DNA of 64,000 nt from NCBI RefSeq assembly GCF_000716595.1, contig NZ_JNXC01000005.1, positions 1-64,000 of the forward strand, read 5' to 3'. This DNA is from Saccharothrix sp. NRRL B-16314. GTDB taxonomy: Bacteria > Actinomycetota > Actinomycetes > Mycobacteriales > Pseudonocardiaceae. Positions 1 through 64,000 of the stretch are shown here, in pieces; position 1 is the stretch's first letter, and every line of letters begins with the position of its first letter. Under the pieces are notes generated by a model, which saw only the letters and a list, made by a program, of their open reading frames with translations, was not told where the DNA came from and made no database searches. A program made the translations under genes and the position numbers.

Positions 1-2
1 CC

Positions 3-71
3 GCCGCCATCTGGCACAACGACCACACCGACCAGCCCGTCAAGCGATCACTGACCGCCTACGACCACTAA
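3..71 (+). CDS. C-terminal fragment of a probable transposase
   Basis: The first in-frame stop is TAA at 69-71 and the open frame runs back to the window edge. The last residues read AAIWHNDHTDQPVKRSLTAY and then DH. A WHN...KRSLTAYDH tail is, from memory, common at the C-terminus of small actinobacterial DDE transposases of the IS5/IS982 type. The family assignment is by tail resemblance only. The rest of the gene lies outside the window. It would be the right end of an insertion sequence abutting the regulator that ends at 93. Confidence 0.45.
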   Translation, partial: AAIWHNDHTDQPVKRSLTAYDH

Positions 72-92
72 CGAGCCCTTGGACTTACTCAT

Positions 93-662
93 CTAGTCGC
101 GGCTCGGCGCCACGGTGGTGGCCAGGAAGAAGCGCACCGGCCGGGCGCCTTCCGGGCGGTTCTCGACGGTCTCGAGGCGGTCGGCGTAGGGCGCGAAGAT
201 CTCGAAGATCCGGGCGTGCACCTCGGCGGCCTCCGCCACGGTGAGGAACTCGGTCGTGGCGAACGTCCCCATCCGCTCGCGCCACTCCACCGGTTCGCCG
301 TCCTTGCGGCGGAAGCGCTCGCGGATCGCGGAGAACTCCTGGTCCAGGAACGCGTCGCCCGCCGCCTCGGCGGCCATCGCGGTCTCGTCGTCCATCCCGA
401 TGGACGACCAGCTCTGGTCCGGGCGCACCAACCGCCACGGCTTCTGCCGACCCTTGCCCTGCACCTCGGCCACGAAGCCGTACTGGCTCAGCACGTTCAG
501 GTGGTAGGAGCAACTGGCGACGCTCTCACCGAGCAGTTCGGCGCACTGGGTGGCGGTCGACGCGCCGTACGTCCGGAGCACGTCGATGAGCTTCCAGCGC
601 ATCGGGTGCGCGAGGGCGCGGAGCGTCTTGGGATCCCGGATCAGCTCGTGCTCGTCGGCCAT
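93..662 (-). CDS. ArsR-type winged-helix transcriptional regulator
   Basis: This 189-residue protein has an N-terminal winged-helix domain (about residues 8-85) starting with DPKTLRALAHPMRWKLIDVL. It continues with a recognition-helix region ESVASCSYHLNVLSQYGFV and a wing KGRQKPWRL, the pattern of ArsR-type one-component repressors. The C-terminal half (about 90-189) is charged and helical, includes a RERFRRKDGEPVEWRERMG segment, and probably serves dimerisation or effector sensing. No metal-binding cysteine pair is visible, so metal sensing is not indicated. The ATG complement is at 660-662. Three iterons at 683-720 lie just upstream and are the likely autoregulatory site. The stop codon touches a CTAG tetranucleotide at 93-96, next to the transposase remnant. 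Confidence 0.8.
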   Translation of the reverse strand: MADEHELIRDPKTLRALAHPMRWKLIDVLRTYGASTATQCAELLGESVASCSYHLNVLSQYGFVAEVQGKGRQKPWRLVRPDQSWSSIGMDDETAMAAEAAGDAFLDQEFSAIRERFRRKDGEPVEWRERMGTFATTEFLTVAEAAEVHARIFEIFAPYADRLETVENRPEGARPVRFFLATTVAPSRD

Positions 663-682
663 GCCACCACGGTAGCTATATC

Positions 683-720
683 AAGGAACCTTTAGCAAGG
701 GTTCTTTAGCAAGGGTTCTT
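683..720. promoter_or_regulatory. Three 14-bp iterons upstream of the ArsR-type gene
   Basis: Decamers AAGGAACCTT (683-692), AAGGGTTCTT (697-706) and AAGGGTTCTT (711-720) are separated by identical TAGC spacers, a strict 14-bp period. The first decamer is a near reverse complement of the others. The array starts 21 bp upstream of the divergent regulator's ATG. It is probably a repressor binding array that could also control the lipoprotein gene at 793. Confidence 0.5.
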
Positions 721-792
721 GAGGTAGCCCGCCTCGTAACGCCCGCAGCCGTTCAGGCGAACTAGGGGCAACCGATCTGCAGGGAGTTCCGC

Positions 793-1281
793 GTGATCAG
801 GACCGTGCTCGTCGCCGCGGCGCTGCTGGCGCTCGGCGCGTGCACCGGTACCCCGCCGGCCCCGACGCCACCGCCGGCCACGGCGCAGTCACCGACGCCG
901 ACCGCCACCGACTCGGCGGGCGTGAACTGCGAGGACGCGCCCGAGGACGTGGTCGGCGCGGCGCTGGGGCTGGAGCTCAACCACCCGCGCCAGACGATCA
1001 CCGGCGACGTGGTGCGCTGCTCGTACAACGGCGGCATGACAGAGGTCCGGTTCCACACCGGCGCGGACGCGGCGTCGTTCGCCGAGAGTCGCGAGAAGCA
1101 GGCCCGTGCCACCGACCTGCCGGACTTCCACGACGAGGCCTACCGCGCCACCGCCGTCACCGGCGAGGTCGTCCTCACCGCCGTCGTGGCCCGCCGCGGC
1201 ACGGTCGAGATCACGGTGACGTCCAACGCGAACGCCGACCAGGCCCAACGCCTGATCACCGACCTCTTCGCCCGCCTCTAA
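793..1281 (+). CDS. Putative lipoprotein, DUF3558-like size and layout
   Basis: The start is GTG at 793, preceded by AGGGAG. The 162-residue product begins with a lipoprotein signal MIRTVLVAAALLALGAC. The lipobox is LGAC with the lipid-anchored Cys at residue 17. A Pro/Thr-rich linker (about 18-43) leads to a compact domain of about 120 residues containing two cysteines (NCEDAPED and VVRCSYNG), probably disulfide-bonded. It should be anchored on the outer face of the membrane. The size and two-cysteine layout recall small actinobacterial DUF3558-type lipoproteins, but no function can be assigned. The neighbours (ArsR-type regulator, FAD oxidoreductase) do not clarify its role. A modular repeat starts 4 bp after its stop. 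Confidence 0.7.
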   Translation: MIRTVLVAAALLALGACTGTPPAPTPPPATAQSPTPTATDSAGVNCEDAPEDVVGAALGLELNHPRQTITGDVVRCSYNGGMTEVRFHTGADAASFAESREKQARATDLPDFHDEAYRATAVTGEVVLTAVVARRGTVEITVTSNANADQAQRLITDLFARL

Positions 1282-1284
1282 CCC

Positions 1285-1367
1285 GTGAGTCCTACGTTCA
1301 GAACCCGTGAGTCCTACGCTCAGAACAACCATGTCCTACGTTCGGAACGCCTGAATTCAACGCTCAG
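1285..1367 (+). repeat. Modular intergenic repeat, single array A-A-C-D
   Basis: The units are A (GTGAGTCCTACGTTCAGAAC, 1285-1304), A-like (1307-1326, one change), C (ATGTCCTACGTTCGGAAC, 1331-1348) and D (GAATTCAACGCTCAG, 1353-1367). The array fills the gap between convergent stops at 1281 and 1369. The same unit types recur near 24.7 and 47.4 kb. The A unit is next to the lipoprotein gene's stop. Confidence 0.85.
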
Positions 1368-1368
1368 G

Positions 1369-2883
1369 TCACGCCGACCGCCCCAGCACGGCCATCGCCG
1401 CGTTGTGACCGCCGATCCCGCTGACCCCGCCACCACGCCGCGCCCCCGCCCCGCACACGAACAGGTTCGCCACGTCCGTCTCCACGCCCCACCGGCCGAC
1501 CTCGTCCTCCGCCTCCGCGAACGGCCACGCCAGCTCGTCGTGGAAGATGTTGCCGCGAGGCAGCCCCAGCTCCGCCTCCAAATCCAACGGCGTGCGCGCC
1601 TCCAGGCACGGCTCACCGTCGGCGTCCCTCGCCAGGCAGGACTCGATCGGCTCCTCCAGGTACGCGTTCAACCCGGCCAGGTACCGCCCCACCAACTCGC
1701 CCCGCAGCACCGCGTTGTCCCGCTCGAACAACGCCGCCGGCGTGTGCAACCCGAACAACGTCAACGTGTGCCACCCCCGCGACACCAGCTCCGGCGCGAG
1801 GATCGACGGATCGGTCAACGTGTGGCAGTACATCTCCGCGGGCAGCACCGACGGCACCAGCCCCGCCGCGCTCTCCCGGTACGCGCTCTCCAACTGCCCG
1901 TACGACTCGTCCAGGTGCAACGTCCCCGCGAACGCCACCCGGGCGTCCACCCCGCTCCGGAACCGCGGCAGCCGCTCCAGCAGCATGTTCACCTTCACCT
2001 GGCACCCCTCGGCCACCGCCGGCGCAGGCCGACCGCGCAACCGGTCCAAAGTGGACGGAGCAACCCCGGCCAGCACGAACCGTGCGCCGACCGTGCGCCC
2101 GTCGTACTCGACCTCGCCCACGACACCGTCCGCGTCCACCCGAGTGACCTCGGCGCCGGTGACGACCTCCACCCCGGCCTCACGCGCCACCCGCGCGAGC
2201 TCCCCCGTCACCGCGCCCATCCCGCCGACCGGCACCTGCCACTCCCCCGTGCCGTTGCCGATCACGTGGTAGAGGAAGCACCGGTTCGCCCGCAGGTCGT
2301 GCAACGACGTGTGCGTGCCGATCAACGCGTCGGTGGCCACCACCCCGCGCACGACGTCATGCGCGAACAGCTCCTCCAACGCCTCGCCCAACGGCCGTTC
2401 CACGACCTGGTCCCACAGCCGCGCGTCGACCCGCCGCCGAACGTCCGCACGCGACCGCAACGGCTCCAACATCGTCGAGGACACCGCCCCCGCCAGCACC
2501 TCCAAGGAGGCGTACCACCGCCGCCACCGGTCGTACTCCGCGTCCGAACCGGTCAACGCCCGGAACGACGCCGCCGTCGCCTCACCCGGATCGCGCTCCA
2601 CCAGCAGGTCACCCGCGGGCGTGTAGGACGACGCCGCCCGTGACCGCAGCGACACCCGCAGCCCGAGGTCCGCGACGATCCGGTCCGGCAGCAGGCTGAC
2701 CAGGTACGAGTACCGCGACAACCGCGCCTGCACCCCCGCGAACGCCGTCGAGCTCACGGCCGCGCCTCCGACGTGGTCGAGCTTCTCCAGCACCAGCACC
2801 GTGCGTCCCGCCCGCGCCAGGTACGCCGCCGCCACCAGCGCGTTGTGCCCGCCGCCGACCACCACCACGTCGTAGGTATCCAC
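1369..2883 (-). CDS. FAD-dependent oxidoreductase, phytoene desaturase-like
   Basis: This 504-residue protein opens with a dinucleotide-binding fold: [20 protein letters not shown] followed by [13 protein letters not shown] (about residues 4-45). The Gly-rich loop reads GGGHNA rather than the classical GxGxxG, as in the carotenoid desaturase/PYROXD2 group. A C-terminal FAD-contact segment ends in [13 protein letters not shown]. It is likely a soluble amine or carotenoid-type oxidase/desaturase. The substrate is unknown, and no phytoene synthase or other carotenoid gene lies nearby. The ATG complement is at 2881-2883. The gene converges on the lipoprotein gene, with the modular repeat between them. 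Confidence 0.75.
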
Positions 2884-2963
2884 CCGCCCGACTCAACCAG
2901 ATCCAAGATCACGCAGCTACCTCCGTAACCTGGACAGCGGGCACACGAGCGAAGGAGCTTCAC

Positions 2964-3788
2964 ATGGGGCGAGTCACGGTGCGTCGCCCGGTGGTGACCT
3001 ACGCGAGCGGAACGTCCCGCAAGCGGGTCGACGCGCTGGCCGCCGAGGAGCCGCTGGAACTGCGGGTGGGCGGCAAGGCGCTGACCGTCACGATGCGCAC
3101 ACCCGGCCAGGACGTGGAGCTGGCGCACGGCTTCCTGCTCGGCGAGGGCGTCATCGGCGGCCTGGCGGACATCGCCGTGGCCCGGTTCTGCGAGGGCACC
3201 GGGCCGGACGGGATGAACACGTACAACGTGCTGGACCTGACCCTCGCGGACGGCGTCGCACCGCCCGAGGTCGGCGTGGAGCGGAACTTCTACACGACCT
3301 CGTCCTGCGGCGTGTGCGGCAAGGCGGCGCTGGACGCGGTGAAGTTGAAGACCCGCTTCTCCCCCGCCGCCGACACGTCCAAGGTCGACGTCGGGGTCCT
3401 GTCGGCGCTGCCGGACGCGCTGCGCGAACGCCAGAAGGTATTCGCCTCGACCGGTGGCCTGCACGCCGCCGGGCTGTTCACCACGTCCGGTGAGGCGCTG
3501 GTGGTGCGCGAGGACGTGGGCCGGCACAACGCGGTCGACAAGGTGCTCGGCTGGGCGGTCCTGCAGGACCGGGTCCCGCTGGGCGGGACGGTGCTGGTGG
3601 TGTCCGGGCGGGCGTCGTTCGAGCTGGTGCAGAAGGCCACCATGGCCGGTGTGCCGGTGCTCGCCGCCGTGTCCGCGCCCTCGTCGCTGGCCGCCGAGCT
3701 GGCCGAAGAGCAGGGCGTGACGCTGATCGGCTTCCTGCGCGGCGACTCGATGAACGTCTACACCGGCGCGGAGAGAGTGGTCGCGTGA
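2964..3788 (+). CDS. fdhD: FdhD, sulfur carrier for formate dehydrogenase maturation
   Basis: FdhD passes sulfur from a cysteine desulfurase to the bis-MGD molybdenum cofactor of formate dehydrogenases. The 274-residue protein shows the family hallmarks: an early PLELRV segment, [13 protein letters not shown], the sulfur-transfer cysteines in [10 protein letters not shown] (about residues 113-117), and the C-terminal [14 protein letters not shown] and [14 protein letters not shown] blocks. The ATG is preceded by AAGGAG. The stop overlaps the GTG of the following CoA-transferase gene, so the pair is translationally coupled. No formate dehydrogenase structural gene is in the window, so its client is elsewhere. 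Confidence 0.93.
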
Positions 3789-4951
3789 GACCGCTGGACG
3801 GCGTGCTCGTCGTCAGCCTCGAACAGGCCGTCGCCGTCCCGTACGCCACCCGGCTGCTGGCCGACCTCGGCGCACGCGTGATCAAGGTCGAACGGCGGGA
3901 CGGCGGCGACTTCGCCCGCCACTACGACACCGCGTGCGGCTCGGTGTCCTCCTACTTCGCCTGGGCGAACGTCGGCAAGGAGTCCCTGACGCTCGACCTG
4001 AAGCACCCGGCGGGACGCGAGGTGCTGGACAAGCTCATCCCGACCGCCGACGTGGTCCTGTGCAACCTGTCACCCGACGCCGCGCGTCGACTGGGTGTGG
4101 ACGCTTCCTCACTCCGTGCGGTGAAACCCGATCTGGTGGTCGGCGAGCTCTCCGGCTACGGCGACGAAGGCCCGTACGCGTCACGCAAGGCGTTCGACGC
4201 GCTCGTGCAGTCGGAGGCGGGGCTGGTCGAGCTGACCGGGGACGGTGACGTCACGGCACGCGCGGGCATCTCGGTCGCCGACATCGCGGCCGGCGTGCAG
4301 CTCCAGTCCGCCGTGCTCGCCGCCCTCCTGCACCGCGCCCGGACCGGTGAGGGCGCCACCCTGCGGCTGACGCTGTTCGAGGCGATGACCGAGTGGATGC
4401 ACCAGCCGATGCTCTACGCGGCGGGCACCGGCCGGGCCGCGCCGCGCACCGGCGCGCACCACCCGAGCATCGCGCCGTACGGCCCGTTCCCATGTGCGGA
4501 CGGCGCCGTGCACCTCGCCGTGCAGAACGACCCGCAGTGGCGCCGGCTGTGCACCCTCCTCGGCAGACCGGACCTCGCGGACGACCCCCGGTTCGGCACC
4601 GTCAGCTCCCGCGTGGCCCACCGCGCCGACCTGCACGCCGAGCTCGACTTCACCGCTTGGACGGCGGCCGACCTGATCGACGCGCTGGACCGCGCCGACG
4701 TCCCCGCCGCCCGCACCCGCAGCGTCGCCGACCTGCCCGACCACCCCCAGCTCACCGCACGCGACCGGCTCGCCCGGGTGCCGGTGCCCGACGGTCGCAT
4801 CACCGTTCTCCGCCCGCCCGTCGACTCCACCGCCTGGGAGTGGACGCCCGGCTCGGTGCCCGCGCCCGGCGAGCACACCGACCACGTTCTGCGCGGGCTC
4901 GGCTACTCCGAGGAGCGGATCGCGGAACTTCGGGCCGAGTCGGCGATCTGA
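3785..4951 (+). CDS. CaiB/BaiF-type (class III) CoA-transferase
   Basis: This 388-residue protein begins [20 protein letters not shown] and continues [20 protein letters not shown], the standard opening of formyl-CoA/carnitine CoA-transferases. The probable catalytic Asp lies in [13 protein letters not shown] (about residue 137). Class III enzymes swap CoA between carboxylates through an aspartyl-CoA thioester. Substrates cannot be predicted. The GTG at 3785 overlaps the fdhD stop by 4 nt. Coupling to fdhD could hint at oxalyl/formyl-CoA chemistry feeding formate dehydrogenase, but no oxalyl-CoA decarboxylase is present, so this is speculative. Confidence 0.85.
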
Positions 4952-5006
4952 CGAAACACCCGCTCCACCTCGCGCGATGTGAGGGGAGAATGGGCTTGGG
5001 GAGAAC

Positions 5007-5873
5007 ATGGTCAGCAGGCGAACGATGCTCGGCGCACTGGGTGCGGGAGTCGCAGCCACCGTGGGTGTCACGGCGGCGTGGCACAGCGATGCCCCGTTCG
5101 GTGAGGCGATGCGGCACGCTGTGGGCGTGGCCGGACCGGTGCCCGCCGTGAAGCGGGCCGTCGTGCAGGTCGAACGGGTGCGCTCCGAGTTCCGGGGCCG
5201 TGACGTCGACCTGCTCACCATGGTGCCGCCGGGTGTGCCGACCGAGGGCCTGCCCATGTCGATCCTGCTGCACGGCCGCTACGGCAACGCCCGCCTGGCC
5301 GCCGTGGGCGGTATGCCCGAGGTGCTGGTGGCGGCCGTCGGTCGAGGCCAGGTCCCGCCGTTCGGGTTCGTCGCGGTGGACGGCGACAACCACTACTGGC
5401 ACGAGAACCTGCCTGGTGACGACCCGATGGCGATGCTGCTGGAGGAGGTTCCCCGGTGGCTGGCCGAACGCGGGTACGGCGCGCCGTTCGCCTGCACGGG
5501 GGTGTCCATGGGCGGCTTCGGCGCGCTGCTCTACGCACGCCGACGGCACGAGCGGCGTGACCCGGCCAAGGCCATCGCCGCCATCGCGCCCGCCCTGCTC
5601 ACCGACTGGGCCGAGATGGTGAAGCGCGACGCGTTCAGGAGCCCGGAGCAGTGGGCCTCACTGGACCCGCTGAAGAACCTCGACAAGCTCGGCACCGCCC
5701 CGACCGGCGTGTGGGTCGGCGACAAGGACCACTTCATCGAGGGAACGCGGAAGTTCATCGCGGGCACCAAACTCGCGGTCGCCTCGATCAGCCCCGGCGG
5801 CCACGACGACGGCCTCTACCGCAAGGTCGTCCCCGACGTCATCCGCTTCCTCGGCAAACGCGTTCCCCGCTGA
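5007..5873 (+). CDS. Secreted esterase-family alpha/beta-hydrolase (Tat-type signal)
   Basis: The 288-residue product starts MVSRRTMLGALGAGVAATVG, a twin-arginine signal followed by a hydrophobic core, so export of a folded enzyme is likely. The mature part has the layout of the putative esterase (antigen 85/esterase D) family. It shows SILLHGRYGN near the N-terminus, a nucleophile elbow GVSMGGFGALL (Ser about residue 168), a DKDHFIEG segment and a possible catalytic His in SPGGHDDGLY. GGAGAA-type ribosome-binding bases precede the ATG. A mycolyl- or acyl-transferase activity is possible, but esterase is the safer call. Confidence 0.75.
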   Translation: MVSRRTMLGALGAGVAATVGVTAAWHSDAPFGEAMRHAVGVAGPVPAVKRAVVQVERVRSEFRGRDVDLLTMVPPGVPTEGLPMSILLHGRYGNARLAAVGGMPEVLVAAVGRGQVPPFGFVAVDGDNHYWHENLPGDDPMAMLLEEVPRWLAERGYGAPFACTGVSMGGFGALLYARRRHERRDPAKAIAAIAPALLTDWAEMVKRDAFRSPEQWASLDPLKNLDKLGTAPTGVWVGDKDHFIEGTRKFIAGTKLAVASISPGGHDDGLYRKVVPDVIRFLGKRVPR

Positions 5874-5924
5874 CCCTCACAGGACTTCCACAGAACGTCC
5901 ACACGGCTGTGGTTGTTTGGCTGC

Positions 5925-6668
5925 ATGCTCACGCGACCGGACCCCATCACCTACCTGGACCACGTGGCGGAAGCGGGCCGCGCCTACAAGCAGCGCCTGC
6001 TGGACTCCCTGGACCTCCGGCCCGACCACATCGCGCTGGACGTCGGCTGCGGCCCCGGCACGGACCTGCCCTCCTTGGCCGCACGCGCGGGCGCCGTCAT
6101 CGGCGTCGACCTGGACCCGGCCATGGTCGAGGAGGCAAGACAACGGGCCGCCGGACTGCCCGTCGAGGTACGGCTGGGCGACGCCCACGCGCTACCCCTC
6201 GACGACCGCAGCGTGGACCGTGCGCGCGTGGACCGGGTCCTGCACCAGGTCGCCGACCCTGCCGGTGTCCTGGCCGAACTGCGCCGAGTCCTGCGCCCCG
6301 GAGGACGTGCGGCGCTCGCTCAACCCGACTGGGAAACCCTCGCCGTCGACCCCGGCTCGGTGGCCACGAACCTCGCGTTCAACCGGTTCGTCTGCGACCG
6401 GATCATGACCAACCCCGTCGTCGGCCGCCAACTGGCGCGGCTCGCCGCAGGAGCCGGCCTGACCGTCGTGACGATCGGCGCCGACACCCTCCTGCTGCGG
6501 GACTTCCCCGTCGCCGACGAACTCCTCGGCCTGACCCGCAACACCCACCGGGCCGTCGAAGCGGGCCGCATCACCCGCCCCGCCGCCGACGCCTGGCTGG
6601 CCGATCTGGAGACCGGCCCGTTCCTGGCCTCGTTCACCCTGTTCAGGGTGGTGGTCAGCGCGGAGTGA
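5925..6668 (+). CDS. Class I SAM-dependent methyltransferase
   Basis: SAM-binding motif I is clear in IALDVGCGPGTDLPSLAARA, followed by VIGVDLDPAMVEEA and the motif II/III region ALPLDDRSVDRARVDRVLHQ and LRRVLRPGGRAAL. The protein is a methyltransf_11/UbiE-like enzyme of 247 residues. Acceptor specificity lies in the variable C-terminal half and cannot be read. I chose ATG 5925; an in-frame TTG at 5913 is possible. Its 3' end overlaps the convergent hydrolase gene by 14 bp. Confidence 0.8.
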   Translation: MLTRPDPITYLDHVAEAGRAYKQRLLDSLDLRPDHIALDVGCGPGTDLPSLAARAGAVIGVDLDPAMVEEARQRAAGLPVEVRLGDAHALPLDDRSVDRARVDRVLHQVADPAGVLAELRRVLRPGGRAALAQPDWETLAVDPGSVATNLAFNRFVCDRIMTNPVVGRQLARLAAGAGLTVVTIGADTLLLRDFPVADELLGLTRNTHRAVEAGRITRPAADAWLADLETGPFLASFTLFRVVVSAE

Positions 6669-7248
6669 GCGGCACGCGCCCGCTGCGGACCCACTTCAGC
6701 ACGGCGCCCCACGGCCCGTACCCGGCGTCCACGTTCAGGTGCGCGCCGCCCACGATGACGTCCAGGTCGACCCGCAACTCCTCGGCCAACGCCTTGGCCT
6801 GCGGCAACGTGCAGTACGGGTCGCCCTCGCCGACCACCAGCCGGGTCGAGACCGCCGCCCGCCGCACCGCCGTCGGATCGAGCGCGGGGTGCAGGAAGCC
6901 GGAGATCAACGGCTCGTCGGCGAAATCCGGCGCGGGCGGCGCGACCAGCAGCACCCGGTCCACCCGCAGCGCCTCGTCGAACTGCCCGGCCGCGTGGTGC
7001 AGCCACAACAGCCCGGCGAGCGAGTGCGCGACGACCACGCGTTCGGCCGCGCCGGCCTCGGGCATCGCGGCCAGGTGCGACCGCAGTTCCGCCAGCCACA
7101 CCGGCAGCTCCGGCGCGTCGGGTGCGCTGAACTGGGGCAGGTCCACCGCCCCACCGTGGTGGGCCAGTTCACCTGCCAGCCAGTTCTGCCAGTGCGTCGG
7201 CCCGGAACCGCCCAGGCCGTGCAGGATCAGCGCGTGCGGGAGGGTCAA
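6655..7248 (-). CDS. RBBP9/YdeN-type serine hydrolase
   Basis: This 197-residue alpha/beta-hydrolase has an oxyanion segment ALILHGLGGSGPTHWQNWLA. The nucleophile elbow is VVVAHSLAGLLWLHHA (about residues 75-90). The C-terminal catalytic His region is GGAHLNVDAGYGPWG. These match the RBBP9/YdeN family of small cytoplasmic serine hydrolases, whose substrates are generally unknown. It lies 1 bp downstream of the clpX stop on the same strand, so it may be co-transcribed with the Clp operon. Confidence 0.85.
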   Translation of the reverse strand: MTLPHALILHGLGGSGPTHWQNWLAGELAHHGGAVDLPQFSAPDAPELPVWLAELRSHLAAMPEAGAAERVVVAHSLAGLLWLHHAAGQFDEALRVDRVLLVAPPAPDFADEPLISGFLHPALDPTAVRRAAVSTRLVVGEGDPYCTLPQAKALAEELRVDLDVIVGGAHLNVDAGYGPWGAVLKWVRSGRVPLTPR

Positions 7249-7249
7249 C

Positions 7250-8530
7250 TCACGCCGACTTCTCGCGGCGCTCCCGGCGCGAGGGCTGCCGGGCCACGAT
7301 GGTCGGGTTGACGTTGTCCTTCACGGTCTGCTCGGTGATGACGACCTTGGCGACGTCCGTGCGGCTCGGGATGTCGTACATCACCGGCAGCAGGACTTCC
7401 TCCATGATCGCCCGCAGGCCGCGGGCGCCGGTGCCGCGCAGGATCGCCTGGTCGGCGACGGCCTCCATCGCGGTCCGGGTGAACTCCAGTTCGACGCCGT
7501 CCATCTCGAAGAGCTTCTGGTACTGCTTGACCAGCGCGTTCTTCGGCTCGGTCAGGATCCGGACCAGTGATTCCTTGTCCAGGTTCGTGACGCTCGCGAC
7601 CATCGGCAACCGGCCGATGAACTCGGGGATCAGACCGAACTTGATCAGGTCCTCGGGCATCGAGTCGGCGTAGTAGTCCGCCGCGTCGACCTCGGCCTTG
7701 GTGCGGACCTCGGCGCCGAAGCCCAGACCGCGCTTGCCCACCCGGTCCTGGATGATCTTGTCCAGACCGGCGAAGGCGCCCGCCACGATGAACAGCACGT
7801 TCGTCGTGTCGATCTGGATGAACTCCTGGTGCGGGTGCTTGCGACCGCCCTGCGGCGGCACGGAGGCGGTGGTGCCCTCGAGGATCTTCAGCAGCGCCTG
7901 CTGCACGCCCTCGCCCGACACGTCCCGCGTGATCGACGGATTTTCACTCTTTCGAGCGATCTTGTCGACCTCGTCGATGTAGATGATGCCGGTCTCGGCG
8001 CGCTTGACGTCGTAATCCGCCGCCTGGATGAGCTTGAGGAGGATGTTCTCCACGTCCTCACCCACGTAGCCCGCCTCGGTCAGCGCCGTGGCGTCCGCGA
8101 TGGCGAACGGCACGTTCAGCATCTTCGCCAGCGTCTGGGCCAGGTAGGTCTTGCCGCAGCCCGTCGGGCCGAGCATGAGGATGTTCGACTTGGCGAGCTC
8201 CACGCCGTCGTCGCGGCCCTCACGCCCGCGGTCACCCGCCTGGATGCGCTTGTAGTGGTTGTAGACCGCCACCGAGAGCGTGCGCTTGGCCTCGTTCTGG
8301 CCGATCACGTACTGGTCGAGGAACTCGTGGATCTCGGCGGGCTTGGGCAGCTCGTCGAGCTTGACGTCACCGGCCTCCGCGAGTTCTTCCTCGATGATCT
8401 CGTTGCAGAGGTCGATGCACTCATCGCAGATGTAGACACCGGGGCCGGCGATGAGTTTTTTCACCTGCTTCTGGCTCTTACCGCAGAAAGAGCACTTCAG
8501 CAGGTCGCCGCCGTCACCGATACGTGCCAT
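7250..8530 (-). CDS. clpX: ClpX, ATP-dependent unfoldase of the ClpXP protease
   Basis: ClpX unfolds tagged proteins and feeds them to ClpP1P2 in the cytoplasm. The 426-residue protein starts [18 protein letters not shown]. Its zinc-finger cysteines are C13, C16, C35 and C38. Walker A is GPTGCGKT, the pore loop GYVGEDVE and Walker [11 protein letters not shown], followed by the ClpX C-terminal helical domain. A longer frame exists upstream, but the MARIGDG start at 8530 matches the family. It lies 207 bp downstream of clpP2, a gap large enough for its own promoter. Synteny tig-clpP1-clpP2-clpX supports the call. Confidence 0.97.
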
Positions 8531-8737
8531 GACCGCTGACCTCTGTCCCCTCCGGCGCACGACCTGGTGAAGTGCGCCTGACTACTGATGTGGCGAGAGC
8601 CCGCTGGACGCGGGGTCCGCCCGTTCCCCTCGACGGTACCTGTCCTACCCGCCTGTGCGGGAGGACCAGCGTGCCCCCGACACACCGAACCGAGCAGGAC
8701 CCCTGGTCGGCTCGGCGTGTCGGACGCCACGCCGGTG

Positions 8738-9364
8738 CTACTTCCCCGAGAGCTTCCGGTACGGCAGAACGCTGTCGATCAGGCCGTAGTCCTTCGCCTC
8801 CGCGGCGGTGAGGATCTTGTCGCGCTCGATGTCCGTGCGCACCTGCTCGGGCGTCTGGTTGGTGTGCCGGGCGAGCGTGGTCTCCAGCAGCCTGCGCACC
8901 CGCTGGATCTCGTTGGACTGGATCTCCAGGTCGGAGACCTGCCCGTAGACGCCCTCGGTGGCCGGCTGGTGGATCAGGATTCGGGCGTTGGGCAGCGCGT
9001 GCCGCTTGCCCGGGGTGCCCGCCGCGAGCAGCACGGCCGCCGCCGAGGCCGCCTGGCCCAGGCAGTAGGTCTGGATGTCCGGGCGGACGAACTGCATGGT
9101 GTCGTAGATGGCCATCAGCGAGGTGAACGAGCCACCGGGCGAGTTGATGTACATCAGGATGTCGCGGTCGGGGTCCTCCGACTCCAGCACGAGCAGCTGG
9201 GCCATCACGTCGTTGGCCGACGCGTCGTCCACCTGCACGCCGAGGAAGATGATGCGCTCCTCGAACAGCTTGTTGTACGGGTTGGACTCCTTGATGCCGT
9301 AGCTGGTGCGCTCGACGAACGACGGGAGCACGTACCGGGACTGCGGCGCGTGGAACTGGCTCAC
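8738..9364 (-). CDS. clpP2: ClpP2 proteolytic subunit
   Basis: This 208-residue serine peptidase has nucleophile Ser107 in GQAASAAA, His132 in LIHQPATEG and the Asp segment ERDKILTA, a complete catalytic triad. Actinobacteria assemble a mixed ClpP1P2 tetradecamer. The long N-terminal stretch ([20 protein letters not shown]) is typical of the ClpP2 subunit. The start is GTG at 9364. It is 28 bp from clpP1 and clearly in the same operon. Confidence 0.95.
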
Positions 9365-9392
9365 TTCAGGTCTCCTGGTGCTCTGCTCGCGG

Positions 9393-10001
9393 TCAGTTGG
9401 TCGACGCCTGGCTGGCGCGGCTGATCACCTTGTCCACGAAGCCGTACTCGAGGGCTTCCTGGGCGGTGAACCAGCGGTCGCGGTCCGAGTCGGCGATGAT
9501 GCGCTCGACCGGCTGGCCGGTGTGCTCCGCGATCAGCTCGGCCATCTCGTGCTTGGTCTTGGTGAGCATGTCCGCCTGGATCGCGATGTCCGCCGCCGTG
9601 CCGCCGACACCCGCCGAGGGCTGGTGCATGAGGATGCGGGCGTGCGGGAGGGCGTGCCGCTTGCCGGGCGTGCCCGCGGAGAGCAGGAACTGCCCCATCG
9701 AGGCGGCCAGGCCCATCGCGTAGGTGGCCACGTCCGGCTCGATGAGCTGCATCGTGTCGAAGATCGCCATGCCCGCGGTCACCGAGCCGCCGGGCGAGTT
9801 GATGTAGAGCGTGATGTCCTTCTCCGGGTCCTCGGCGGCGAGGAGGAGGAGCTGGGCGGTGATCTGGTTGGCGATGCCCTCTTCGACCTGCGACCCCAGC
9901 ACGATGATCCGCTCACGGAGCAGGCGCTCGTAGACCGAGTCGTTGAGGTTCATCCCCGTGGCCGCTCGCATCTCGGGCGTCGGGAAGGAATGCTGCGTCA
10001 C
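9393..10001 (-). CDS. clpP1: ClpP1 proteolytic subunit
   Basis: This 202-residue ClpP has nucleophile Ser101 in GLAASMGQ, His126 in [10 protein letters not shown] and Asp near residue 175 in SDRDRWFTA. The N-terminus [17 protein letters not shown] and the ERDRWF-type Asp segment match the ClpP1 subunit of the mixed actinobacterial protease. GTG at 10001 is used. It is the first gene of the clpP1-clpP2 pair, behind a hairpin that ends tig transcription and a ClgR-like box at 10104-10114. Confidence 0.95.
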
Positions 10002-10068
10002 GTCTGCCTGCCTAACTTTGCCGACTAGCTGTGCCGAAAAGAGTCTCGTAGCAACGACCTTAACGAAG

Positions 10069-10100
10069 GCGGGCGGCGTCGACGTCCCGACACCGCCCGC
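10069..10100 (-). terminator. Hairpin between tig and clpP1
   Basis: 12-bp arms 10069-10080 and 10089-10100 (one G-T pair) enclose an 8-nt loop. The hairpin lies 15 bp beyond the tig stop. No T-run follows, as is usual in actinobacteria. It would separate tig from the clpP operon. Confidence 0.5.
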
Positions 10101-10103
10101 GTT

Positions 10104-10114
10104 CGCTCAGGGCT
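10104..10114 (-). promoter_or_regulatory. ClgR-like box upstream of clpP1
   Basis: CGCTCAGGGCT matches the ClgR operator core CGCYNANRGCG at ten of eleven positions. ClgR is the known activator of clpP1P2 in actinobacteria. The box is about 103 bp upstream of the clpP1 start and abuts the tig stop. It is a single-site match with one mismatch, so chance is not excluded. Confidence 0.35.
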
Positions 10115-11479
10115 TCACTCCGCGTTGGCGGCTTCCTCAGTGGACTTGGCCTCGGGCTTCGCCTCGCCGAAAAGCTCGTCGAGGTCGAGGGCGTTGCCCG
10201 CCGCGTCGGTGACGGTGGCCTGGCGCACGACCGTGGCCAGCGCCTTGCCGCGGCGCACGTCGGCGAAGATCGCGCCGAGCTGGCCCGACTGCTGGGCCCG
10301 CTTGACGTACTCGTCCGGGCTCACGCCGAACCGCTGGGCCTGGTAGATGATCCGCTCGGTCAGCTCGGCGTCGGTCACGCTGAGCTGCTCGGCGTCGGCG
10401 ATGGCGTCCAGCACGAGCTGGGTCTTGACCGCCTGCTCGGAGGCCTCGCGCACCTCGGCGTCGAACTCCTCCTTGGTCTGGCCCTGCTCGGCCAGCCACT
10501 CGGCGAAGCGCGCCTCGTCGTGCTCGAGGGCGTGGATCGCGTCGTGCGCACGCGCGTCGATCTCGCCCTGCACGACGGCCTCGGGCAGCGGCACCTCGAC
10601 GCTGGCCATCAGCGCCTCCAGCACCTTGTCCCGGGCCTGGACGCCCTGCTGCATCTTCTTGACGCGGCCCAGGCGGGTGCGCAGGTCGGCCTTCAGCTCG
10701 TCCAGGGTGTCGAACTCGCTCGCGAGCTGGGCGAACTCGTCGTCCAGCTCGGGGAGCTGGCGCTCCTTGACCGAGGTCAGCGCGACGGTGACGTCGGCGT
10801 CGCGGCCGGCGTGCTCACCGGCGACCAGGGTGGTGGTGAAGTTGCGGGACTCGCCCTCGGAGGCGCCGATCAGGGCCTCGTCGATGCCCTCGACGAGCTG
10901 GCCGGAGCCGATCTCGTAGGACAGGCCGGCGGTCTTGGCCTCCTCGACCTCCTCGCCGTCCACGGTCGCCGACAGGTCGACCACGACGAAGTCGCCGTTC
11001 TCGGCCGGCCGCTGGACGCCGGTCAGGGTGGCGAAGCGGGCGCGCAGCTCGTTCAGCTGGGTGTCCACGTCCTCGTCGGTGACTTCCTGGTCGTCGACGC
11101 TGACGGACAGGTCACCGAAGGCCGGGACGGTGATCTCGGGGCGGACGTCGACCTCGGCGGTGAACGCCAGGGACTCGCCGTCCTCGATCTTGGTCACCTC
11201 GAAGTCGGGGCGGCCGAGGGTGCGCAGCTCACCGGAGTTGACCGCCTCCAGGTACTTGGCCGGGATCGCCTCCTGGACGACCTCGTCCAGGACGGGCGCG
11301 CGGCCGATGCGGCTCTCCAGCACGCGGGCGGGGGCCTTGCCGGGGCGGAAGCCGGGGATGCGGACCTGCTTGGCCAGCTTCCGGTACGCGCGGTCGAAGT
11401 CCGACTTGAGCTCGTCGAACGGCACCTCGACGTTGATCCGGACCCGCGTCGGGCTCAGGTGCTCGACGGTGCTCTTCAA
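10115..11479 (-). CDS. tig: Trigger factor, ribosome-associated chaperone
   Basis: Trigger factor binds the ribosome exit tunnel and shields nascent chains. The 454-residue protein has the ribosome-binding signature FRPGKAP (in [20 protein letters not shown], about residues 40-60). A FKBP-like middle domain follows ([20 protein letters not shown] and [18 protein letters not shown]), then a long helical C-terminal arm with an acidic tail. The frame extends further upstream. TTG at 11479, preceded by GAGGAG, gives the family N-terminus (start)[12 protein letters not shown], so TTG initiation is the best choice. Confidence 0.95.
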
Positions 11480-12164
11480 CGTGGTCTCCTCGTAACGGGC
11501 ACGACGTGCGGAACATCCCGGGAACGCGTCTGGGTGCGCCGGGATTCCGCCTGAGTCTAGGCGGTCCGCCGGCGCGGGGGCGCTAGCACCCCGGCTCCGG
11601 GGGCCGCAAGGGGACGCGGCGGCCGTGCCACGAGGGCCTCCGGGCATTGTCGCGGCAATAGCGGGTGAGCGGGAATCACATTGTGGGTTCGGCCTGCGGA
11701 ATTCCTGGTGTCGGCCGCATTACGCGACGGGACGCAATCGGGAACGCTCCCAGATGCAGCCGCCGAGGTGCGCTCGGAGCCCGTCGGCGGTGCCGTGCCG
11801 TAGGGGCCGCTCGACGGGCAAGCGGAAATCGCAACACTGGCTATTAAATAGGACCGCTTAAGTGCGGTCTTGGCACCGTGTGACCACGGACGCGTTCCAG
11901 GGGTCAGCCAGGACACCGCCGGCGACGCGCCGACCAGGAGCCATTCGCGGCAAGCCGCATTTTTCGGTCTCGGCCGTAGACCGTTCAGCCCTACGACCGC
12001 CGCCGGACGGTCGATCAGCACCCCGAATCGCTAGTCCATTCGAGTGACACAGGGAGCCGTGTACCTGACTTGTCACGTCATCACCCCAGCGAAGCCGTCT
12101 ACTGGTCGTGTAACACATATGTCGTAGCGTCGAGTGACGCTCAGCAACCGAGAGGAGGAACCAG
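11480..12164. other. Gene-poor stretch upstream of tig
   Basis: I see no convincing protein gene here. G+C is visibly lower than around it and stop codons occur in all frames. It must hold the tig promoter. A dyad is listed separately at 11852-11869. Region 12100-12160 leads into a micro-ORF with a strong ribosome-binding site. Confidence 0.6.
11852..11869. promoter_or_regulatory. Perfect dyad GACCGC-N6-GCGGTC
   Basis: Arms 11852-11857 and 11864-11869 flank TTAAGT, just after the A/T-rich ATTAAATA. No gene ends nearby, so an operator is more likely than a terminator. The binding protein is unknown. Confidence 0.4.
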
Positions 12165-12257
12165 TTGGGCACAAGGAGTGAATTGAGGCCGTTCGGAGTA
12201 GTGCCCGACGGAAAGTTTTCACTTGTCGAGATGACTCCAGTCGCCGTAGTCCATTAG
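12165..12257 (+). CDS. Possible 30-residue micro-ORF with strong RBS
   Basis: TTG at 12165 follows GAGAGGAGG with near-ideal spacing and opens a 30-codon frame ending TAG at 12255-12257. The peptide contains ELRPFGVVPDGKFSLVEMTP and has no signal peptide or cysteine. Codon use is less G/C-biased at third positions than in the surrounding genes. It could be a leader or signalling peptide. No modifying enzyme is nearby. The call rests mainly on the ribosome-binding site. Confidence 0.3.
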   Translation: MGTRSELRPFGVVPDGKFSLVEMTPVAVVH

Positions 12258-12312
12258 TGTGGGTTTCAGGTAGCGTGACGCCCGGACCCGCGTGTTCGAC
12301 CAGGAATAATTA

Positions 12313-12438
12313 GTGTTGCCGGACGTTCTGGGGGGTCAGCAGCGGACGCAACCGGCAACCGGGACCGACAGGAACGAGCGAGACAATGTCATCGAGCTCT
12401 TTTACCACCTACCAGACAAGGTGCCGATGACCCGATGA
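12313..12438 (+). CDS. Possible 41-residue micro-ORF upstream of lysR
   Basis: GTG at 12313, preceded by AGGA seven bases upstream, opens a 41-codon frame ending TGA at 12436-12438. The C-terminus DNVIELFYHLPDKVPMTR looks protein-like, but no family is recognised. The frame is short, so it may be chance. The remaining 258 bp up to lysR (12439-12696) show no gene and probably hold the lysR promoter. Confidence 0.2.
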   Translation: MLPDVLGGQQRTQPATGTDRNERDNVIELFYHLPDKVPMTR

Positions 12439-12696
12439 GATCCATTCCGCCGCTGCCGAACACGAAAACAGGATCATCGCTGGGCACCGGCCGTGTCGTC
12501 GGTGTCCGAAGGGTGGCGGGCACTCCGCCCGACCGCCAGGTGCCATCCCTCACGGTAGAGCGGCGATGTTGATCGACCTCAGGCCGCGCGCACGCAGAAG
12601 CGCAGCCAGGGTCGGCTGCCGCCATGCACAAGAGATCACGACGCCGTCCTACACCGGCCTCTCGTGGACCACTTATCCGCACCGTTGGGGAGCTCC

Positions 12697-13602
12697 ATGG
12701 AGACGCGTCAACTTTTGGCGTTCACAACTGTGGTTCAAACGGGCAGTTTCACCAAGGCAGCCGCCACGCTGAATTGCTCGCAGCCCACCATCACCACCCG
12801 GATCAAGGCGCTCGAAGAAACCCTCGGGGTGCCCCTGTTCCGGCGACTCCCGCGCGGCATCCAGATGACCTCTGCAGGTGTCGAGCTCTTACCGTTCGCA
12901 CGGAACATCATCACCCTGACCGACAAGGCAAGAAAAGCCATAACGATGAACGGCGAGCCGCACGGCAAGCTGGTCATCGGCAGCGCACAGAGCCTGACCG
13001 ACTACCGTCTGCTACCACTGATCGAGTACATGTGCTGGCGCTACCCGAGCGTCCAGATCTCCCTCCACTCGCGGAACACCCAGGCGAACCTGACCTCGGT
13101 GCGCGAGGGGCGGTTGGACTGCACGTTCTTCATCGGTTCCGTCGAGCCCCGTGAGGGGTTGGAGACGACGGTGCTGTGCCCGGAGCCGCTGGCCATGGTC
13201 GCCGGTCCCAGCCACGCGCTCACGAGGCGTTCGGTGATCACCGAGGACGAGTTGCGCGGGAGCACGCTCATCCGGGCCGAGAACGGTGCCAGCTACTACG
13301 AGCAGTTCGAGCAGGCGTTGGGCTTGCAGGAGACGGAGTCGAAGTCGCCGGTGCTGGCGCTCGACTCGATCGATGCCGCCAAGCGGGCGGTCGCCTCGGG
13401 TCTGGGGATCTCGCTTGTCCCCGAGGTGACGGTCGCGGCGGAACTCGCCGACGGCAGGCTGTGCCGACTGCCCTGGGTACCGCCGTTCAGGGTGTACACC
13501 CAGTTCGCGTGGCGCAGGGACAACTCCACCAACCCGTCCGTGACGGCACTCGTGTCTGCGGCGGCGCAGGTGGTGAGCGAGCAGGTGGCCACACCCGCAT
13601 GA
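12697..13602 (+). CDS. LysR-family transcriptional regulator
   Basis: This 301-residue protein has the LysR N-terminal helix-turn-helix METRQLLAFTTVVQTGSFTK and AAATLNCSQPTITTRIKALE. A linker helix and an effector-binding domain (about residues 90-295) follow, with the usual GLGISLVPE motif. ATG 12697 is preceded by GGGGAG; an upstream in-frame ATG at 12664 would add 11 residues without a good ribosome-binding site. LysR regulators usually act on a divergent neighbour, but the 1.2 kb upstream contains no clear protein gene. Its target could be the micro-ORFs or distant genes. A strong hairpin at 13613-13651 ends the unit. Confidence 0.9.
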   Translation: METRQLLAFTTVVQTGSFTKAAATLNCSQPTITTRIKALEETLGVPLFRRLPRGIQMTSAGVELLPFARNIITLTDKARKAITMNGEPHGKLVIGSAQSLTDYRLLPLIEYMCWRYPSVQISLHSRNTQANLTSVREGRLDCTFFIGSVEPREGLETTVLCPEPLAMVAGPSHALTRRSVITEDELRGSTLIRAENGASYYEQFEQALGLQETESKSPVLALDSIDAAKRAVASGLGISLVPEVTVAAELADGRLCRLPWVPPFRVYTQFAWRRDNSTNPSVTALVSAAAQVVSEQVATPA

Positions 13603-13612
13603 CACTGGGGAA

Positions 13613-13651
13613 CCGTTCTTGAGCGCCTGGGCGCGGAGTGCTCAAGAACGG
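13613..13651 (+). terminator. Terminator-like hairpin after lysR
   Basis: The 12-bp perfect arms 13613-13624 and 13640-13651 (CCGTTCTTGAGC and its complement) enclose a 15-nt loop. The hairpin starts 11 bp after the lysR stop. Confidence 0.7.
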
Positions 13652-13691
13652 CCCGCGTTTGACTACGCGGCGTGTCGGGTAGGCCGGACTG

Positions 13692-13943
13692 GTGAGTGTC
13701 AAAGCAGGTGATCTGCGGGAGTTGTTGAGCTCCCAGCTGCCGGACCCCAACCTGGTCCTGATCGAGGGACGGTTGGAAGTGGTGCCGGTGGACGACTTGG
13801 ACGCGGACCGCTACCGCGGTGCCCTGCTGCTCCTGTCGAGGTCGGAACTCCTGGGGCGAGGCGTCGACGAGACCTCGTCGGACGAGGAGCTGGAGCGCCA
13901 GGCGGCGACGATCTCCACGGCCGTGAACGACCTGGGCGCCTAG
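13692..13943 (+). CDS. Small conserved-looking hypothetical protein
   Basis: This 83-residue acidic protein starts with GTG: MSVKAGDLRELLSSQLPDPN, then LVLIEGRLEVVPVDDLDADR and a helical C-terminus SDEELERQAATISTAVNDLG. It has no signal peptide, cysteine or membrane segment. Third-position G/C bias supports coding. It lies between lysR and tRNA-Pro. Family and function are not recognised. Confidence 0.6.
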   Translation: MSVKAGDLRELLSSQLPDPNLVLIEGRLEVVPVDDLDADRYRGALLLLSRSELLGRGVDETSSDEELERQAATISTAVNDLGA

Positions 13944-13997
13944 TTGTGGTTCGAAGGAAAAGCCCTGACCAACCACGAGGGTCGGCCAGGGCGACCG

Positions 13998-14071
13998 TCG
14001 GGGCGACAGGATTTGAACCTGCGACCCCCCGCTCCCAAAGCGGGTGCGCTACCAAGCTGCGCCACGCCCCG
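13998..14071 (-). tRNA. tRNA-Pro (anticodon TGG)
   Basis: A 74-nt cloverleaf: acceptor CGGGGCG pairs with CGCCCCG, the anticodon TGG is complementary to 14035-14037, and the T-arm GGTTCAAATCC is intact. The discriminator base is A and CCA is not encoded. Confidence 0.95.
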
Positions 14072-14132
14072 GTCCACCCCAGCTTATCGGTACCAGCTAA
14101 GCTACTCCCGCGCCCACCCCGGTAGGCGCGAT

Positions 14133-14206
14133 GCGGGTGTAGCTCAATGGTAGAGCCCCAGCCTTCCAAGCTGGTCATGCGGGTTCGATTCCCGTCACCC
14201 GCTCCA
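14133..14206 (+). tRNA. tRNA-Gly (anticodon TCC)
   Basis: Acceptor GCGGGTG (14133-14139) pairs with CACCCGC (14196-14202). Anticodon TCC is at 14165-14167 and the T-arm contains GGTTCGATTCC. CCA is encoded at 14204-14206. It is divergent from tRNA-Pro; both lie close to tig, as they do in mycobacteria. Confidence 0.95.
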
Positions 14207-14234
14207 GCCTCTTCCTGCTGGTAGAACCCTCACG

Positions 14235-14259
14235 GACCGTCCCACGTGGACGGTCTTTT
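14235..14259 (+). terminator. Rho-independent terminator of tRNA-Gly
   Basis: GACCGTCC (14235-14242), loop CACGT, GGACGGTC (14248-14255), then TTTT. This is a classical intrinsic terminator 29 bp after the tRNA. Confidence 0.85.
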
Positions 14260-14366
14260 GCGTTTCGTAAATCTTCCGCGCTCCTCGCGTGCCCCGCGTC
14301 CTCCCAGCGCCCAACTCGGGCACGGTCCTCTGGCATGGAGGCAAGTGGCTGACACACTCGGCGGCT

Positions 14367-14633
14367 ATGGAGTTGGAGCCACCTTCGCGCGCTGAGGTCG
14401 AGCGGCAGTTTGAGCGGCTGTTGTCCGGGTCGGTGGGTCGGGATGAGGTTGATCGGTGGGCGGGGCGGTACGTCGCCGGGGACGTTGACGTGGCGGACGC
14501 GGTTGTGTGGCGGGCGCTTGGGCTGCTGCACGGGATCGACCTTCTCGACGGTCCCGGCGGGGCGTACTTGCACGGGCTCGACCAGGTTGCCGGGTGGCTC
14601 TCGGAGCTGCGTGAAGGCGACGGCCCTCGCTAA
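14367..14633 (+). CDS. Hypothetical protein, 88 residues
   Basis: ATG 14367 gives MELEPPSRAEVERQFERLLS, then DEVDRWAGRYVAGDVDVADA and a C-terminus with HGIDLLDGPGGAYLHGLDQV. It is a small soluble acidic protein. The helix-rich pattern, with paired Trp residues and an aspartate-rich middle, resembles small hypothetical proteins seen next to toxins or contact systems, but no family is assigned. The upstream in-frame region lacks a good start. Confidence 0.55.
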   Translation: MELEPPSRAEVERQFERLLSGSVGRDEVDRWAGRYVAGDVDVADAVVWRALGLLHGIDLLDGPGGAYLHGLDQVAGWLSELREGDGPR

Positions 14634-14702
14634 CCCCGTTTGCCTCACCCACCGGGGTGGCTCGGCGGGCGGGTGGTGATCGGGGTTCTTAGCGTGACGA
14701 GC

Positions 14703-14963
14703 ATGGTTACTTTGCTCGCGCAAGAGTCCGGCAACGCGGTCAGTGTCGTGGTCGTCGTCGTGTTCGGGGCCATCGCGCTGGCCCTCATAGTGCTGTGGGT
14801 CGCCGCCATCGTCTCGGTGATGCGCAACGATCGGTTGACCGGCGGCGGGAAGCTGCTGTGGATTGTGGTGATCCTGGGCTTCCCCTTCCTCGGCAGCCTC
14901 GCCTGGTTCATCTTCGGGAAGGATGCCCAGCTGGTCAAAGGCGCCGCGGGGCGGTTCGAATGA
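14703..14963 (+). CDS. Small membrane protein with PLDc_N-type domain
   Basis: This 86-residue protein has two membrane segments: a Val/Ala-rich helix around residues 14-36 and LLWIVVILGFPFLGSLAWFI (about 51-70), followed by FGK. The motif P-x-x-G-x-x-x-W-F-x-F-G-K is the signature of the phospholipase D nuclease N-terminal (PLDc_N) domain, often found as a stand-alone protein in actinobacteria. Its function is unknown, possibly a membrane-anchored accessory protein. ATG 14703 is used. Confidence 0.75.
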   Translation: MVTLLAQESGNAVSVVVVVVFGAIALALIVLWVAAIVSVMRNDRLTGGGKLLWIVVILGFPFLGSLAWFIFGKDAQLVKGAAGRFE

Positions 14964-15053
14964 AGCGGTGGGTGGCTGCGGGGCACGTCGTCAGTCCACA
15001 TCGGACAGAGGGGGTGCGGGCTGCCTGATGCCCTCCAACCAGGAGGGTCGAGG

Positions 15054-15419
15054 ATGATGCAGCCCATGCGTCTGGATCAGATCGTGGTGGACTGCCTTGA
15101 TCCCGCACGGCTGGTGCGCTTCTGGGCCGCGCTCTTGGGCGGGGAGCCGGTCGAACGGGAGCTCGGGTGGGCGCACGTCGCCCCGCCGGGATGGCCTCGG
15201 ATGTCGTTCCAGCCCGTCCCTGAACCGAAGTCGCTCAAGAATCGGCTCCACCTGGACATCGAGGTCGATGATGTCGGGGAGGCCACGGCACGGGCCACTG
15301 CGTTGGGCGCCACGGCGCAAGGTGACCTTCAGACCGACGAGCAGGGCAGTTTCCAGGTCCTCCTCGACCCCGCCGGCAACGAGTTCTGCTTCGTCCGCCC
15401 CAACCCTAACCGCCCCTAG
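15054..15419 (+). CDS. VOC-family protein (glyoxalase/bleomycin-resistance fold)
   Basis: This 121-residue single VOC module has MRLDQIVVDCLDPARLVRFW and then AALLGGEP, a middle RLHLDIEVDDVGEATARATA segment and a C-terminal DPAGNEFCFV metal-side motif. Such proteins bind a divalent metal or a small ligand. Here the glyoxalase-like superfamily subtype with an N-terminal DCxDP motif fits. The substrate is unknown. The stop overlaps the tiny convergent frame at 15416. Confidence 0.85.
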   Translation: MMQPMRLDQIVVDCLDPARLVRFWAALLGGEPVERELGWAHVAPPGWPRMSFQPVPEPKSLKNRLHLDIEVDDVGEATARATALGATAQGDLQTDEQGSFQVLLDPAGNEFCFVRPNPNRP

Positions 15420-15529
15420 GCCGTCAGCGCGCGCCACAGGGCTTCGCCGAAACGGATCGCCAGCACCACCATGAGCAAGCCGATGGCGAAGGTCACCAGG
15501 CATCTCAGGATCACGCGCAGCTTCGTCAC
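15416..15529 (-). CDS. Possible 37-residue single-pass membrane peptide
   Basis: GTG at 15529 opens VTKLRVILRCLVTFAIGLLM followed by VVLAIRFGEALWRALTA. A basic N-terminus and one hydrophobic helix suggest a membrane micro-protein. No convincing ribosome-binding site is seen. It sits 32 bp downstream of the mycothiol-enzyme gene on the same strand and could be co-transcribed. Confidence 0.3.
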   Translation of the reverse strand: MTKLRVILRCLVTFAIGLLMVVLAIRFGEALWRALTA

Positions 15530-15561
15530 GACGCACAGTGTGCGCCGCGCCCACCGGTAAA

Positions 15562-16281
15562 TCAGCCCGTCGCCCCGGCCACAGCGGCACGCAACGAGCG
15601 CACCAGAGCCACGTCGCCGTCGACCGACAGGTGCTCCTCCCCCACCCGCCCCCACAACCACAGGTCCACCGCCGACGGCGATCCGCTGACCACGGCCGCA
15701 GGGTCCGCATGGGGGCAGTAGTCGACGATGCCCGAGTGCAGCGCCACGGTCCATGTCCGGCCGGGTACCCGCAGGGACACCGCTTGACCGGACGTGTGCG
15801 CCGCGGGTGGCAAGTGGCAGCCCAGCCACAAGCGCAGCACCTCGTCGATGCCGTCGGCCGCCAACCCCGCCTCCAACGGCGCCGCCAAGCCGATCGCGGC
15901 CTGCGCGTCGACGCGGTGCACGGCGGTCTCATGCGCCATACGGCGTAACCAGAAGCCGAGCGTGCGGTCCCACGGGCACCACGTCGCCGCAGGAGCACCG
16001 GCGCGCGCTGGGTCGAGTACGGCGATCAACGACGCCGCCCCTATCCGGTACCAGTCGACGGGGTCCTCGTCACCGGGCGAGCACGTCCACTCCGCGGGCC
16101 GGGCACCGCGCGTGATCCAGCGCGTCACCATCCGGTGGATGGAGCCGACGTGCACCAGCAGGTCGCCCACCGTCATCCCCGGGCACGCCGGCACCGCCCG
16201 ATCGGGTGGAGCCAGGTCTGCCGCGACCGCCAGCGCCGAGGCTTCGACCCGGAGCGCGCTCGCCAACGAGTGGGCGTCCAT
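15562..16281 (-). CDS. Maleylpyruvate isomerase-family, mycothiol-dependent enzyme
   Basis: The protein begins DAHSLASALRVEASALAVAA. It carries the DinB-like N-terminal helix bundle with the metal-ligand segments CPGMTVGDLLVHVGSIHR and RRMAHETAVHRVDAQAA, followed by an MDMPI C-terminal domain. Members use mycothiol as a thiol cofactor in isomerisation or detoxification. About 239 residues from ATG 16281; an upstream ATG at 16347 would add 22 residues. The Eis-like gene starts about 80 bp away on the opposite strand, so the promoters face apart. Confidence 0.8.
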   Translation of the reverse strand: MDAHSLASALRVEASALAVAADLAPPDRAVPACPGMTVGDLLVHVGSIHRMVTRWITRGARPAEWTCSPGDEDPVDWYRIGAASLIAVLDPARAGAPAATWCPWDRTLGFWLRRMAHETAVHRVDAQAAIGLAAPLEAGLAADGIDEVLRLWLGCHLPPAAHTSGQAVSLRVPGRTWTVALHSGIVDYCPHADPAAVVSGSPSAVDLWLWGRVGEEHLSVDGDVALVRSLRAAVAGATG

Positions 16282-16365
16282 CAGCGCAGCATCTCGGATC
16301 CCGCCACTCGGTTGCGACCCCTGAATTCGATCGCGCGGCTCCGACATCAGGCGTATGAACGTGTG

Positions 16366-17574
16366 ATGGCGCTCACCCTCCGCACCCTAACGGCGGACGA
16401 CCTGGTCGAACTCCAGCGGGTCGTCAACGCCGCGTTCCTGTCCGACAGCGTCGAAGACCAGCTCGAACGGTGGCGCGACGTCTTCGAACCGGAACGCCAC
16501 CACGCGGTGTTCGACGGCGACGAGCTGATCGGCTGCGGCGGCATCCAGACCCGGGACATCACGGTGCCCGGCGGCGGTCCGCAGCCGGTCGCCGCCGTCA
16601 CGTCGGTGGCCGTGAAGCCGGGCCACCGCCGCCGCGGCGTGCTGACCCGCGTGATGAGGGCGCAGCTGCACGGCCTGCACGAAGAGGGCCGTGAGGCGCT
16701 GGCCGCGCTGTGGTCCTCGGAAGCGGCGATCTACCCCCGGTTCGGGTACGGGCTCGCGGCGGAGTTCTCGAAGCTGGACGTACCGGCCAGGGCGCAGTTC
16801 CGGTCCGGTGTGTCGGTGGGCGGCGAACGGGTGCGCGAAGCCTCACGGGACGAGGCCATGCCGGTGATGAAGGCCCTCTACGACGAGATCCGACCGAACC
16901 GCACGGGCTGGCTGAGCCGGGCGGACCCCTACTGGGACCACCACCTCGCCGATACCGAACGCGACCGCGACGGCCTGAGCGCCTACCGGTACGTCCTGCA
17001 CCCGCACGGCTACGCGGTCTACCGGGTCAAGGCGCACTGGCCGGACCGCGGTCCGCGCAACGAGCTGCACGTGCGGGAGATCGCGGCGCGGACCGACGAG
17101 GCGTACGCGGCGCTCTACCGGTACCTGCTGGACGTGGACATGGTCGGCGAGCTGAAGTTCTTCACCGCCTCCGACGACCCGATCACGCACCTGCTGGAGG
17201 ACTCGCGCCTCGCCTTGCGCAGCCTGCTCGACTCCCTGTGGGTGCGCATCGTGGACGTCGACCGCGCGCTCACCCTGCGCCGCTACAACTCGGACGTCAA
17301 CGCGGTGCTGGAGGTCGTGGACGAGTTCTGCCCGTGGAACGCCGGCCGGTGGCGGTTCGCGGTGAAGGACGGCACGGCCACCGTGGAGCGGGTGGACGAC
17401 GACCCGGACGTCGTCCTGGACGTGCAGGCGCTGGGCGCGGTGTACCTCGGTGGGACCAGGCTCACCTCCATGGCACGCGCCCAACGGGTGCGAGAGGTCA
17501 CGCACGGTGTCGTCAACGCCCTGTCGCACGTCTTTTCGGGTGACCGCGACCCCCACTGCCCGGAGGTCTTCTGA
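16366..17574 (+). CDS. Eis-type GNAT N-acetyltransferase
   Basis: This 402-residue protein matches the Eis layout. An N-terminal GNAT domain has the acetyl-CoA loop VAVKPGHRRRGVLTRVMRAQ (about residues 80-100), followed by a second GNAT-like domain and a C-terminal sterol-carrier-like domain beginning near RFAVKDGTATVERVDDDPDV. Eis enzymes multi-acetylate aminoglycosides and other amines. ATG 16366 was chosen; the frame runs far upstream without family similarity. The substrate here is not predictable. Confidence 0.85.
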   Translation: MALTLRTLTADDLVELQRVVNAAFLSDSVEDQLERWRDVFEPERHHAVFDGDELIGCGGIQTRDITVPGGGPQPVAAVTSVAVKPGHRRRGVLTRVMRAQLHGLHEEGREALAALWSSEAAIYPRFGYGLAAEFSKLDVPARAQFRSGVSVGGERVREASRDEAMPVMKALYDEIRPNRTGWLSRADPYWDHHLADTERDRDGLSAYRYVLHPHGYAVYRVKAHWPDRGPRNELHVREIAARTDEAYAALYRYLLDVDMVGELKFFTASDDPITHLLEDSRLALRSLLDSLWVRIVDVDRALTLRRYNSDVNAVLEVVDEFCPWNAGRWRFAVKDGTATVERVDDDPDVVLDVQALGAVYLGGTRLTSMARAQRVREVTHGVVNALSHVFSGDRDPHCPEVF

Positions 17575-17638
17575 CCGGTTCCGGGAACCTCCGCCGGCCG
17601 CGGGGCGTTTTCCCGACAACAGGCACCAGGAGGGTCCG

Positions 17639-18391
17639 ATGACCACCGCGATCGTGTTGCTCGTGCTACTGGTTCTGGTCGTGGGCGCCGGCTGGTACTT
17701 CGCCAAGGCCGCCGCCGAGAAGCGCCGCCGCGAGCTGGAGGACGCCCAGGCCGACGCGCGCCGCTGGGTCGAACGGCTCGGCGGCCAGGTGATGAGCCTG
17801 ACCGGCTCGGACGTCGCCTCGCAGCAGGCGCTCGCGGACGCGTCCGAGCGGTTCACCGCCGCCGGGTCGCAGATGGAGCAGGCGCGCACGGTGGAGCAGT
17901 GCCGCCTGGTCACGCAGACCGCGATGGAAGGCCTGTACTACGTGCGGGCCGCGCGCGTCGCGATGGACCTCGACCCCGGCCCCGAGCTGCCGGACCTCAC
18001 CGGCCAGAGCCGTGCGGGCAAGGTGTTGGAGGACCGGGACGTCACGGTGGAGGGTCACCGGTACGTCGCCTCGCCGCGGCCCGGTTCGGGCACGCCGCAC
18101 TACTACCCCGGTGGCGTGGTCGCGGGCCGGCCGGTGCCGCAGGGCTGGTACTCGGAGCCGTGGTGGAAGCCCGCCCTGGTGGCCGGCGCTTGGGGTTTCG
18201 GCTCGATGCTGCTGTTCAGCGCGATGTTCTCGGGCATGGTCGGTGTGCCTTCCGCGGTCGCGTCCGAGGACGCCGGCGGTGACGCCAGTGCCGGCGACGG
18301 TGGTGACGCCGGGGGTGACGGTGGCGATGGTGGCGACAGCGGCGGTGATTTCGGTGGCGACTTCGGCGGTGGCGACTTCGGCGGGTTCTGA
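17639..18391 (+). CDS. Membrane protein with Gly/Asp-rich tail
   Basis: AGGAGGG precedes the ATG. The 250-residue product has an N-terminal membrane anchor (IVLLVLLVLVVGAGWYFAKA, about residues 4-23). A charged, probably coiled-coil segment (about 28-105) follows, then a YYPGG region and a second hydrophobic stretch AGAWGFGSMLLFSAMFSGMV (about 184-205). The C-terminus is a low-complexity tail of GGD, GGDF and GGF repeats. The overall layout is common in actinobacterial membrane proteins of unknown role. Its position after the Eis-like gene is not informative. Confidence 0.7.
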   Translation: MTTAIVLLVLLVLVVGAGWYFAKAAAEKRRRELEDAQADARRWVERLGGQVMSLTGSDVASQQALADASERFTAAGSQMEQARTVEQCRLVTQTAMEGLYYVRAARVAMDLDPGPELPDLTGQSRAGKVLEDRDVTVEGHRYVASPRPGSGTPHYYPGGVVAGRPVPQGWYSEPWWKPALVAGAWGFGSMLLFSAMFSGMVGVPSAVASEDAGGDASAGDGGDAGGDGGDGGDSGGDFGGDFGGGDFGGF

Positions 18392-18407
18392 GCGAACAGG
18401 ACCAGGC

Positions 18408-18455
18408 GCGATTTGATCAGGCCGCGATTTGATCAGCCAGTGATTTGATCAGGCC
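18408..18455. repeat. Three tandem 16-bp repeats between convergent genes
   Basis: Copies at 18408-18423 (GCGATTTGATCAGGCC), 18424-18439 and 18440-18455 differ by one to three bases. The array fills the gap after the stop at 18391, and its third copy contains the stop codon of the convergent glycosylase gene. TTGATCA is a partial palindrome. Confidence 0.8.
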
Positions 18456-19252
18456 GGCTGGCAGGTCGGGCACCAGTAGAGGTTCCGGCCCGCCAGCTCG
18501 GCGGCGGCCACGGGTGTGCCGCAGACCAGGCAGGGCTGACCGGTGCGGCGGTAGACGTAGACCTCGCCGCCGTGCCGGTCCTTGCGCGGCGCCCGCCCGG
18601 TGACGTCGGGCATGTGCTCCGGCCGCACGGTGTCGATGCGACCCGTCTTCACGCCACCGCGCATCAGCACGGTCAGGTCGAGCCACAGGTCGTCCCACAA
18701 CGCCCGGTCGACCTCGTTCCCCGGCACGAGCGGGTGCACGCCGTGCCGGAACAGCACCTCTGCCCGGTACACGTTGCCGACGCCCGCGAGCACGGACTGG
18801 TCCAGCAGCAGCACGGCGAGCGACTGCCGCGACCGGGCGACGCGGGCGTGCGCCACCTCCGGTTTCGCGTCACGTCGCAGCGGGTCCGGGCCGAGGCGGG
18901 CGCGCAGGGCGGCGACCTCGACGTCGGTCAGGACCTCGCACCGGGTCGGACCGCGCAGGTCAGTCCAGTGGGTGGGGCCGGCCAGCCGCATCCGCACCTG
19001 GCCGACCGGTTCCAGCACCGGGTGCGGGAACTCGGCGAACGTGCCGTAGAGGCCGAGGTGCACGTGGACGGTCGTGTCCGGGCCGTACACGTGGAACAGG
19101 TGCTTGCCGTGCGCCTCCGCGCGCACGAACCGCCGACCGTCCACAAAGGACGCAGCGAACTTGCCCTGCGGGCTCGACACCCGGACGGTCGAGCCCGCGT
19201 AACGGCGTTGGTGCAGCTTCGCCAGGCGGTGGAGGGTGTGGCCTTCGGGCAT
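18449..19252 (-). CDS. Fpg/Nei-family DNA glycosylase
   Basis: This 267-residue base-excision repair enzyme starts MPEGHTLHRLAKLHQRRYAG. After Met removal, Pro2 is the Schiff-base nucleophile and Glu3 the acid, as in Nei-type glycosylases. A helix-two-turn-helix region contains VLAGVGNVYRAEVLFRHGVH. The C-terminal zinc finger reads CLVCGTP...CPTC. It probably removes oxidised pyrimidines and nicks AP sites. MPEGHT favours the actinobacterial Nei2 subgroup over MutM. Its ATG overlaps the rpiB stop by one base, so it is translationally coupled to rpiB. Confidence 0.9.
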   Translation of the reverse strand: MPEGHTLHRLAKLHQRRYAGSTVRVSSPQGKFAASFVDGRRFVRAEAHGKHLFHVYGPDTTVHVHLGLYGTFAEFPHPVLEPVGQVRMRLAGPTHWTDLRGPTRCEVLTDVEVAALRARLGPDPLRRDAKPEVAHARVARSRQSLAVLLLDQSVLAGVGNVYRAEVLFRHGVHPLVPGNEVDRALWDDLWLDLTVLMRGGVKTGRIDTVRPEHMPDVTGRAPRKDRHGGEVYVYRRTGQPCLVCGTPVAAAELAGRNLYWCPTCQPA

Positions 19253-19719
19253 CAGGGCAGGGCCGGCGCCTCGCCGGTGCGCTCGTACTCCGCGAGGATG
19301 TCGATGCGACGGGCGTGCCGCTCCTGCTCGGAGAACGGGGTGGCGAGGAACGCGTCCACGATCGCGAACGCCTCCTCGGTGGAGTGCATCCGCCCGCCCA
19401 ACGCGACCAGCTGGGCGTTGTTGTGCTGGCGGGCGAGTTCCGCCGTCTCCACGTTGTAGGCCAGCGCGGCACGGGCGCCGGGCACCTTGTTGGCCGCCAT
19501 CTGCTCGCCGTTGCCGGAGCCGCCGATGACGACGCCGAGGCTGCCCTCGTCCGCCACGACGCGGCGGGCCGCCTCGATGCAGAACGGCGGGTAGTCGTCC
19601 TCCGCGTCGTACACCGCCGGACCGACGTCGACCACGTCGTGGCCCGCGTCGGTCAGGTGCTTGGCGAGGTGGGTCTTCAGCTCGAAGCCCGCGTGGTCCG
19701 ATCCCAGGTAAACGCGCAC
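19252..19719 (-). CDS. rpiB: Ribose-5-phosphate isomerase B
   Basis: RpiB interconverts ribose-5-phosphate and ribulose-5-phosphate in the pentose phosphate pathway. From GTG 19719 the 155-residue protein starts with the family opening VRVYLGSDHAGFELK. It then shows DVGPAVYDAEDDYPPFCIEA and the phosphate-binding loop GVVIGGSGNGEQMAANKVPG. Glu replaces the Cys found in the E. coli active-site loop, which is usual for actinobacterial RpiB. The gene order rpiB then nei-like matches mycobacteria. Confidence 0.95.
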   Translation of the reverse strand: MRVYLGSDHAGFELKTHLAKHLTDAGHDVVDVGPAVYDAEDDYPPFCIEAARRVVADEGSLGVVIGGSGNGEQMAANKVPGARAALAYNVETAELARQHNNAQLVALGGRMHSTEEAFAIVDAFLATPFSEQERHARRIDILAEYERTGEAPALP

Positions 19720-19746
19720 TTCAGTGAGTCTGCCATCCTGGCGCAG

Positions 19747-20463
19747 GTGTTCGGACAAGAGGGTTGCCGGCTGCGGCTGGAGTGGGGACCGGAGGGGGTC
19801 GCCGCGCTCGGGAAGCAGTGCGCGGTGCTCGTGATCGTGGACGTGCTGTCGTTCTCGACGGCGGTGGACGTCGTGGTCGGGCGTGGGGGCGCTGTGCGGC
19901 CCGTGCGGTGGGCGGACCGGTCTTCGGCGGCTGCCCCGGCGGACCCGTCGTGGACGTTGCGGCCGTCGTCGCTGGTGGCGGTGCCGCCGGGGACGGTGCT
20001 GGAGTTGGCGTCGGCCAACGGCGCGACGTTGTGCGACCTGGCCGCGTCCACCGGGTCGATCGTGTTGGCCGGGTGCCTGCGAAACGCGCGTGCGGTCGGG
20101 GCGGCGGCACGGACGTTGGCGGCCGGTGGGCCGATCGGCGTGGTGCCCGCCGGCGAGCGCTGGGGTGTGAACATCACCACGCACGGAGCGGACGCGGGAC
20201 CGCTGCGGCCGGCGGTGGAAGACCTGCTCGGCGCGGGTGCGGTGATGGCGTCGCTGCTGGGCTACGGCTCGGCGTCGGTGGAGGCCGCGCTGGCCGCGGA
20301 GATGTACGCGCGGGCGCCGGTGGAGGACGTCCTGGCCGGCTGCGTGTCCGGACGTGAACTCATCGCCGCAGGTCACAGGGGTGATGTCGAGCTGGCTTCC
20401 GAGGTGGACGCGAGTTCCGCCGTCCCGCTCCTGCTGGACGGAGTGCTCCGGCCACACGCGTGA
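19747..20463 (+). CDS. comB: 2-phosphosulfolactate phosphatase (ComB)-family protein
   Basis: This 238-residue protein shows the ComB fold motifs VIVDVLSFSTAVDVVVGRGG, SANGATLCDLA, VLAGCLRNARAVG and a C-terminal CVSGRELIAAGHRGDVELAS. In methanogens ComB makes sulfolactate for coenzyme M. Actinobacteria lack that pathway, so the real substrate is probably another phosphate ester. GTG 19747 was chosen because the family begins near this point. It is divergent from rpiB across 27 bp. Confidence 0.8.
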   Translation: MFGQEGCRLRLEWGPEGVAALGKQCAVLVIVDVLSFSTAVDVVVGRGGAVRPVRWADRSSAAAPADPSWTLRPSSLVAVPPGTVLELASANGATLCDLAASTGSIVLAGCLRNARAVGAAARTLAAGGPIGVVPAGERWGVNITTHGADAGPLRPAVEDLLGAGAVMASLLGYGSASVEAALAAEMYARAPVEDVLAGCVSGRELIAAGHRGDVELASEVDASSAVPLLLDGVLRPHA

Positions 20464-20545
20464 CACGGCACCGTTCTTCTGGTTTGGTTCTCGCCTGACG
20501 ACTCGTGGCGACACGAACACGCACGGTGCACATCAGGGGGACTGC

Positions 20546-21739
20546 GTGGACGGCGATCCGACGGCGCGGATGCGCGACTTCGACCACCTCGACCCCGCTG
20601 TCGCGGCCGACATCCACGACCTGACGGGGCAGCTGCGGAGTCGGTGCCCCGTCGCGCACAGCGAGAAGTACGGCGGTTTCCACGTGCTCAGCCGCTGGGA
20701 GGAGATCGACCACGCGGCCAAGCGGGACGACCTGTTCAGCGCAGCCGTCGACGGCTTGGGCGCGACGATGGTGCTGCCCGAGCTGGAGAAGGTCGAGGCG
20801 CCCCTCTTCGAGACCGACCGGCCGACGCACACGGTGTGGCGGCGCGCCATGCAGCCGTTCTTCACCCCACAGGCGGTGGCCTCGCACGAGCCGTACATCC
20901 GGTCCCTGACCAGGGAGGTCCTGGCCGAGCTGCGCCCGCGCGGCCAGGCGGACCTGGTGGCGGAACTCGCCAGCCGGATCCCGCCGATGGTCACCGCCGG
21001 GCTGCTCGGGGTGCCGGACGAGCAGCGTCCCGAGCTCAGCCGGCTGGCCCGCACGCTGGTGACGTCGAAGTCGGCCGAGGAGGCGCAGCGGACCGGTGAG
21101 CGCTTCGCCGAGTTCCTCCACGCGCAGGTGACGTCACGGCGCGGCCGGGAGGACCGGGACGACGTGCTCACCGCCGTGGTCAACACCTCGATCGACGGCT
21201 GCCCGGCCTCCGACGACGAACTGCTCAAGCACGCGTTCCTGATGGTCGCCGCCGGGCACCTGACCACGACCGACACCATCGCCAACACGGCGTTGACGCT
21301 GGCGACCGACCCCGCGCTCCAGCGTCGTGTCGCTCAGGACCGGTCGCTCATCCCCGCGCTGGTCGAGGAGAGCGTGCGGCACGAGTCCGCGGTCGCCGCG
21401 ACCGGGCGGACGGTGCGCGGGGACGTGACGCTCGACGGGGTGGAGCTGACCGCGGGCGACCGCGTGCTGCTGCTGTGGGGCAGCGCCAACCGGGACGTGA
21501 CGCGCTTCCCCGACGGCGACCGCTTCGACATCGACCGCGCCCGTGCGCCGCACCTGGGTTGGGGCGCCGGCGCGCACCGCTGCCTCGGCATGCACCTGGC
21601 CCGCCTGCAGGTGGGCATCGTGATCGAGGAACTGCTGGCGACCCTCCCCGACTTCTCGCTGGAGCCGGGGTTCGAGCCGGCGCGGACGTTCGGCGTGCTG
21701 CGCGGTGTGGTCGCCCTGCCGGTCCGCTGGCAGGCCTGA
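20546..21739 (+). CDS. Cytochrome P450 monooxygenase
   Basis: This 397-residue P450 of bacterial class I size carries the haem-binding loop LGWGAGAHRCLGMHLARLQ (thiolate Cys about residue 345) and the K-helix ESVR motif. The I-helix reads MVAAGHLTTTDTIAN; the acidic residue normally preceding the conserved Thr is replaced by Leu. GTG 20546 is preceded by AGGGGG. No ferredoxin gene is adjacent, so electron partners are elsewhere. It converges with the large LuxR regulator 3 bp downstream. The substrate is unknown. Confidence 0.92.
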   Translation: MDGDPTARMRDFDHLDPAVAADIHDLTGQLRSRCPVAHSEKYGGFHVLSRWEEIDHAAKRDDLFSAAVDGLGATMVLPELEKVEAPLFETDRPTHTVWRRAMQPFFTPQAVASHEPYIRSLTREVLAELRPRGQADLVAELASRIPPMVTAGLLGVPDEQRPELSRLARTLVTSKSAEEAQRTGERFAEFLHAQVTSRRGREDRDDVLTAVVNTSIDGCPASDDELLKHAFLMVAAGHLTTTDTIANTALTLATDPALQRRVAQDRSLIPALVEESVRHESAVAATGRTVRGDVTLDGVELTAGDRVLLLWGSANRDVTRFPDGDRFDIDRARAPHLGWGAGAHRCLGMHLARLQVGIVIEELLATLPDFSLEPGFEPARTFGVLRGVVALPVRWQA

Positions 21740-21742
21740 ACC

Positions 21743-24124
21743 TCAGGGCTCCTCGCGCAGGGCGAGCTGGGCGCCGACCCACGTGCTCAGCTCGACCCGG
21801 TTCGCCACCCCGACCTTGGCGAACACCGCGGTGAGGTGGTTCTCGATCGTCGACACGGACAGGTGGAGCTTCCGCGCGATCAAGTGATTGGTCATGCCCT
21901 GCGAGACCAGCACGGCGATCTCGCGCTGCCGACGTGACAGCTGGTCCCAGCCGGAGTCGGGCGCACGCCGTCCGCCTGCCTCGACCCGCGGACCGAGTGC
22001 CAGCGCGTACACCGCTTCCCGGCTGGGCAACGCGGTTCCACGCCCGTAAGCGCGGTGGTACCGGTCGTGACCCAGCCGGGCCACGATGGCGTCACGCGCC
22101 TTGTCGCGTTCGCGGCCGAACGGCGTCAGCCCGGCGATCGCGACGCCGGTGACCTTCTGCATCGCGACCGCGCCGCCGAGCAGCTCGGCGGCGATCTCCA
22201 GCAGGTCCTCGCCCCCGGCCGTCTCCCGCGCCACGGCGGCCAGTGCCCAGGCGATCGCCTCGGACGCCCACGTGCTGCCCCACTGCTCCTGCAGTCGGAC
22301 CTGGATCTCCAGGCCCGCGCGGAACCAGGCGACGGCTTCCTCCGGTGCGCCGTGCCGCAACGGCGCCAGGCCGCGCGCCCACAGCGCCCAGCTGATGGCC
22401 CACTCCGCGCCGGCCTGGCGCGCGTCGTTCAGGCAGTCCTCGGCCGCTTCGATCGCGGTCGCCTCGTCGCCGTAGAAACCGGCCGCCAACGCCCAGATCA
22501 GCTTGGTGTTGCCGCAGTCGCCGCAGAACTCCGGCCCCATCTCCCCGAACAGCTCCACCGCCCGGCGCAGCGGTTCGACGGACTTCGGGTCACCCACCGC
22601 CAGCAAGGCGTGCGCGCCTTCGAGGAAGTACAGCGGCGCCACCTGCGCGTCCTCGTCCAGCATCGACACCAGCTCGCGACAGTGCTCCAGCTGGACGGCC
22701 ACCTCCCGCGGCGCGCCCTGGCACAGCTTGATCCAGCCCAGCAGCGCCACGGACCCGATCCGCTCGGGCGTCGGGCGCACCGGCGCCCGGTCCAACAACG
22801 TCTGGAACCACGTCGTGAACTCGCCCAGCTGCGCGAAGAAGAACTGCACCCGCAACCGCGCCAGGTCGTGGACCATCGCCAAGCCGATCTCCGCGAGACC
22901 CGACGTGGTGGCGCAGTGGTGCAGTGCCGCGCGGAAGTTGGGCATCTCGACGTGGGCGCGGCGGAGCAGGGCCACCTCGTCCTCGCCGTACCAGGTCGAG
23001 GCCAGTTGGGCCGCCAGGTCGCGGAAGAACGCGCAGTGCGCGTCGCGGACCCACAGCTCCTCGTCCAACGCGCGCAGCCGGCGTTGCCCGTACTCGCGCA
23101 CGGGCTGCAACTGGTGGTAGCGGCCGTTCGGACCGGCCACCACCAACGACTGCCGGACGAGGTCGGCGAGCAGGTCCACGACGTCGTGCTCGCCGATGCC
23201 GGAGCCCGAGCAGACGCGTTCGGCGGTGTCGAGCGTGAAACCGCCCGCGAACACGGAGATCCGCGCCAACAGCCGTTGCTGCTCCGGTGAGCACAGGCCG
23301 TGCGACCAGTCGAGGGTCTGCTCCAAGGTCCGGTGGTGCGACCGCACGCGACGGGTGCGGGTGGCCAGCAGCCGACCGCCGTCCAGCCTCGTCAGGACCT
23401 CGCGGGGCGACATCCCGCCGCCGAGCCGGACCGCGATCAGCTCCAGCACCAGCGGCAGGCCGCTGGACCAGTCGACCAGTTCGGCCAACGCCTCCAGGTC
23501 TTCGTCCGCCTCGACCACCCGACCGGCGGCCTCCGCGCGCCGGAGCAGCAGGCGCATGGCGTCCGACGGCCGGGCCGAGCTGCCTTCGGAACGCACCGAC
23601 AGCGGCGGCACCATCGTGGCGTGCTCCCCGGCGATGCCCAGGTGGTGGCGGCTGGTGGCCAGCACGCGCACCTCAGGCGCTTCGTCCAGCAGCACCGCGC
23701 ACAGGTCGCCGACCGCTTCCCACAGCTGCTCGCAGTTGTCCAGCACGAGGAGCTTGTCCTGGCCGCGCAGGTGCTCGACCAGGACGTCCACGGGATCGTC
23801 GCTGGACTGGTCGGTGATGCCGACGGCGCGGATGATCTCGCGGTGCAGCTCGTCCGACCTGGTGATGTGCCCGAGGTAGGCGACGGCCACGTACTGGTCG
23901 TCTGGCTCGCGGTTGAGGCCGGTGGACGTGCCGTCGTGCTGATCGCGGCAGCGGCGGGCCACTTCGAGCGCGAGCGCCGTCTTGCCGACACCTCCGGGCC
24001 CGACCAGCGTGACGAGCCGGTCGACGCCGAGCACGCGTTGCACCGTTTCCCGCACCAGGTCGTCGCGCCCGACGAGATCGCCGACCGCCGCCGGCAGCGT
24101 CTGCCGTCCACGACCTGTGGCCAT
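21743..24124 (-). CDS. Large NTPase regulator with C-terminal LuxR helix-turn-helix
   Basis: About 793 residues. The N-terminal NB-ARC/AAA-type ATPase has Walker A LVGPGGVGKTALALEVARRC (near residue 35) and Walker B KLLVLDNCEQLWE. A long helical TPR-like middle follows. The C-terminal LuxR domain reads WDQLSRRQREIAVLVSQGMT, then IARKLHLSVSTIENHL and FAKVGVANRVELSTWV. Such regulators sense a ligand or protein through the TPR region and activate transcription on ATP binding. I chose ATG 24124; an upstream in-frame start (24196) is possible. Target genes are unknown. The adjacent P450 converges and could be a target but shares no promoter. Confidence 0.85.
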   Translation of the reverse strand: MATGRGRQTLPAAVGDLVGRDDLVRETVQRVLGVDRLVTLVGPGGVGKTALALEVARRCRDQHDGTSTGLNREPDDQYVAVAYLGHITRSDELHREIIRAVGITDQSSDDPVDVLVEHLRGQDKLLVLDNCEQLWEAVGDLCAVLLDEAPEVRVLATSRHHLGIAGEHATMVPPLSVRSEGSSARPSDAMRLLLRRAEAAGRVVEADEDLEALAELVDWSSGLPLVLELIAVRLGGGMSPREVLTRLDGGRLLATRTRRVRSHHRTLEQTLDWSHGLCSPEQQRLLARISVFAGGFTLDTAERVCSGSGIGEHDVVDLLADLVRQSLVVAGPNGRYHQLQPVREYGQRRLRALDEELWVRDAHCAFFRDLAAQLASTWYGEDEVALLRRAHVEMPNFRAALHHCATTSGLAEIGLAMVHDLARLRVQFFFAQLGEFTTWFQTLLDRAPVRPTPERIGSVALLGWIKLCQGAPREVAVQLEHCRELVSMLDEDAQVAPLYFLEGAHALLAVGDPKSVEPLRRAVELFGEMGPEFCGDCGNTKLIWALAAGFYGDEATAIEAAEDCLNDARQAGAEWAISWALWARGLAPLRHGAPEEAVAWFRAGLEIQVRLQEQWGSTWASEAIAWALAAVARETAGGEDLLEIAAELLGGAVAMQKVTGVAIAGLTPFGRERDKARDAIVARLGHDRYHRAYGRGTALPSREAVYALALGPRVEAGGRRAPDSGWDQLSRRQREIAVLVSQGMTNHLIARKLHLSVSTIENHLTAVFAKVGVANRVELSTWVGAQLALREEP

Positions 24125-24437
24125 CGTCCCCACCCCCACGTCCGCCGGTACACCTCCCAGGAGGTCGACACCACACCCTAGGGGTATCGGGCGCACCCCC
24201 GGACTGTGAATTCGGGAGTTAATGGGATGCGCCGCCGCGGTGTTACCGGAATGCTGATCCCGGTCCTGGCACGGGACAGCAGGTCGCGGCTGCTCGAACC
24301 GCTACGGCGGCAATAGTGGCCCTGCGACCCGGGGGGCGCGGTCGGGATTCGCGGCGAGCACGCTTGACGAATCCCGGCCTGTCCGGGACCCAAGCAGAAG
24401 AAGCCGACAAGTGGCGATTGCCATCACGGGGGTAAGC
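24125..24437. other. Intergenic stretch upstream of the large LuxR gene
   Basis: No clear gene. A 29-codon frame (ATG 24227 to TAG 24316) with GGGAG about 10 bases upstream is possible but unsupported. TTGACG at 24364-24369 resembles a -35 element for the small gene that follows, without a convincing -10. Confidence 0.4.
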
Positions 24438-24596
24438 ATGTCCGACTCATTCGACGCCAGACGCATTCAGGTCGTTACCGGGGTTGTGCGCGACGCGGAA
24501 TTCGGCGGCCTGACGCCGCAGGCGCCCACCCGCCGGCGGGACAACCGCCCGCACCTGCGCCGCACGTCCGACGACGCCAGCGTCGGCTCCGCCTAA
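24438..24596 (+). CDS. Small hypothetical protein, 52 residues
   Basis: ATG 24438 follows GGGGGTAAGC and opens MSDSFDARRIQVVTGVVRDA, then an Arg/Pro-rich basic C-terminus (TRRRDNRPHLRRTSDDASVG). It has no membrane segment or cysteine. A GTG at 24411 could add nine residues. The peptide is strongly basic and might bind nucleic acid or a membrane. The evidence for translation is the ribosome-binding site and the position immediately before the large repeat cassette, whose first A unit starts 5 bp after this stop. Confidence 0.4.
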   Translation: MSDSFDARRIQVVTGVVRDAEFGGLTPQAPTRRRDNRPHLRRTSDDASVGSA

Positions 24597-24601
24597 CCCG
24601 C

Positions 24602-24805
24602 GCGAGTCCTACGTTCACGTCCCGTGAGTCGTACCTTCGGAACCCCCGTGTCCTACGTTCGGAACCCCCGAGTTCAACGCTCAGAACAAGATCGACTGTT
24701 CTGAGCGTTGAATTCAGGGGTCCTGAACGTAGGACACGGTGGTCCGGAAGGTACGACTCACGCGTTCTGGACGTAGGACTCACGCGTTCTGGACGTAGGA
24801 CTCAC
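24602..24805. repeat. Modular repeat, double inverted cassette A-B-C-D/D-C-B-A-A
   Basis: Left arm units: A 24602-24620, B 24624-24643, C 24648-24665, D 24670-24688. The 8-nt loop is 24689-24696. Right arm units, inverted: D 24697-24715, C 24721-24737, B 24743-24761, A 24764-24783 and A 24786-24805. Each unit type lies opposite its own kind, giving a hairpin of about 200 bp between convergent stops (24596 and 24810). B differs from A by two complementary core changes (GTCGTACCTTC against GTCCTACGTTC) that are present on both arms. Confidence 0.9.
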
Positions 24806-24809
24806 GGGG

Positions 24810-26165
24810 TCAGCGTTGGATGGACTTGAGTTCGGTGAACTCGTCCAAGCCGTGTCGGCCGAACTCGCGGCCGGTGCCGGACTGGCGGTAGCCGCCGAAC
24901 GGGGCACTGGTGTTGAACGCGGCGCCGTTGATGTCCACCTGGCCGGTGCGCAGGCGTTTCGCCACGGCGAGCGCGCGATCCGGATCGGCCGAGAAAACGG
25001 CGCCGCCCAGGCCGTAAATGGTGGAGTTGGCGATGCGCACGGCATCGTCCTCGTCGTTGTACGGCATCACGGACAGGACCGGGCCGAAGATTTCCTCCTG
25101 CGCGATGACCATGTCCGGGCGAACGTCGCCGAACACGGTCGGAGCCACGTGGAAGCCGCGCTGAGTAGGCGCGTCCGGACCACCCAACGCGAGCTTCGCG
25201 CCCGCCTCGACACCGCTCCGGATGTACCCGACCACGCGATCGCGCTGGGCCGCCGACACCGCCGGGCCGATGCGGGTCGCAGGAACGGCCGGATCGCCCG
25301 GCTCGTACTTCGACGCGGCGGCCACGGCGATCTCCAACGCCTCGTCATGACGCGACGACGGCACCAGCAGCCGGGTCCACGCGCTGCAAGCCTGACCGTT
25401 GTTCATGAACGCGTTCGCCACGCCGATCTTCACCGCGCGCGTCACGTCCGCGTCGTCCAGCACGACGTTCGCGGACTTGCCACCCAGCTCCAACGCCACC
25501 CGCTTGACCGTCTCGGCGGCCAGCGCGGATACCCGCCGACCGGCACGCGTCGAACCGGTGAACGACACCATGTCCACCAGCGGGTGGGCCGCCAGCGCCT
25601 CTCCGACCACCGGCCCCATGCCGTGGACCAGCGAAAACACGCCCTCGGGCACACCGGCTTCGACCAGGATCGAGGCCAGCAGGTCCGCCGTCATCGGCGC
25701 GAGCTCACTCGGCTTGAGCACCACCGCGTTACCCGCCGCCAGCGCGGGCACGACCTTCGCGACCATCTGCTGGAGCGGGAAGTTCCACGGCGTGATGGCG
25801 GCGACGACACCGATCGGCTCGCGCAGCACCAGCGAGTTGCCGATCTCCTCGCCGGAGAAGTAGCCGCCCTCGATGACGTCGGCGACTCCCCGCGCGATCC
25901 CGACGGGGTTCGGCACCTGCACCCGGGTCGCGAACGTGATGGGCGTGCCCATCTCCGCCGTCATGGTGGCGGCCAGCTCGTCGGTCCGCGCGACCATCGC
26001 GTCGGCCACCCGCCGCACCAGCGCCAGCCGCGTGTCCAACGACGTCGCCGCCCACTCCGGGAACGCGGCAACGGCCCTGGTCACGGCCGCGTCCACGTCG
26101 GCGGGAGTGCCGGAGCGGACGGTGCCGACGACCTCTTCGGTGGTCGGGTTGACGACCTCGATCAC
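24810..26165 (-). CDS. NAD(P)-dependent aldehyde dehydrogenase
   Basis: This 451-residue member of the ALDH superfamily shows an NAD-binding ITPWNFPLQQM segment, the general base Glu in LELGGKSANVV (about residue 225), the catalytic Cys in NNGQACSAWTRLLVP (about 260) and the C-terminal YGLGGAVFS and PFGGYRQSGTGREFG motifs. It is slightly shorter than the usual 470-500 residues because it starts directly at IEVVNPTTEEVVGTV. It oxidises an unidentified aldehyde. A 13-bp inverted repeat lies just upstream (26184-26228). Confidence 0.92.
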   Translation of the reverse strand: MIEVVNPTTEEVVGTVRSGTPADVDAAVTRAVAAFPEWAATSLDTRLALVRRVADAMVARTDELAATMTAEMGTPITFATRVQVPNPVGIARGVADVIEGGYFSGEEIGNSLVLREPIGVVAAITPWNFPLQQMVAKVVPALAAGNAVVLKPSELAPMTADLLASILVEAGVPEGVFSLVHGMGPVVGEALAAHPLVDMVSFTGSTRAGRRVSALAAETVKRVALELGGKSANVVLDDADVTRAVKIGVANAFMNNGQACSAWTRLLVPSSRHDEALEIAVAAASKYEPGDPAVPATRIGPAVSAAQRDRVVGYIRSGVEAGAKLALGGPDAPTQRGFHVAPTVFGDVRPDMVIAQEEIFGPVLSVMPYNDEDDAVRIANSTIYGLGGAVFSADPDRALAVAKRLRTGQVDINGAAFNTSAPFGGYRQSGTGREFGRHGLDEFTELKSIQR

Positions 26166-26183
26166 TGCGGACTCCCCGGGGAA

Positions 26184-26228
26184 CGGTGTGACACTCCAAG
26201 GCGAAAGCAGCCCCAGAGTGTCACACCG
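26184..26228 (-). terminator. Long hairpin between two minus-strand genes
   Basis: Perfect 13-bp arms CGGTGTGACACTC (26184-26196) and its complement (26216-26228) enclose a 19-nt loop. The hairpin lies 6 bp after the Rv2466c-like stop and 18 bp before the ALDH start. It could be a terminator of the former or an operator of the latter. Confidence 0.6.
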
Positions 26229-26234
26229 ATGACC

Positions 26235-26849
26235 TCAGGAGAAGTCCAGGTCCCCGGTCCGGGTGCGCTTCAGCTCGAAGAAGTGCGGGTAGCTCGCGAG
26301 CGCCCGCGCACCGTCGAAGACCTTCACCGCGTCCTCGCCGCGCGGGATCTTGGTGAGCACGGGACCGAAGAACGCCACGCCGTCGATGTGGATCGTGGGC
26401 GTGCCGACGTCCATGCCGACCGGGTCCATGCCGCGGTGGTGGCTGGCACGCAGGTCGGCGTCGTGCTCGTCGGTGTGCGCCGCCTCGGCCAGCTCCGCGG
26501 GCAGGCCGACTTCGGCCAGGGCCTCCTTGATGACCTCGTCGTAGTCCTTCCTGCCCTCGTTGTGGAACCGGGTGCCGAGCGCCGTGTAGAGGTCGCGCAG
26601 CACGTCGTCGCCCTTGACCTTGGCCGCGGCGATCGCGACGCGCACCGGCCCCCAGCCGAGGGTCATCAGGTCCCGGTACTGGGCGGGCAGGTCACGACCC
26701 TCGTTGAGCACGGACAGGCTCATCACGCGGAAGTCGAGGTCGAGATCCCGCTCCTTCTCCACTTCGAGGATCCACCGGGACGAGATCCACGCGAACGGGC
26801 AGATCGGGTCGAAGTAGAAGTCGACCTTCGTGCGTCCCTCTGTCGACAT
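26235..26849 (-). CDS. DsbA-like mycothiol-linked oxidoreductase (Rv2466c family)
   Basis: This 204-residue protein has a DsbA-type thioredoxin fold with a helical insertion. It opens [20 protein letters not shown] and ends [24 protein letters not shown] (here [20 protein letters not shown]). M. tuberculosis Rv2466c is a mycothiol-dependent reductase that activates nitro-prodrugs; from memory its site is CPWC. Here Cys17 is kept but the second Cys is Ala20 (CPFA), so a monothiol mechanism with mycothiol is expected. It is divergent from pepN, as in mycobacteria. Confidence 0.88.
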
Positions 26850-27070
26850 GCGGTGTTCCTTCCGTGGCTGTACGTGTTCGGGAACGCCAGGTTCGACGTG
26901 TCCCACCGTGGTCAACCAGCCGACCGCACGCAGTCTTCCCTCGGACGCCAGTCCACTTCCCCACGTCCTACGTGATTGGATGCGACTGTCGTGTTCACCG
27001 ACTCGACACCATCCCCATTCCGACGACGTCGGCGCCGAGATTCCCGTGGCGCCGGCAGACGAGGTGACCA

Positions 27071-29632
<2,562 letters not shown>

Positions 29633-29638
29633 GCCGGA

Positions 29639-29684
29639 TGTGCGACATGTGGTGCCACTCGAACGTGTCACCACATGTCGCACA
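29639..29684. promoter_or_regulatory. 16-bp inverted repeat, probable operator of the MazEF-like module
   Basis: TGTGCGACATGTGGTG (29639-29654) and its perfect complement (29669-29684) flank a 14-nt spacer. The right arm ends 8 bp before the -10 of the antitoxin gene and so covers its -35 region. It may also terminate pepN, whose stop is at 29632. Confidence 0.6.
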
Positions 29685-29692
29685 CTTCGCCA

Positions 29693-29698
29693 TACAGT
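29693..29698 (+). promoter_or_regulatory. -10 element for a leaderless antitoxin transcript
   Basis: TACAGT fits TANNNT and ends 6 bp before the GTG at 29705. No ribosome-binding site is present, consistent with leaderless transcription. Confidence 0.45.
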
Positions 29699-29704
29699 TG
29701 TGGT

Positions 29705-29935
29705 GTGGGCACTATCACCTTCCGCCCGGACGGCGAGGCCGAACGGGCCCTCGCGACGTTGACCGCGAACGGACGCAGCGCTTCAGCCGCGATTCGCGAC
29801 GCGTTGCTCCTGGCGGCCAAGGTGCAGCGGGCCGGTGAGTTGCGCGCGGAAGCGCTGGCGCTGGCCGCAGATCCCGACGACGTGGCGGAAGCACGTGCCG
29901 TGCTCGCGGATCTGGAGCCCTTGCGTGCGTGGTGA
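29705..29935 (+). CDS. Ribbon-helix-helix antitoxin of a MazEF-like pair
   Basis: This 76-residue protein starts with GTG: (start)GTITFRPDGEAERALATL, then NGRSASAAIRDALLLAAK. A short beta strand followed by two helices is the ribbon-helix-helix DNA-binding pattern. The acidic C-terminus (AADPDDVAEARAVLADLEPL) probably wraps the toxin. It overlaps the toxin frame by 11 bp. It should repress its own promoter through the inverted repeat at 29639-29684. Confidence 0.8.
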   Translation: MGTITFRPDGEAERALATLTANGRSASAAIRDALLLAAKVQRAGELRAEALALAADPDDVAEARAVLADLEPLRAW

Positions 29936-30233
29936 GATCTACCGCCTTCGTCCCCCGCGCAACGCCACGGGACAGGAACAGGGCAGCCGCTACGCGGTCG
30001 TCGTCCAATCCAGCGCGCTGCCGTTGAGCACGTGGCTGGTCGCGCCGACGTCGACATCGGCCCGACCGGCGACGTTCCGCCCCGAGATCGACCTGAACGG
30101 GCAGCCGACCAAGGTGCTCGTCGAGCAGACCACGGCCATCGACCCGGAGCGCTTGGGCGATTTGGTGGACACCCTTGCCCTGCACGAGATGAACGCGGTC
30201 GACGCCGCACTCCGCATCGTGCTGGACCTCTGA
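29925..30233 (+). CDS. MazF/PemK-type endoribonuclease toxin
   Basis: From GTG 29925 the 102-residue protein starts with the MazF hallmark RGEIYRLRPPRNATGQEQGS followed by RYAVVVQSSALP. It continues LSTWLVAPTSTSARPATFRP and VLVEQTTAIDPERLGD, all typical PemK/MazF segments. MazF toxins cleave mRNA or tRNA at short motifs. The catalytic Arg and Thr (LVAPTSTS) are present, so it looks active. It overlaps the antitoxin gene, as expected for a coupled module inserted downstream of pepN. Confidence 0.88.
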   Translation: MRGEIYRLRPPRNATGQEQGSRYAVVVQSSALPLSTWLVAPTSTSARPATFRPEIDLNGQPTKVLVEQTTAIDPERLGDLVDTLALHEMNAVDAALRIVLDL

Positions 30234-30338
30234 GCCAGGGGTGGGTGGCCCCGGGCACTGGGCTGCGGATGGTCGGCGCGAGTTCTTCCGCGAGCTCGAA
30301 CTCCCCTGACGAACCCCATCGAACACCGCCGCCGTCCG

Positions 30339-31190
30339 TCAGGTGCGGGTGTCGCGGTCGTAGGCGTCGGCCCAGCGGGCCAGCACGGCGCGTGACTCGG
30401 TCGGGGGCAGGACCAGGCGCTCCAGGTGGTTCATCTTGACCTGGTACGCGGTGATCGCGCCGGGGTCGTCGTGGAAGACGGTTGCGGTCTCCGTCTCGGT
30501 GTAGGCCAGCGGTTTGACGGGCGCGGTGAAGGTCAGCAGGGTCGCGGGATGGCGCAGCGCCACGTGCAGCGGCGCGTTCATCGGGATGACGCGCGGGTGG
30601 ATCTGATCCCAAGCACACATCAGCGTCAGGCGCAGCAACTGGTCGCGCATGACCTTCCGATCGCCGACGACCAGGCGCAACGCGGCCTCGTGGAGGTAGA
30701 TCACCGTCTCCGGGCCGCCGGTCCGGCGCAGCACCTCCTGCCGCGTCATCCGGGCCTGGGTGACGGCCCGGTTCCTGGTCAACGCGTACGCGTAGTCCTC
30801 GGTCTGGGCCAGGCTCGGCACCGTCAACGGCTCGTACGAGGTGACCGTGCGGGCCGTGTGCTCGTGCACGGCCAGCGCGGTCAACGTGTCCGAGGACGAG
30901 TCGTGCATGCGCAGGAAACTGCCCGTGTCGGCTTCACTGGCAATGGCCAGAACCCGGTCACGAGTCGGTTTGTCGGCACCGCAGCGACCGAGCAGCGTGC
31001 TGATTTCGCAAGGGCTCGTGCCGCGCGTGCCGGTTTCGAGTTTCGACAGTTTTCCCAGCGACCACCCCAGCGCCTCGGCCACGGTGCCCGACGACATCCG
31101 GGCCCGGTGCCGGACCCGGCGCAATTCCTCCCCCAATTCCCGACTGCGGGCAGTGCTCAGCCGCACAGGCGGCCGTTCTTCGGACTCCAT
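30339..31190 (-). CDS. XRE-family regulator with DUF5753 domain
   Basis: This 283-residue protein has an N-terminal helix-turn-helix SRELGEELRRVRHRARMSSG followed by VAEALGWSLGKLSKLETGTR (about residues 15-55). A DUF5753 domain (about 100-280) has SYEPLTVPSLAQTEDYAYAL and ALRLVVGDRKVMRDQLLRL. This architecture is very abundant in mycelial actinobacteria and usually pairs with a DUF397 gene. This copy has no DUF397 gene downstream. It is divergent from the second XRE regulator across about 200 bp. Confidence 0.88.
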   Translation of the reverse strand: MESEERPPVRLSTARSRELGEELRRVRHRARMSSGTVAEALGWSLGKLSKLETGTRGTSPCEISTLLGRCGADKPTRDRVLAIASEADTGSFLRMHDSSSDTLTALAVHEHTARTVTSYEPLTVPSLAQTEDYAYALTRNRAVTQARMTRQEVLRRTGGPETVIYLHEAALRLVVGDRKVMRDQLLRLTLMCAWDQIHPRVIPMNAPLHVALRHPATLLTFTAPVKPLAYTETETATVFHDDPGAITAYQVKMNHLERLVLPPTESRAVLARWADAYDRDTRT

Positions 31191-31298
31191 GTCTCCCCTT
31201 GGTACGAGACGCGACGGGTGGTGGGCGCCGCGCGGTCCTCGCGCGCTCCAACCACCCGCCGCGCATGTCCGACCAGCGTGCGGACCGGTCGGCAGCTG

Positions 31299-31310
31299 TG
31301 TTGCACAACA
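31299..31310. promoter_or_regulatory. Dyad TGTTG-CA-CAACA between divergent XRE genes
   Basis: A perfect 5-bp dyad around a 2-bp centre in the shared intergenic region. A second one, ACCGG/CCGGT, lies about 50 bp further on. These are candidate XRE operators. Confidence 0.4.
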
Positions 31311-31391
31311 GAGTGTCCGGCCGCGAACAATCGGTCAATGCCCTTATCGAGCGAAAGACCGGACCACCGGTCCCGCTTTAAGCTGCATATT

Positions 31392-32234
31392 ATGAAACGC
31401 AATACCCCGAAAGCCATCGAGTTGGGCGCGCTCCTGCGCAACGCCCGTGAGGCGAACAATCTCAGCCAGCGCGCGCTCGGCCGGAAGATCGGTGTCATCC
31501 ACTCGCTGCTCTCACGCAACGAAAGCGGGCAACGCGTTCCGGCGCTGACCGAAGTGATCCGCATCCTCGACCCGCTCGACATCCCCGATCGTGTACGGAA
31601 AGAAATCCTCGCGCTGGCCGAGGACACCACCGGAACACCCCTGGAAGTGATCGAACTGCCCGCACCGCGCACACAACTCGCCGCACTGGTCGAGGTCGAG
31701 CAGCTGGCCAACGAGGTGGTGAACTGGTCCCCGCTGCTCGTACCGGGCCTGCTCCAGGTGAGCTCCTACACCCGAACGATCATGGAGGCCGCCCGCCTGC
31801 CGCACGAGGAGATCGCCACCCGCGTCGCGATCCGGATGGGCCGGCGCGACATCCTCACCCGCCGCGACCCGGTCCGCTACACCGCGCTCATCGGCGAGGG
31901 CGTGCTGGGCCAGAAGTTCGGCGGCCCGAACGTGATGGCAGAGCAGTTCGACCACCTGCTGATGATGAGCGCGCACGAGAACGTCGACCTCCGCGTCGTG
32001 CCCACCGCGACCCGCTGGCACCCCGGGCTCTGCGGCCCCTTCTTGCTGATCAAGTGCGACGGCACGTCGTTCGTGCACCTGGAGAACCCGGTCAGCTCGC
32101 TGTTCGTCCAGGAGCCTGACGCGGTGGCCGGCTTCGAGGCGTGCGTGCCACAGTTGCTCGAGGTCGCGATGAGCCCGGAGCAGTCCTTCGAGGTCATCGC
32201 CCGGGAGGCGGACCGGACGACGGGAGTCGCATGA
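31392..32234 (+). CDS. XRE-family regulator with DUF5753 domain, partner of DUF397
   Basis: This 280-residue protein opens MKRNTPKAIELGALLRNARE and then NNLSQRALGRKIGVIHSLLS, a canonical XRE helix-turn-helix. The DUF5753 domain includes NWSPLLVPGLLQVSSYTRTI and RRDPVRYTALIGEGVLG. ATG 31392 was chosen; the frame upstream is open but antisense to the neighbouring gene. Its stop overlaps the DUF397 ATG by 4 bp (ATGA). Such pairs regulate development and antibiotic production in Streptomyces, and some act in a toxin-antitoxin-like manner. Confidence 0.9.
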   Translation: MKRNTPKAIELGALLRNAREANNLSQRALGRKIGVIHSLLSRNESGQRVPALTEVIRILDPLDIPDRVRKEILALAEDTTGTPLEVIELPAPRTQLAALVEVEQLANEVVNWSPLLVPGLLQVSSYTRTIMEAARLPHEEIATRVAIRMGRRDILTRRDPVRYTALIGEGVLGQKFGGPNVMAEQFDHLLMMSAHENVDLRVVPTATRWHPGLCGPFLLIKCDGTSFVHLENPVSSLFVQEPDAVAGFEACVPQLLEVAMSPEQSFEVIAREADRTTGVA

Positions 32235-32395
32235 CGGTGCGGTGGAAGAAGTCCAGCAGGAGCAGCGACAGCAGCGACTGCGTCGAGGTGGGCAGCCACC
32301 TGGGCGCGGTCCGGGACAGCAAGAACCCGGCCGTGGTGCTGGCGGTCGGCCCGACGCGGTTGAGGGCGTTCGTGCAGGCGCTCAAGACCCGCTAA
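32231..32395 (+). CDS. DUF397-domain protein
   Basis: The 54-residue protein TVRWKKSSRSSDSSDCVEVG followed by VRDSKNP and LRAFVQALKTR is a textbook DUF397 protein. The family always shows W-x-KSS and a CVEV motif. It is translationally coupled to the XRE/DUF5753 gene upstream and is thought to bind or antagonise it. It is followed by a strong terminator. Confidence 0.92.
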   Translation: MTVRWKKSSRSSDSSDCVEVGSHLGAVRDSKNPAVVLAVGPTRLRAFVQALKTR

Positions 32396-32399
32396 GCGC

Positions 32400-32428
32400 G
32401 AGGGCCCCGGCTCGTCGCCGGGGCCCTC
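32400..32428. terminator. Strong hairpin after the DUF397 gene
   Basis: Perfect 12-bp arms GAGGGCCCCGGC (32400-32411) and complement (32417-32428) with loop TCGTC. It lies between convergent genes and can serve both. Confidence 0.85.
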
Positions 32429-32454
32429 ACTTCGTCACGCTCGCGTCGTCGGGT

Positions 32455-32946
32455 TCAGCGCTGCTTGGGCGCGCTGCCCGCCTGGTCGGTCAGCATCCGC
32501 AGGCCGCTCACGAGTCCGCCGGCGAGGTCGCCCTCCTTGAAGGACGCGACCATGCTCATCACGGCGAGCTTGGCGCCGCGATCGGCGATGCGGCGGCGGG
32601 ACTCCTCGCCCGTCACCACCTCGACCACGCGCTCACCCGGCGACACCGCGATCAGCACCGCGTGTGCGGGGCGCGTGGTGCTCGCGTGCAGCTCCTCGGC
32701 CTTCTCCCGGACGTCGGGGCCGAGTTCGCCGATGTACACGCTGTAGTCCAGTCCGGTGGTCCGGCTGGCCAGCGTCACCGCCTCGTCCAGGCTCGCCAGC
32801 TGGACCGGCGTGAACGGCAGGCTCGGCGCGTGCGGCTCGTACATCTTCGCGGCGGACACGCGACCGCTGTTGGTGACGACCGCGCCGACCTCCAGGGTCG
32901 AGGGGTCCACGTCCGCCCTCGTCAGCTCACCAGTTGCCACGGGCAC
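32455..32946 (-). CDS. DUF5130-like protein (TPM-type fold)
   Basis: This 163-residue soluble protein contains PFTPVQLASLDEAVTLASRT, LDYSVYIGELGPDVREKAEE, AVLIAVSPGERVVEVVTGEE and SRRRIADRGAKLAVMSMVAS. The order of strands and helices resembles the TPM/YgcG fold. The short conserved actinobacterial family is, to my recollection, DUF5130, which in mycobacteria lies next to pepN. Its function is unknown. The start used is GTG 32946. The upstream membrane-protein gene overlaps its 5' end by 20 bp, so both are in one operon. Confidence 0.65.
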   Translation of the reverse strand: MPVATGELTRADVDPSTLEVGAVVTNSGRVSAAKMYEPHAPSLPFTPVQLASLDEAVTLASRTTGLDYSVYIGELGPDVREKAEELHASTTRPAHAVLIAVSPGERVVEVVTGEESRRRIADRGAKLAVMSMVASFKEGDLAGGLVSGLRMLTDQAGSAPKQR

Positions 32947-33172
32947 CTCCCTTGGCGGTACGGCCCTCGGCCTGGGTCGCGGCGGCCTGGTGCGCGCCGC
33001 CGGTCAGCCCGGCGGGGTTCGCGCCCCACCAGACGGGGGCGTAGTTCCATTCCTGGCCCGGGCGGTACCGCTGGATGCGGGTGGCCTTCGGCCTCAGCGT
33101 CAGTAGCGTGATCACGCCGTAGATGGCCAGCGGGATCAGCGCGAAGACGAGCATGGTCTCCACGATGGTCAC
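32927..33172 (-). CDS. Small membrane protein, CtaJ-like
   Basis: The 81-residue protein has one N-terminal membrane helix (TMLVFALIPLAIYGVITLLT). It then has TRIQRYRPGQEWNYAPVWWG, with the RYRPGQ-W-(N/D)-PVWW pattern of small actinobacterial proteins named cytochrome aa3 subunit CtaJ. The identification is by motif memory, so it remains tentative. It starts with GTG 33172. A perfect palindrome and a possible leaderless -10 lie immediately upstream. Confidence 0.6.
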   Translation of the reverse strand: MTIVETMLVFALIPLAIYGVITLLTLRPKATRIQRYRPGQEWNYAPVWWGANPAGLTGGAHQAAATQAEGRTAKGGARGNW

Positions 33173-33174
33173 GC

Positions 33175-33189
33175 CGGTTACGGTAACCG
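33175..33189 (-). promoter_or_regulatory. 15-bp palindrome over a leaderless -10
   Basis: CGGTTACGGTAACCG is perfectly palindromic around one base and ends 2 bp before the GTG. On the minus strand it contains TACCGT (TANNNT) seven bases before the start codon. It looks like a -10 box embedded in an operator. Confidence 0.5.
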
Positions 33190-33522
33190 ATCGTCCTGGT
33201 CACGTGAGGGCGAGGGCACCTGTTCCCACACCGGCGAGGGCTCGACGGGTGCTCGGCGACGTCCGACCGGGCGCTCTATCTGTGAACGCGGGCGGGGAGG
33301 GGCGGCTCGTCACCCCGCGTTCGGCGGTGACCGCATCATGGGACCGGGGCCTCCGGCCGCGGCACCGGTTCCGCCACCGGCACGGGCCCCGTCACCCGAC
33401 ATGGGTCGATGTGATCTCCGCGACCCCTACCTGCGGTGATGTCACCCTCAGTGTCCATAGGTACCGGATGCACTAGATCGGCCGCTCGATCGTCGCAGTG
33501 CGTACACCCGGACGGCCTTCCC

Positions 33523-33540
33523 CCATACGGAGGCGTATGG
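33523..33540. promoter_or_regulatory. Dyad CCATACG-GAGG-CGTATGG upstream of the SVRIT gene
   Basis: Perfect 7-bp arms 33523-33529 and 33534-33540 lie 17 bp upstream of the predicted -35. This spacing fits an activator or repressor site. Confidence 0.5.
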
Positions 33541-33556
33541 CGGCCGGTTTGGCGTC

Positions 33557-33585
33557 TTGTACTGGGCCCACTCGGCTTCTAGCTT
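33557..33585 (+). promoter_or_regulatory. Predicted promoter of the SVRIT gene
   Basis: TTGTAC (33557-33562), 17-bp spacer, TAGCTT (33580-33585). This would leave an untranslated leader of about 65 nt with GGAGG 8 bp before the ATG. Confidence 0.45.
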
Positions 33586-33657
33586 TTCACCTGTACGGGT
33601 CTTGCAAATCCGATTCCGGATCCTAATTCCCGCCCGATGAGTCTCGGAGGACACGAC

Positions 33658-34131
33658 ATGTACACCGTGAACCTTGCCCTGGTCGCCGCTCTCACCCTTT
33701 CGTCGTACGCCCAATTGGAGCAGAGCGTTACGACCGATCAGCGCCCCGCCGAGCTCGCTTCGTCGGTCCGCATCACCTCCGGGGACTCCGTTCGGATCAC
33801 GGCGACGTCGACGCAAGGCTCCGTCCGGATCACCTCCTACGACTACGACTCGGTCCGGATCACCGCCGCCGACCCGGCCTCGGTGCGCATCACGGGTTCG
33901 GTGCGGATCACGGGCTCGGTGCGCATCACGGGTTCGGTCCGGATCACCGGCGACGACACCGGCTCGGTCCGGATCACGGGCGACGACACCGGCTCGGTGC
34001 GCATCACCGGTGACGACACGGACTCCGTCCGGATCACGGGCGACGACACCGACTCGGTCCGCATCACCGGGACCGAACCGGGCTCCGTGCGCATCACTTC
34101 GGACCGCGAGGACTTCGTCCAGGCGGCGTGA
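33658..34131 (+). CDS. Small repeat protein with 13 SVRIT motifs
   Basis: ATG 33658 is preceded by GGAGG. The 157-residue product has a hydrophobic N-terminus MYTVNLALVAALTLSSYAQL that resembles a signal peptide but lacks positive charges. From residue 36 to the C-terminus it consists of thirteen exact SVRIT pentapeptides separated by short linkers: three one-residue (G) linkers, and five-residue linkers such as GDDTG and GDDTD. There are no cysteines. Alternating V/I against S/R/T in each motif suggests stacked beta strands, as in a beta-solenoid or amyloid-like fold, with acidic turns. No known family is recognised. It converges on the HNH gene. No modifying or secretion gene is adjacent. 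Confidence 0.75.
   Translation: MYTVNLALVAALTLSSYAQLEQSVTTDQRPAELASSVRITSGDSVRITATSTQGSVRITSYDYDSVRITAADPASVRITGSVRITGSVRITGSVRITGDDTGSVRITGDDTGSVRITGDDTDSVRITGDDTDSVRITGTEPGSVRITSDREDFVQAA
33763..34098 (+). repeat. Coding repeat array, thirteen SVRIT units
   Basis: Thirteen 15-bp units encode SVRIT with mixed codons (Ser TCG/TCC, Val GTC/GTG/GTT, Arg CGC/CGG, Thr ACC/ACG/ACT). Periods are 18 bp in the middle and mostly 30 bp elsewhere. Protein identity with varied codons points to selection on the peptide. Confidence 0.9.
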
Positions 34132-34143
34132 GGGAGCGAACGC

Positions 34144-34809
34144 CTAGGCCGCGGGCTCGCCCAGGTAGGGCAGCCACAGCGGGTCGGCTTCGGTGACGCC
34201 GGCCAGCAGCCGCCAGTGCGGCCCGCGGGGAGCGTTCGGGACCACGCGCAGGCGCCAGCCGAGCTCCGAGAGGAGCTTGTCCGCCTTGCGGTGGTTGCAC
34301 TTGGCGCAACAGGCCACGCAGTTCTGCCACGAGTGGGGACCACCCCGGCTGCGCGGCACGACGTGGTCGATCGTCTCGGCGCGCCCGCCGCAGTACGCGC
34401 AGCGGTACCGGTCGCGGTGCATCAACCCGGCCCGGGTGAGCGGGACACGGCCGCGGTAGGGCACCCGCACGTAGTTCGCCAGCCGGATCACCGACGGGAC
34501 GACGACCTCGGACGACGAGGAGTGGACGACGGCCCCGGCGGGATCGCCGTGCACCACCTCGGCCTTCCCGCACACGACGAGGACCACCGCGCGCCGCAGG
34601 GGCAGCGCGGTGAGCGGTTCGAACGTGGCGTTGAGCAGCAGGACCTTGCGTCTACCCCAGGGCAACACCACGGGCGCCTGACCGGCCCCCTCCCCGTCGA
34701 CCACAGCGTGCACGGACGCGACCACGAGCTGTTTTTGGCCGAACGGTGCCGACGACGCGTTCCCGGCGTTCACCAGGGCGCCGATCGGGGTGGGTTGTCG
34801 GTCTGGCAC
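34144..34809 (-). CDS. HNH endonuclease
   Basis: This 221-residue protein has a family-typical N-terminal region VLLLNATFEPLTALPLRRAV, then VCGKAEVVHG. The zinc-bound HNH domain has RYRCAYCGGRAETIDHVVPR, SRGGPHSWQNCVACCAKCNH and RKADKLL (about residues 130-180). All four cysteines and the catalytic His of DHVVPR are present. From memory, the M. tuberculosis orthologue by position is Rv2469c. Role unknown; it belongs to a conserved housekeeping family rather than a mobile intron. The first 30 residues are weakly conserved, so the start may be further in. Confidence 0.88.
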   Translation of the reverse strand: MPDRQPTPIGALVNAGNASSAPFGQKQLVVASVHAVVDGEGAGQAPVVLPWGRRKVLLLNATFEPLTALPLRRAVVLVVCGKAEVVHGDPAGAVVHSSSSEVVVPSVIRLANYVRVPYRGRVPLTRAGLMHRDRYRCAYCGGRAETIDHVVPRSRGGPHSWQNCVACCAKCNHRKADKLLSELGWRLRVVPNAPRGPHWRLLAGVTEADPLWLPYLGEPAA

Positions 34810-34962
34810 GCGACCACCTCCACCGGTTCAGCAATAGCAGACCACAGATCGACCCCAAAAATCACCTGTGATATGCGACGTGTCACGGACCCGAGATCGA
34901 AACATCGGGTGAACACACCCCTATCGAAGATGGTTTTCATCGTGGCCGCTACGCTCACCGGG

Positions 34963-37056
34963 GTGACTGAGGCCTCCCCCGCAGCGCTGCCTGCGACGAT
35001 CACCTATCCCGCCGCGGCACGGCTCGACCTCGTCGAGGACCTGCACGGACACCCCGTGGCCGATCCGTACCGCTGGCTGGAGGACGCCACCGACCCCCGC
35101 ACCGCCGACTGGTCCGCCAGTCAGGACGTGCTGGCGAGGTCGTGGCTGGACGCCATGCCCGGACGTGACGCGCTGGGCGCCCGGCTCACCGAGCTGACGC
35201 GGACCGGGTCCGTCGGCGCGCCGGTGTGGCGGGCCGGGCGGTCGTTCTACACCCGGCGCGGGCCGGACCAGGACCACCCCGTGCTGTACGTGCGGGTGGA
35301 CGGCGTGGAGCGGGTGCTGCTGGACGTGTCGGTGGTCGACCCGACCGGGCGGACCACGTTGGACCGGTGGTCGCCCTCCCTCGAGGGCACGCGGCTCGCC
35401 TACCAGCTCTCCGTCGGCGGCGACGAGCACTCGTTGTTGCACGTCGTCGACGTCGACTCCGGCGAGTTGCTGGACGGGCCGGTCGACCGGTGCCGGTACT
35501 CGCCGGTGGCCTGGCTGCCGGGCGGGGAGGAGTTCTTCTACGTCCGCCGGATCGACCCGGAGCTGGTGCCGGAGGACGAGCGGCAGTTCCACCGGCGGGT
35601 GTGGCGGCACCGGGTGGGCGCGCCGGCGTCGGACGACGTGAACGTGCACGGTGACGGGCTCGACCACACGTACTACTACGGGGTGTCCCTGTCCGAGGAC
35701 GGTCGGTGGCTGCTCGTGAACGGTGTGCCGGGCACCGTGCGGCGGGACTCGGTGTGGATCGCCGACCTGCGCGGTTCCGGCGAGTTGCGGCCGGTCGTCT
35801 CCGCCGACGACGGCGCGCAGTGCTCGGCGTGGGTCGCACCGGACGGTCGGCTCTACCTGCGGACCAGCCTCGACGCGCCGCGGTTCCGGCTGTGCGTCGC
35901 CGACCCGGCGACGCCCACCGAGTGGACCGAGCTGGTGGCCGAGCAGCCCGACTCCGTGCTGGACGCGGTGACGTGGCTGGACGGGGCGCTGGTGCTGCGG
36001 CGGACCCGGCACGCGGTGTCGGAACTGCACCTGCACTCCCCCGACTCCGGCGCGCACCTGCGGGAGGTGCCGCTGCCCGGGACGGGGTCGCTGCACGGGT
36101 TGTCCACAGTCGACGCGCGCACGGTGGCGGACCGTGACGTGCTGTGGTTCGGGTGGTCCGACTTCACAACGCCCACGTCGGTGTACCGGTACTCGCTCTC
36201 CGAGGGCCGGACGGAGCTGGAGACGGCGGCGCCCGGAACGGTCGCCTTGCCGCAGGTGTCCACACAACAGCTGTCGTACACGTCGTCGGACGGGACGGTC
36301 GTGCGAATGTTCGTGGTGTCCGGAGAACAGCACCCGGACCTGCCCCGGCCGACGTTGCTCACCGGGTACGGCGGTTTCGCGGTCGGGCGGGGGCCGGGGT
36401 ACAGCGCGACGACGTTGGCCTGGGTCGAAGCGGGCGGTGTGTGGGCGCACGCGTCGTTGCGGGGCGGTGACGAGGAGGGAGAGGAATGGCACCAGGCAGG
36501 GATGCGTGACCGGAAGCAGAACGTGTTCGACGACTTCCACGCGGCGGCCGGGAAGCTGATCGAGGACGGGTGGACCACGCCTCAGCAGCTGTCGATCATG
36601 GGCGGGTCGAACGGCGGGCTGCTGGTCGGTGCGGCGATGACGCAGCGACCGGAGCTGTACGCGGCGGCGGTGTGCTCGGCGCCACTGCTGGACATGGTGC
36701 GGTACGAGAAGTTCCTGCTCGGGCGGCTGTGGGCGGAGGAGTACGGCTCCGCAGCGGTGCCGTCGGAGCTGGCGTGGCTGCTGGCCTACTCCCCGTACCA
36801 CCAGGTCCGGTCCGGGGTTGAGTACCCTTCGGTCCTGTTCACGGTCTTCGAGTCGGACAGCCGCGTGGACCCCAACCACGCCCGGAAGATGTGCGCGGCG
36901 CTCCAGCACGCGACGTCGAGTGATCCGACCAAGCACCCCGTGCTGCTCCGCCGCGAGACCGAGGTGGGGCACGCGGGCCGATCGGTGAGCCGATCGGTCG
37001 GCCTGGCCGTGGACCAGTTGACCTTCCTGGCCTGGACGACCGGCCTCGATCTGTGA
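34963..37056 (+). CDS. Prolyl oligopeptidase (S9A family)
   Basis: From GTG 34963 the 697-residue protein matches the full prolyl endopeptidase length. It opens YPAAARLDLVEDLHGHPVAD then PYRWLED. A beta-propeller fills about residues 75-400. The alpha/beta-hydrolase domain has nucleophile Ser in MGGSNGGLLVG (about residue 548), Asp in SDSRVDPNHARKM and His in ETEVGHAGR. It cleaves short peptides after proline in the cytosol. ATG 34930 is an alternative start adding 11 hydrophobic residues. Confidence 0.93.
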   Translation: MTEASPAALPATITYPAAARLDLVEDLHGHPVADPYRWLEDATDPRTADWSASQDVLARSWLDAMPGRDALGARLTELTRTGSVGAPVWRAGRSFYTRRGPDQDHPVLYVRVDGVERVLLDVSVVDPTGRTTLDRWSPSLEGTRLAYQLSVGGDEHSLLHVVDVDSGELLDGPVDRCRYSPVAWLPGGEEFFYVRRIDPELVPEDERQFHRRVWRHRVGAPASDDVNVHGDGLDHTYYYGVSLSEDGRWLLVNGVPGTVRRDSVWIADLRGSGELRPVVSADDGAQCSAWVAPDGRLYLRTSLDAPRFRLCVADPATPTEWTELVAEQPDSVLDAVTWLDGALVLRRTRHAVSELHLHSPDSGAHLREVPLPGTGSLHGLSTVDARTVADRDVLWFGWSDFTTPTSVYRYSLSEGRTELETAAPGTVALPQVSTQQLSYTSSDGTVVRMFVVSGEQHPDLPRPTLLTGYGGFAVGRGPGYSATTLAWVEAGGVWAHASLRGGDEEGEEWHQAGMRDRKQNVFDDFHAAAGKLIEDGWTTPQQLSIMGGSNGGLLVGAAMTQRPELYAAAVCSAPLLDMVRYEKFLLGRLWAEEYGSAAVPSELAWLLAYSPYHQVRSGVEYPSVLFTVFESDSRVDPNHARKMCAALQHATSSDPTKHPVLLRRETEVGHAGRSVSRSVGLAVDQLTFLAWTTGLDL

Positions 37057-37072
37057 GTGGAGGACTGAGCAG

Positions 37073-37957
37073 GTGAACGTGGAGGCGACCCTCGCCGTCG
37101 AGTGGTGGGTGGTCAACGGGCCGAAGATCGCCGAAGGCGGGCTGCGGATCGCGTTGACCATGATCATCGCGGTGGTGGTCCGGTTCCTGCTCCGCAGGCT
37201 GATCGACCGGATGACCCGCGGCAACGGCGGCCGGAAGCCGAAACTGCTCAAGCCGCTGCGGGAGCGCGCGCCGCAGGCCCTGGGCGCCCTGGTCTCCGAG
37301 CGGCGCGAGCAGCGGGCCAAGACCATCGGCTCGGTGCTCAAGTCCTTCGTCACGATCATCGTGTTCGGCGTGGCGTTCATCCAGATCCTCACCGAACTGG
37401 GCATGAACCCCGCGCCGATCCTCACCTCGGCGGGCATCCTCGGCGTCGCCATCGGTTTCGGCGCCCAGAACCTGGTCAAGGACTTCCTGTCCGGCATGTT
37501 CATGATGCTGGAGGACCAGTACGGGGTCGGTGACGTGGTCGACCTCGGCCCGGCGACCGGCACGGTCGAGTCGGTGGCGCTGCGGATCACCACGATCCGC
37601 GACACCAACGGCACCGTCTGGTACGTCCGCAACGGCGAGATCCTGCGGGTCGGCAACTCGTCGCAGGGGTTCGCGGTGGCGGTGGTCGACCTGCCCCTCG
37701 GCTACGGGGCGAACCTGTCCTCGGCCGCCGACGTGCTGACCAAGGCCGTGGTCGCGGCGACCGACGAGGAGACCCTGGCCAAGGACGTCATCGACAAGCC
37801 GCAGGTGCTGGGTGTGGAGAAGGTCACGCCCGAGGGCATCACCATGCGGGTCACGGTGAAGGTGCGGCCGGGCAGGCAGTGGGCGGTCCAGCGCGCCCTG
37901 AGGGCCAAGCTGATGCCGGCGCTGGAGGAGGCGGGCATCTCGCTGAAGTCGTCCTAG
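37073..37957 (+). CDS. MscS-family small mechanosensitive channel
   Basis: This 294-residue membrane protein has helices around residues 18-42, 88-106 and the pore helix region. The conserved block is ILTSAGILGVAIGFGAQNLV followed by KDFLSGMFMMLEDQYGVGDV. The cytoplasmic beta domain (GTVESVALRITTIRDTNGTV) and a C-terminal alpha/beta domain follow. Such channels release solutes on hypo-osmotic shock. It starts 16 bp after the prolyl oligopeptidase stop, so the two are likely co-transcribed. Confidence 0.92.
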   Translation: MNVEATLAVEWWVVNGPKIAEGGLRIALTMIIAVVVRFLLRRLIDRMTRGNGGRKPKLLKPLRERAPQALGALVSERREQRAKTIGSVLKSFVTIIVFGVAFIQILTELGMNPAPILTSAGILGVAIGFGAQNLVKDFLSGMFMMLEDQYGVGDVVDLGPATGTVESVALRITTIRDTNGTVWYVRNGEILRVGNSSQGFAVAVVDLPLGYGANLSSAADVLTKAVVAATDEETLAKDVIDKPQVLGVEKVTPEGITMRVTVKVRPGRQWAVQRALRAKLMPALEEAGISLKSS

Positions 37958-38028
37958 ACCGGCCCTGGGCCCTTGTCGTAGGCCCCTGCGCGTGGGCTTC
38001 CGGTTGAGGGCTGAGGCAGGATGGAGGG

Positions 38029-38415
38029 GTGACCACTCCTCCGGAGAACTTCTACGAAGCAGTGGGCGGGTACGAGACGTTCCACAAGATCGTCGCGCGC
38101 TTCTACGAGGAAGTGGCCCACGATCCCGTCCTGCGCCCGATGTACCCCGAGGAAGACCTCGGTCCCGCCGAGGAGCGCTTCCGGCTGTTCCTCATGCAGT
38201 ACTGGGGCGGACCGCACACGTACTCGGACAACCGCGGTCATCCTCGGTTGCGGATGCGCCACGCTCCGTTCGTGATCGGTCCCGTGGAGCGGGACGCTTG
38301 GCTGCGGTGCGCCAAGGTGGGGGTCGACTCCGTTGATCTCTCCCCGGAGCACCGGGCGCAGCTCTGGGCCTACCTGGAGATGGCCGCCAACAGCATGATG
38401 AATGCCTGGGTGTGA
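38029..38415 (+). CDS. glbO: Group II truncated haemoglobin, trHbO
   Basis: This 128-residue globin has [20 protein letters not shown] (helix A/B with Tyr B10), [20 protein letters not shown], proximal His in [19 protein letters not shown] and the group II marker Trp G8 in that last segment. It binds O2 tightly and may handle NO or peroxide near respiratory membranes. GTG 38029 is used. The position between the HNH region and the GH13 gene is the same as in mycobacteria. Confidence 0.95.
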
Positions 38416-38472
38416 TTCTTGATCACCCGAACGGGGTCGTGGTGTCCGTCGCGAATGGCAGGATGACGTCTC

Positions 38473-40068
38473 GTGCGACGATCCTCCGATCTGCAACCAG
38501 AGATCGCCGACGAGTCCGCCTGGTGGCGTGACGCCGTCTTCTACCAGGTCTACGTCCGGTCCTTCGCCGATTCCAACGGTGACGGCGTGGGCGACCTCGA
38601 CGGCATCCGCTCCAGGCTCGGCTACCTCGAACTGCTCGGTGTGGACGCCCTGTGGCTCACACCGTTCTTCACCTCGCCCATGGCCGACCACGGGTACGAC
38701 GTGGCCGACCCGCGCGACGTCGACCCGCTGTTCGGCGACCTGGCCGCGTTCGACCGGCTGGTCGCCGAGGCGCACGAGCACAACCTCAAGGTCACCATCG
38801 ACCTCGTGCCCAACCACACCAGCGACCGGCACCAGTGGTTCCAGGCCGCGCTGCGGGCCGGGCCGGGTTCGGTCGAGCGGGACCGGTACGTGTTCCGGGA
38901 CGGCGGTGGGTTCGACGGGTCCGTGCCGCCCAACAACTGGCCGAGCCAGTTCGGCGGGCCGGCGTGGACGCGGGTTCCGGACGGGCAGTGGTACCTGCAC
39001 CTCTTCGCGCCCGAGCAGCCCGACCTGAACTGGGACAACCACGAGGTCTCGGCGGACTTGGCGCGCACGCTGCGGTTCTGGCTGGACCGCGGGGTGGACG
39101 GCTTCCGGATCGACGTGGCGCACGGGATGGCCAAGCCCTACGGGTTGCCGAACATCGATCCGCGGACCGAGATCGGCGCCGGGGTGATGCACGACAACTC
39201 GGTGGACCCCCGGTTCGACAACGACGGGGTGCACGAGGTGCACCGGATGATCCGCAAGGTCATCGACGAGTACCCGGGCCGGATGGCCGTCGGCGAGGTC
39301 TGGGTCAAGGACGACGAGCGGTTCGCCAAGTACGTGCGGCCCGACGAGCTGCACCTCGGGTTCAACTTCCGGTTGGTCGAGGCGTCGTTCGACGCGGACA
39401 GCGTGCGGGCGGCGATCGAGCACTCGCTGGGCGCGGTCCGCGGGCTGGACACGCCGCCGACCTGGACGTTGTCCAACCACGACGTGACGCGGCACGTGAC
39501 GCGGTACGGCGGTGGCGCGGTAGGCGCGCAGCGGGCGCGGGCGATGACGCTGGTGGAGCTGGCCCTGCCGGGCGTGGTCTACCTGTACAACGGCGAGGAG
39601 CTGGGGCTCCCGGACGTGGAGCTGCCGGACTGGGCGTTGCAGGACCCGATCTGGCTGCGGTCCAGGCACACGCTGCGCGGCCGTGACGGCTGCCGCGTGC
39701 CGCTGCCCTGGGAAGGCGACACCCCGCCGTTCGGGTTCTCGCAGGCCCCCACCACCTGGCTGCCGCAGCCGAACGAGTGGGCGGGCCTGACGGCGGAGTC
39801 GCAGCTGGAAGACCCGGAGTCGATGCTGTCGTTCTACCGGCACGCCCTGGAGCTGCGGAAGTCGCACAGCGCGTTCAACGGGGACGACCTGGAGTGGTAC
39901 GGCGCGCCGCCCGGGTGCTTCGCGTTCCGCCGCAAGGGCGGCGGCCTGATCTGCGCGCTGAACACGTCCGGCGGCCCAGTACCCCTGCCGCCCGGCGAGG
40001 TGCTGCTGGCCAGCGGTCCGATGGACGGCAACCAGCTGCCGTCGGACACGGCCGTCTGGCTGGCTTAG
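38473..40068 (+). CDS. GH13 alpha-glucosidase (AglA-like)
   Basis: This 531-residue member of the GH13 oligo-1,6-/alpha-glucosidase group opens WWRDAVFYQVYVRSFADSNG and DGVGDLDGIRSRLGYL. The catalytic nucleophile Asp is in DGFRIDVAHGMAKP, the acid Glu in VGEVWVKDD and the transition-state Asp in LSNHDVTRH. No signal peptide is present, so it acts on imported maltooligosaccharides or trehalose-type disaccharides. It corresponds by position to mycobacterial aglA. It shares about half its residues by eye with the second GH13 protein at 43778-45328. A hairpin follows at 40082. Confidence 0.93.
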   Translation: MRRSSDLQPEIADESAWWRDAVFYQVYVRSFADSNGDGVGDLDGIRSRLGYLELLGVDALWLTPFFTSPMADHGYDVADPRDVDPLFGDLAAFDRLVAEAHEHNLKVTIDLVPNHTSDRHQWFQAALRAGPGSVERDRYVFRDGGGFDGSVPPNNWPSQFGGPAWTRVPDGQWYLHLFAPEQPDLNWDNHEVSADLARTLRFWLDRGVDGFRIDVAHGMAKPYGLPNIDPRTEIGAGVMHDNSVDPRFDNDGVHEVHRMIRKVIDEYPGRMAVGEVWVKDDERFAKYVRPDELHLGFNFRLVEASFDADSVRAAIEHSLGAVRGLDTPPTWTLSNHDVTRHVTRYGGGAVGAQRARAMTLVELALPGVVYLYNGEELGLPDVELPDWALQDPIWLRSRHTLRGRDGCRVPLPWEGDTPPFGFSQAPTTWLPQPNEWAGLTAESQLEDPESMLSFYRHALELRKSHSAFNGDDLEWYGAPPGCFAFRRKGGGLICALNTSGGPVPLPPGEVLLASGPMDGNQLPSDTAVWLA

Positions 40069-40081
40069 CCCCGCGGTCGTC

Positions 40082-40115
40082 CACGGGCTGCCCGGTTGTC
40101 CACAGGCAGCCCGTG
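40082..40115 (+). terminator. Terminator-like hairpin after the GH13 gene
   Basis: Perfect 11-bp arms CACGGGCTGCC (40082-40092) and complement (40105-40115) with a 12-nt loop, 14 bp after the stop. Confidence 0.65.
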
Positions 40116-40229
40116 AGCGACGTAGAGCGTCGGCCCTGCCTCATCTTCGAGGGCACGTTCCCGGTGATGACGGCATGCCTGATGTCCCGCTGGTACCGGC
40201 GAAGTGCGACAGGTCCAGCCGTCGCCGGC

Positions 40230-40664
40230 TCAGTGGAGGATCGGCTCGATCCCGGTGAGCACGGCTGTCAGGAGGCCCGCGCCGCGGCGTGTCCGCTCAT
40301 CAGGGTGCCCGGTCAGCACCTCGCACTCCCGGACGGCGGCATCCCGCTCGTCGGAGAACACCGCGAACACGTCGCGCACTGCTGTTCCGACCCAGTCGGC
40401 GTGGTTCGGATCGGCCGCTGCGAGCGCTGAGGCGACCGCCGCGAGCCCGACCGCGTCCCCACGTCGCAGCAACGCCTCCGCCGTTGCGCGGGTGACGAAC
40501 GTGTCACCCGCGTCGAGCACGAGGGCGAGCAGCGGCCCTCGTGCTGCGGGCATCTCGGCGAAACTGGCCAGGCAGCGGCCTGCGTCCGCCCTGTCGCGGT
40601 AGTCGGCGCTTCCCGCCAGGTCGACCAGGGCGGCCACCACCGCGTTCCTCGCCTCGTCACTCAT
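40230..40664 (-). CDS. HEAT-repeat-like small protein
   Basis: The 144-residue helical protein contains ARNAVVAALVDLAGSADYRD, RADAGRCLASFAEMPAARGP and FVTRATAEALLRRGDAVGLA, the paired-helix pattern of HEAT repeats. It is soluble and acidic. HEAT proteins serve as binding scaffolds; the partner is unknown. It ends the minus-strand group that begins with the GH13 gene at 45328 but is separated from its neighbour by 66 bp. Confidence 0.65.
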   Translation of the reverse strand: MSDEARNAVVAALVDLAGSADYRDRADAGRCLASFAEMPAARGPLLALVLDAGDTFVTRATAEALLRRGDAVGLAAVASALAAADPNHADWVGTAVRDVFAVFSDERDAAVRECEVLTGHPDERTRRGAGLLTAVLTGIEPILH

Positions 40665-40730
40665 GGACGCGGGTCGAACGTGAAAGCCGGGGCCGCCTGG
40701 CAGGAACCCCTGCGCAGCGCGTGCGCCCCA

Positions 40731-41360
40731 TCAGACCAGCAGGGGCAGCATGGAGTGCCGGCGGCGGACTACGGCACCGAAGCGGGCGTCGATGCGCATC
40801 CACGAGTCGGTGGCCGTGATCCGCACGTCGTCACCGCCCAGGAAACCCATGCCGGACAACGCGAACAGGCACCGCATCGGCACCTTCACGTCCAGCCCCG
40901 ACCCGCTCACCGTGATCACCGTCTGGTCCAGCAGCGACGCGGGCGGCGTGCCGCGTGGGCCGGCGTTCTCGCGCGCCACCTCCACGCCCTTCTCCGCCAG
41001 CTCCGACACGACGCTGCCGGGCAGCCGGTCCACCGGCAGCCAGCCCGTCGACGGCGGCAGGGCCGAGCGCCACATCATGTCCCGCGCCGGACCGGGGTCG
41101 ACGGTTTCGCTGCGCACCACGGCCAGGCCGGTGAGCAGGTCCGTGCCGGACACCGTCACGTCGTTCGGGGTGATCTGCCCGGCGACGGTCCGGGTGGCCA
41201 GCGCGTCGAACGGCGTCGCCACCCAGGCGTCCACCAGGCCGCCGGACGCGCGGTTGCGCAGCCGCACGACCGCTTGGCCTTCCAGCCGCACGGCTCGGGC
41301 GACGAAAGCGCCGAGGTCGTCCCGCTCCGCGGGGTCGGCGAGGACCAGCTCAGGCACCAT
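40731..41360 (-). CDS. Conserved hypothetical protein of the thioesterase operon
   Basis: The 209-residue soluble protein starts MVPELVLADPAERDDLGAFV and contains QAVVRLRNRASGGLVDAWVA, TPFDALATRTVAGQI and KVPMRCLFALSGMGFLGGDD. No catalytic motif is recognisable. Its start overlaps the thioesterase gene by 11 bp. In mycobacteria a hypothetical gene (Rv2474c, from memory) also follows the thioesterase (Rv2475c), so the pair is probably ancestral. Confidence 0.7.
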   Translation of the reverse strand: MVPELVLADPAERDDLGAFVARAVRLEGQAVVRLRNRASGGLVDAWVATPFDALATRTVAGQITPNDVTVSGTDLLTGLAVVRSETVDPGPARDMMWRSALPPSTGWLPVDRLPGSVVSELAEKGVEVARENAGPRGTPPASLLDQTVITVSGSGLDVKVPMRCLFALSGMGFLGGDDVRITATDSWMRIDARFGAVVRRRHSMLPLLV

Positions 41361-41829
41361 TGCCTCCGGCACGCCAGCCCGCGAGGAAGTCGCGCTCGGC
41401 TTCGAGAAGACGGCGCGGACGTCCGGCCGTCAGGTTGTAGGGCACCATCAGGGTCTCCGCCTTCGTGACCACGGCGCTGCCCTCCCGGCGGTCTTCGCGC
41501 ACCGCGTAGTCGAGCGTGAACGACGCCGACTTCAGTTCCCGCACCGACATCTCCACCACGATCTCACCGCCCGTGAACATCAACGGCGCGAGGTAGTCCA
41601 CCACCAGCCTGGCCACCACCACGCCCTTGGCCATGTCCGGCACGCCGTGCCGGGTCGCCTCGGTGAACAGCAGGTCGATCCGTGCCTCTTCGAGCAACGT
41701 CACCGTGTTGGCGTGGTTGACGTGACCGTAGGCGTCCATGTCCGACCAGCGCGGTCGAACACCCGTGACGAACACACCCAACTTGAACGCGCCTCCCGGT
41801 TCCGATGCGGTGGCAGTGACCCTATCCAC
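41350..41829 (-). CDS. Hotdog-fold acyl-CoA thioesterase (YbgC/FadM-like)
   Basis: The 159-residue single hotdog domain has the catalytic-type motif VRPRWSDMDAYGHVNHANTV followed by LLEEARIDLLF, which is diagnostic for 4-hydroxybenzoyl-CoA thioesterase/YbgC-like enzymes (Asp in SDMDAYGHVNH). It hydrolyses short or medium acyl-CoAs in the cytoplasm. GTG 41829 lies 3 bp beyond the preceding stop, so it is in the operon of the winged-helix gene. Confidence 0.88.
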   Translation of the reverse strand: MDRVTATASEPGGAFKLGVFVTGVRPRWSDMDAYGHVNHANTVTLLEEARIDLLFTEATRHGVPDMAKGVVVARLVVDYLAPLMFTGGEIVVEMSVRELKSASFTLDYAVREDRREGSAVVTKAETLMVPYNLTAGRPRRLLEAERDFLAGWRAGGNGA

Positions 41830-41832
41830 GTG

Positions 41833-42777
41833 CTACACCCAGGTTAAGGCCGCATCCACCTGGAGGAATCGGCCCAGGTCCGCGACCTCCTCGGCGATCT
41901 CCCCGGCGAGCTCGGGCCGCGCGCCGAACGAGTGGACGGCGATCCGCGCGCCGTCCCGCCGCCACACCGCGACGACCTTGCCGTCCACGACGACGTGGGG
42001 CGTGAGGAAGCCACCGCCGGTCTGGACGAGCGGCGCGTGCTCCGGTGCCAGCGCCGACGAGCGGTCGCGGTAGCCGAGCAGGTAGGGGTCGAAGTGGCCG
42101 AGCATGCGGACCGCGCCGTTCGGCTCGGCCGGTTCGCCGGTCACCTCGGGGAGGTCCTTGAGCAGCCGTCTGGGCAGGCCGCTCCACGTGGCGAAGTCGT
42201 CGGGCGTCGCCGGGCCGTAGGCACGCCGGTAGCGCCGCCACAGCTCGTCCACGCCACGCGGTTCGCACTCGATGCGCAGCAGCCGGTAGGTGTCGTCCTG
42301 GCCCCGGCAGAGCACGCCGGAGTTCGCCGCGAACGCCAGCAGGTGGGCAGGGGCCTGCGACTTGGGGTCCAGGACGATGCCGACGTTGGCCAGGCGGCGG
42401 ACGACCTCGGCACGTTCCAGCGGCTCGGTCAGGACTTCGCGGAGCGCGGGTAGCGCGCGCTCGCACAGTTCGTCGGTGAGGCCCAACTGGTCGCGGCGAC
42501 GTCGTCCGGTGGCGATGAAGGTCGGTCCGACGAGGTTCACGACCCACAGGTCGTCCTCGTGGAGCAGGTGGAGCGTCCCGCGCATGGCCCACGTGCGCAC
42601 TAGAGGGCCGTCAAGGGACCGGACACCCCTGGCGCGCGCTGCGAGCCGTGCTGCGGGCATGTCCTGGGCCTGCAAGGCGAAAACGGACCCGAACAGGTCC
42701 GTCACGTCGGTTGCCGGGTGCGAGAGCCGTTGCGCCCGCATCCGCCGGGCCAGGACCTGTTCGACGGACGCGGTCAT
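41833..42777 (-). CDS. Winged-helix DNA-binding domain protein (HTH_42, AlkZ-like)
   Basis: The 314-residue protein starts TASVEQVLARRMRAQRLSHP, then VFALQAQDMPAARLAARARG, the QxQ motif region of the HTH_42 family (AlkZ/YcaQ group). It continues RTWAMRGTLHLLHEDDLWVV and a C-terminal FDPYLLGYRDRSSAL. Some members are DNA glycosylases for alkylated or crosslinked DNA. Its ATG overlaps the lacI stop by 4 bp, so the two are coupled. The link to a LacI regulator looks coincidental. Confidence 0.85.
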   Translation of the reverse strand: MTASVEQVLARRMRAQRLSHPATDVTDLFGSVFALQAQDMPAARLAARARGVRSLDGPLVRTWAMRGTLHLLHEDDLWVVNLVGPTFIATGRRRRDQLGLTDELCERALPALREVLTEPLERAEVVRRLANVGIVLDPKSQAPAHLLAFAANSGVLCRGQDDTYRLLRIECEPRGVDELWRRYRRAYGPATPDDFATWSGLPRRLLKDLPEVTGEPAEPNGAVRMLGHFDPYLLGYRDRSSALAPEHAPLVQTGGGFLTPHVVVDGKVVAVWRRDGARIAVHSFGARPELAGEIAEEVADLGRFLQVDAALTWV

Positions 42778-43766
42778 CTGGGGCGGGCGCCCGTCGAGCC
42801 GCGCACCACCAGCTCGGGCTGGAACACGAACTCCGCGTGCGGTGCGGGGGTGCCGCCGATCTCCTCCAGCAACGCGTGCACGGCGGCCTGCCCCATCGCC
42901 TCGACCGGCTGGCGGATCGTGGTCAGCGGCGGGTCGGCGAACACGATCAGCGGCGAATCGTCGAAGCCGACGACGGAGATGTCGCGCGGGACTGCGAGAC
43001 CGCGCTGACGCGCCGCGCGGATCGCGCCGAACGCCATCAGGTCGCTGCCGCACACGATCGCCGTGCAGCCGCGGTCCAGCAGGGCGTTCGCCGCCGCCTG
43101 CCCGCCCTCGACCGTGAACAGGGAGTGCTCGACCAGGTCGGACGCCTGCGGGCGGACGAGCGTGAAGCCCTCCACCATGCGCTGGGCGGGCACGAACCTC
43201 GGCGGGCCGACCGCCAGCCCGATCGCCTCGTGGCCCAGCTCCAGCAGGTGCGTGACGGCGAGCCGGACGGCCGCCCGGTTGTCCACCGACACGAACGGCG
43301 CGGACACCTGGTCGGTGTACCCGTTGATCATCACGAACGGCACGCCGCGCCCGGCCAGCTTCACGTACCGGTCCTTGTTCGCCGTCGTGTCGGCGTGCAG
43401 CCCGGACACGAAGACGATGCCGGTGACGCCGCGGTCGACCAGCATGTCGGTCAGCTGGTCCTCGGTCGAACCGCCGGGCGTCTGCGTGCACAGCACCGGC
43501 GTGTAGCCGTCGCTGGTCAGCACCTGCTCGATGACCTGCGCGAACGCCGGGAAGATCGGGTTGTTCAACTCGGGGGTGATCAACCCGATCAACCCGGCGC
43601 TGCGCTGGCGGAGCCTGGGCGGTCGCTCGTAGCCGAGCACGTCCATCGCGGCGACGACGGCCTGGCGGGTGCTCGCGGACACGCCTGGCTTGCCGTTGAC
43701 CACCCGGCTGACCGTCGCCTCGCTCACGCCTGCCTGGGTCGCGATGTCACTGAGCCGCGCTGTCAC
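42774..43766 (-). CDS. LacI-family regulator of alpha-glucan use
   Basis: From GTG 43766 the 330-residue protein starts with the LacI helix-turn-helix TARLSDIATQAGVSEATVSR followed by VVNGKPGVSASTRQAVVAAM, then the hinge helix. A periplasmic-binding-protein-like domain (about residues 60-330) has IVCGSDLMAFGAIRAARQRG and VGFDDSPLIVFADPPLTTIR. It lies 11 bp downstream of the GH13 gene. It is the obvious candidate repressor of the divergent glucosidase and amylase genes, probably responding to maltose or a maltodextrin. Confidence 0.92.
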   Translation of the reverse strand: MTARLSDIATQAGVSEATVSRVVNGKPGVSASTRQAVVAAMDVLGYERPPRLRQRSAGLIGLITPELNNPIFPAFAQVIEQVLTSDGYTPVLCTQTPGGSTEDQLTDMLVDRGVTGIVFVSGLHADTTANKDRYVKLAGRGVPFVMINGYTDQVSAPFVSVDNRAAVRLAVTHLLELGHEAIGLAVGPPRFVPAQRMVEGFTLVRPQASDLVEHSLFTVEGGQAAANALLDRGCTAIVCGSDLMAFGAIRAARQRGLAVPRDISVVGFDDSPLIVFADPPLTTIRQPVEAMGQAAVHALLEEIGGTPAPHAEFVFQPELVVRGSTGARPR

Positions 43767-43777
43767 ACCGTGTGACT

Positions 43778-45328
43778 CTACGGGCGCGAGAGCCACACGG
43801 TCGTGTCTGCCGGCACGAGGACGTCCGTGCCTTCAGTAGCGCAACCACCCGACGACAGCAGCACCTCGCCGTCGACCGGCAGCCGTGCCACGTCCGGGCC
43901 GAAGTTCACCACGCACGTGAAAGCGCCCCGGCGGAAGGACAACAGGCCCTCGGGGACCTCCAGCCACTCCACCTCGGAGCCCGCACCCAGATCCGGGTGC
44001 TCGTGCCGCACCCGCAGCGCGCTGCGGTACAGCTCCAGCACCGAGTTCGGGTCGCCCTGCTGCGCGGCGACGCTGAGCCGCGCCCAGTCCGCCGGCTGCG
44101 GCAGCCACGAACCGCCGTCGCCGAACCCGAACGACGGGCCGTCCGCCGTCCACGGGATCGGCACGCGGCAGCCGTCCCGGCCGCGGTCGGTGTGCCCGGA
44201 CCGGACCCACACCGGGTCCTGGAGGACGTCCTCCGGCAGGTCCAGCACCTCGGGCAGGCCCAGTTCCTCGCCCTGGTAGACGTACGCGCTGCCGGGCAGC
44301 GCGAGCATCAGCAGAGCGGCGGCCCGCGCCCGCGCCACGCTCCCGTACCGCGTCACGTGCCGCTGCACGTCGTGGTTGGACAGCACCCACGTCGTCGGCG
44401 CGGACACCGGCGCCATCGCGGCGAGCGAGTCGTCGATGACCTGCTTGAGGTCGGCGGCGGTCCACTCGGCGGTCAGGTAGTGGAAGTTGAACGCCTGGTG
44501 CAGCTCGTCGGAACGCAGGTAGCGGGCGGTGCGCTCCGGGCTCGGCGTCCACGCCTCGGCCACGCCGATCCGGCTGCCCGGGTACGAGTCGAGCACCTTG
44601 CGCCAGTCGCGGTAGATCTCGTGCACGCCGTCCTGGTCGAAGAACGGCAGCGCCTCCGTGCCCAGCAGCTTGAGGTGGCCCGGCGTGCCGACGTCCGGCA
44701 GGCCGTCCGCCTTGATCATCCCGTGGGCCACGTCGATGCGGAAACCGTCAACGCCGAGGTCGAGCCAGAAGCGCAGGACGTCCAGGAACTCGTCCCGCAC
44801 CTCGGGCTGGTCCCAGTTCAGGTCCGGCTGCTCCGGGGCGAACAGGTGCAGGTACCACTGGCCGTCGGCGGTCTTCGTCCAGGCGGGGCCGCCGAAGACG
44901 GACTCCCAGTCGTTCGGCGGCTGGTCGCCCCGGCCGTCGCGGAAGTGGTAGCGGGCGCGTTCGGGAGAACCGGGAGCGGCTTCGAGGGCCTGCCGGAACC
45001 ACTCGTGCTGGTCGCTCGTGTGGTTCGGGACGAGGTCCACGATCACCCGGATGCCGAGGTCGTGCGCGTCGTCCACGAGGGCCTTCGCGTCCTGCGTGGT
45101 GCCGAACTGCGGGTCGACCACGCGGTAGTCGGCGACGTCGTAGCCGCCATCGGCCATCGGGGACTTGTAGAACGGCGTGATCCACACCGCGTCCACGCCC
45201 AGTTCGGCGAGGTAGGGCAGCCGGGAGCGGATGCCGGGCAGGTCACCGACGCCATCACCGTCCGAGTCGGCGAAGCTGCGCACGTAGACCTGGTAGATGA
45301 CGGCCTCGCGCCACCAGTCCTGCGTCAT
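43778..45328 (-). CDS. GH13 alpha-glucosidase / oligo-1,6-glucosidase
   Basis: This 516-residue GH13 enzyme starts MTQDWWREAVIYQVYVRSFA. The catalytic nucleophile is in DGFRIDVAHGMIKAD, the acid Glu in GVAEAWTPS and the third Asp in LSNHDVQRHV. No signal peptide is present, so it is cytoplasmic and hydrolyses imported oligosaccharides released by the secreted amylase next to it. AAGGA precedes ATG 45328. First gene of a minus-strand operon with lacI. A TTGCAA-type operator lies about 50 bp upstream. Confidence 0.93.
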   Translation of the reverse strand: MTQDWWREAVIYQVYVRSFADSDGDGVGDLPGIRSRLPYLAELGVDAVWITPFYKSPMADGGYDVADYRVVDPQFGTTQDAKALVDDAHDLGIRVIVDLVPNHTSDQHEWFRQALEAAPGSPERARYHFRDGRGDQPPNDWESVFGGPAWTKTADGQWYLHLFAPEQPDLNWDQPEVRDEFLDVLRFWLDLGVDGFRIDVAHGMIKADGLPDVGTPGHLKLLGTEALPFFDQDGVHEIYRDWRKVLDSYPGSRIGVAEAWTPSPERTARYLRSDELHQAFNFHYLTAEWTAADLKQVIDDSLAAMAPVSAPTTWVLSNHDVQRHVTRYGSVARARAAALLMLALPGSAYVYQGEELGLPEVLDLPEDVLQDPVWVRSGHTDRGRDGCRVPIPWTADGPSFGFGDGGSWLPQPADWARLSVAAQQGDPNSVLELYRSALRVRHEHPDLGAGSEVEWLEVPEGLLSFRRGAFTCVVNFGPDVARLPVDGEVLLSSGGCATEGTDVLVPADTTVWLSRP

Positions 45329-45373
45329 GGGGGTGTCCTTCCGGATCGGTTCCGCGCCGGTGGGCAATGAAAT

Positions 45374-45397
45374 ACTTTGCAAGTGTTTTCAGCAAGT
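45374..45397. promoter_or_regulatory. Putative LacI/MalR-type operator between divergent glucan genes
   Basis: ACTTTGCAAGT (45374-45384, near-palindromic around TTGCAA) is followed by GTTTTC and AGCAAGT (45391-45397). TTGCAAG-type sites are known operators of Streptomyces amylase and maltose genes. It lies 46 bp from the glucosidase start and 50 bp from the amylase start. Confidence 0.55.
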
Positions 45398-45446
45398 CTG
45401 CCGGCTGGTATGACCTAAAGCACATCCCTGCCAGCGAGGAGACATC

Positions 45447-47114
45447 GTGGTTTCCCTCAGCCGACGCGCCCTGTGCGCGATAGCCGTACTGCTGTTCAGC
45501 CTGTTGGCCGTACCGCAAACTTTTGCAGCTCCGCCATCCGCCAAGGACGTGACCGCGACCCTGTTCCAGTGGCCGTTCTCGCGGGTCGCCGCCGAGTGCA
45601 CGAACGTTCTCGGGCCGAGAGGCTACGGGTTCGTGGAGGTGTCACCGGCCACCGAGCACATCCAGGGCTCCCAGTGGTGGACGTCGTACCAGCCCGTGAG
45701 CTACCGGATCGCCGGACGCCTCGGTGACGAGGCCGCGTTCCGGAACATGGTGGACACCTGCCACGCGGCGGGCGTGAAGGTCATCGCGGACGCGGTGATC
45801 AACCACATGAGCGCCGGGTCGGGGACGGGCACCGGCGGTTCCTCGTACACGAAGTACAACTACCCCGGCATCTACAGCGACTGGGACTTCCACTCCTGCC
45901 GGTCCCACATCAGCGACTACCGCAACCGCGACAACGTGCAGAACTGCGAGCTCGTCGGGCTGTCGGACCTGAACACCGGCAGCGACTACGTGCGCGGGCG
46001 GATCGCGTCGTACCTGAACCACCTGATCTCGCTCGGGGTGGACGGGTTCCGGATCGACGCGGCCAAGCACATGCCGGCGGCCGACCTGTCCGCGATCAAG
46101 TCGCGGTTGAGCAACCCGGGCGTGTTCTGGGTGCACGAAGTGATCTACGGGGCCGGTGAGGCCGTGCAGCCGGGCGAGTACACGGGCTCGGGTGACGTGG
46201 ACGAGTTCCGGTACGCGTACGACATCAAGCGGATCTTCAACAACGAGAACCTGGCGTACCTGAGCACGTTCGGGCAGTCGTGGGGCTACCTGCCGAGCGG
46301 GCAGGCGCGGTCGTTCGTGGACAACTGGGACACCGAGCGCAACGGGTCGACGTTGACGTACAAGGACGGGTCCACCTACACGCTGGCGAACGTGTTCATG
46401 CTGGCATGGCCCTACGGGGCTCCGAACGTGTACTCGGGGTACGAGTTCTCGAACCACGACGCCGGGCCGCCTTCGGGGTCGGAGTGCTACACGTCGGGGT
46501 GGAAGTGCCAGCACCGGTGGACGCAGATCTCCTCGATGGTGCAATTCCGCAACGCGGTCGCCGGGACGTCGGTGGTGAACTGGTGGGACAACGGCGGCGA
46601 CGCGATCGCGTTCGGCCGGGGCGGCAAGGGGTTCGTGGCGATCAACCGGGAGTCCTCGTCGTTGACGCGGACGTTCCAGACCTCGTTGCCGGCCGGGTCC
46701 TACTGCAACGTGCAGAAGGACGGGTGCGTGGCGGTTGCCGTGGGGTCGAACGGGCAGTTCACGGCGACGTTGGCTGCAGGTGAGGCGTTGGCGCTGCACG
46801 TCGGTGCGACGGGTGGGGGCACCCCGCCGCCCGCCGGCACGGCGTCGTTCTCGGTGAACGCGACGACTTCGGTGGGGCAGAACATCTTCGTCGTCGGTGA
46901 CCACGCTTCGCTCGGCGCGTGGAACCCGGCCAACGCGGTGGCCCTGTCGTCCGCCGCCTACCCGACTTGGCGGGGGTCCGTGTCGCTGCCGGCGGGGACT
47001 TCGTTCCAGTACAAGTACATCCGGAAGGATGCGGGCGGGGCGGTGACGTGGGAGAGCGGGACGAACCGCACCGCCACGGCACCCGTGACGCTGTCCGACA
47101 CCTGGCGCAACTAG
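45447..47114 (+). CDS. Secreted alpha-amylase with CBM20 starch-binding domain
   Basis: This 555-residue GH13 alpha-amylase has a Sec-type signal (basic SRR, then hydrophobic [16 protein letters not shown]; cleavage about residue 28). The catalytic domain contains [10 protein letters not shown], nucleophile [13 protein letters not shown], acid Glu in [10 protein letters not shown] and Asp in [20 protein letters not shown] linker leads to a C-terminal starch-binding CBM20 (about residues 460-555), with [20 protein letters not shown] and [20 protein letters not shown]. It degrades extracellular starch. GTG 45447 is divergent from the GH13 glucosidase, with a shared operator. Confidence 0.95.
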
Positions 47115-47195
47115 CACACCGAGCACGTTCCAGCCCGTCAGACGCACACCGACACGGCACACACCGACAACGACAGACACCGGCACGGCACACCG

Positions 47196-47240
47196 CTCGT
47201 CGACCCAGCACTCGTCGACCCAGTGCTCGTCGACCCGGCG
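47196..47240. repeat. Three tandem 15-bp repeats
   Basis: CTCGTCGACCCAGCA (47196-47210), CTCGTCGACCCAGTG (47211-47225) and CTCGTCGACCCGGCG (47226-47240) follow each other without gap, downstream of the amylase gene. The rest of 47115-47396 shows no gene. Confidence 0.75.
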
Positions 47241-47277
47241 CTTGGCGGGGGCGCGCTTCGCAGGCGTCCCCGCCAAG
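47241..47277 (+). terminator. Terminator-like hairpin downstream of the amylase
   Basis: Perfect 10-bp arms CTTGGCGGGG (47241-47250) and complement (47268-47277) with a 17-nt loop. It is about 130 bp after the amylase stop. Confidence 0.5.
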
Positions 47278-47396
47278 GGACCCCTGTCTTGATTTTACCG
47301 ACGGGGTCCGACAATTCCGTGGCTTCGGTTTCCCAAAGCCGGAAGCGCGGCCCGACTCCAAGCCACCTGGACGCGCGACTCCCACTCGACTCGCGC

Positions 47397-47460
47397 GTTC
47401 TGAGCGTTGAACTCATGCGTTCTGAACGTAGGACTCACGCGTTCTGAACGTAGGACTCAC
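47397..47460 (-). repeat. Modular intergenic repeat, single array A-A-D (minus strand)
   Basis: Inverted units: D 47397-47414, A 47419-47438 and A 47441-47460. Both A units are exact complements of the A unit at 1285-1304. The A end lies 14 bp from the stop of the minus-strand regulator, followed by GGGGGG. Confidence 0.85.
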
Positions 47461-47474
47461 GGGGGGTGGGTGGG

Positions 47475-48128
47475 TCAGGCGACGCGGGTGGTGGTGATCA
47501 GGCCGTCTTCGAGGGCGCGTTGGTACAGCTCCACCGTGGAGCCCGCGGCGCGGCCGGCGGCGCGGTACTTGCAGCGGATGCGCTCCAGGTAGGTCTTCAC
47601 AGTGCCCTCCGAGAGGCCCAGCGAACGGGCTACCGCGAGCCTGGTCCGCCCCTCGGCCACACCACGCAGCACCTCCACCTCGCGGTCCGACAGGACCGGC
47701 CGACGGGAAGGCACGGACAACAGGGCGCCTTGGGCCGACAGCCGGGTCAGGTAGTGGCCCCCGGCTGCCACCGCGACCACGGCGTCGACCAGGTCCGACA
47801 ACGGCGCGCGCTTGGACACGTAGCCCTTCGCCCCGGCGGCGAGCGCGGCAAGCACGACGTGAGGCGCCTCGTCGGTGCTGTGCACGATCACTCCGGCACC
47901 AGCGGAGCACAGCTGTGAAACCGGCTGGGTCGGCCCGGCCGGGGACGGGTCGATCAGCACCACTCCGGGCAACGGACCGGCGACCAGCAGGTCACCCACC
48001 GAACGCACCGCCGCCACCACCCTGATCCGCCGGCCCGGCTGGTTCTCCAGCCAGAGCGCCGCCCCGTCGCGGTACATGGAGCGGTCGTCGACGAGCCCCA
48101 ACTCGATCGGCACACACTCGTCCGGCAC
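47475..48128 (-). CDS. NarL-type orphan response regulator
   Basis: This 217-residue protein has a receiver domain (about residues 8-125) with the acidic pair in LGLVDDRSMYRDG, phospho-acceptor Asp in VVLIDPSPAG, Ser/Thr in VIVHSTDEA and Lys in GAKGYVSKRAPL. A LuxR helix-turn-helix (about 147-205) follows: LSDREVEVLRGVAEGRTRLA, then RSLGLSEGTVKTYLERIRCK. All phosphorylation residues are present, but no histidine kinase gene is adjacent. It is divergent from the secreted repeat protein and may control it. Confidence 0.9.
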   Translation of the reverse strand: MPDECVPIELGLVDDRSMYRDGAALWLENQPGRRIRVVAAVRSVGDLLVAGPLPGVVLIDPSPAGPTQPVSQLCSAGAGVIVHSTDEAPHVVLAALAAGAKGYVSKRAPLSDLVDAVVAVAAGGHYLTRLSAQGALLSVPSRRPVLSDREVEVLRGVAEGRTRLAVARSLGLSEGTVKTYLERIRCKYRAAGRAAGSTVELYQRALEDGLITTTRVA

Positions 48129-48393
48129 GCTGCCCCCATCCGACTGGCCCTGCTGCTGTCAGCATGTTCGACGCGCCAGAAGGCTCCCGGTTGGCCCCGA
48201 AGACCGGCTTGACGCCGAAAGTGCCGCCGAAAGCGCCGCCCAGAGCGCCCCCGAAAGGCCGCCGGTCGACCGGCGGACAGCCGGTGAGGGCCGAACCGCC
48301 GACTCGTCACCAAGCCGGTCCGCCCGCACTCTCAGGGCTCGTCCCACGAAGGGGTCGGTCCGGGAAGGGCCGATCCAGCACAAAGGGGAGAAC

Positions 48394-49521
48394 ATGCGCA
48401 GGCTCGTCAACCCCGTGGTGGTCACCCTGGTCGCGGCGACAGCCGTCGTCACCGCCGGCACCGCGAACGCCGACACCGGCCCGGTCGCCGGCGCAGGCTA
48501 CGTGTGGGCGAACAGCCCGACCGCGGCGTCCTACACGCCCGACCCGACCTACCAGATGAACAGCATCGGACCCACGACGAGAAACACGATCACCAGACGT
48601 GGCACCGGCTATTACGCGGTGACCTTCACCGGGTTGGGGATCGCGGGCGGCGTCGCCCACGCCACCGCGTACGGGAACAACACGCACCAGTGCAAGCCCG
48701 ACACCTGGGTGGTGTCCGGCAGCGACCAGAGCGTCGTCGTCCGCTGCTACACCCTCGCCGGCGCGCCGGTCGACAGCATGTTCACCGCGAGCTTCACCAA
48801 CAAGCGGGTCTGGCCGGGGTTCGACTACGGCCGGACCTACCCGGGCGGCTACGTGCACCTGACCAGCCCGAGCAGCGCGAACTCCACGCCGCCGCTCCAC
48901 CAGCAGTTCAACTCGATGGGCATGACCAACACGGTGTCCCGCACCGGCGTCGGCACCTACGCCGTCTTCCTGCCCGAGATCGGGCGCACCACCGCGGGTG
49001 GGCACGCCAGGGTGACGGCGGCCGGTTACGGCGCCACGCGGTGCAAGGTCGTGAACTTCGGCTGGACGTCACCGTCCTCGACCATCCGGGTCAACATCCG
49101 GTGCTTCAACGCCGCCGGCACCCCGACCGACTCGCGGTTCGCGATGACCTTCACCGACCGCACGAACACCTTCGGCCTCAACGGCTGCTGCAACCCCGAC
49201 GGCCACCAGTCGGCCTACGCGCTGGCCAACAACCCCACCGGCGCGTCGTACACGCCGAGCTTGTCCTACCAGCACGAGGTCCCGTCCGGCGGCGCGACGG
49301 CGAGCCGTTCCGGCACCGGCAACTACTCCATGCGGTTCACCCACGCCGACCTCGCCACGGGCCACGTGCACGTGGCCGCCACCGGCTGGGACGCCGAGTT
49401 CTGCAAGGTGCACTCCTGGGGACCGGACAGCGGGATCAACGTCCGCTGCTTCAGCCCGACGGGCGCGCCCGTGGACACCCCGTACGAGCTCGACTACACC
49501 GGCCCGTGGCTCCTGGGCTGA
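48394..49521 (+). CDS. Secreted protein with three imperfect repeats
   Basis: AAAGGGGAG precedes ATG 48394. The 375-residue product has a Sec signal MRRLVNPVVVTLVAATAVVT followed by AGTANA (cleavage about residue 27). The mature part is three domains of about 115 residues. Each begins with an aromatic segment (YVWANSPTAASYTPDPTYQ, YVHLTSPSSANSTPPLHQQ or YALANNPTGASYTPSLSYQ) and has a central RxGxGxYxVxF/M segment. Each then has A-T/A-A-Y/W-G, one Cys (QCKP, RCKVV or FCKV) and a second Cys in V(R/N)(V/I)RC(F/Y). The paired cysteines suggest one disulfide per domain. It resembles beta-rich extracellular proteins of actinomycetes. Function unknown. Confidence 0.75.
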   Translation: MRRLVNPVVVTLVAATAVVTAGTANADTGPVAGAGYVWANSPTAASYTPDPTYQMNSIGPTTRNTITRRGTGYYAVTFTGLGIAGGVAHATAYGNNTHQCKPDTWVVSGSDQSVVVRCYTLAGAPVDSMFTASFTNKRVWPGFDYGRTYPGGYVHLTSPSSANSTPPLHQQFNSMGMTNTVSRTGVGTYAVFLPEIGRTTAGGHARVTAAGYGATRCKVVNFGWTSPSSTIRVNIRCFNAAGTPTDSRFAMTFTDRTNTFGLNGCCNPDGHQSAYALANNPTGASYTPSLSYQHEVPSGGATASRSGTGNYSMRFTHADLATGHVHVAATGWDAEFCKVHSWGPDSGINVRCFSPTGAPVDTPYELDYTGPWLLG

Positions 49522-49530
49522 CCGGAAGAC

Positions 49531-49565
49531 CCGGTCGGGCACCCCACAGCGGGGCGCCCGACCGG
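49531..49565. terminator. Bidirectional terminator-like hairpin
   Basis: 15-bp arms 49531-49545 and 49551-49565 with one mismatch and loop ACAGC. It lies between the convergent stops of the secreted protein and gdh. Confidence 0.8.
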
Positions 49566-49570
49566 CGTCG

Positions 49571-52500
49571 TCAGCGGATCATGCTGCGGACCTGGCGGGC
49601 CGCGACGGACAGGGTGGCCAGGTCCAGCTTGGACACCCGGTTGATCTCCTCCAGCGCGGCGCGAGCACGGCCCAGGCGGGACGAGTTCGCCTGCTCCCAC
49701 TGCGCGATCTTCTCCTCCGCGCTGTCACCCGGCTCGGACGACCGCAGCACGTCGATCGTGATCGAGCGCAGCGACGAGTAGAAGTCGTCCCGCAACGCCA
49801 AGCGCGCCAACGCGTGCCAGCGGTTCAGGCGTTCCAGGCTCGACACCGAGCTGAGCATCCGGTCCACGTCCAGGTGCTCGGACAGCGCGAAGTACAGCTC
49901 GGCCGTCTCCTCGTGCGTCCGCTCCCGACCGGTCGCGCCCTCGCCCTCCTCGCGCTCGGCGAGTTCCGCGACCTCCGTGACGTCCAGCAGCCCGTAGGTG
50001 AACAGCAGCCCGGCGATCCGGCGCGCCAACGTCACCGGCACGCCGTGCGCCACCAGCCGCTCGACGTGGTCGATCACGGTCTGCTTCTCGTGCCCCTTGA
50101 GCATGTCGATCGTCTTCGGCACGAGGGCGCCGACCACCGGGGCGAACCGGCTGATCGTCGACCCGACCGCGAGCGGCTGGGGGCGGTTGGTCAGCAGCCA
50201 GCGCGACGCGCGGTCGAGCAGGCGACGCGTCTCCAGCACCATGTCGTCCTGGACGTCGGTCGGGATGACGTTGTCCAGCGCCCGGATCTCCCGCCACAGG
50301 GACGGCAGGTCGTAGATCGCCGTGACCACCGCGTACGCGCGCACCGCGTCCGTCGCCGAGGCGCTGGTCTCCTCGGCCAGCCGGAACGCGTACGACACGC
50401 CGCCGCCGTCCACGACCTCGTTGACCAGCACCGTGGTGATGATCTCGCGGGACAGCGGGTGGTTGCCGATGGCGTCGGCGAACCGCTCCCGCAGCTCGCT
50501 GGGGAAGTAGTCGGGCAGCCGGCGGGCCAGCACGTCGATCGTCGGCAGGTCGCCCGCGAGCACTTCCTCCTTCAACGCCAGCTTGACGTGCGCCAGCAAC
50601 GTCGCCAGCTCCGGTGACGTCAGACCCTCGCCCGCCTTCTCCAGCGCCTTGAACTCCGCCACGCTGGGCAGCGCCTCCAGCGAGCGGTCGAGCGCGCCGC
50701 GCTGTTCGAGATCGGCGACGAGCCGCGCGTGCACCGAGAGCATCGGTGCGGCGTGGGCGCGGGAGATGCCCAGCACGAAGTTCTGCGAGTAGTTGTCGGC
50801 CAGCACGAGTTCGCCGACCTCGTCGGTCATCTGGCCCAGCAGCTCGTTGCGCCGCACCTGGTCGAGCCGGCCGTCGCGCACCAGCTCGTCCAGCAGGATC
50901 TTGATGTTGACCTCGTGGTCGGAGCAGTCGACGCCCGCCGAGTTGTCCAGCGCGTCGGTGTTGACCTTGCCGCCCTGTCCGTCCGGTCCGCCCGAGCGGG
51001 CGAACTCGATCCGGCCGCGCTGGGTCAGGCCCAGGTTGCCGCCCTCGCCGATGACCTTGACCCGCAGTGCCGCGCCGTCGACCCGGATCGCGTCATTGGC
51101 CTTGTCGCCGACCTCGGCGTGCGATTCGGTGCCCGCCTTGACGTACGTGCCGATGCCGCCGTTCCAGAGCAGGTCCACCGGCGCCAGCAGGATGGCCTTC
51201 ATCAGCTCCTGCGGCGACAGCTTCACCACGTCCTCGGGCAGGCCCAGGACCTCGCGGACCTGCGCGCTGACCGGGATCGACTTCACCGAGCGCGGCCACA
51301 CGCCGCCGCCCTCGCCGATCAGCGAGCGGTCGTAGTCGTCCCACGACGAGCGGGGCAGGTCGAACAGCCGCCTGCGCTCGGCGTAGGACGTGGCCGCGAC
51401 GGGGTTCGGGTCGATGAAGATGTGCCGGTGGTCGAACGCCGCCACCAGCCGGATCTGCTCCGACAGCAGCATGCCGTTGCCGAACACGTCACCGGACATG
51501 TCGCCGACGCCCACGACGGTGAACTCGTCCGACTGCGTGTCCGTGCCCAGCTCGCGGAAGTGCCGCTTCACGCTCTCCCACGCGCCCTTGGCGGTGATGC
51601 CCATCGCCTTGTGGTCGTAGCCGACCGAGCCACCGGACGCGAACGCGTCACCCAGCCAGAAGCCGTAGGACTTCGACACCTCGTTGGCGATGTCGGAGAA
51701 CGCCGCCGTGCCCTTGTCCGCCGCGACCACCAGGTACGCGTCGTCGCTGTCGTGCCGGACGACCTGCGGCGCCGGGATCACCGTGCCGGAGTTCAGGTTG
51801 TCGGTCAGGTCCAGCAGGCCGGAGATGAACTGCCGGTAACAGGCGATGCCCTCGGCCAGGAACGCCTCGCGGTCCGCACCGGGGTCACCCGTCGGCGCCG
51901 GCGGCTTCTTGACGACGAACCCGCCCTTGGCGCCGACCGGCACGATCACCGCGTTCTTCACCGCCTGCGCCTTCACCAGGCCCAGCACCTCGGTGCGGAA
52001 GTCCTCGCGCCGGTCGGACCAGCGCAGACCGCCGCGCGCCACCGGGCCGAACCGCAGGTGCACGCCCTCCAACCGCGGCGAGTACACGAAGATCTCGAAC
52101 CTCGGACGCGGCTGCGGCAGGTCCGGGATCGCGCGCGGGTCGAGCTTCACCGCCAGGTACGGGCGCGGGTTGCCGTCCGCGTCACGGACGAAGTAGTTCG
52201 TACGCAGCGTGGCCTGCACCAACGTGAGCAGGCTGCGCAGGATGCGGTCCGCGTCGAGGCTGGTCACGTCGTCGATCATCTTGGTGATCGCGCCGACGAG
52301 GTGCTCGCTGTGGTCGGCGCGGTCCACGTCGGTCAGACCCGGGTCGAACCGCGTCTCGAACAGCCGCACCAGGGCCGTGGCGACCTCGGTGTGCGCGAGG
52401 ACCGCGTCCTCGATGTAGTCCTGGCTGTACGGGGTGCCCGCCTGGCGCAGGTACTTGGCGTAGGCGCGCAGCATCGCCGCCTGCTGCCACGTGACGCCCG

Positions 52501-54550
52501 CCTTGAGCACGAGCGTGTTGAAGCCGTCCACCTCGGCCTCACCGCGCCAGGCCGCGCCGAACGCGTCCTGGAAGCGGGTGCGGATCGACTCCATGTCGTC
52601 GGTGGACAGCTGGTCCAGCGTGCCCTGGTCGATGCGCAGGCCGAAGTCGTAGATCCAGCACTCGACGCCGTCGTCGCGGGACAGCTCGTACGGGCGCTCG
52701 TCCACCACGACCACGCCCATGCGCTGCAACATCGGCAGCACGTCGGACAGCGTCAGCCGGGCACCGACCAGGAACAGCTTGAACCGCCGTTCACCCGGCT
52801 CGGCGTCGCGCGGCGTGTAGAAGGCCAGGTCAAGGTCGCCCGGCCGCAACGCCTCGATGCGCAGGAAGTCCGCCAGGCCGTCGGCCGCGGCGAAGTCCTC
52901 CTTGTAGGCCTCCGGGAAGGCCGCGGCGATCCGCTGGCCCTGCTCGGACGACGACTCCGCGCCCAGACCGGCGCCCTGGCCCTCCACGACCGCCTCGGCC
53001 ATGCGGTCGTCCCAGGTGCGGACCGCCTCGGCCAGCAGCTGCTGGATGTAGGCGGTGTCCGGCTCCGCCTGGCGGCTCGGGTCGGTGTGCACGGTGAAGT
53101 GCACGCGGGCCAGCGCGGACTCGCCGATGCGCGCGCTGTACTCCAGGTTCACGCCGCCGAGCTGGTCGATCAGGACTTCCTGCATGGCCAGCCGCGACGT
53201 CGTGGTGTAGCGGTCGCGCGGCAGGTAGACCAGGCACGAGTAGAAGCGGCCGTACGGGTCGCGGCGCAGGAACAGCCGCAGCCGGCGGCGTTCGGCCAGC
53301 GCGATCACGCCCGTGACGGTCTGGTACAGCGTGTCCGTGTCGACCGAGAACAGCTCGGTGCGCGGGTAGTTCTGGATCACTTCGAGCATCCGCTGGCCCG
53401 AGTACGAGTGCAGCGGGAAACCGGCGCGGTGGATCACGTCGCGGACCCGGCGTTCGACGGCCGGGATGTCCAGCACGTCCTCGTGCAGCGCCGTGGTGGA
53501 GAAGACGCCGAGGAACCGGTGCTCGCCGTTCACGTTGCCGTCGGCGTCGAAGGTCTTCACGCCGACGTAGTAGGGGTAGACCGAGCGGTGGACGCTCGAC
53601 TGGGCGCTGGCCTGCGTCAGGACGAGCAGTTCCGGTGACAGTGCCTGCGCGCCCGCGTCCGGGCCCGCGGTGAGGCTGCGCGCCGCGAGGCTGTCCTGTC
53701 TGAGCACACCCAGGCCACTGGCGAGGACCGCTCGCTGCGCGGGTTCGCCGTCCGTCGCCGGGTCGTCGCGGACCAGCTCGTACTGGCGGTAGCCGAGGAA
53801 CGTGAAGTGGTCGTTCGCCAGCCAGCGCAACAGCTTCGCGCCGTCCAGGACCTCGTGGTCGGGCAGCGGCGGCGGGTCGGACTCCAGCTGCTCGGCCAGG
53901 TGCAGGGCCGTGCCGACCATCTTGTCGGTGTCCTCGACGACCTCGCGGACGTCGTTGAGGACGGTGTGGAGCTTGGACTCCAGCTCACGCGCCCGGTCGG
54001 GGTCGGTGAGCAGGTCCACCTCGATGTACATCCAGGACTCGGCGATCGCGTCGCCCTGCGGGTCGGCCGGGTCGGCCTTCGGCAGCACCTCCTGGAGGGC
54101 GCCCGTCACCACGTCCCGGCGCACCACGACGATCGGGTGCACCACGCGCTGCACCTGCACGCCGCCGCGGGTCAGCTCGGAGGCGACCGAGTCGACCAGG
54201 TACGGCATGTCGTCGGTGACCACCTGCACCACCGTGGCGGGGCACGTCCAGCCGTCGTGGTCGCGGGTCGGGTTGAGGATCCGCACCACCGGGCGGCCGG
54301 GCACCCGTGTCTCGGCGAGCTGGTAGTTCGAGCGCACCGCACCCACCAGGTCCACCGGGTCGTCGTCGTTGACTTCCTCGGCGGGGACGTGGCGGTAGTA
54401 CAGGCGGATCAGGTCGGCGAGCTCGGGGGCGTTGGCGGCGGCCCGTTCGATCAATTCGTCACGAGCCTGTTCGGGACTGGCCGTGCGGGCCGCGCCGACG
54501 TCGTGGCGGGCGGCGAGCTCGGGTCGGGACGGGACTCCAGTCGGGGTCAT
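49571..54550 (-). CDS. gdh: Large NAD-dependent glutamate dehydrogenase
   Basis: This 1659-residue enzyme of the 180-kDa class (GdhZ/L-GDH) deaminates glutamate to 2-oxoglutarate, feeding carbon into the TCA cycle. ATG 54550 gives [20 protein letters not shown]; the frame extends upstream without family similarity. The N-terminal regulatory half contains ACT-like segments. The catalytic domain (about residues 800-1250) contains [20 protein letters not shown], the Lys-containing [12 protein letters not shown] and [20 protein letters not shown]. The order gdh, ettA, ssb is shared with mycobacteria, with one large extra gene between gdh and ettA. Confidence 0.96.
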   Translation of the reverse strand: [1659 protein letters not shown]

Positions 54551-54744
54551 GTTCAGGCGGCTCCACGCTATCCGGCACCTCTGTGTGCCGGGTCCGCACA
54601 CCACTAAACCAGACGCCGTCGATCCCGTTCGCCGCAACCCTGGCACTGAATCGAACCACTTGCCGGAAAGTAGCAAAATGACTACGGGCCAGGCTATTTC
54701 CCGCTTTGTTACCCGCGGGGAACCTTATTAGAACCTCAAATTAT

Positions 54745-57700
54745 TCACGACTCGGGAAGTGTCCAGGTGTCGAACCGGGGTGCGGGTTCGACGCGTCGGA
54801 TGGGTGCGGTGGTCTCGGCGGCGGACTCCGGCGGCGGGCCGACCGGCGTGATCGGCACGGTGTCCTCGTCCACCCTGCCGGCGGCCTCGTCCTCCCGCCG
54901 GGCGTCCTCGTAGGCGACCAGGGCTTCGGCCAGGAGTTCGGCGAGGCTGAGGTCGCTCTTGTGGCGGCGTGAGGCGCGGGTGGCGCTGGGCGATTCCAGG
55001 GCCGGGGGCGTGGGTTCGACGATGGCGGGGAGGTCGATCGTCTTGCCGCCGACGACGACCGCGGTGACGAACGGATCCTTCGCCGGGTCCTCCCCCGGGA
55101 CGTCGGCGGCCGGGGTATCGGCGGTCGGGGCGTTGACAGACGGCGCGTCGGCGGTCGGGGCGTCGGCGGTCAGGGCATCACCGGCCGGCATATCGACAGC
55201 TGGAGTGTCGGCGATCGGGGCAGCGGCAGCCGGCACGTCGGCAGCCGGGGCAGCAGGCTCTGCCGGGACGACCGGTGCTGCCGTCGTGACACCGTCTGGG
55301 ACACCAGTCGGGATGTCGACTGGTGCGGCAACCGGCGCATCGACTGGCGCGTCAACCGGCGCGTCGTCGTGCTCGACGTCGGCGGCACTCAGGAAACCGG
55401 TCGACCCGAACGCCGCCGGCGCCGACTCAACCGCCTGGGCCGAGGGTGCGGCCACCTCGGGCGAGGGGTTCGACGGCACCGGGTCGGGAACCGGCACCGG
55501 AGGGACCTGATCGGGCTCCGGGACGACCGGAACCTGGTCCGGTTCAGGCCTCGGCTCAGTCATGGACTCGTTCACCTTCGGCGCAGCCGCATCGGGATGC
55601 GCCAAGTCGGACACCAAGTCGGACGCCGAGCCCTGCGCGGGCACGGTGGCCATCGCCGAGAAGTCGGGCAGCGGCGAGGCGAAGTCCGGCACGGGCGGTG
55701 GCGGGAAGTCGGGCGGGTCGGGCACCCGGGCGGTGGGGATGACCGGCCCCTTCACGAAGGCCGCGCCAAGGCCGACCGGCGGGACGTCGTCGCGCACGGC
55801 GGGCTGGACCATCGTCGGCGAGTCGAACATGTCGATGGACGGTTCCTCGGTGCGCAGCCGTTGCGGCGCCTCCACCCGCCACTGCACGGGTTCCGGCACA
55901 GCTTCGGGTTGCGTTCCGGGCTCCGCCTGCGGCAGTTCCGCCTCCTGAGTCGGAACGGAAACGGCGGCGTCCTCCTCGACATCACGGGCACGTCGGCGTC
56001 CGCCGGTGCGTTGCGAATCGAGGAGCCCGGCGGCCTTCAGGGCGTCCAGCACATTCGGGTCGGACCCGTGATCACCGGAGGTACGTTCGCTGTCGCCCTC
56101 GGTGGCCTCACGAGCAGCCCGCCGACGCCCACTGCGCACGACTCCGGCGGCGGCGATCAACCCTGCCGCGGGCACAGTTCGCTCGCCGGCCTCGTTTTCA
56201 GGGGTCGAAGGAGAGGCTCCCACCGCGTCCGCTCTGCTCACTTCGCTCGCAGCGCCGGATTGACCAGCACCAATCTCCCGGCCGCCGTCGGCAGCCGTCA
56301 CGCTGAAGCCACTTCCGACAATGTCCGAATGGTGCCCGCCAATTCCCCCGTCGGCACCAACCTGCGGCGCACCGGAAGAAGTCACGGATTGGTCCGCCAC
56401 AGCCGACTCCAAGTCACGAGCCGCCAACGGCCCTCGCCCCACTCCGGCAGCACCACCACCGGGCGAAGCAGCACCGGGCGAGACCCCGGCGCTCATGCCA
56501 CCGTCGCCAGACCCCACACCGCCGCCGTGGCCAACGCTCGGCGCACCCGCCCCGTGCTGCGCAATCCCGAAGCCCCCACCCCCACCAAGCCCAGCCCCCG
56601 TACCGCCCACGAAGCCACCGGCCGAAGTGACGGATTGGTCGCGCGAGGCCCCAGCGGGACTATTAGCCGACACGGCGGAACCACCGGTCAACATTGCGGA
56701 ACCCTTACCCACAGCATCGACCGGTACAGCGCCCGGCACGGCGGAACCGTGACGCGCAACTCCGGCACTGCTCTCAGCCGACGCGGCGGGATTCTGGCGC
56801 ACAGGGCCGGGGAAGCCGCCGGCTGGCGTGGCGGAACCTTGGTGAACAACGCCGGCAGGCTTGTCCCCCAGCGCTGACGAGTCATGGCGCCCAGCGGCGG
56901 AAGGACCGTCAGCCGACACGGACACCGACACCGCCGAATCGTCGCGGACACCGCTGGCAGGGTCACCGGTCGGCGCTGCGGCACCGTGGCGGGCACCTCT
57001 CGGCGGGCCACCAGCCGACTCCGCAGCGTCCTGGCGCATGGCCTGCGCTTGGCGGGAGCTGCCGGTGCCGCCGTCGTTGAACTCCGCACGGGCCAGACCT
57101 GCATCGGCGGCAGCGTTGGCGGCGGCGGCGATGTTGGCGCTGTCCGGGGCGGGAGTGGTTGCGGCGGCTGCGGCGGGGTGGGGCATGCCGGAGGGGACCT
57201 GGTTGAGGTTCGGGGTGCCGTGTGGTGACACGGATGAGTGCGGCCTCGCTTGGCCACTCCTCGCGTGTTCCGGGCGGCCTTCGGTCGCGGCCGGCCCGGT
57301 CCCGGGTGCCTGGGGCTGGGTCGTCTGGCTGCCGGAGTGTGAGGTCGGAGCCGCCTGAGATCCAGGCGCTTGGGACTGGAATGCCTGGGGTCCGGTCGGC
57401 GCGGCCTGTGGCGTCTGCGTCGCAGAAGCCTGGGCCTGGGCCTGGGCCGCCTGGGTACCGGACGGTGCGATCGAGGCCGCCTGCATCCCAGACAACTGGG
57501 GCCCGGCCGCCTCGATGCCGGACGGTGCGGTCGGAGCCGCCGGAGTTCCAGGCAGTTGGGACTGGGCCACCTGGGCACCGGACAGCGAGGTCGAAGCCGC
57601 CTGCATACCGGACAGCGAGGTCGGAGCCGCCGGAGTTCCGGGCAGTTGGGACTGGGCCGCCTCGGCACCAGACGGTGCGGTTGGAGCCGCCGGAGTTCCA

Positions 57701-59496
57701 GGCAATTGGGACTGGGCCACCTGGGCACCGGACAGCGAGGTCGGAGCCGCCGGAGTTCCAGACAGTTGAGACTGGGCTGCCTCGGCACCGGACAGTGGGG
57801 CCGAGGCCGCCTGCATACCGGACGGGGAGGTCGAGGCCGCCGGAGTTCCAGGCGGTGGGGGCTGGGCCGCCTGAGTTTCGGGCAGTGGGGTCGGAGCCGC
57901 CTGGATCGCGGGCGGTGGGGTCGGGGGTGTCTGGATGCCCGGCGGTTGCGTCAGGGGCGCCTGGGTACCGGCCAGTGAGGGCTGTGGCGTCGGGGTGCCG
58001 GGCTGCGAGGGCTGGGGGGTGCGGGTGGGAGCCGGTTGGATGGCTGCTGCGGCGGCGGATGCGGCGGCGGCTTGGTGGTGGGCTGGGGGGTGGGGCTCTG
58101 CCGCTTGTGCCGCTCCGAACTCCTCCGCGAGCACTTCCGCGAACTCTGCCGCGTCGTCCAACGCCTCCGCGCTGCCGAACGGCTGCACCAAGCGCCAGCG
58201 GTCGGCGGCGTGGGCCCTTGCTGCCGAGATGCCCTCCGCCGTCATGTCCTCGGCCGCACGCCGGGAGCGCTTGACGCGGACGCCCTCGTTGCGGTGCATC
58301 TGCACCGGGCGCCACTGCCGGAGTTGCTGCTTCGCCTCGGGTGCGAGAGCGGTGTCCGCAGGAGGCGGTGCGGTTTGGGTTCCGGTGCGGAGCAGGGCGG
58401 CCAGTTCGTCGTGCAGGCTGCCGGCCGGCGGCCGGTGGACTCCGGAGAACTCGGCCGCCAGCCGCGCCCGCACCGCGTAGACGGCCCGTGCACGCCTGCG
58501 CTCGGCCGCGTGCGCCGAACGCAGGTTGGCCAAGGCCTCCGTCAGGTCGCCGCCCACCTCGTGCACGTGGGCGAGCGCCAGGAGGCTTTCGCTCAGGAGC
58601 AGGTCCAACTGGTGCCGTTCCGCGCTGTCCGCCGCGTCACGGAGCAGGTCACGTGCCTGGTCGACCCGCCCTGCCGGGAGGTGGACCCTGGTGGCCAGGG
58701 CCAACCGGAGCCAACCCGCCGTGGACGCGGACGGTGCCCGTACCGGGCGTTCCAGGAGCGGGGTGCCGGCTTCCGACGCCTCGCCCGGCTTGTTCAGGTC
58801 CAGCAGGGCGCAGACCAACTCCACGGTGAGCCTGCCGCGCACCTGTCCGTTGTCCGACTCCGCCTCCTTGAGGCGGTCCAGCAGGTCCAGGCCGTCGCGG
58901 CACGCCGCGGTCGCCGCTTGGAGGTCTCCCCAACGGCGGTGTTGGCCTGCCGAGGCGGCGCGGAGCAGGGCGCGGTGCAGGAGGGTCGTGTCGTGGTCCA
59001 GCAGCGGGTCCGCCTGGTAGAGGCGGTCCGCTTCGTCCAAGGCCTGGGACAGCGCGTCGCCCCGACCCACCGAGACCAGGCACTCGCTGGCCTGGACGAG
59101 CGCGGCGGCGCGGAGCCCCGGTGGGACGTTCTCGGCTTCGAGGACGGGTCGGACCGCCGCGAAGCCCGTCAGGGGTGCCCCGACCGACCTGGCGCTGTCC
59201 GCCAGTTCGACGCGCAGCCGCCAGGCCGTTTCCTGCTCGGACTCGGACTCGGCCGCCTTGAGGGCGTCCAGCGCCCGGTCCGCGGTCCGCACTCCCCGGC
59301 CCATGCGGTTGCTCGCGAAGACCACCAGGGCCTCCGCGCGCAACCTGTCCACCTCGTCACGGCGGGCCGAGGCGAGGGCGACGGCGCGCTCGCCCAGCAC
59401 CAGAGCAAGCTCCGGTGCCCGCCAACGCAACCGCCAGGCGGGCACGACCAGCGTGCTCACCTCGACGTCCGCCCGCGCCTCGCCCCTCGCCGCCAC
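54745..59496 (-). CDS. Very large protein with helical repeat head and low-complexity middle
   Basis: From GTG 59496 the protein is 1583 residues. Residues about 1-370 are helical with TPR-like pairs (ALVLGERAVALASARRDEVD, LHRALLRAASAGQHRRWGDL, RDLLRDAADSAERHQLDLLL). A basic conserved-looking block VKRSRRAAEDMTAEGISAAR and DRWRLVQPFGSAEALDDAAE lies near 410-460. Residues about 510-690 are decapeptide repeats rich in Pro, Ala, Gln and Ser (SGAQVAQSQL, PGTPAAPTSL). About 720-1100 are Gly/Ala/Ser-rich. A later segment NVLDALKAAGLLDSQ and a final helix HKSDLSLAELLAEALVAYED look conserved. No signal or membrane helix. Starts 18 bp after ettA, so likely co-transcribed. Function unknown. Confidence 0.75.
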   Translation of the reverse strand: MAARGEARADVEVSTLVVPAWRLRWRAPELALVLGERAVALASARRDEVDRLRAEALVVFASNRMGRGVRTADRALDALKAAESESEQETAWRLRVELADSARSVGAPLTGFAAVRPVLEAENVPPGLRAAALVQASECLVSVGRGDALSQALDEADRLYQADPLLDHDTTLLHRALLRAASAGQHRRWGDLQAATAACRDGLDLLDRLKEAESDNGQVRGRLTVELVCALLDLNKPGEASEAGTPLLERPVRAPSASTAGWLRLALATRVHLPAGRVDQARDLLRDAADSAERHQLDLLLSESLLALAHVHEVGGDLTEALANLRSAHAAERRRARAVYAVRARLAAEFSGVHRPPAGSLHDELAALLRTGTQTAPPPADTALAPEAKQQLRQWRPVQMHRNEGVRVKRSRRAAEDMTAEGISAARAHAADRWRLVQPFGSAEALDDAAEFAEVLAEEFGAAQAAEPHPPAHHQAAAASAAAAAIQPAPTRTPQPSQPGTPTPQPSLAGTQAPLTQPPGIQTPPTPPPAIQAAPTPLPETQAAQPPPPGTPAASTSPSGMQAASAPLSGAEAAQSQLSGTPAAPTSLSGAQVAQSQLPGTPAAPTAPSGAEAAQSQLPGTPAAPTSLSGMQAASTSLSGAQVAQSQLPGTPAAPTAPSGIEAAGPQLSGMQAASIAPSGTQAAQAQAQASATQTPQAAPTGPQAFQSQAPGSQAAPTSHSGSQTTQPQAPGTGPAATEGRPEHARSGQARPHSSVSPHGTPNLNQVPSGMPHPAAAAATTPAPDSANIAAAANAAADAGLARAEFNDGGTGSSRQAQAMRQDAAESAGGPPRGARHGAAAPTGDPASGVRDDSAVSVSVSADGPSAAGRHDSSALGDKPAGVVHQGSATPAGGFPGPVRQNPAASAESSAGVARHGSAVPGAVPVDAVGKGSAMLTGGSAVSANSPAGASRDQSVTSAGGFVGGTGAGLGGGGGFGIAQHGAGAPSVGHGGGVGSGDGGMSAGVSPGAASPGGGAAGVGRGPLAARDLESAVADQSVTSSGAPQVGADGGIGGHHSDIVGSGFSVTAADGGREIGAGQSGAASEVSRADAVGASPSTPENEAGERTVPAAGLIAAAGVVRSGRRRAAREATEGDSERTSGDHGSDPNVLDALKAAGLLDSQRTGGRRRARDVEEDAAVSVPTQEAELPQAEPGTQPEAVPEPVQWRVEAPQRLRTEEPSIDMFDSPTMVQPAVRDDVPPVGLGAAFVKGPVIPTARVPDPPDFPPPPVPDFASPLPDFSAMATVPAQGSASDLVSDLAHPDAAAPKVNESMTEPRPEPDQVPVVPEPDQVPPVPVPDPVPSNPSPEVAAPSAQAVESAPAAFGSTGFLSAADVEHDDAPVDAPVDAPVAAPVDIPTGVPDGVTTAAPVVPAEPAAPAADVPAAAAPIADTPAVDMPAGDALTADAPTADAPSVNAPTADTPAADVPGEDPAKDPFVTAVVVGGKTIDLPAIVEPTPPALESPSATRASRRHKSDLSLAELLAEALVAYEDARREDEAAGRVDEDTVPITPVGPPPESAAETTAPIRRVEPAPRFDTWTLPES
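57430..57960 (-). repeat. 30/60-bp coding repeats in the 1583-residue protein
   Basis: About 17 decapeptide units encode alternations of PGTPAAPTSL and SGAQVAQSQL types. Some 60-bp copies are nearly identical in DNA, so this block probably expands and contracts by slippage or recombination. Assembly of this stretch could be unreliable. Confidence 0.8.
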
Positions 59497-59514
59497 GATG
59501 CAGGTTCCCTGCTC

Positions 59515-61191
<1,677 letters not shown>

Positions 61192-61509
61192 GCCCGCGAT
61201 CGTAGAGCGGTGCCGATCGGGCCCGAACCTCGGACGCCGGCAACGGACGTGGGCGCAGCGCAGAGTTAACGCGAACGTGGGTCGCCCCCGCCCGTGACCC
61301 GGTCGGACGGCACGCCTGGCGCGACCCCGCGACCAGCGCCTCCGATCGGATGCGCGAACTCGATGCGCTGTCAAACCCCGATGCCTGCGCACGGATCCGG
61401 CCCTGGCGCCGGCCCGACGACCTCCCTCCTCCACGCTCGCAACGGCGACGACTGCCCGCGCATTGTCCGCCCGGAGCGGGCGAACGGAACCCCATGTAGC
61501 CCGATCGGC
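61192..61509. other. Intergenic region between ssb and ettA
   Basis: 318 bp without a convincing gene. It must contain the ettA promoter on the minus strand. I see no strong hairpin after the ssb stop. Confidence 0.6.
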
Positions 61510-62001
61510 TCAGAACGGCACTTCGGCCACCTCCTTCGGCGCCTCCGACCCGACCGAGAGGACGAGCGGCAGCTCGTCCGGCTTGCGGGGCGCGACGATC
61601 TCGGGTGCCGCACGGGCCTCGATCGCGTCCGGCGCGAGCCTGGTCCGCAGGGCTGTCGCGGTGCACAGGGCGAGGTTGGGGCCGATCGCGGTGGCCTCGA
61701 CCTCGACGAGTTGGCTGACCTTCCCGTCGTGCTCCACGTCCTTGATCGCCAGCCGGCCGGTGACCACCACCGGGTCACCCCTGTTCAACGACGCGTGCGC
61801 GTTGTCCGCGAGCATCCGCCAGCAGGTGACCGTCAGGAACATCTTCGCGCCGTCGCTCCACGTGCGTTCCTGCTGGTCCCACACCCGCTCCGCGGTGAAC
61901 AGCCGGAACTTCACCCGGCTGAACCCGGTGCCGACCTTGGTGTGGGTGACCGGGCTGGCGACGTTGCCGCAGATGGTGACCCTGCACTCGTTGTAAGCCA
62001 T
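61510..62001 (-). CDS. ssb: Single-stranded DNA-binding protein
   Basis: AGGAGG precedes ATG 62001. The 163-residue protein has one OB-fold: NECRVTICGNVASPVTHTKV, FSRVKFRLFTAERVWDQQER and WRMLADNAHASLNRGDPVVV. The C-terminus lacks the usual DDDIPF acidic tip but ends in VAEVPF, similar in shape. This is the second, divergent type of actinobacterial SSB (as Rv2478c), distinct from the essential ssb next to rpsF/rplI. It is probably involved in recombination or competence-like processes. Confidence 0.9.
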   Translation of the reverse strand: MAYNECRVTICGNVASPVTHTKVGTGFSRVKFRLFTAERVWDQQERTWSDGAKMFLTVTCWRMLADNAHASLNRGDPVVVTGRLAIKDVEHDGKVSQLVEVEATAIGPNLALCTATALRTRLAPDAIEARAAPEIVAPRKPDELPLVLSVGSEAPKEVAEVPF

Positions 62002-62111
62002 TTCCGCCTCCTGTCGTGGATCGCTTGGGACCAGGTTGCCGGGGGTCGAGGTGCGGGGACAGGTGCGGTTGGGGATCTGTGGACAACTGCTTGGGACACG
62101 CATAATCGGAT

Positions 62112-62153
62112 GAGTGAGCGCTCACTCGTTGACATGAGTGAGGACTCACTCAT
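62112..62153. promoter_or_regulatory. Double TetR operator
   Basis: The palindrome GAGTGAGCGCTCACTC (62112-62127) and ATGAGTGAGGACTCACTCAT (62134-62153, arms of 9 bp around GA) share GAGTGAG/CTCACTC. Their centres are 24 bp apart, just upstream of the TetR gene at 62165. They probably form a paired site for autorepression. Confidence 0.8.
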
Positions 62154-62164
62154 ATGCTGGCGGC

Positions 62165-62764
62165 ATGCCCGAGGACATCACCCGACGCCGTCGGCGCGCG
62201 CCCGCGATGAGCCCCGAGGACCGCCGCGAGGCGATCGTCACCGCCACCGTCCCACTGCTCTTCGAGCACGGCGCCAACGTCACGACCAGCCAGATCGCCA
62301 AGGCAGCCGGCATCGCGGAGGGCACCGTCTTCCGGGCGTTCAAGGACAAGCAGGAACTGATCCACACCTGCGTGCGGACGGTCCTCGCGATCGACTCCGA
62401 GCTGGAGCTGATCGAACAGGCGAGGCAGGCGGGCACCCTCGCCGAACGCCTCTCCTGGGCCATCAGCGCCGTCTCCAGCTACCTCGACCGGCTGTGGAAG
62501 CTGATGAGCGTGCTCCGGGACTCGGGCTACGACCCGCAGGCCGACCACAAGCACAAGGGCCCGCCGCCGGAGATGCAGCGGATCGCCGAGCAGGTCGCGT
62601 CGCTGTTCGGCCCGGACGACGACCTGCGCGTGGACCCGTCCCTGGCGGCACGGCTGCTGCTCGGGCTCGTGTTCACGAACCGCATGCAGGGCAAGGGCTT
62701 CGGCGACTCCACCGCCGACTCCGACCTGCTCGTGGAGCTGTTCCTGCACGGCGTGAAGAACTGA
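62165..62764 (+). CDS. TetR-family repressor of the ABC exporter
   Basis: This 199-residue protein has a helix-turn-helix with AIVTATVPLLFEHGANVTTS followed by QIAKAAGIAEGTVFRAFKDK (about residues 20-65), then a ligand-binding C-terminal domain. ATG 62165 follows two palindromes by 12 bp; no strong ribosome-binding site is seen, so it may be leaderless. It precedes the ABC exporter genes by 14 bp and likely represses them until a toxic substrate binds. Confidence 0.92.
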   Translation: MPEDITRRRRRAPAMSPEDRREAIVTATVPLLFEHGANVTTSQIAKAAGIAEGTVFRAFKDKQELIHTCVRTVLAIDSELELIEQARQAGTLAERLSWAISAVSSYLDRLWKLMSVLRDSGYDPQADHKHKGPPPEMQRIAEQVASLFGPDDDLRVDPSLAARLLLGLVFTNRMQGKGFGDSTADSDLLVELFLHGVKN

Positions 62765-62778
62765 TCGAGGGGGATGCA

Positions 62779-63708
62779 GTGAACGACCTGATGATCGAAG
62801 CGACCGACGTGGGCAAGGCGTTCGGCACGGAGAAGGCACTCGACGGGGTGAGCATCGCCGTGCCGAAGGGCACGGTGCTCGGCCTGCTCGGGCACAACGG
62901 GGCGGGCAAGACGACGCTGGTCAACGTCCTGACCACGATGCTCCCACCGGACTCCGGCAGCGCCAGGGTAGCCGGGTTCGACGTGGTCGCACGGGCGCAC
63001 GAGGTGCGCAGCCGGATCGGCCTGACCGGCCAGTTCGCCGCCGTGGACGAGCAGCTGTCCGGCCTGGACAACCTGATCCTGATCGCCCGGCTGCTCGGCG
63101 CGAGCCCGCGCGAGGCCAGGGCGAGGGGCCACGAACTGCTGGAGCTGTTCGGGCTGGCCGACGCCGCGAAGAAGCAGTCCCGCAGCTACTCGGGCGGCAT
63201 GCGGCGACGCCTCGACCTGGCCGCGAGCCTCGTCGGCCACCCCGAGGTGATCTTCCTGGACGAGCCGACCACGGGCCTCGACCCGGCGAGCAGGCTCGGC
63301 CTGTGGGAGATCGTGGAAGGCCTGGTCACCGACGGCACCACGGTCCTGCTCACCACCCAGTACCTGGACGAGGCCGACCGCCTCGCCGACTCGATCACCG
63401 TGCTGTCGAAGGGCAAGGTCGTCGCCGCGGGCACCAGCGCCGAGCTGAAGGCCCAGGTCGGCCAGCGCACGGTCACCGTCACCCTGGCCGACGCAGCGGA
63501 CGTCACCAAGGCCTCCGCCGCCCTGGAACGGGCGGGTCTCCAGCCCGTGAGCGCGCTGAACACGCTGACCGCGCCGGTCACGTCGTCCCGCGAGATCGCC
63601 ACCGTGGTCCGCGCCCTGGACGAGGTCGGCCTGGAGGCCACCGAACTGGCCCTGGGCGAACCGACCCTGGACGACGTGTACCTCACCCTCGCGCAGCACG
63701 CGGCCTGA
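62779..63708 (+). CDS. ABC exporter ATP-binding protein, DrrA-like
   Basis: GTG 62779 (AGGGGG upstream) opens MNDLMIEATDVGKAFGTEKA. Of 309 residues, the nucleotide-binding domain has Walker A LLGHNGAGKTTL, signature YSGGMRRRLDLAASL, Walker B VIFLDEPTTGLDP and H-loop region LLTTQYLDEADRLAD (His replaced by Gln as in the DrrA/daunorubicin group). The C-terminal DrrA-type domain ends in LGEPTLDDVYLTL. It energises drug or lipid export with the permease 13 bp downstream. Confidence 0.93.
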   Translation: MNDLMIEATDVGKAFGTEKALDGVSIAVPKGTVLGLLGHNGAGKTTLVNVLTTMLPPDSGSARVAGFDVVARAHEVRSRIGLTGQFAAVDEQLSGLDNLILIARLLGASPREARARGHELLELFGLADAAKKQSRSYSGGMRRRLDLAASLVGHPEVIFLDEPTTGLDPASRLGLWEIVEGLVTDGTTVLLTTQYLDEADRLADSITVLSKGKVVAAGTSAELKAQVGQRTVTVTLADAADVTKASAALERAGLQPVSALNTLTAPVTSSREIATVVRALDEVGLEATELALGEPTLDDVYLTLAQHAA

Positions 63709-63721
63709 ACAGGAGCCCCGA

Positions 63722-64000
63722 ATGACCACCACCACCGCCGCACCGCCGCAGACGCGCTGGCGCGGAACCGACTTCGGCACCCAGGTGCTCGTGCTGACCC
63801 AGCGGTCGCTGCGCACGCTGGTCAGCGACCCGCGGATGATCGTGTTCAGCATCCTCCAGCCGCTGATCATGCTCACCCTGTTCAGCCAGATCTTCGCCAG
63901 CATCGCCAACACACCGGGCTTCCCGCAGGGCGTCGCCTACATCGACTTCCTGATGCCCGCGATCCTGGTCAACACGGCCATGCAGTCCGCGCTCCAGGCC
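63722..64000 (+). CDS. ABC-2 type exporter permease, 5' part
   Basis: ATG 63722 begins a protein whose first 93 residues fit in the window. It has a cytoplasmic start with TQVLVLTQRSLRTLVSDPRM, then a membrane helix (IVFSILQPLIMLTLFSQIFA) and the beginning of an ABC-2 loop FPQGVAYIDFLMPAILVNTA. This is typical of DrrB-like permeases. The C-terminal part lies beyond the window. It forms an exporter with the ATPase upstream. Confidence 0.85.
   Translation, partial: MTTTTAAPPQTRWRGTDFGTQVLVLTQRSLRTLVSDPRMIVFSILQPLIMLTLFSQIFASIANTPGFPQGVAYIDFLMPAILVNTAMQSALQA

Follow-up and report, generated by a model that had tools for sequence, protein, structure and literature searches.

The repeat arrays of the window

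Listed in Table 1 are the repeat arrays and their flanking genes in the window, that is, the whole 64,000-nucleotide stretch of DNA that was analyzed. A first-pass annotation described three arrays with common unit types, and these are real: a single array at 1285-1370, two facing arrays separated by a 10-bp spacer at 24602-24805, and a second single array at 47397-47460. The period is 22 bp, rather than the unit length of 18-20 bp given originally. Likewise, the C unit was said to lack an AG near its 5' end. In register, CCGTG replaces the GTGAG of A with the length unchanged, and C is thus a substituted unit. Recognized unit pairs at a distance of 22 bp number 10 in the window versus 0 in every one of 200 order-1 Markov sequences. 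In the stretches containing arrays 1 and 3, a repeat search shows 22-bp repeats in direct orientation but no inverted ones.

Array 1 is flanked by a TAA at 1279-1281 on the left and by a reverse stop codon at 1369-1371 on the right, and the gap between the two stops consists solely of the array. The right arm of array 2 lies 4 bp from the stop codon of the gene at 24810-26165, and array 3 is positioned 14 bp from that of the gene at 47475-48128. The description of all three as lying between convergent stop codons is firm for array 1 only, because on the left array 2 is bounded by the stop of a 52-residue open reading frame for which the protein search gave no other copy, and array 3 by a stop at a distance of 282 bp.

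Table 1 Arrays and flanking genes of the window.
Feature	Position	Strand	Description
Gene left of array 1	793..1281	+	Sole Pfam match DUF3558, sub-threshold
Array 1, single	1285..1370	+	A 1285-1304, A 1307-1326 (GCTC variant), C 1329-1348, D 1351-1370; period 22
Gene right of array 1	1369..2883	-	FAD-dependent oxidoreductase type
52-aa ORF left of array 2	24438..24596	+	No Pfam match; protein search returned its own copy only
Array 2, left arm	24602..24687	+	A 24602-24621, B 24624-24643, C 24646-24665, D 24668-24687
Array 2, spacer AAGATCGACT	24688..24697	.	10 bp separating the facing D units; core to core 20 bp
Array 2, right arm	24698..24805	-	D 24698-24717, C 24720-24739, B 24742-24761, A 24764-24783, A 24786-24805
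Gene right of array 2	24810..26165	-	Aldehyde dehydrogenase
Gene left of array 3	45549..47114	+	Alpha-amylase type; 282 bp off
Array 3, single	47397..47460	-	A 47441-47460, A 47419-47438, D 47397-47416
Gene right of array 3	47475..48128	-	LuxR-type regulator

A large repeat family with dialects

The arrays are members of a large, apparently unnamed repeat family. A profile search of the genome and its relatives, the check proposed at first pass, returned 517 unit matches in genome G000 and 0 for the reversed control, with arrays present in 14 of the 25 genomes of the genus and, when a looser profile was employed, in 10 of 46 genera of the family. The presence is patchy, ranging from 0 to 464 unit matches per species over 25 species; with the looser profile, nine of the 25 genomes gave no match and two more gave one each. 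The sequence dialects differ between genera. Named loci were found with a pattern for the A unit, and the stretches from G014, G016, G019, G022 and other genera with the R1 model, such that the dialect and pair counts lean toward finds of these two kinds. For G000 the sample comprised those stretches of contigs C2, C3 and C1 beyond 400 kb for which unit matches were listed, leaving out C1:1-400k, C4 and C5. Two rows, L162 and L218, were dropped as lone chance matches in Cohnella and Treponema.

The idea that match-free species harbor another dialect was rejected: a 200-kb sample from each of two such genomes, G007 and G011, yielded one pattern pair, equal to the reversed control, and no such family occurs among the tandem repeats listed by TRF for these stretches. 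An origin from plasmids or phages was likewise discarded, as plasmid and phage records gave no array match. One viral contig carries one exact unit match.

The earlier remark that no named element with this A-to-D grammar was known agrees with the Rfam scan of the window, which at gathering score returned two tRNAs only, and with the literature matches listed, in several cases the best 10-12 of many more, whose titles and abstract openings contain nothing relevant. The passages matched by term in the genome papers of Saccharothrix espanaensis (PMC3469384) and Kutzneria albida (PMC4210621) describe no such repeat.

Unit order and placement at gene ends

As first proposed, there are four types of unit, A, B, C and D, whose order is general along an array, but it is not fixed relative to the stop codon. 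A D-type unit is terminal in 187 of 214 pooled arrays and absent from the end in 27. Among 945 unit steps, from a search allowing 20-23 bp only, 866 measure 22 bp and 77 measure 21 bp, with one each at 20 and 23 bp; steps were preset at 22 bp for the pooled-array and junction counts and at 21-22 bp for the dialect comparison. In inward pairs, the A unit adjoins the stop codon (63 of 94 arrays, at 15 bp or less from a supported stop), whereas in outward pairs it is the D unit (25 of 31), and single arrays occur either way (A in 30 and D in 19 of 69). The claim that A always comes first from the neighboring stop thus fails. A 400-bp flank was required for this tabulation, which excluded 20 of the 214 arrays. 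In many cases the stop codon and the array overlap, at -4 for A and at -7 or -14 for D.

Within 934 kb, 165 junctions are convergent, and 14 of these carry arrays, as do 7 of the 543 tandem ones and none of the 167 divergent ones (P = 0.0009 for the latter by intergenic length); the arrays mostly abut a stop codon. Junction counts, here and in the pooled set, are approximate because genes, those of the window included, were called with our own codon-score finder, some calls being doubtful, as at C2:321231. The convergent placement put forward initially is not exclusive, for 70 of 160 pooled junctions with arrays are tandem and one is divergent. Single arrays at tandem junctions are sense to the upstream gene in 22 cases and antisense in 11 (n = 33).

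A comparison of 276 syntenic junctions of G000 and G006 reveals arrays in both at seven (one of which, 319403, looks spurious), in G000 only at two (one with a relic in G006) and in G006 only at one. At the ilvE-cobS junction, G008, G009, G012 and G021 have no array, and the stop codons there are only 0 to 12 bp apart. Arrays are therefore dispensable at this junction.

Spacing of facing arrays

Facing arrays lie approximately 10, 20, 30, 42 or 52 bp apart, irrespective of the spacer sequence. The core-to-core gaps of 88 facing pairs (at least three units together, gap of 90 bp or less) are 10-11 bp in 7, 20-22 bp in 45, 30-31 bp in 10, 40-43 bp in 7, 51-54 bp in 10 and elsewhere in 9, where gaps above 40 bp may conceal decayed units. 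The resultant R at 10.5 bp is 0.825 for all 88 pairs; it is 0.768 once the set is reduced to the 59 whose spacers are distinct, and 0.855 when only the 37 among them with a gap of no more than 35 bp are counted. The corresponding maxima in control runs of 5000 uniform-range sets are 0.369, 0.367 and 0.498. Spacers partially share common ancestry, and the distinct-spacer set was obtained with a crude 70% redundancy filter. By bootstrap the best period is 10.05-10.8 bp for gaps of 35 bp or less, or 10.45-10.9 bp for all gaps. A rhythm of 11 bp, which is half a unit, fits almost as well (0.750 versus 0.768 for n = 59 and 0.837 versus 0.855 for n = 37), and spacers built of half units are thus a possible alternative to a helical rhythm.

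At tsaD, a spacing of 20-21 bp is kept in five species with five different spacer sequences. At the four junctions with facing arrays in both G000 and G006, the spacers are 20 versus 10, 30 versus 11, 11 versus 21 and 11 versus 10 bp. Outward pairs have no clear rhythm; the gap is 6 bp in 20 of 36 and 15 bp in 4, with the remainder scattered.

A proposed phased protein-binding array

The row order and the near-helical spacing suggest that a putative protein coats the gene ends. The arrays are probably phased binding sites at the level of double-stranded DNA, and they resemble iterons. Iterons of plasmid origins are tandem, polar, direct repeats of approximately two helical turns that are read by a protein monomer. 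The arrays, too, consist of polar repeats in tandem, regularly spaced at close to two helical turns, but they are scattered over many chromosomal gene ends, possess end types and facing pairs, and were seen in no replication context.

At each unit of 21-22 bp, a single copy of a putative sequence-specific DNA-binding protein would occupy a polar site. Copies may load head to tail along one face of the helix, with D as the end unit. Facing arrays would be kept an integral number of helical turns apart, such that two protein rows could meet in register. The resulting nucleoprotein block could form a boundary of the neighboring, mostly convergent, transcription units and, as a roadblock, impede read-through or supercoiling. 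Arrays may gain units by tandem duplication, and recombination may copy cassettes between arrays and gene ends, which together would give each genome its own dialect. Among the three initial suggestions, that of a nucleoid-organizing site, taken as a site on DNA, fits best. The explanation is favored by the stepped gaps of facing pairs, the lack of covariation between their arms, the shuffle-like folding of the single arrays examined, the occurrence of both orientations relative to transcription and the 167 array-free divergent junctions. The near-equal fit of 11 bp, the outward pairs, the relatives and genomes devoid of arrays, the one pooled divergent junction with arrays and the strong hairpin of a facing pair weigh against it. 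If the arrays do bind protein in this manner, we lean slightly toward a boundary role. For the explanation as a whole, we estimate a probability of roughly 0.38.

Alternative explanations

The main rival to the boundary reading is a selfish origin, which we regard as possible although somewhat doubtful. In such a MITE-like family, the units would be sites for a mobilizing enzyme or substrates for recombination, only insertions at the 3' ends of genes would survive, and the rhythm would serve synapsis or copying by the enzyme rather than the host. The patchy presence and the frequent sharing of a stop codon are consistent with this, as is the single array at 306805 in G000 that is missing from G006. 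In G006, opposite-strand units lie exactly 138 bp apart at 10 places among 100 listed of 191 matches, as a copied cassette would give, and the G000 array at 321432 overran a coding end, the C-terminus there reading array units. These cassettes and the overrun argue for the mobile element targeting 3' ends that was suggested at first pass; against it stand the persistence of arrays at orthologous junctions (the seven noted above) and the lack in G000 of the two families of mobilizing enzymes that were sought. The REP-type Y1 tyrosine transposase (PF01797) is missing from G000 and occurs in 5 of the 25 genus genomes without tracking the arrays, and a RAYT link was rejected. Transposase end sites of Mu and Tn7-like elements are polar, approximately 22 bp in length, several per end, and face each other, much as the units do. 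The facing arrays, however, enclose only a short spacer and single arrays are common; the Mu-type C domain (PF09299) is likewise missing from G000, and its presence in 5 of 25 genomes does not correlate with the arrays, so an enzyme of the Mu/Tn7 type was also rejected. Further against a selfish origin, plasmid and phage records gave no match, and no element with internal genes was noticed in passing. DNA uptake sequences share with the arrays very high copy number, clade dialects and a frequent location downstream of genes, but they measure about 10-12 bp and do not form phased tandem arrays. To our knowledge, Saccharothrix is not known as competent.

An RNA module at the 3' end, another of the initial suggestions, is improbable. 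In this view, facing arrays would form a long hairpin that terminates transcription in both directions, and the single ones would bind an RNA-binding protein or Rho. Indeed, a facing pair folded as RNA gives -154.9 kcal/mol (z = -17) and could terminate transcription, inward pairs lie just past stop codons in the sense strand, and sense is favored over antisense at tandem junctions. Nevertheless, 76 of 145 loci are unpaired, and the folding of four single arrays and of two single arms stays inside the spread of shuffled sequences (z = 0.17 to -1.32), such that the hairpin that an intrinsic terminator has in every copy is formed by the folded facing pair but not by the four single arrays. The identity between facing arms is 16.83/20 for D against D versus 16.84 when shuffled (n = 41), and 15.77 versus 16.14 for the next unit (n = 48); selection for RNA pairing is thus not evident. 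An RNA hairpin as the common basis was rejected on these grounds. In addition, the 11 antisense arrays would place the complement in the RNA, and spacer steps of ∼10.5 bp are unexplained at this level.

REP/BIME elements are described as hundreds of extragenic copies, mainly between convergent or unidirectional genes and often in opposed pairs (PMC2817692, PMC3733652). The arrays are similar in copy number, in opposed pairs, and in a location at extragenic 3' ends of convergent and tandem junctions that avoids divergent ones. They differ in that REP units are imperfectly palindromic and 20-40 bp long, whereas the array unit is a polar direct repeat with a 22-bp tandem period, end types and stepped pair spacing, the single arrays examined fold like shuffles, and G000 has no REP-associated Y1 transposase. 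A BIME-like nucleoid or gyrase site easing supercoiling between convergent genes with no dedicated protein is very unlikely: a site that is wrapped or bound by a topoisomerase would be compatible with the phasing and the convergent 3'-3' location, and BIMEs are described as binding IHF and gyrase (PMC2817692), but the units are not palindromes, and an enzyme as conserved as gyrase would hardly account for dialects that differ between genera.

Implications

In its broadest form, the phased-array explanation would describe a chromosome-wide gene-end boundary system of the Pseudonocardiaceae, in which a putative dedicated protein polymerizes directionally on two-turn sites, a distinct end site serves as a cap, paired arrays meet in helical register, and a fast-drifting recognition code generates species dialects. 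We consider so complete and hitherto undescribed a system rather unlikely. In high-GC actinomycetes, convergent genes often lack classic U-tract terminators, and how such genes are separated is poorly known. Should the family be selfish instead, its copying unit would be unusual and its spacing strict. Arrays spanning the whole interval from one stop codon to the other, with their stepped spacing and dialects, offer a concrete and testable site and a handle for finding its putative protein.

Architecture and Abundance of the Arrays

The repeat arrays in the window occupy three sites and show a unit spacing of 22 bp throughout. The four unit types, A to D, are substitution variants of a single unit. 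This holds as well for C, which the first-pass annotation had regarded as a shortened A with a missing AG. That the arrays are built from such units was borne out, with 10 recognised 22-bp pairs in the window versus none in each of 200 Markov sequences.

Arrays and neighboring features in G000 (the genome of the window) and its relative G006
Feature	Position	Unit order	Remarks
Array 1	window 1285-1370	A-A-C-D	takes up the whole interval that separates two stop codons
Array 2		A-B-C-D, 10-bp spacer, D-C-B-A-A	two facing arrays
Array 3		A-A-D	
52-aa ORF	window 24438-24596		protein search returned its own copy only; adjoins LuxR/NB-ARC regulator gene, P450 gene farther out
tRNA gene	window 13998-14071 (-)		
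tRNA gene	window 14133-14203 (+)		opposite orientation to the first
Predicted gene, C-terminus	G000 C2:321350-321458		made of array units; continues differently in G006
Region of G006	C1:2924536-4502795 (1.58 Mb)		zero exact GAGTCCTACGTTCAGRAC matches among the matches listed (100 of 191)
Next 2.1 Mb of G006 C1			73 exact GAGTCCTACGTTCAGRAC matches among the same

Within the 8.93 Mb of G000 there are 249 + 268 matches to GTGAGTCCTACGTTC with two or fewer mismatches, and a reversed control gave none. A total of 58 arrays was observed in 1.249 Mb of this genome, the majority reading A first and D last. The order originally proposed is thus upheld: in 187 of 214 arrays pooled from several Saccharothrix species a D-type unit is terminal, and three of the other 27 contain D elsewhere. 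A large chromosomal region of G006 seems to be avoided among the matches listed (100 of 191).

Placement at Gene Ends

On the basis of our own gene finder, 934 kb contain 165 convergent junctions, 14 of them with arrays, 543 tandem junctions, 7 of them with arrays, and 167 divergent junctions, none with an array; 3.9, 11.1, and 6.0, respectively, would be expected from intergenic length. When stretches chosen by hits are included, the values are 22/218, 17/746, and 0/217, and in a pool of 160 array junctions that includes the named loci, 89 are convergent, 70 are tandem, and one is divergent. After exclusion of 20 of the 214 arrays for flanks that were too short, a supported stop was located no more than 15 bp from the A end for 63 of the 94 arrays in inward pairs (D units towards each other), from the D end for 25 of the 31 arrays in outward pairs, and from one or the other end for 44 of the 69 single arrays. 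The earlier statement that A adjoins the stop therefore describes one of two arrangements. The stop is frequently a TGA within the array itself, at -4 at A and at -7 or -14 at D. At C2 33024, GTTCTGA is common to the D unit and the coding end, and the protein terminus is alike in G006.

Folding, Pairing, and Spacing

Four single arrays fold no better than their shuffles (z-scores of -0.15 for array 1, -1.13 for array 3, and -1.32 and -0.82 for two arrays of C2), nor do the separate arms of array 2 (-0.69 and 0.17). The complete facing pair of array 2 folds extremely well (z of -17). Seventy-six of 145 array loci are unpaired. The two arms of a pair resemble each other no more than arms combined across different pairs within a species, with identities of 16.83/20 versus 16.84 for D-D (n = 41) and 15.77/20 versus 16.14 for the next unit (n = 48). 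Single arrays at tandem junctions are sense to the upstream gene in 22 cases and antisense in 11.

Telling with respect to DNA versus RNA is the distance between facing arrays. The core-to-core gaps of 88 facing pairs are 10-11 (7), 20-22 (45), 30-31 (10), 40-43 (7), and 51-54 bp (10), with 9 others. For a period of 10.5 bp the resultant length reaches 0.825, or 0.768 with each spacer sequence kept once (n = 59) and 0.855 for gaps of 35 bp or less (n = 37); the maximum for 5000 uniform controls across these tests was 0.498. The bootstrapped best period is 10.05-10.8 for the shorter gaps and 10.45-10.9 for all 59. Such spacing, combined with a unit length of 21 or 22 bp, is what would be expected of sites that lie on one face of B-DNA. 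Note that 11 bp, half a unit, is nearly as good (0.837 and 0.750, respectively), and for this reason confidence in the best explanation as a whole, namely a phased DNA-binding array with a boundary role at gene ends, was lowered from 0.40 to 0.38.

The 20-22 bp class contains 23 distinct spacers, and at tsaD a spacing of 20-21 bp is common to five species with five different spacers. G000 and G006 both have facing arrays at four junctions, where their spacers measure 20/10, 30/11, 11/21, and 11/10. In other genera, 6 of 19 pairs measure 10-11 and 9 measure 51-53, with 43, 48, 61, and 74 once each. Outward pairs display no clear rhythm (6 bp in 20 of 36, 15 bp in 4, the remainder scattered).

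Distribution and Dialects

A two-unit profile derived from the Saccharothrix dialect had matches at E 1e-4 in 37 of the 297 family genomes, for some of them a single weak one, and in 10 of the 46 genera, Saccharothrix included; given the dialect of the profile, this family count is probably too low. Within the genus 16 of 25 genomes match, two of them once. In a class-wide sample of 394 genomes, few from the family, G000 was the sole match at E 1e-5 with stricter filters. Carriers named among the matches listed from the genome collection are Saccharothrix luteola, S. deserti, S. carnea, Saccharothrix sp. S26, and NRRL B-16348; lone Cohnella and Treponema matches were treated as chance and excluded. 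The dialects differ at core letters 5-10.

Dialects by genome (small samples for genera other than Saccharothrix)
Genome	Core letters 5-10	Period
G000	CCTACG	
G014	CGAACG/C	
G016, G166, G239	CCAACG	21 bp (G239)
G054	CGTACG	
G264	CCGACG	21 bp
G222	CCCACA/G	
G251	TGAGCG	

Persistence and Copying

G000 and G006 share 318 orthologous genes with a median identity of 95.5%. Arrays are present in both at 7 of 276 syntenic junctions, one of which (319403) looks spurious. At two others they occur in G000 alone (G006 retains a relic at one of these), and at one in G006 alone. Units at the common junctions differ. Several G006 arrays have the TCGAAC dialect in outer units and CCTACG in inner ones, as if a newer cassette had been placed inside an older array. 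Units on opposite strands lie exactly 138 bp apart at ten or more places in G006 among the matches listed (100 of 191), as a copied cassette would behave. Adjacent units are 16.50/20 alike versus 15.88 for random units of the same species (n = 411), and tandem duplication therefore seems to be still under way. It also seems to account for the array at C2 321432 that has run into a coding end. The main rival explanation is that of a selfish element; neither a Y1 transposase nor a Mu-type C domain was found in G000.

Other elements lie at such gene ends in relatives. On the 3' side of tsaD, at L125 (G004) and L128 (G017), an apparent array remnant is broken by inserts starting with AGAGCGTTATTC, a short palindrome in the former and apparently an insertion sequence in the latter. 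The ilvE 3' junction hosts other inverted-repeat elements (L099, L100, L101, L106, L107, L109; L114, L115), one with variants of CGATTTGACATGG-like ends and another carrying CTTGCTTNTGTCATC. Convergent gaps in the genus seem to gather several unrelated repeats.

An Rfam scan of the window returned two tRNAs only, the facing pair had no match in plasmid and phage records, and nothing relevant appeared among the papers listed in literature searches. The arrays form a genuine repeat family in the Pseudonocardiaceae, and their units follow a grammar. Most likely, they represent an iteron-like DNA site for a putative polar protein at gene ends, where we infer that they may serve as boundaries.
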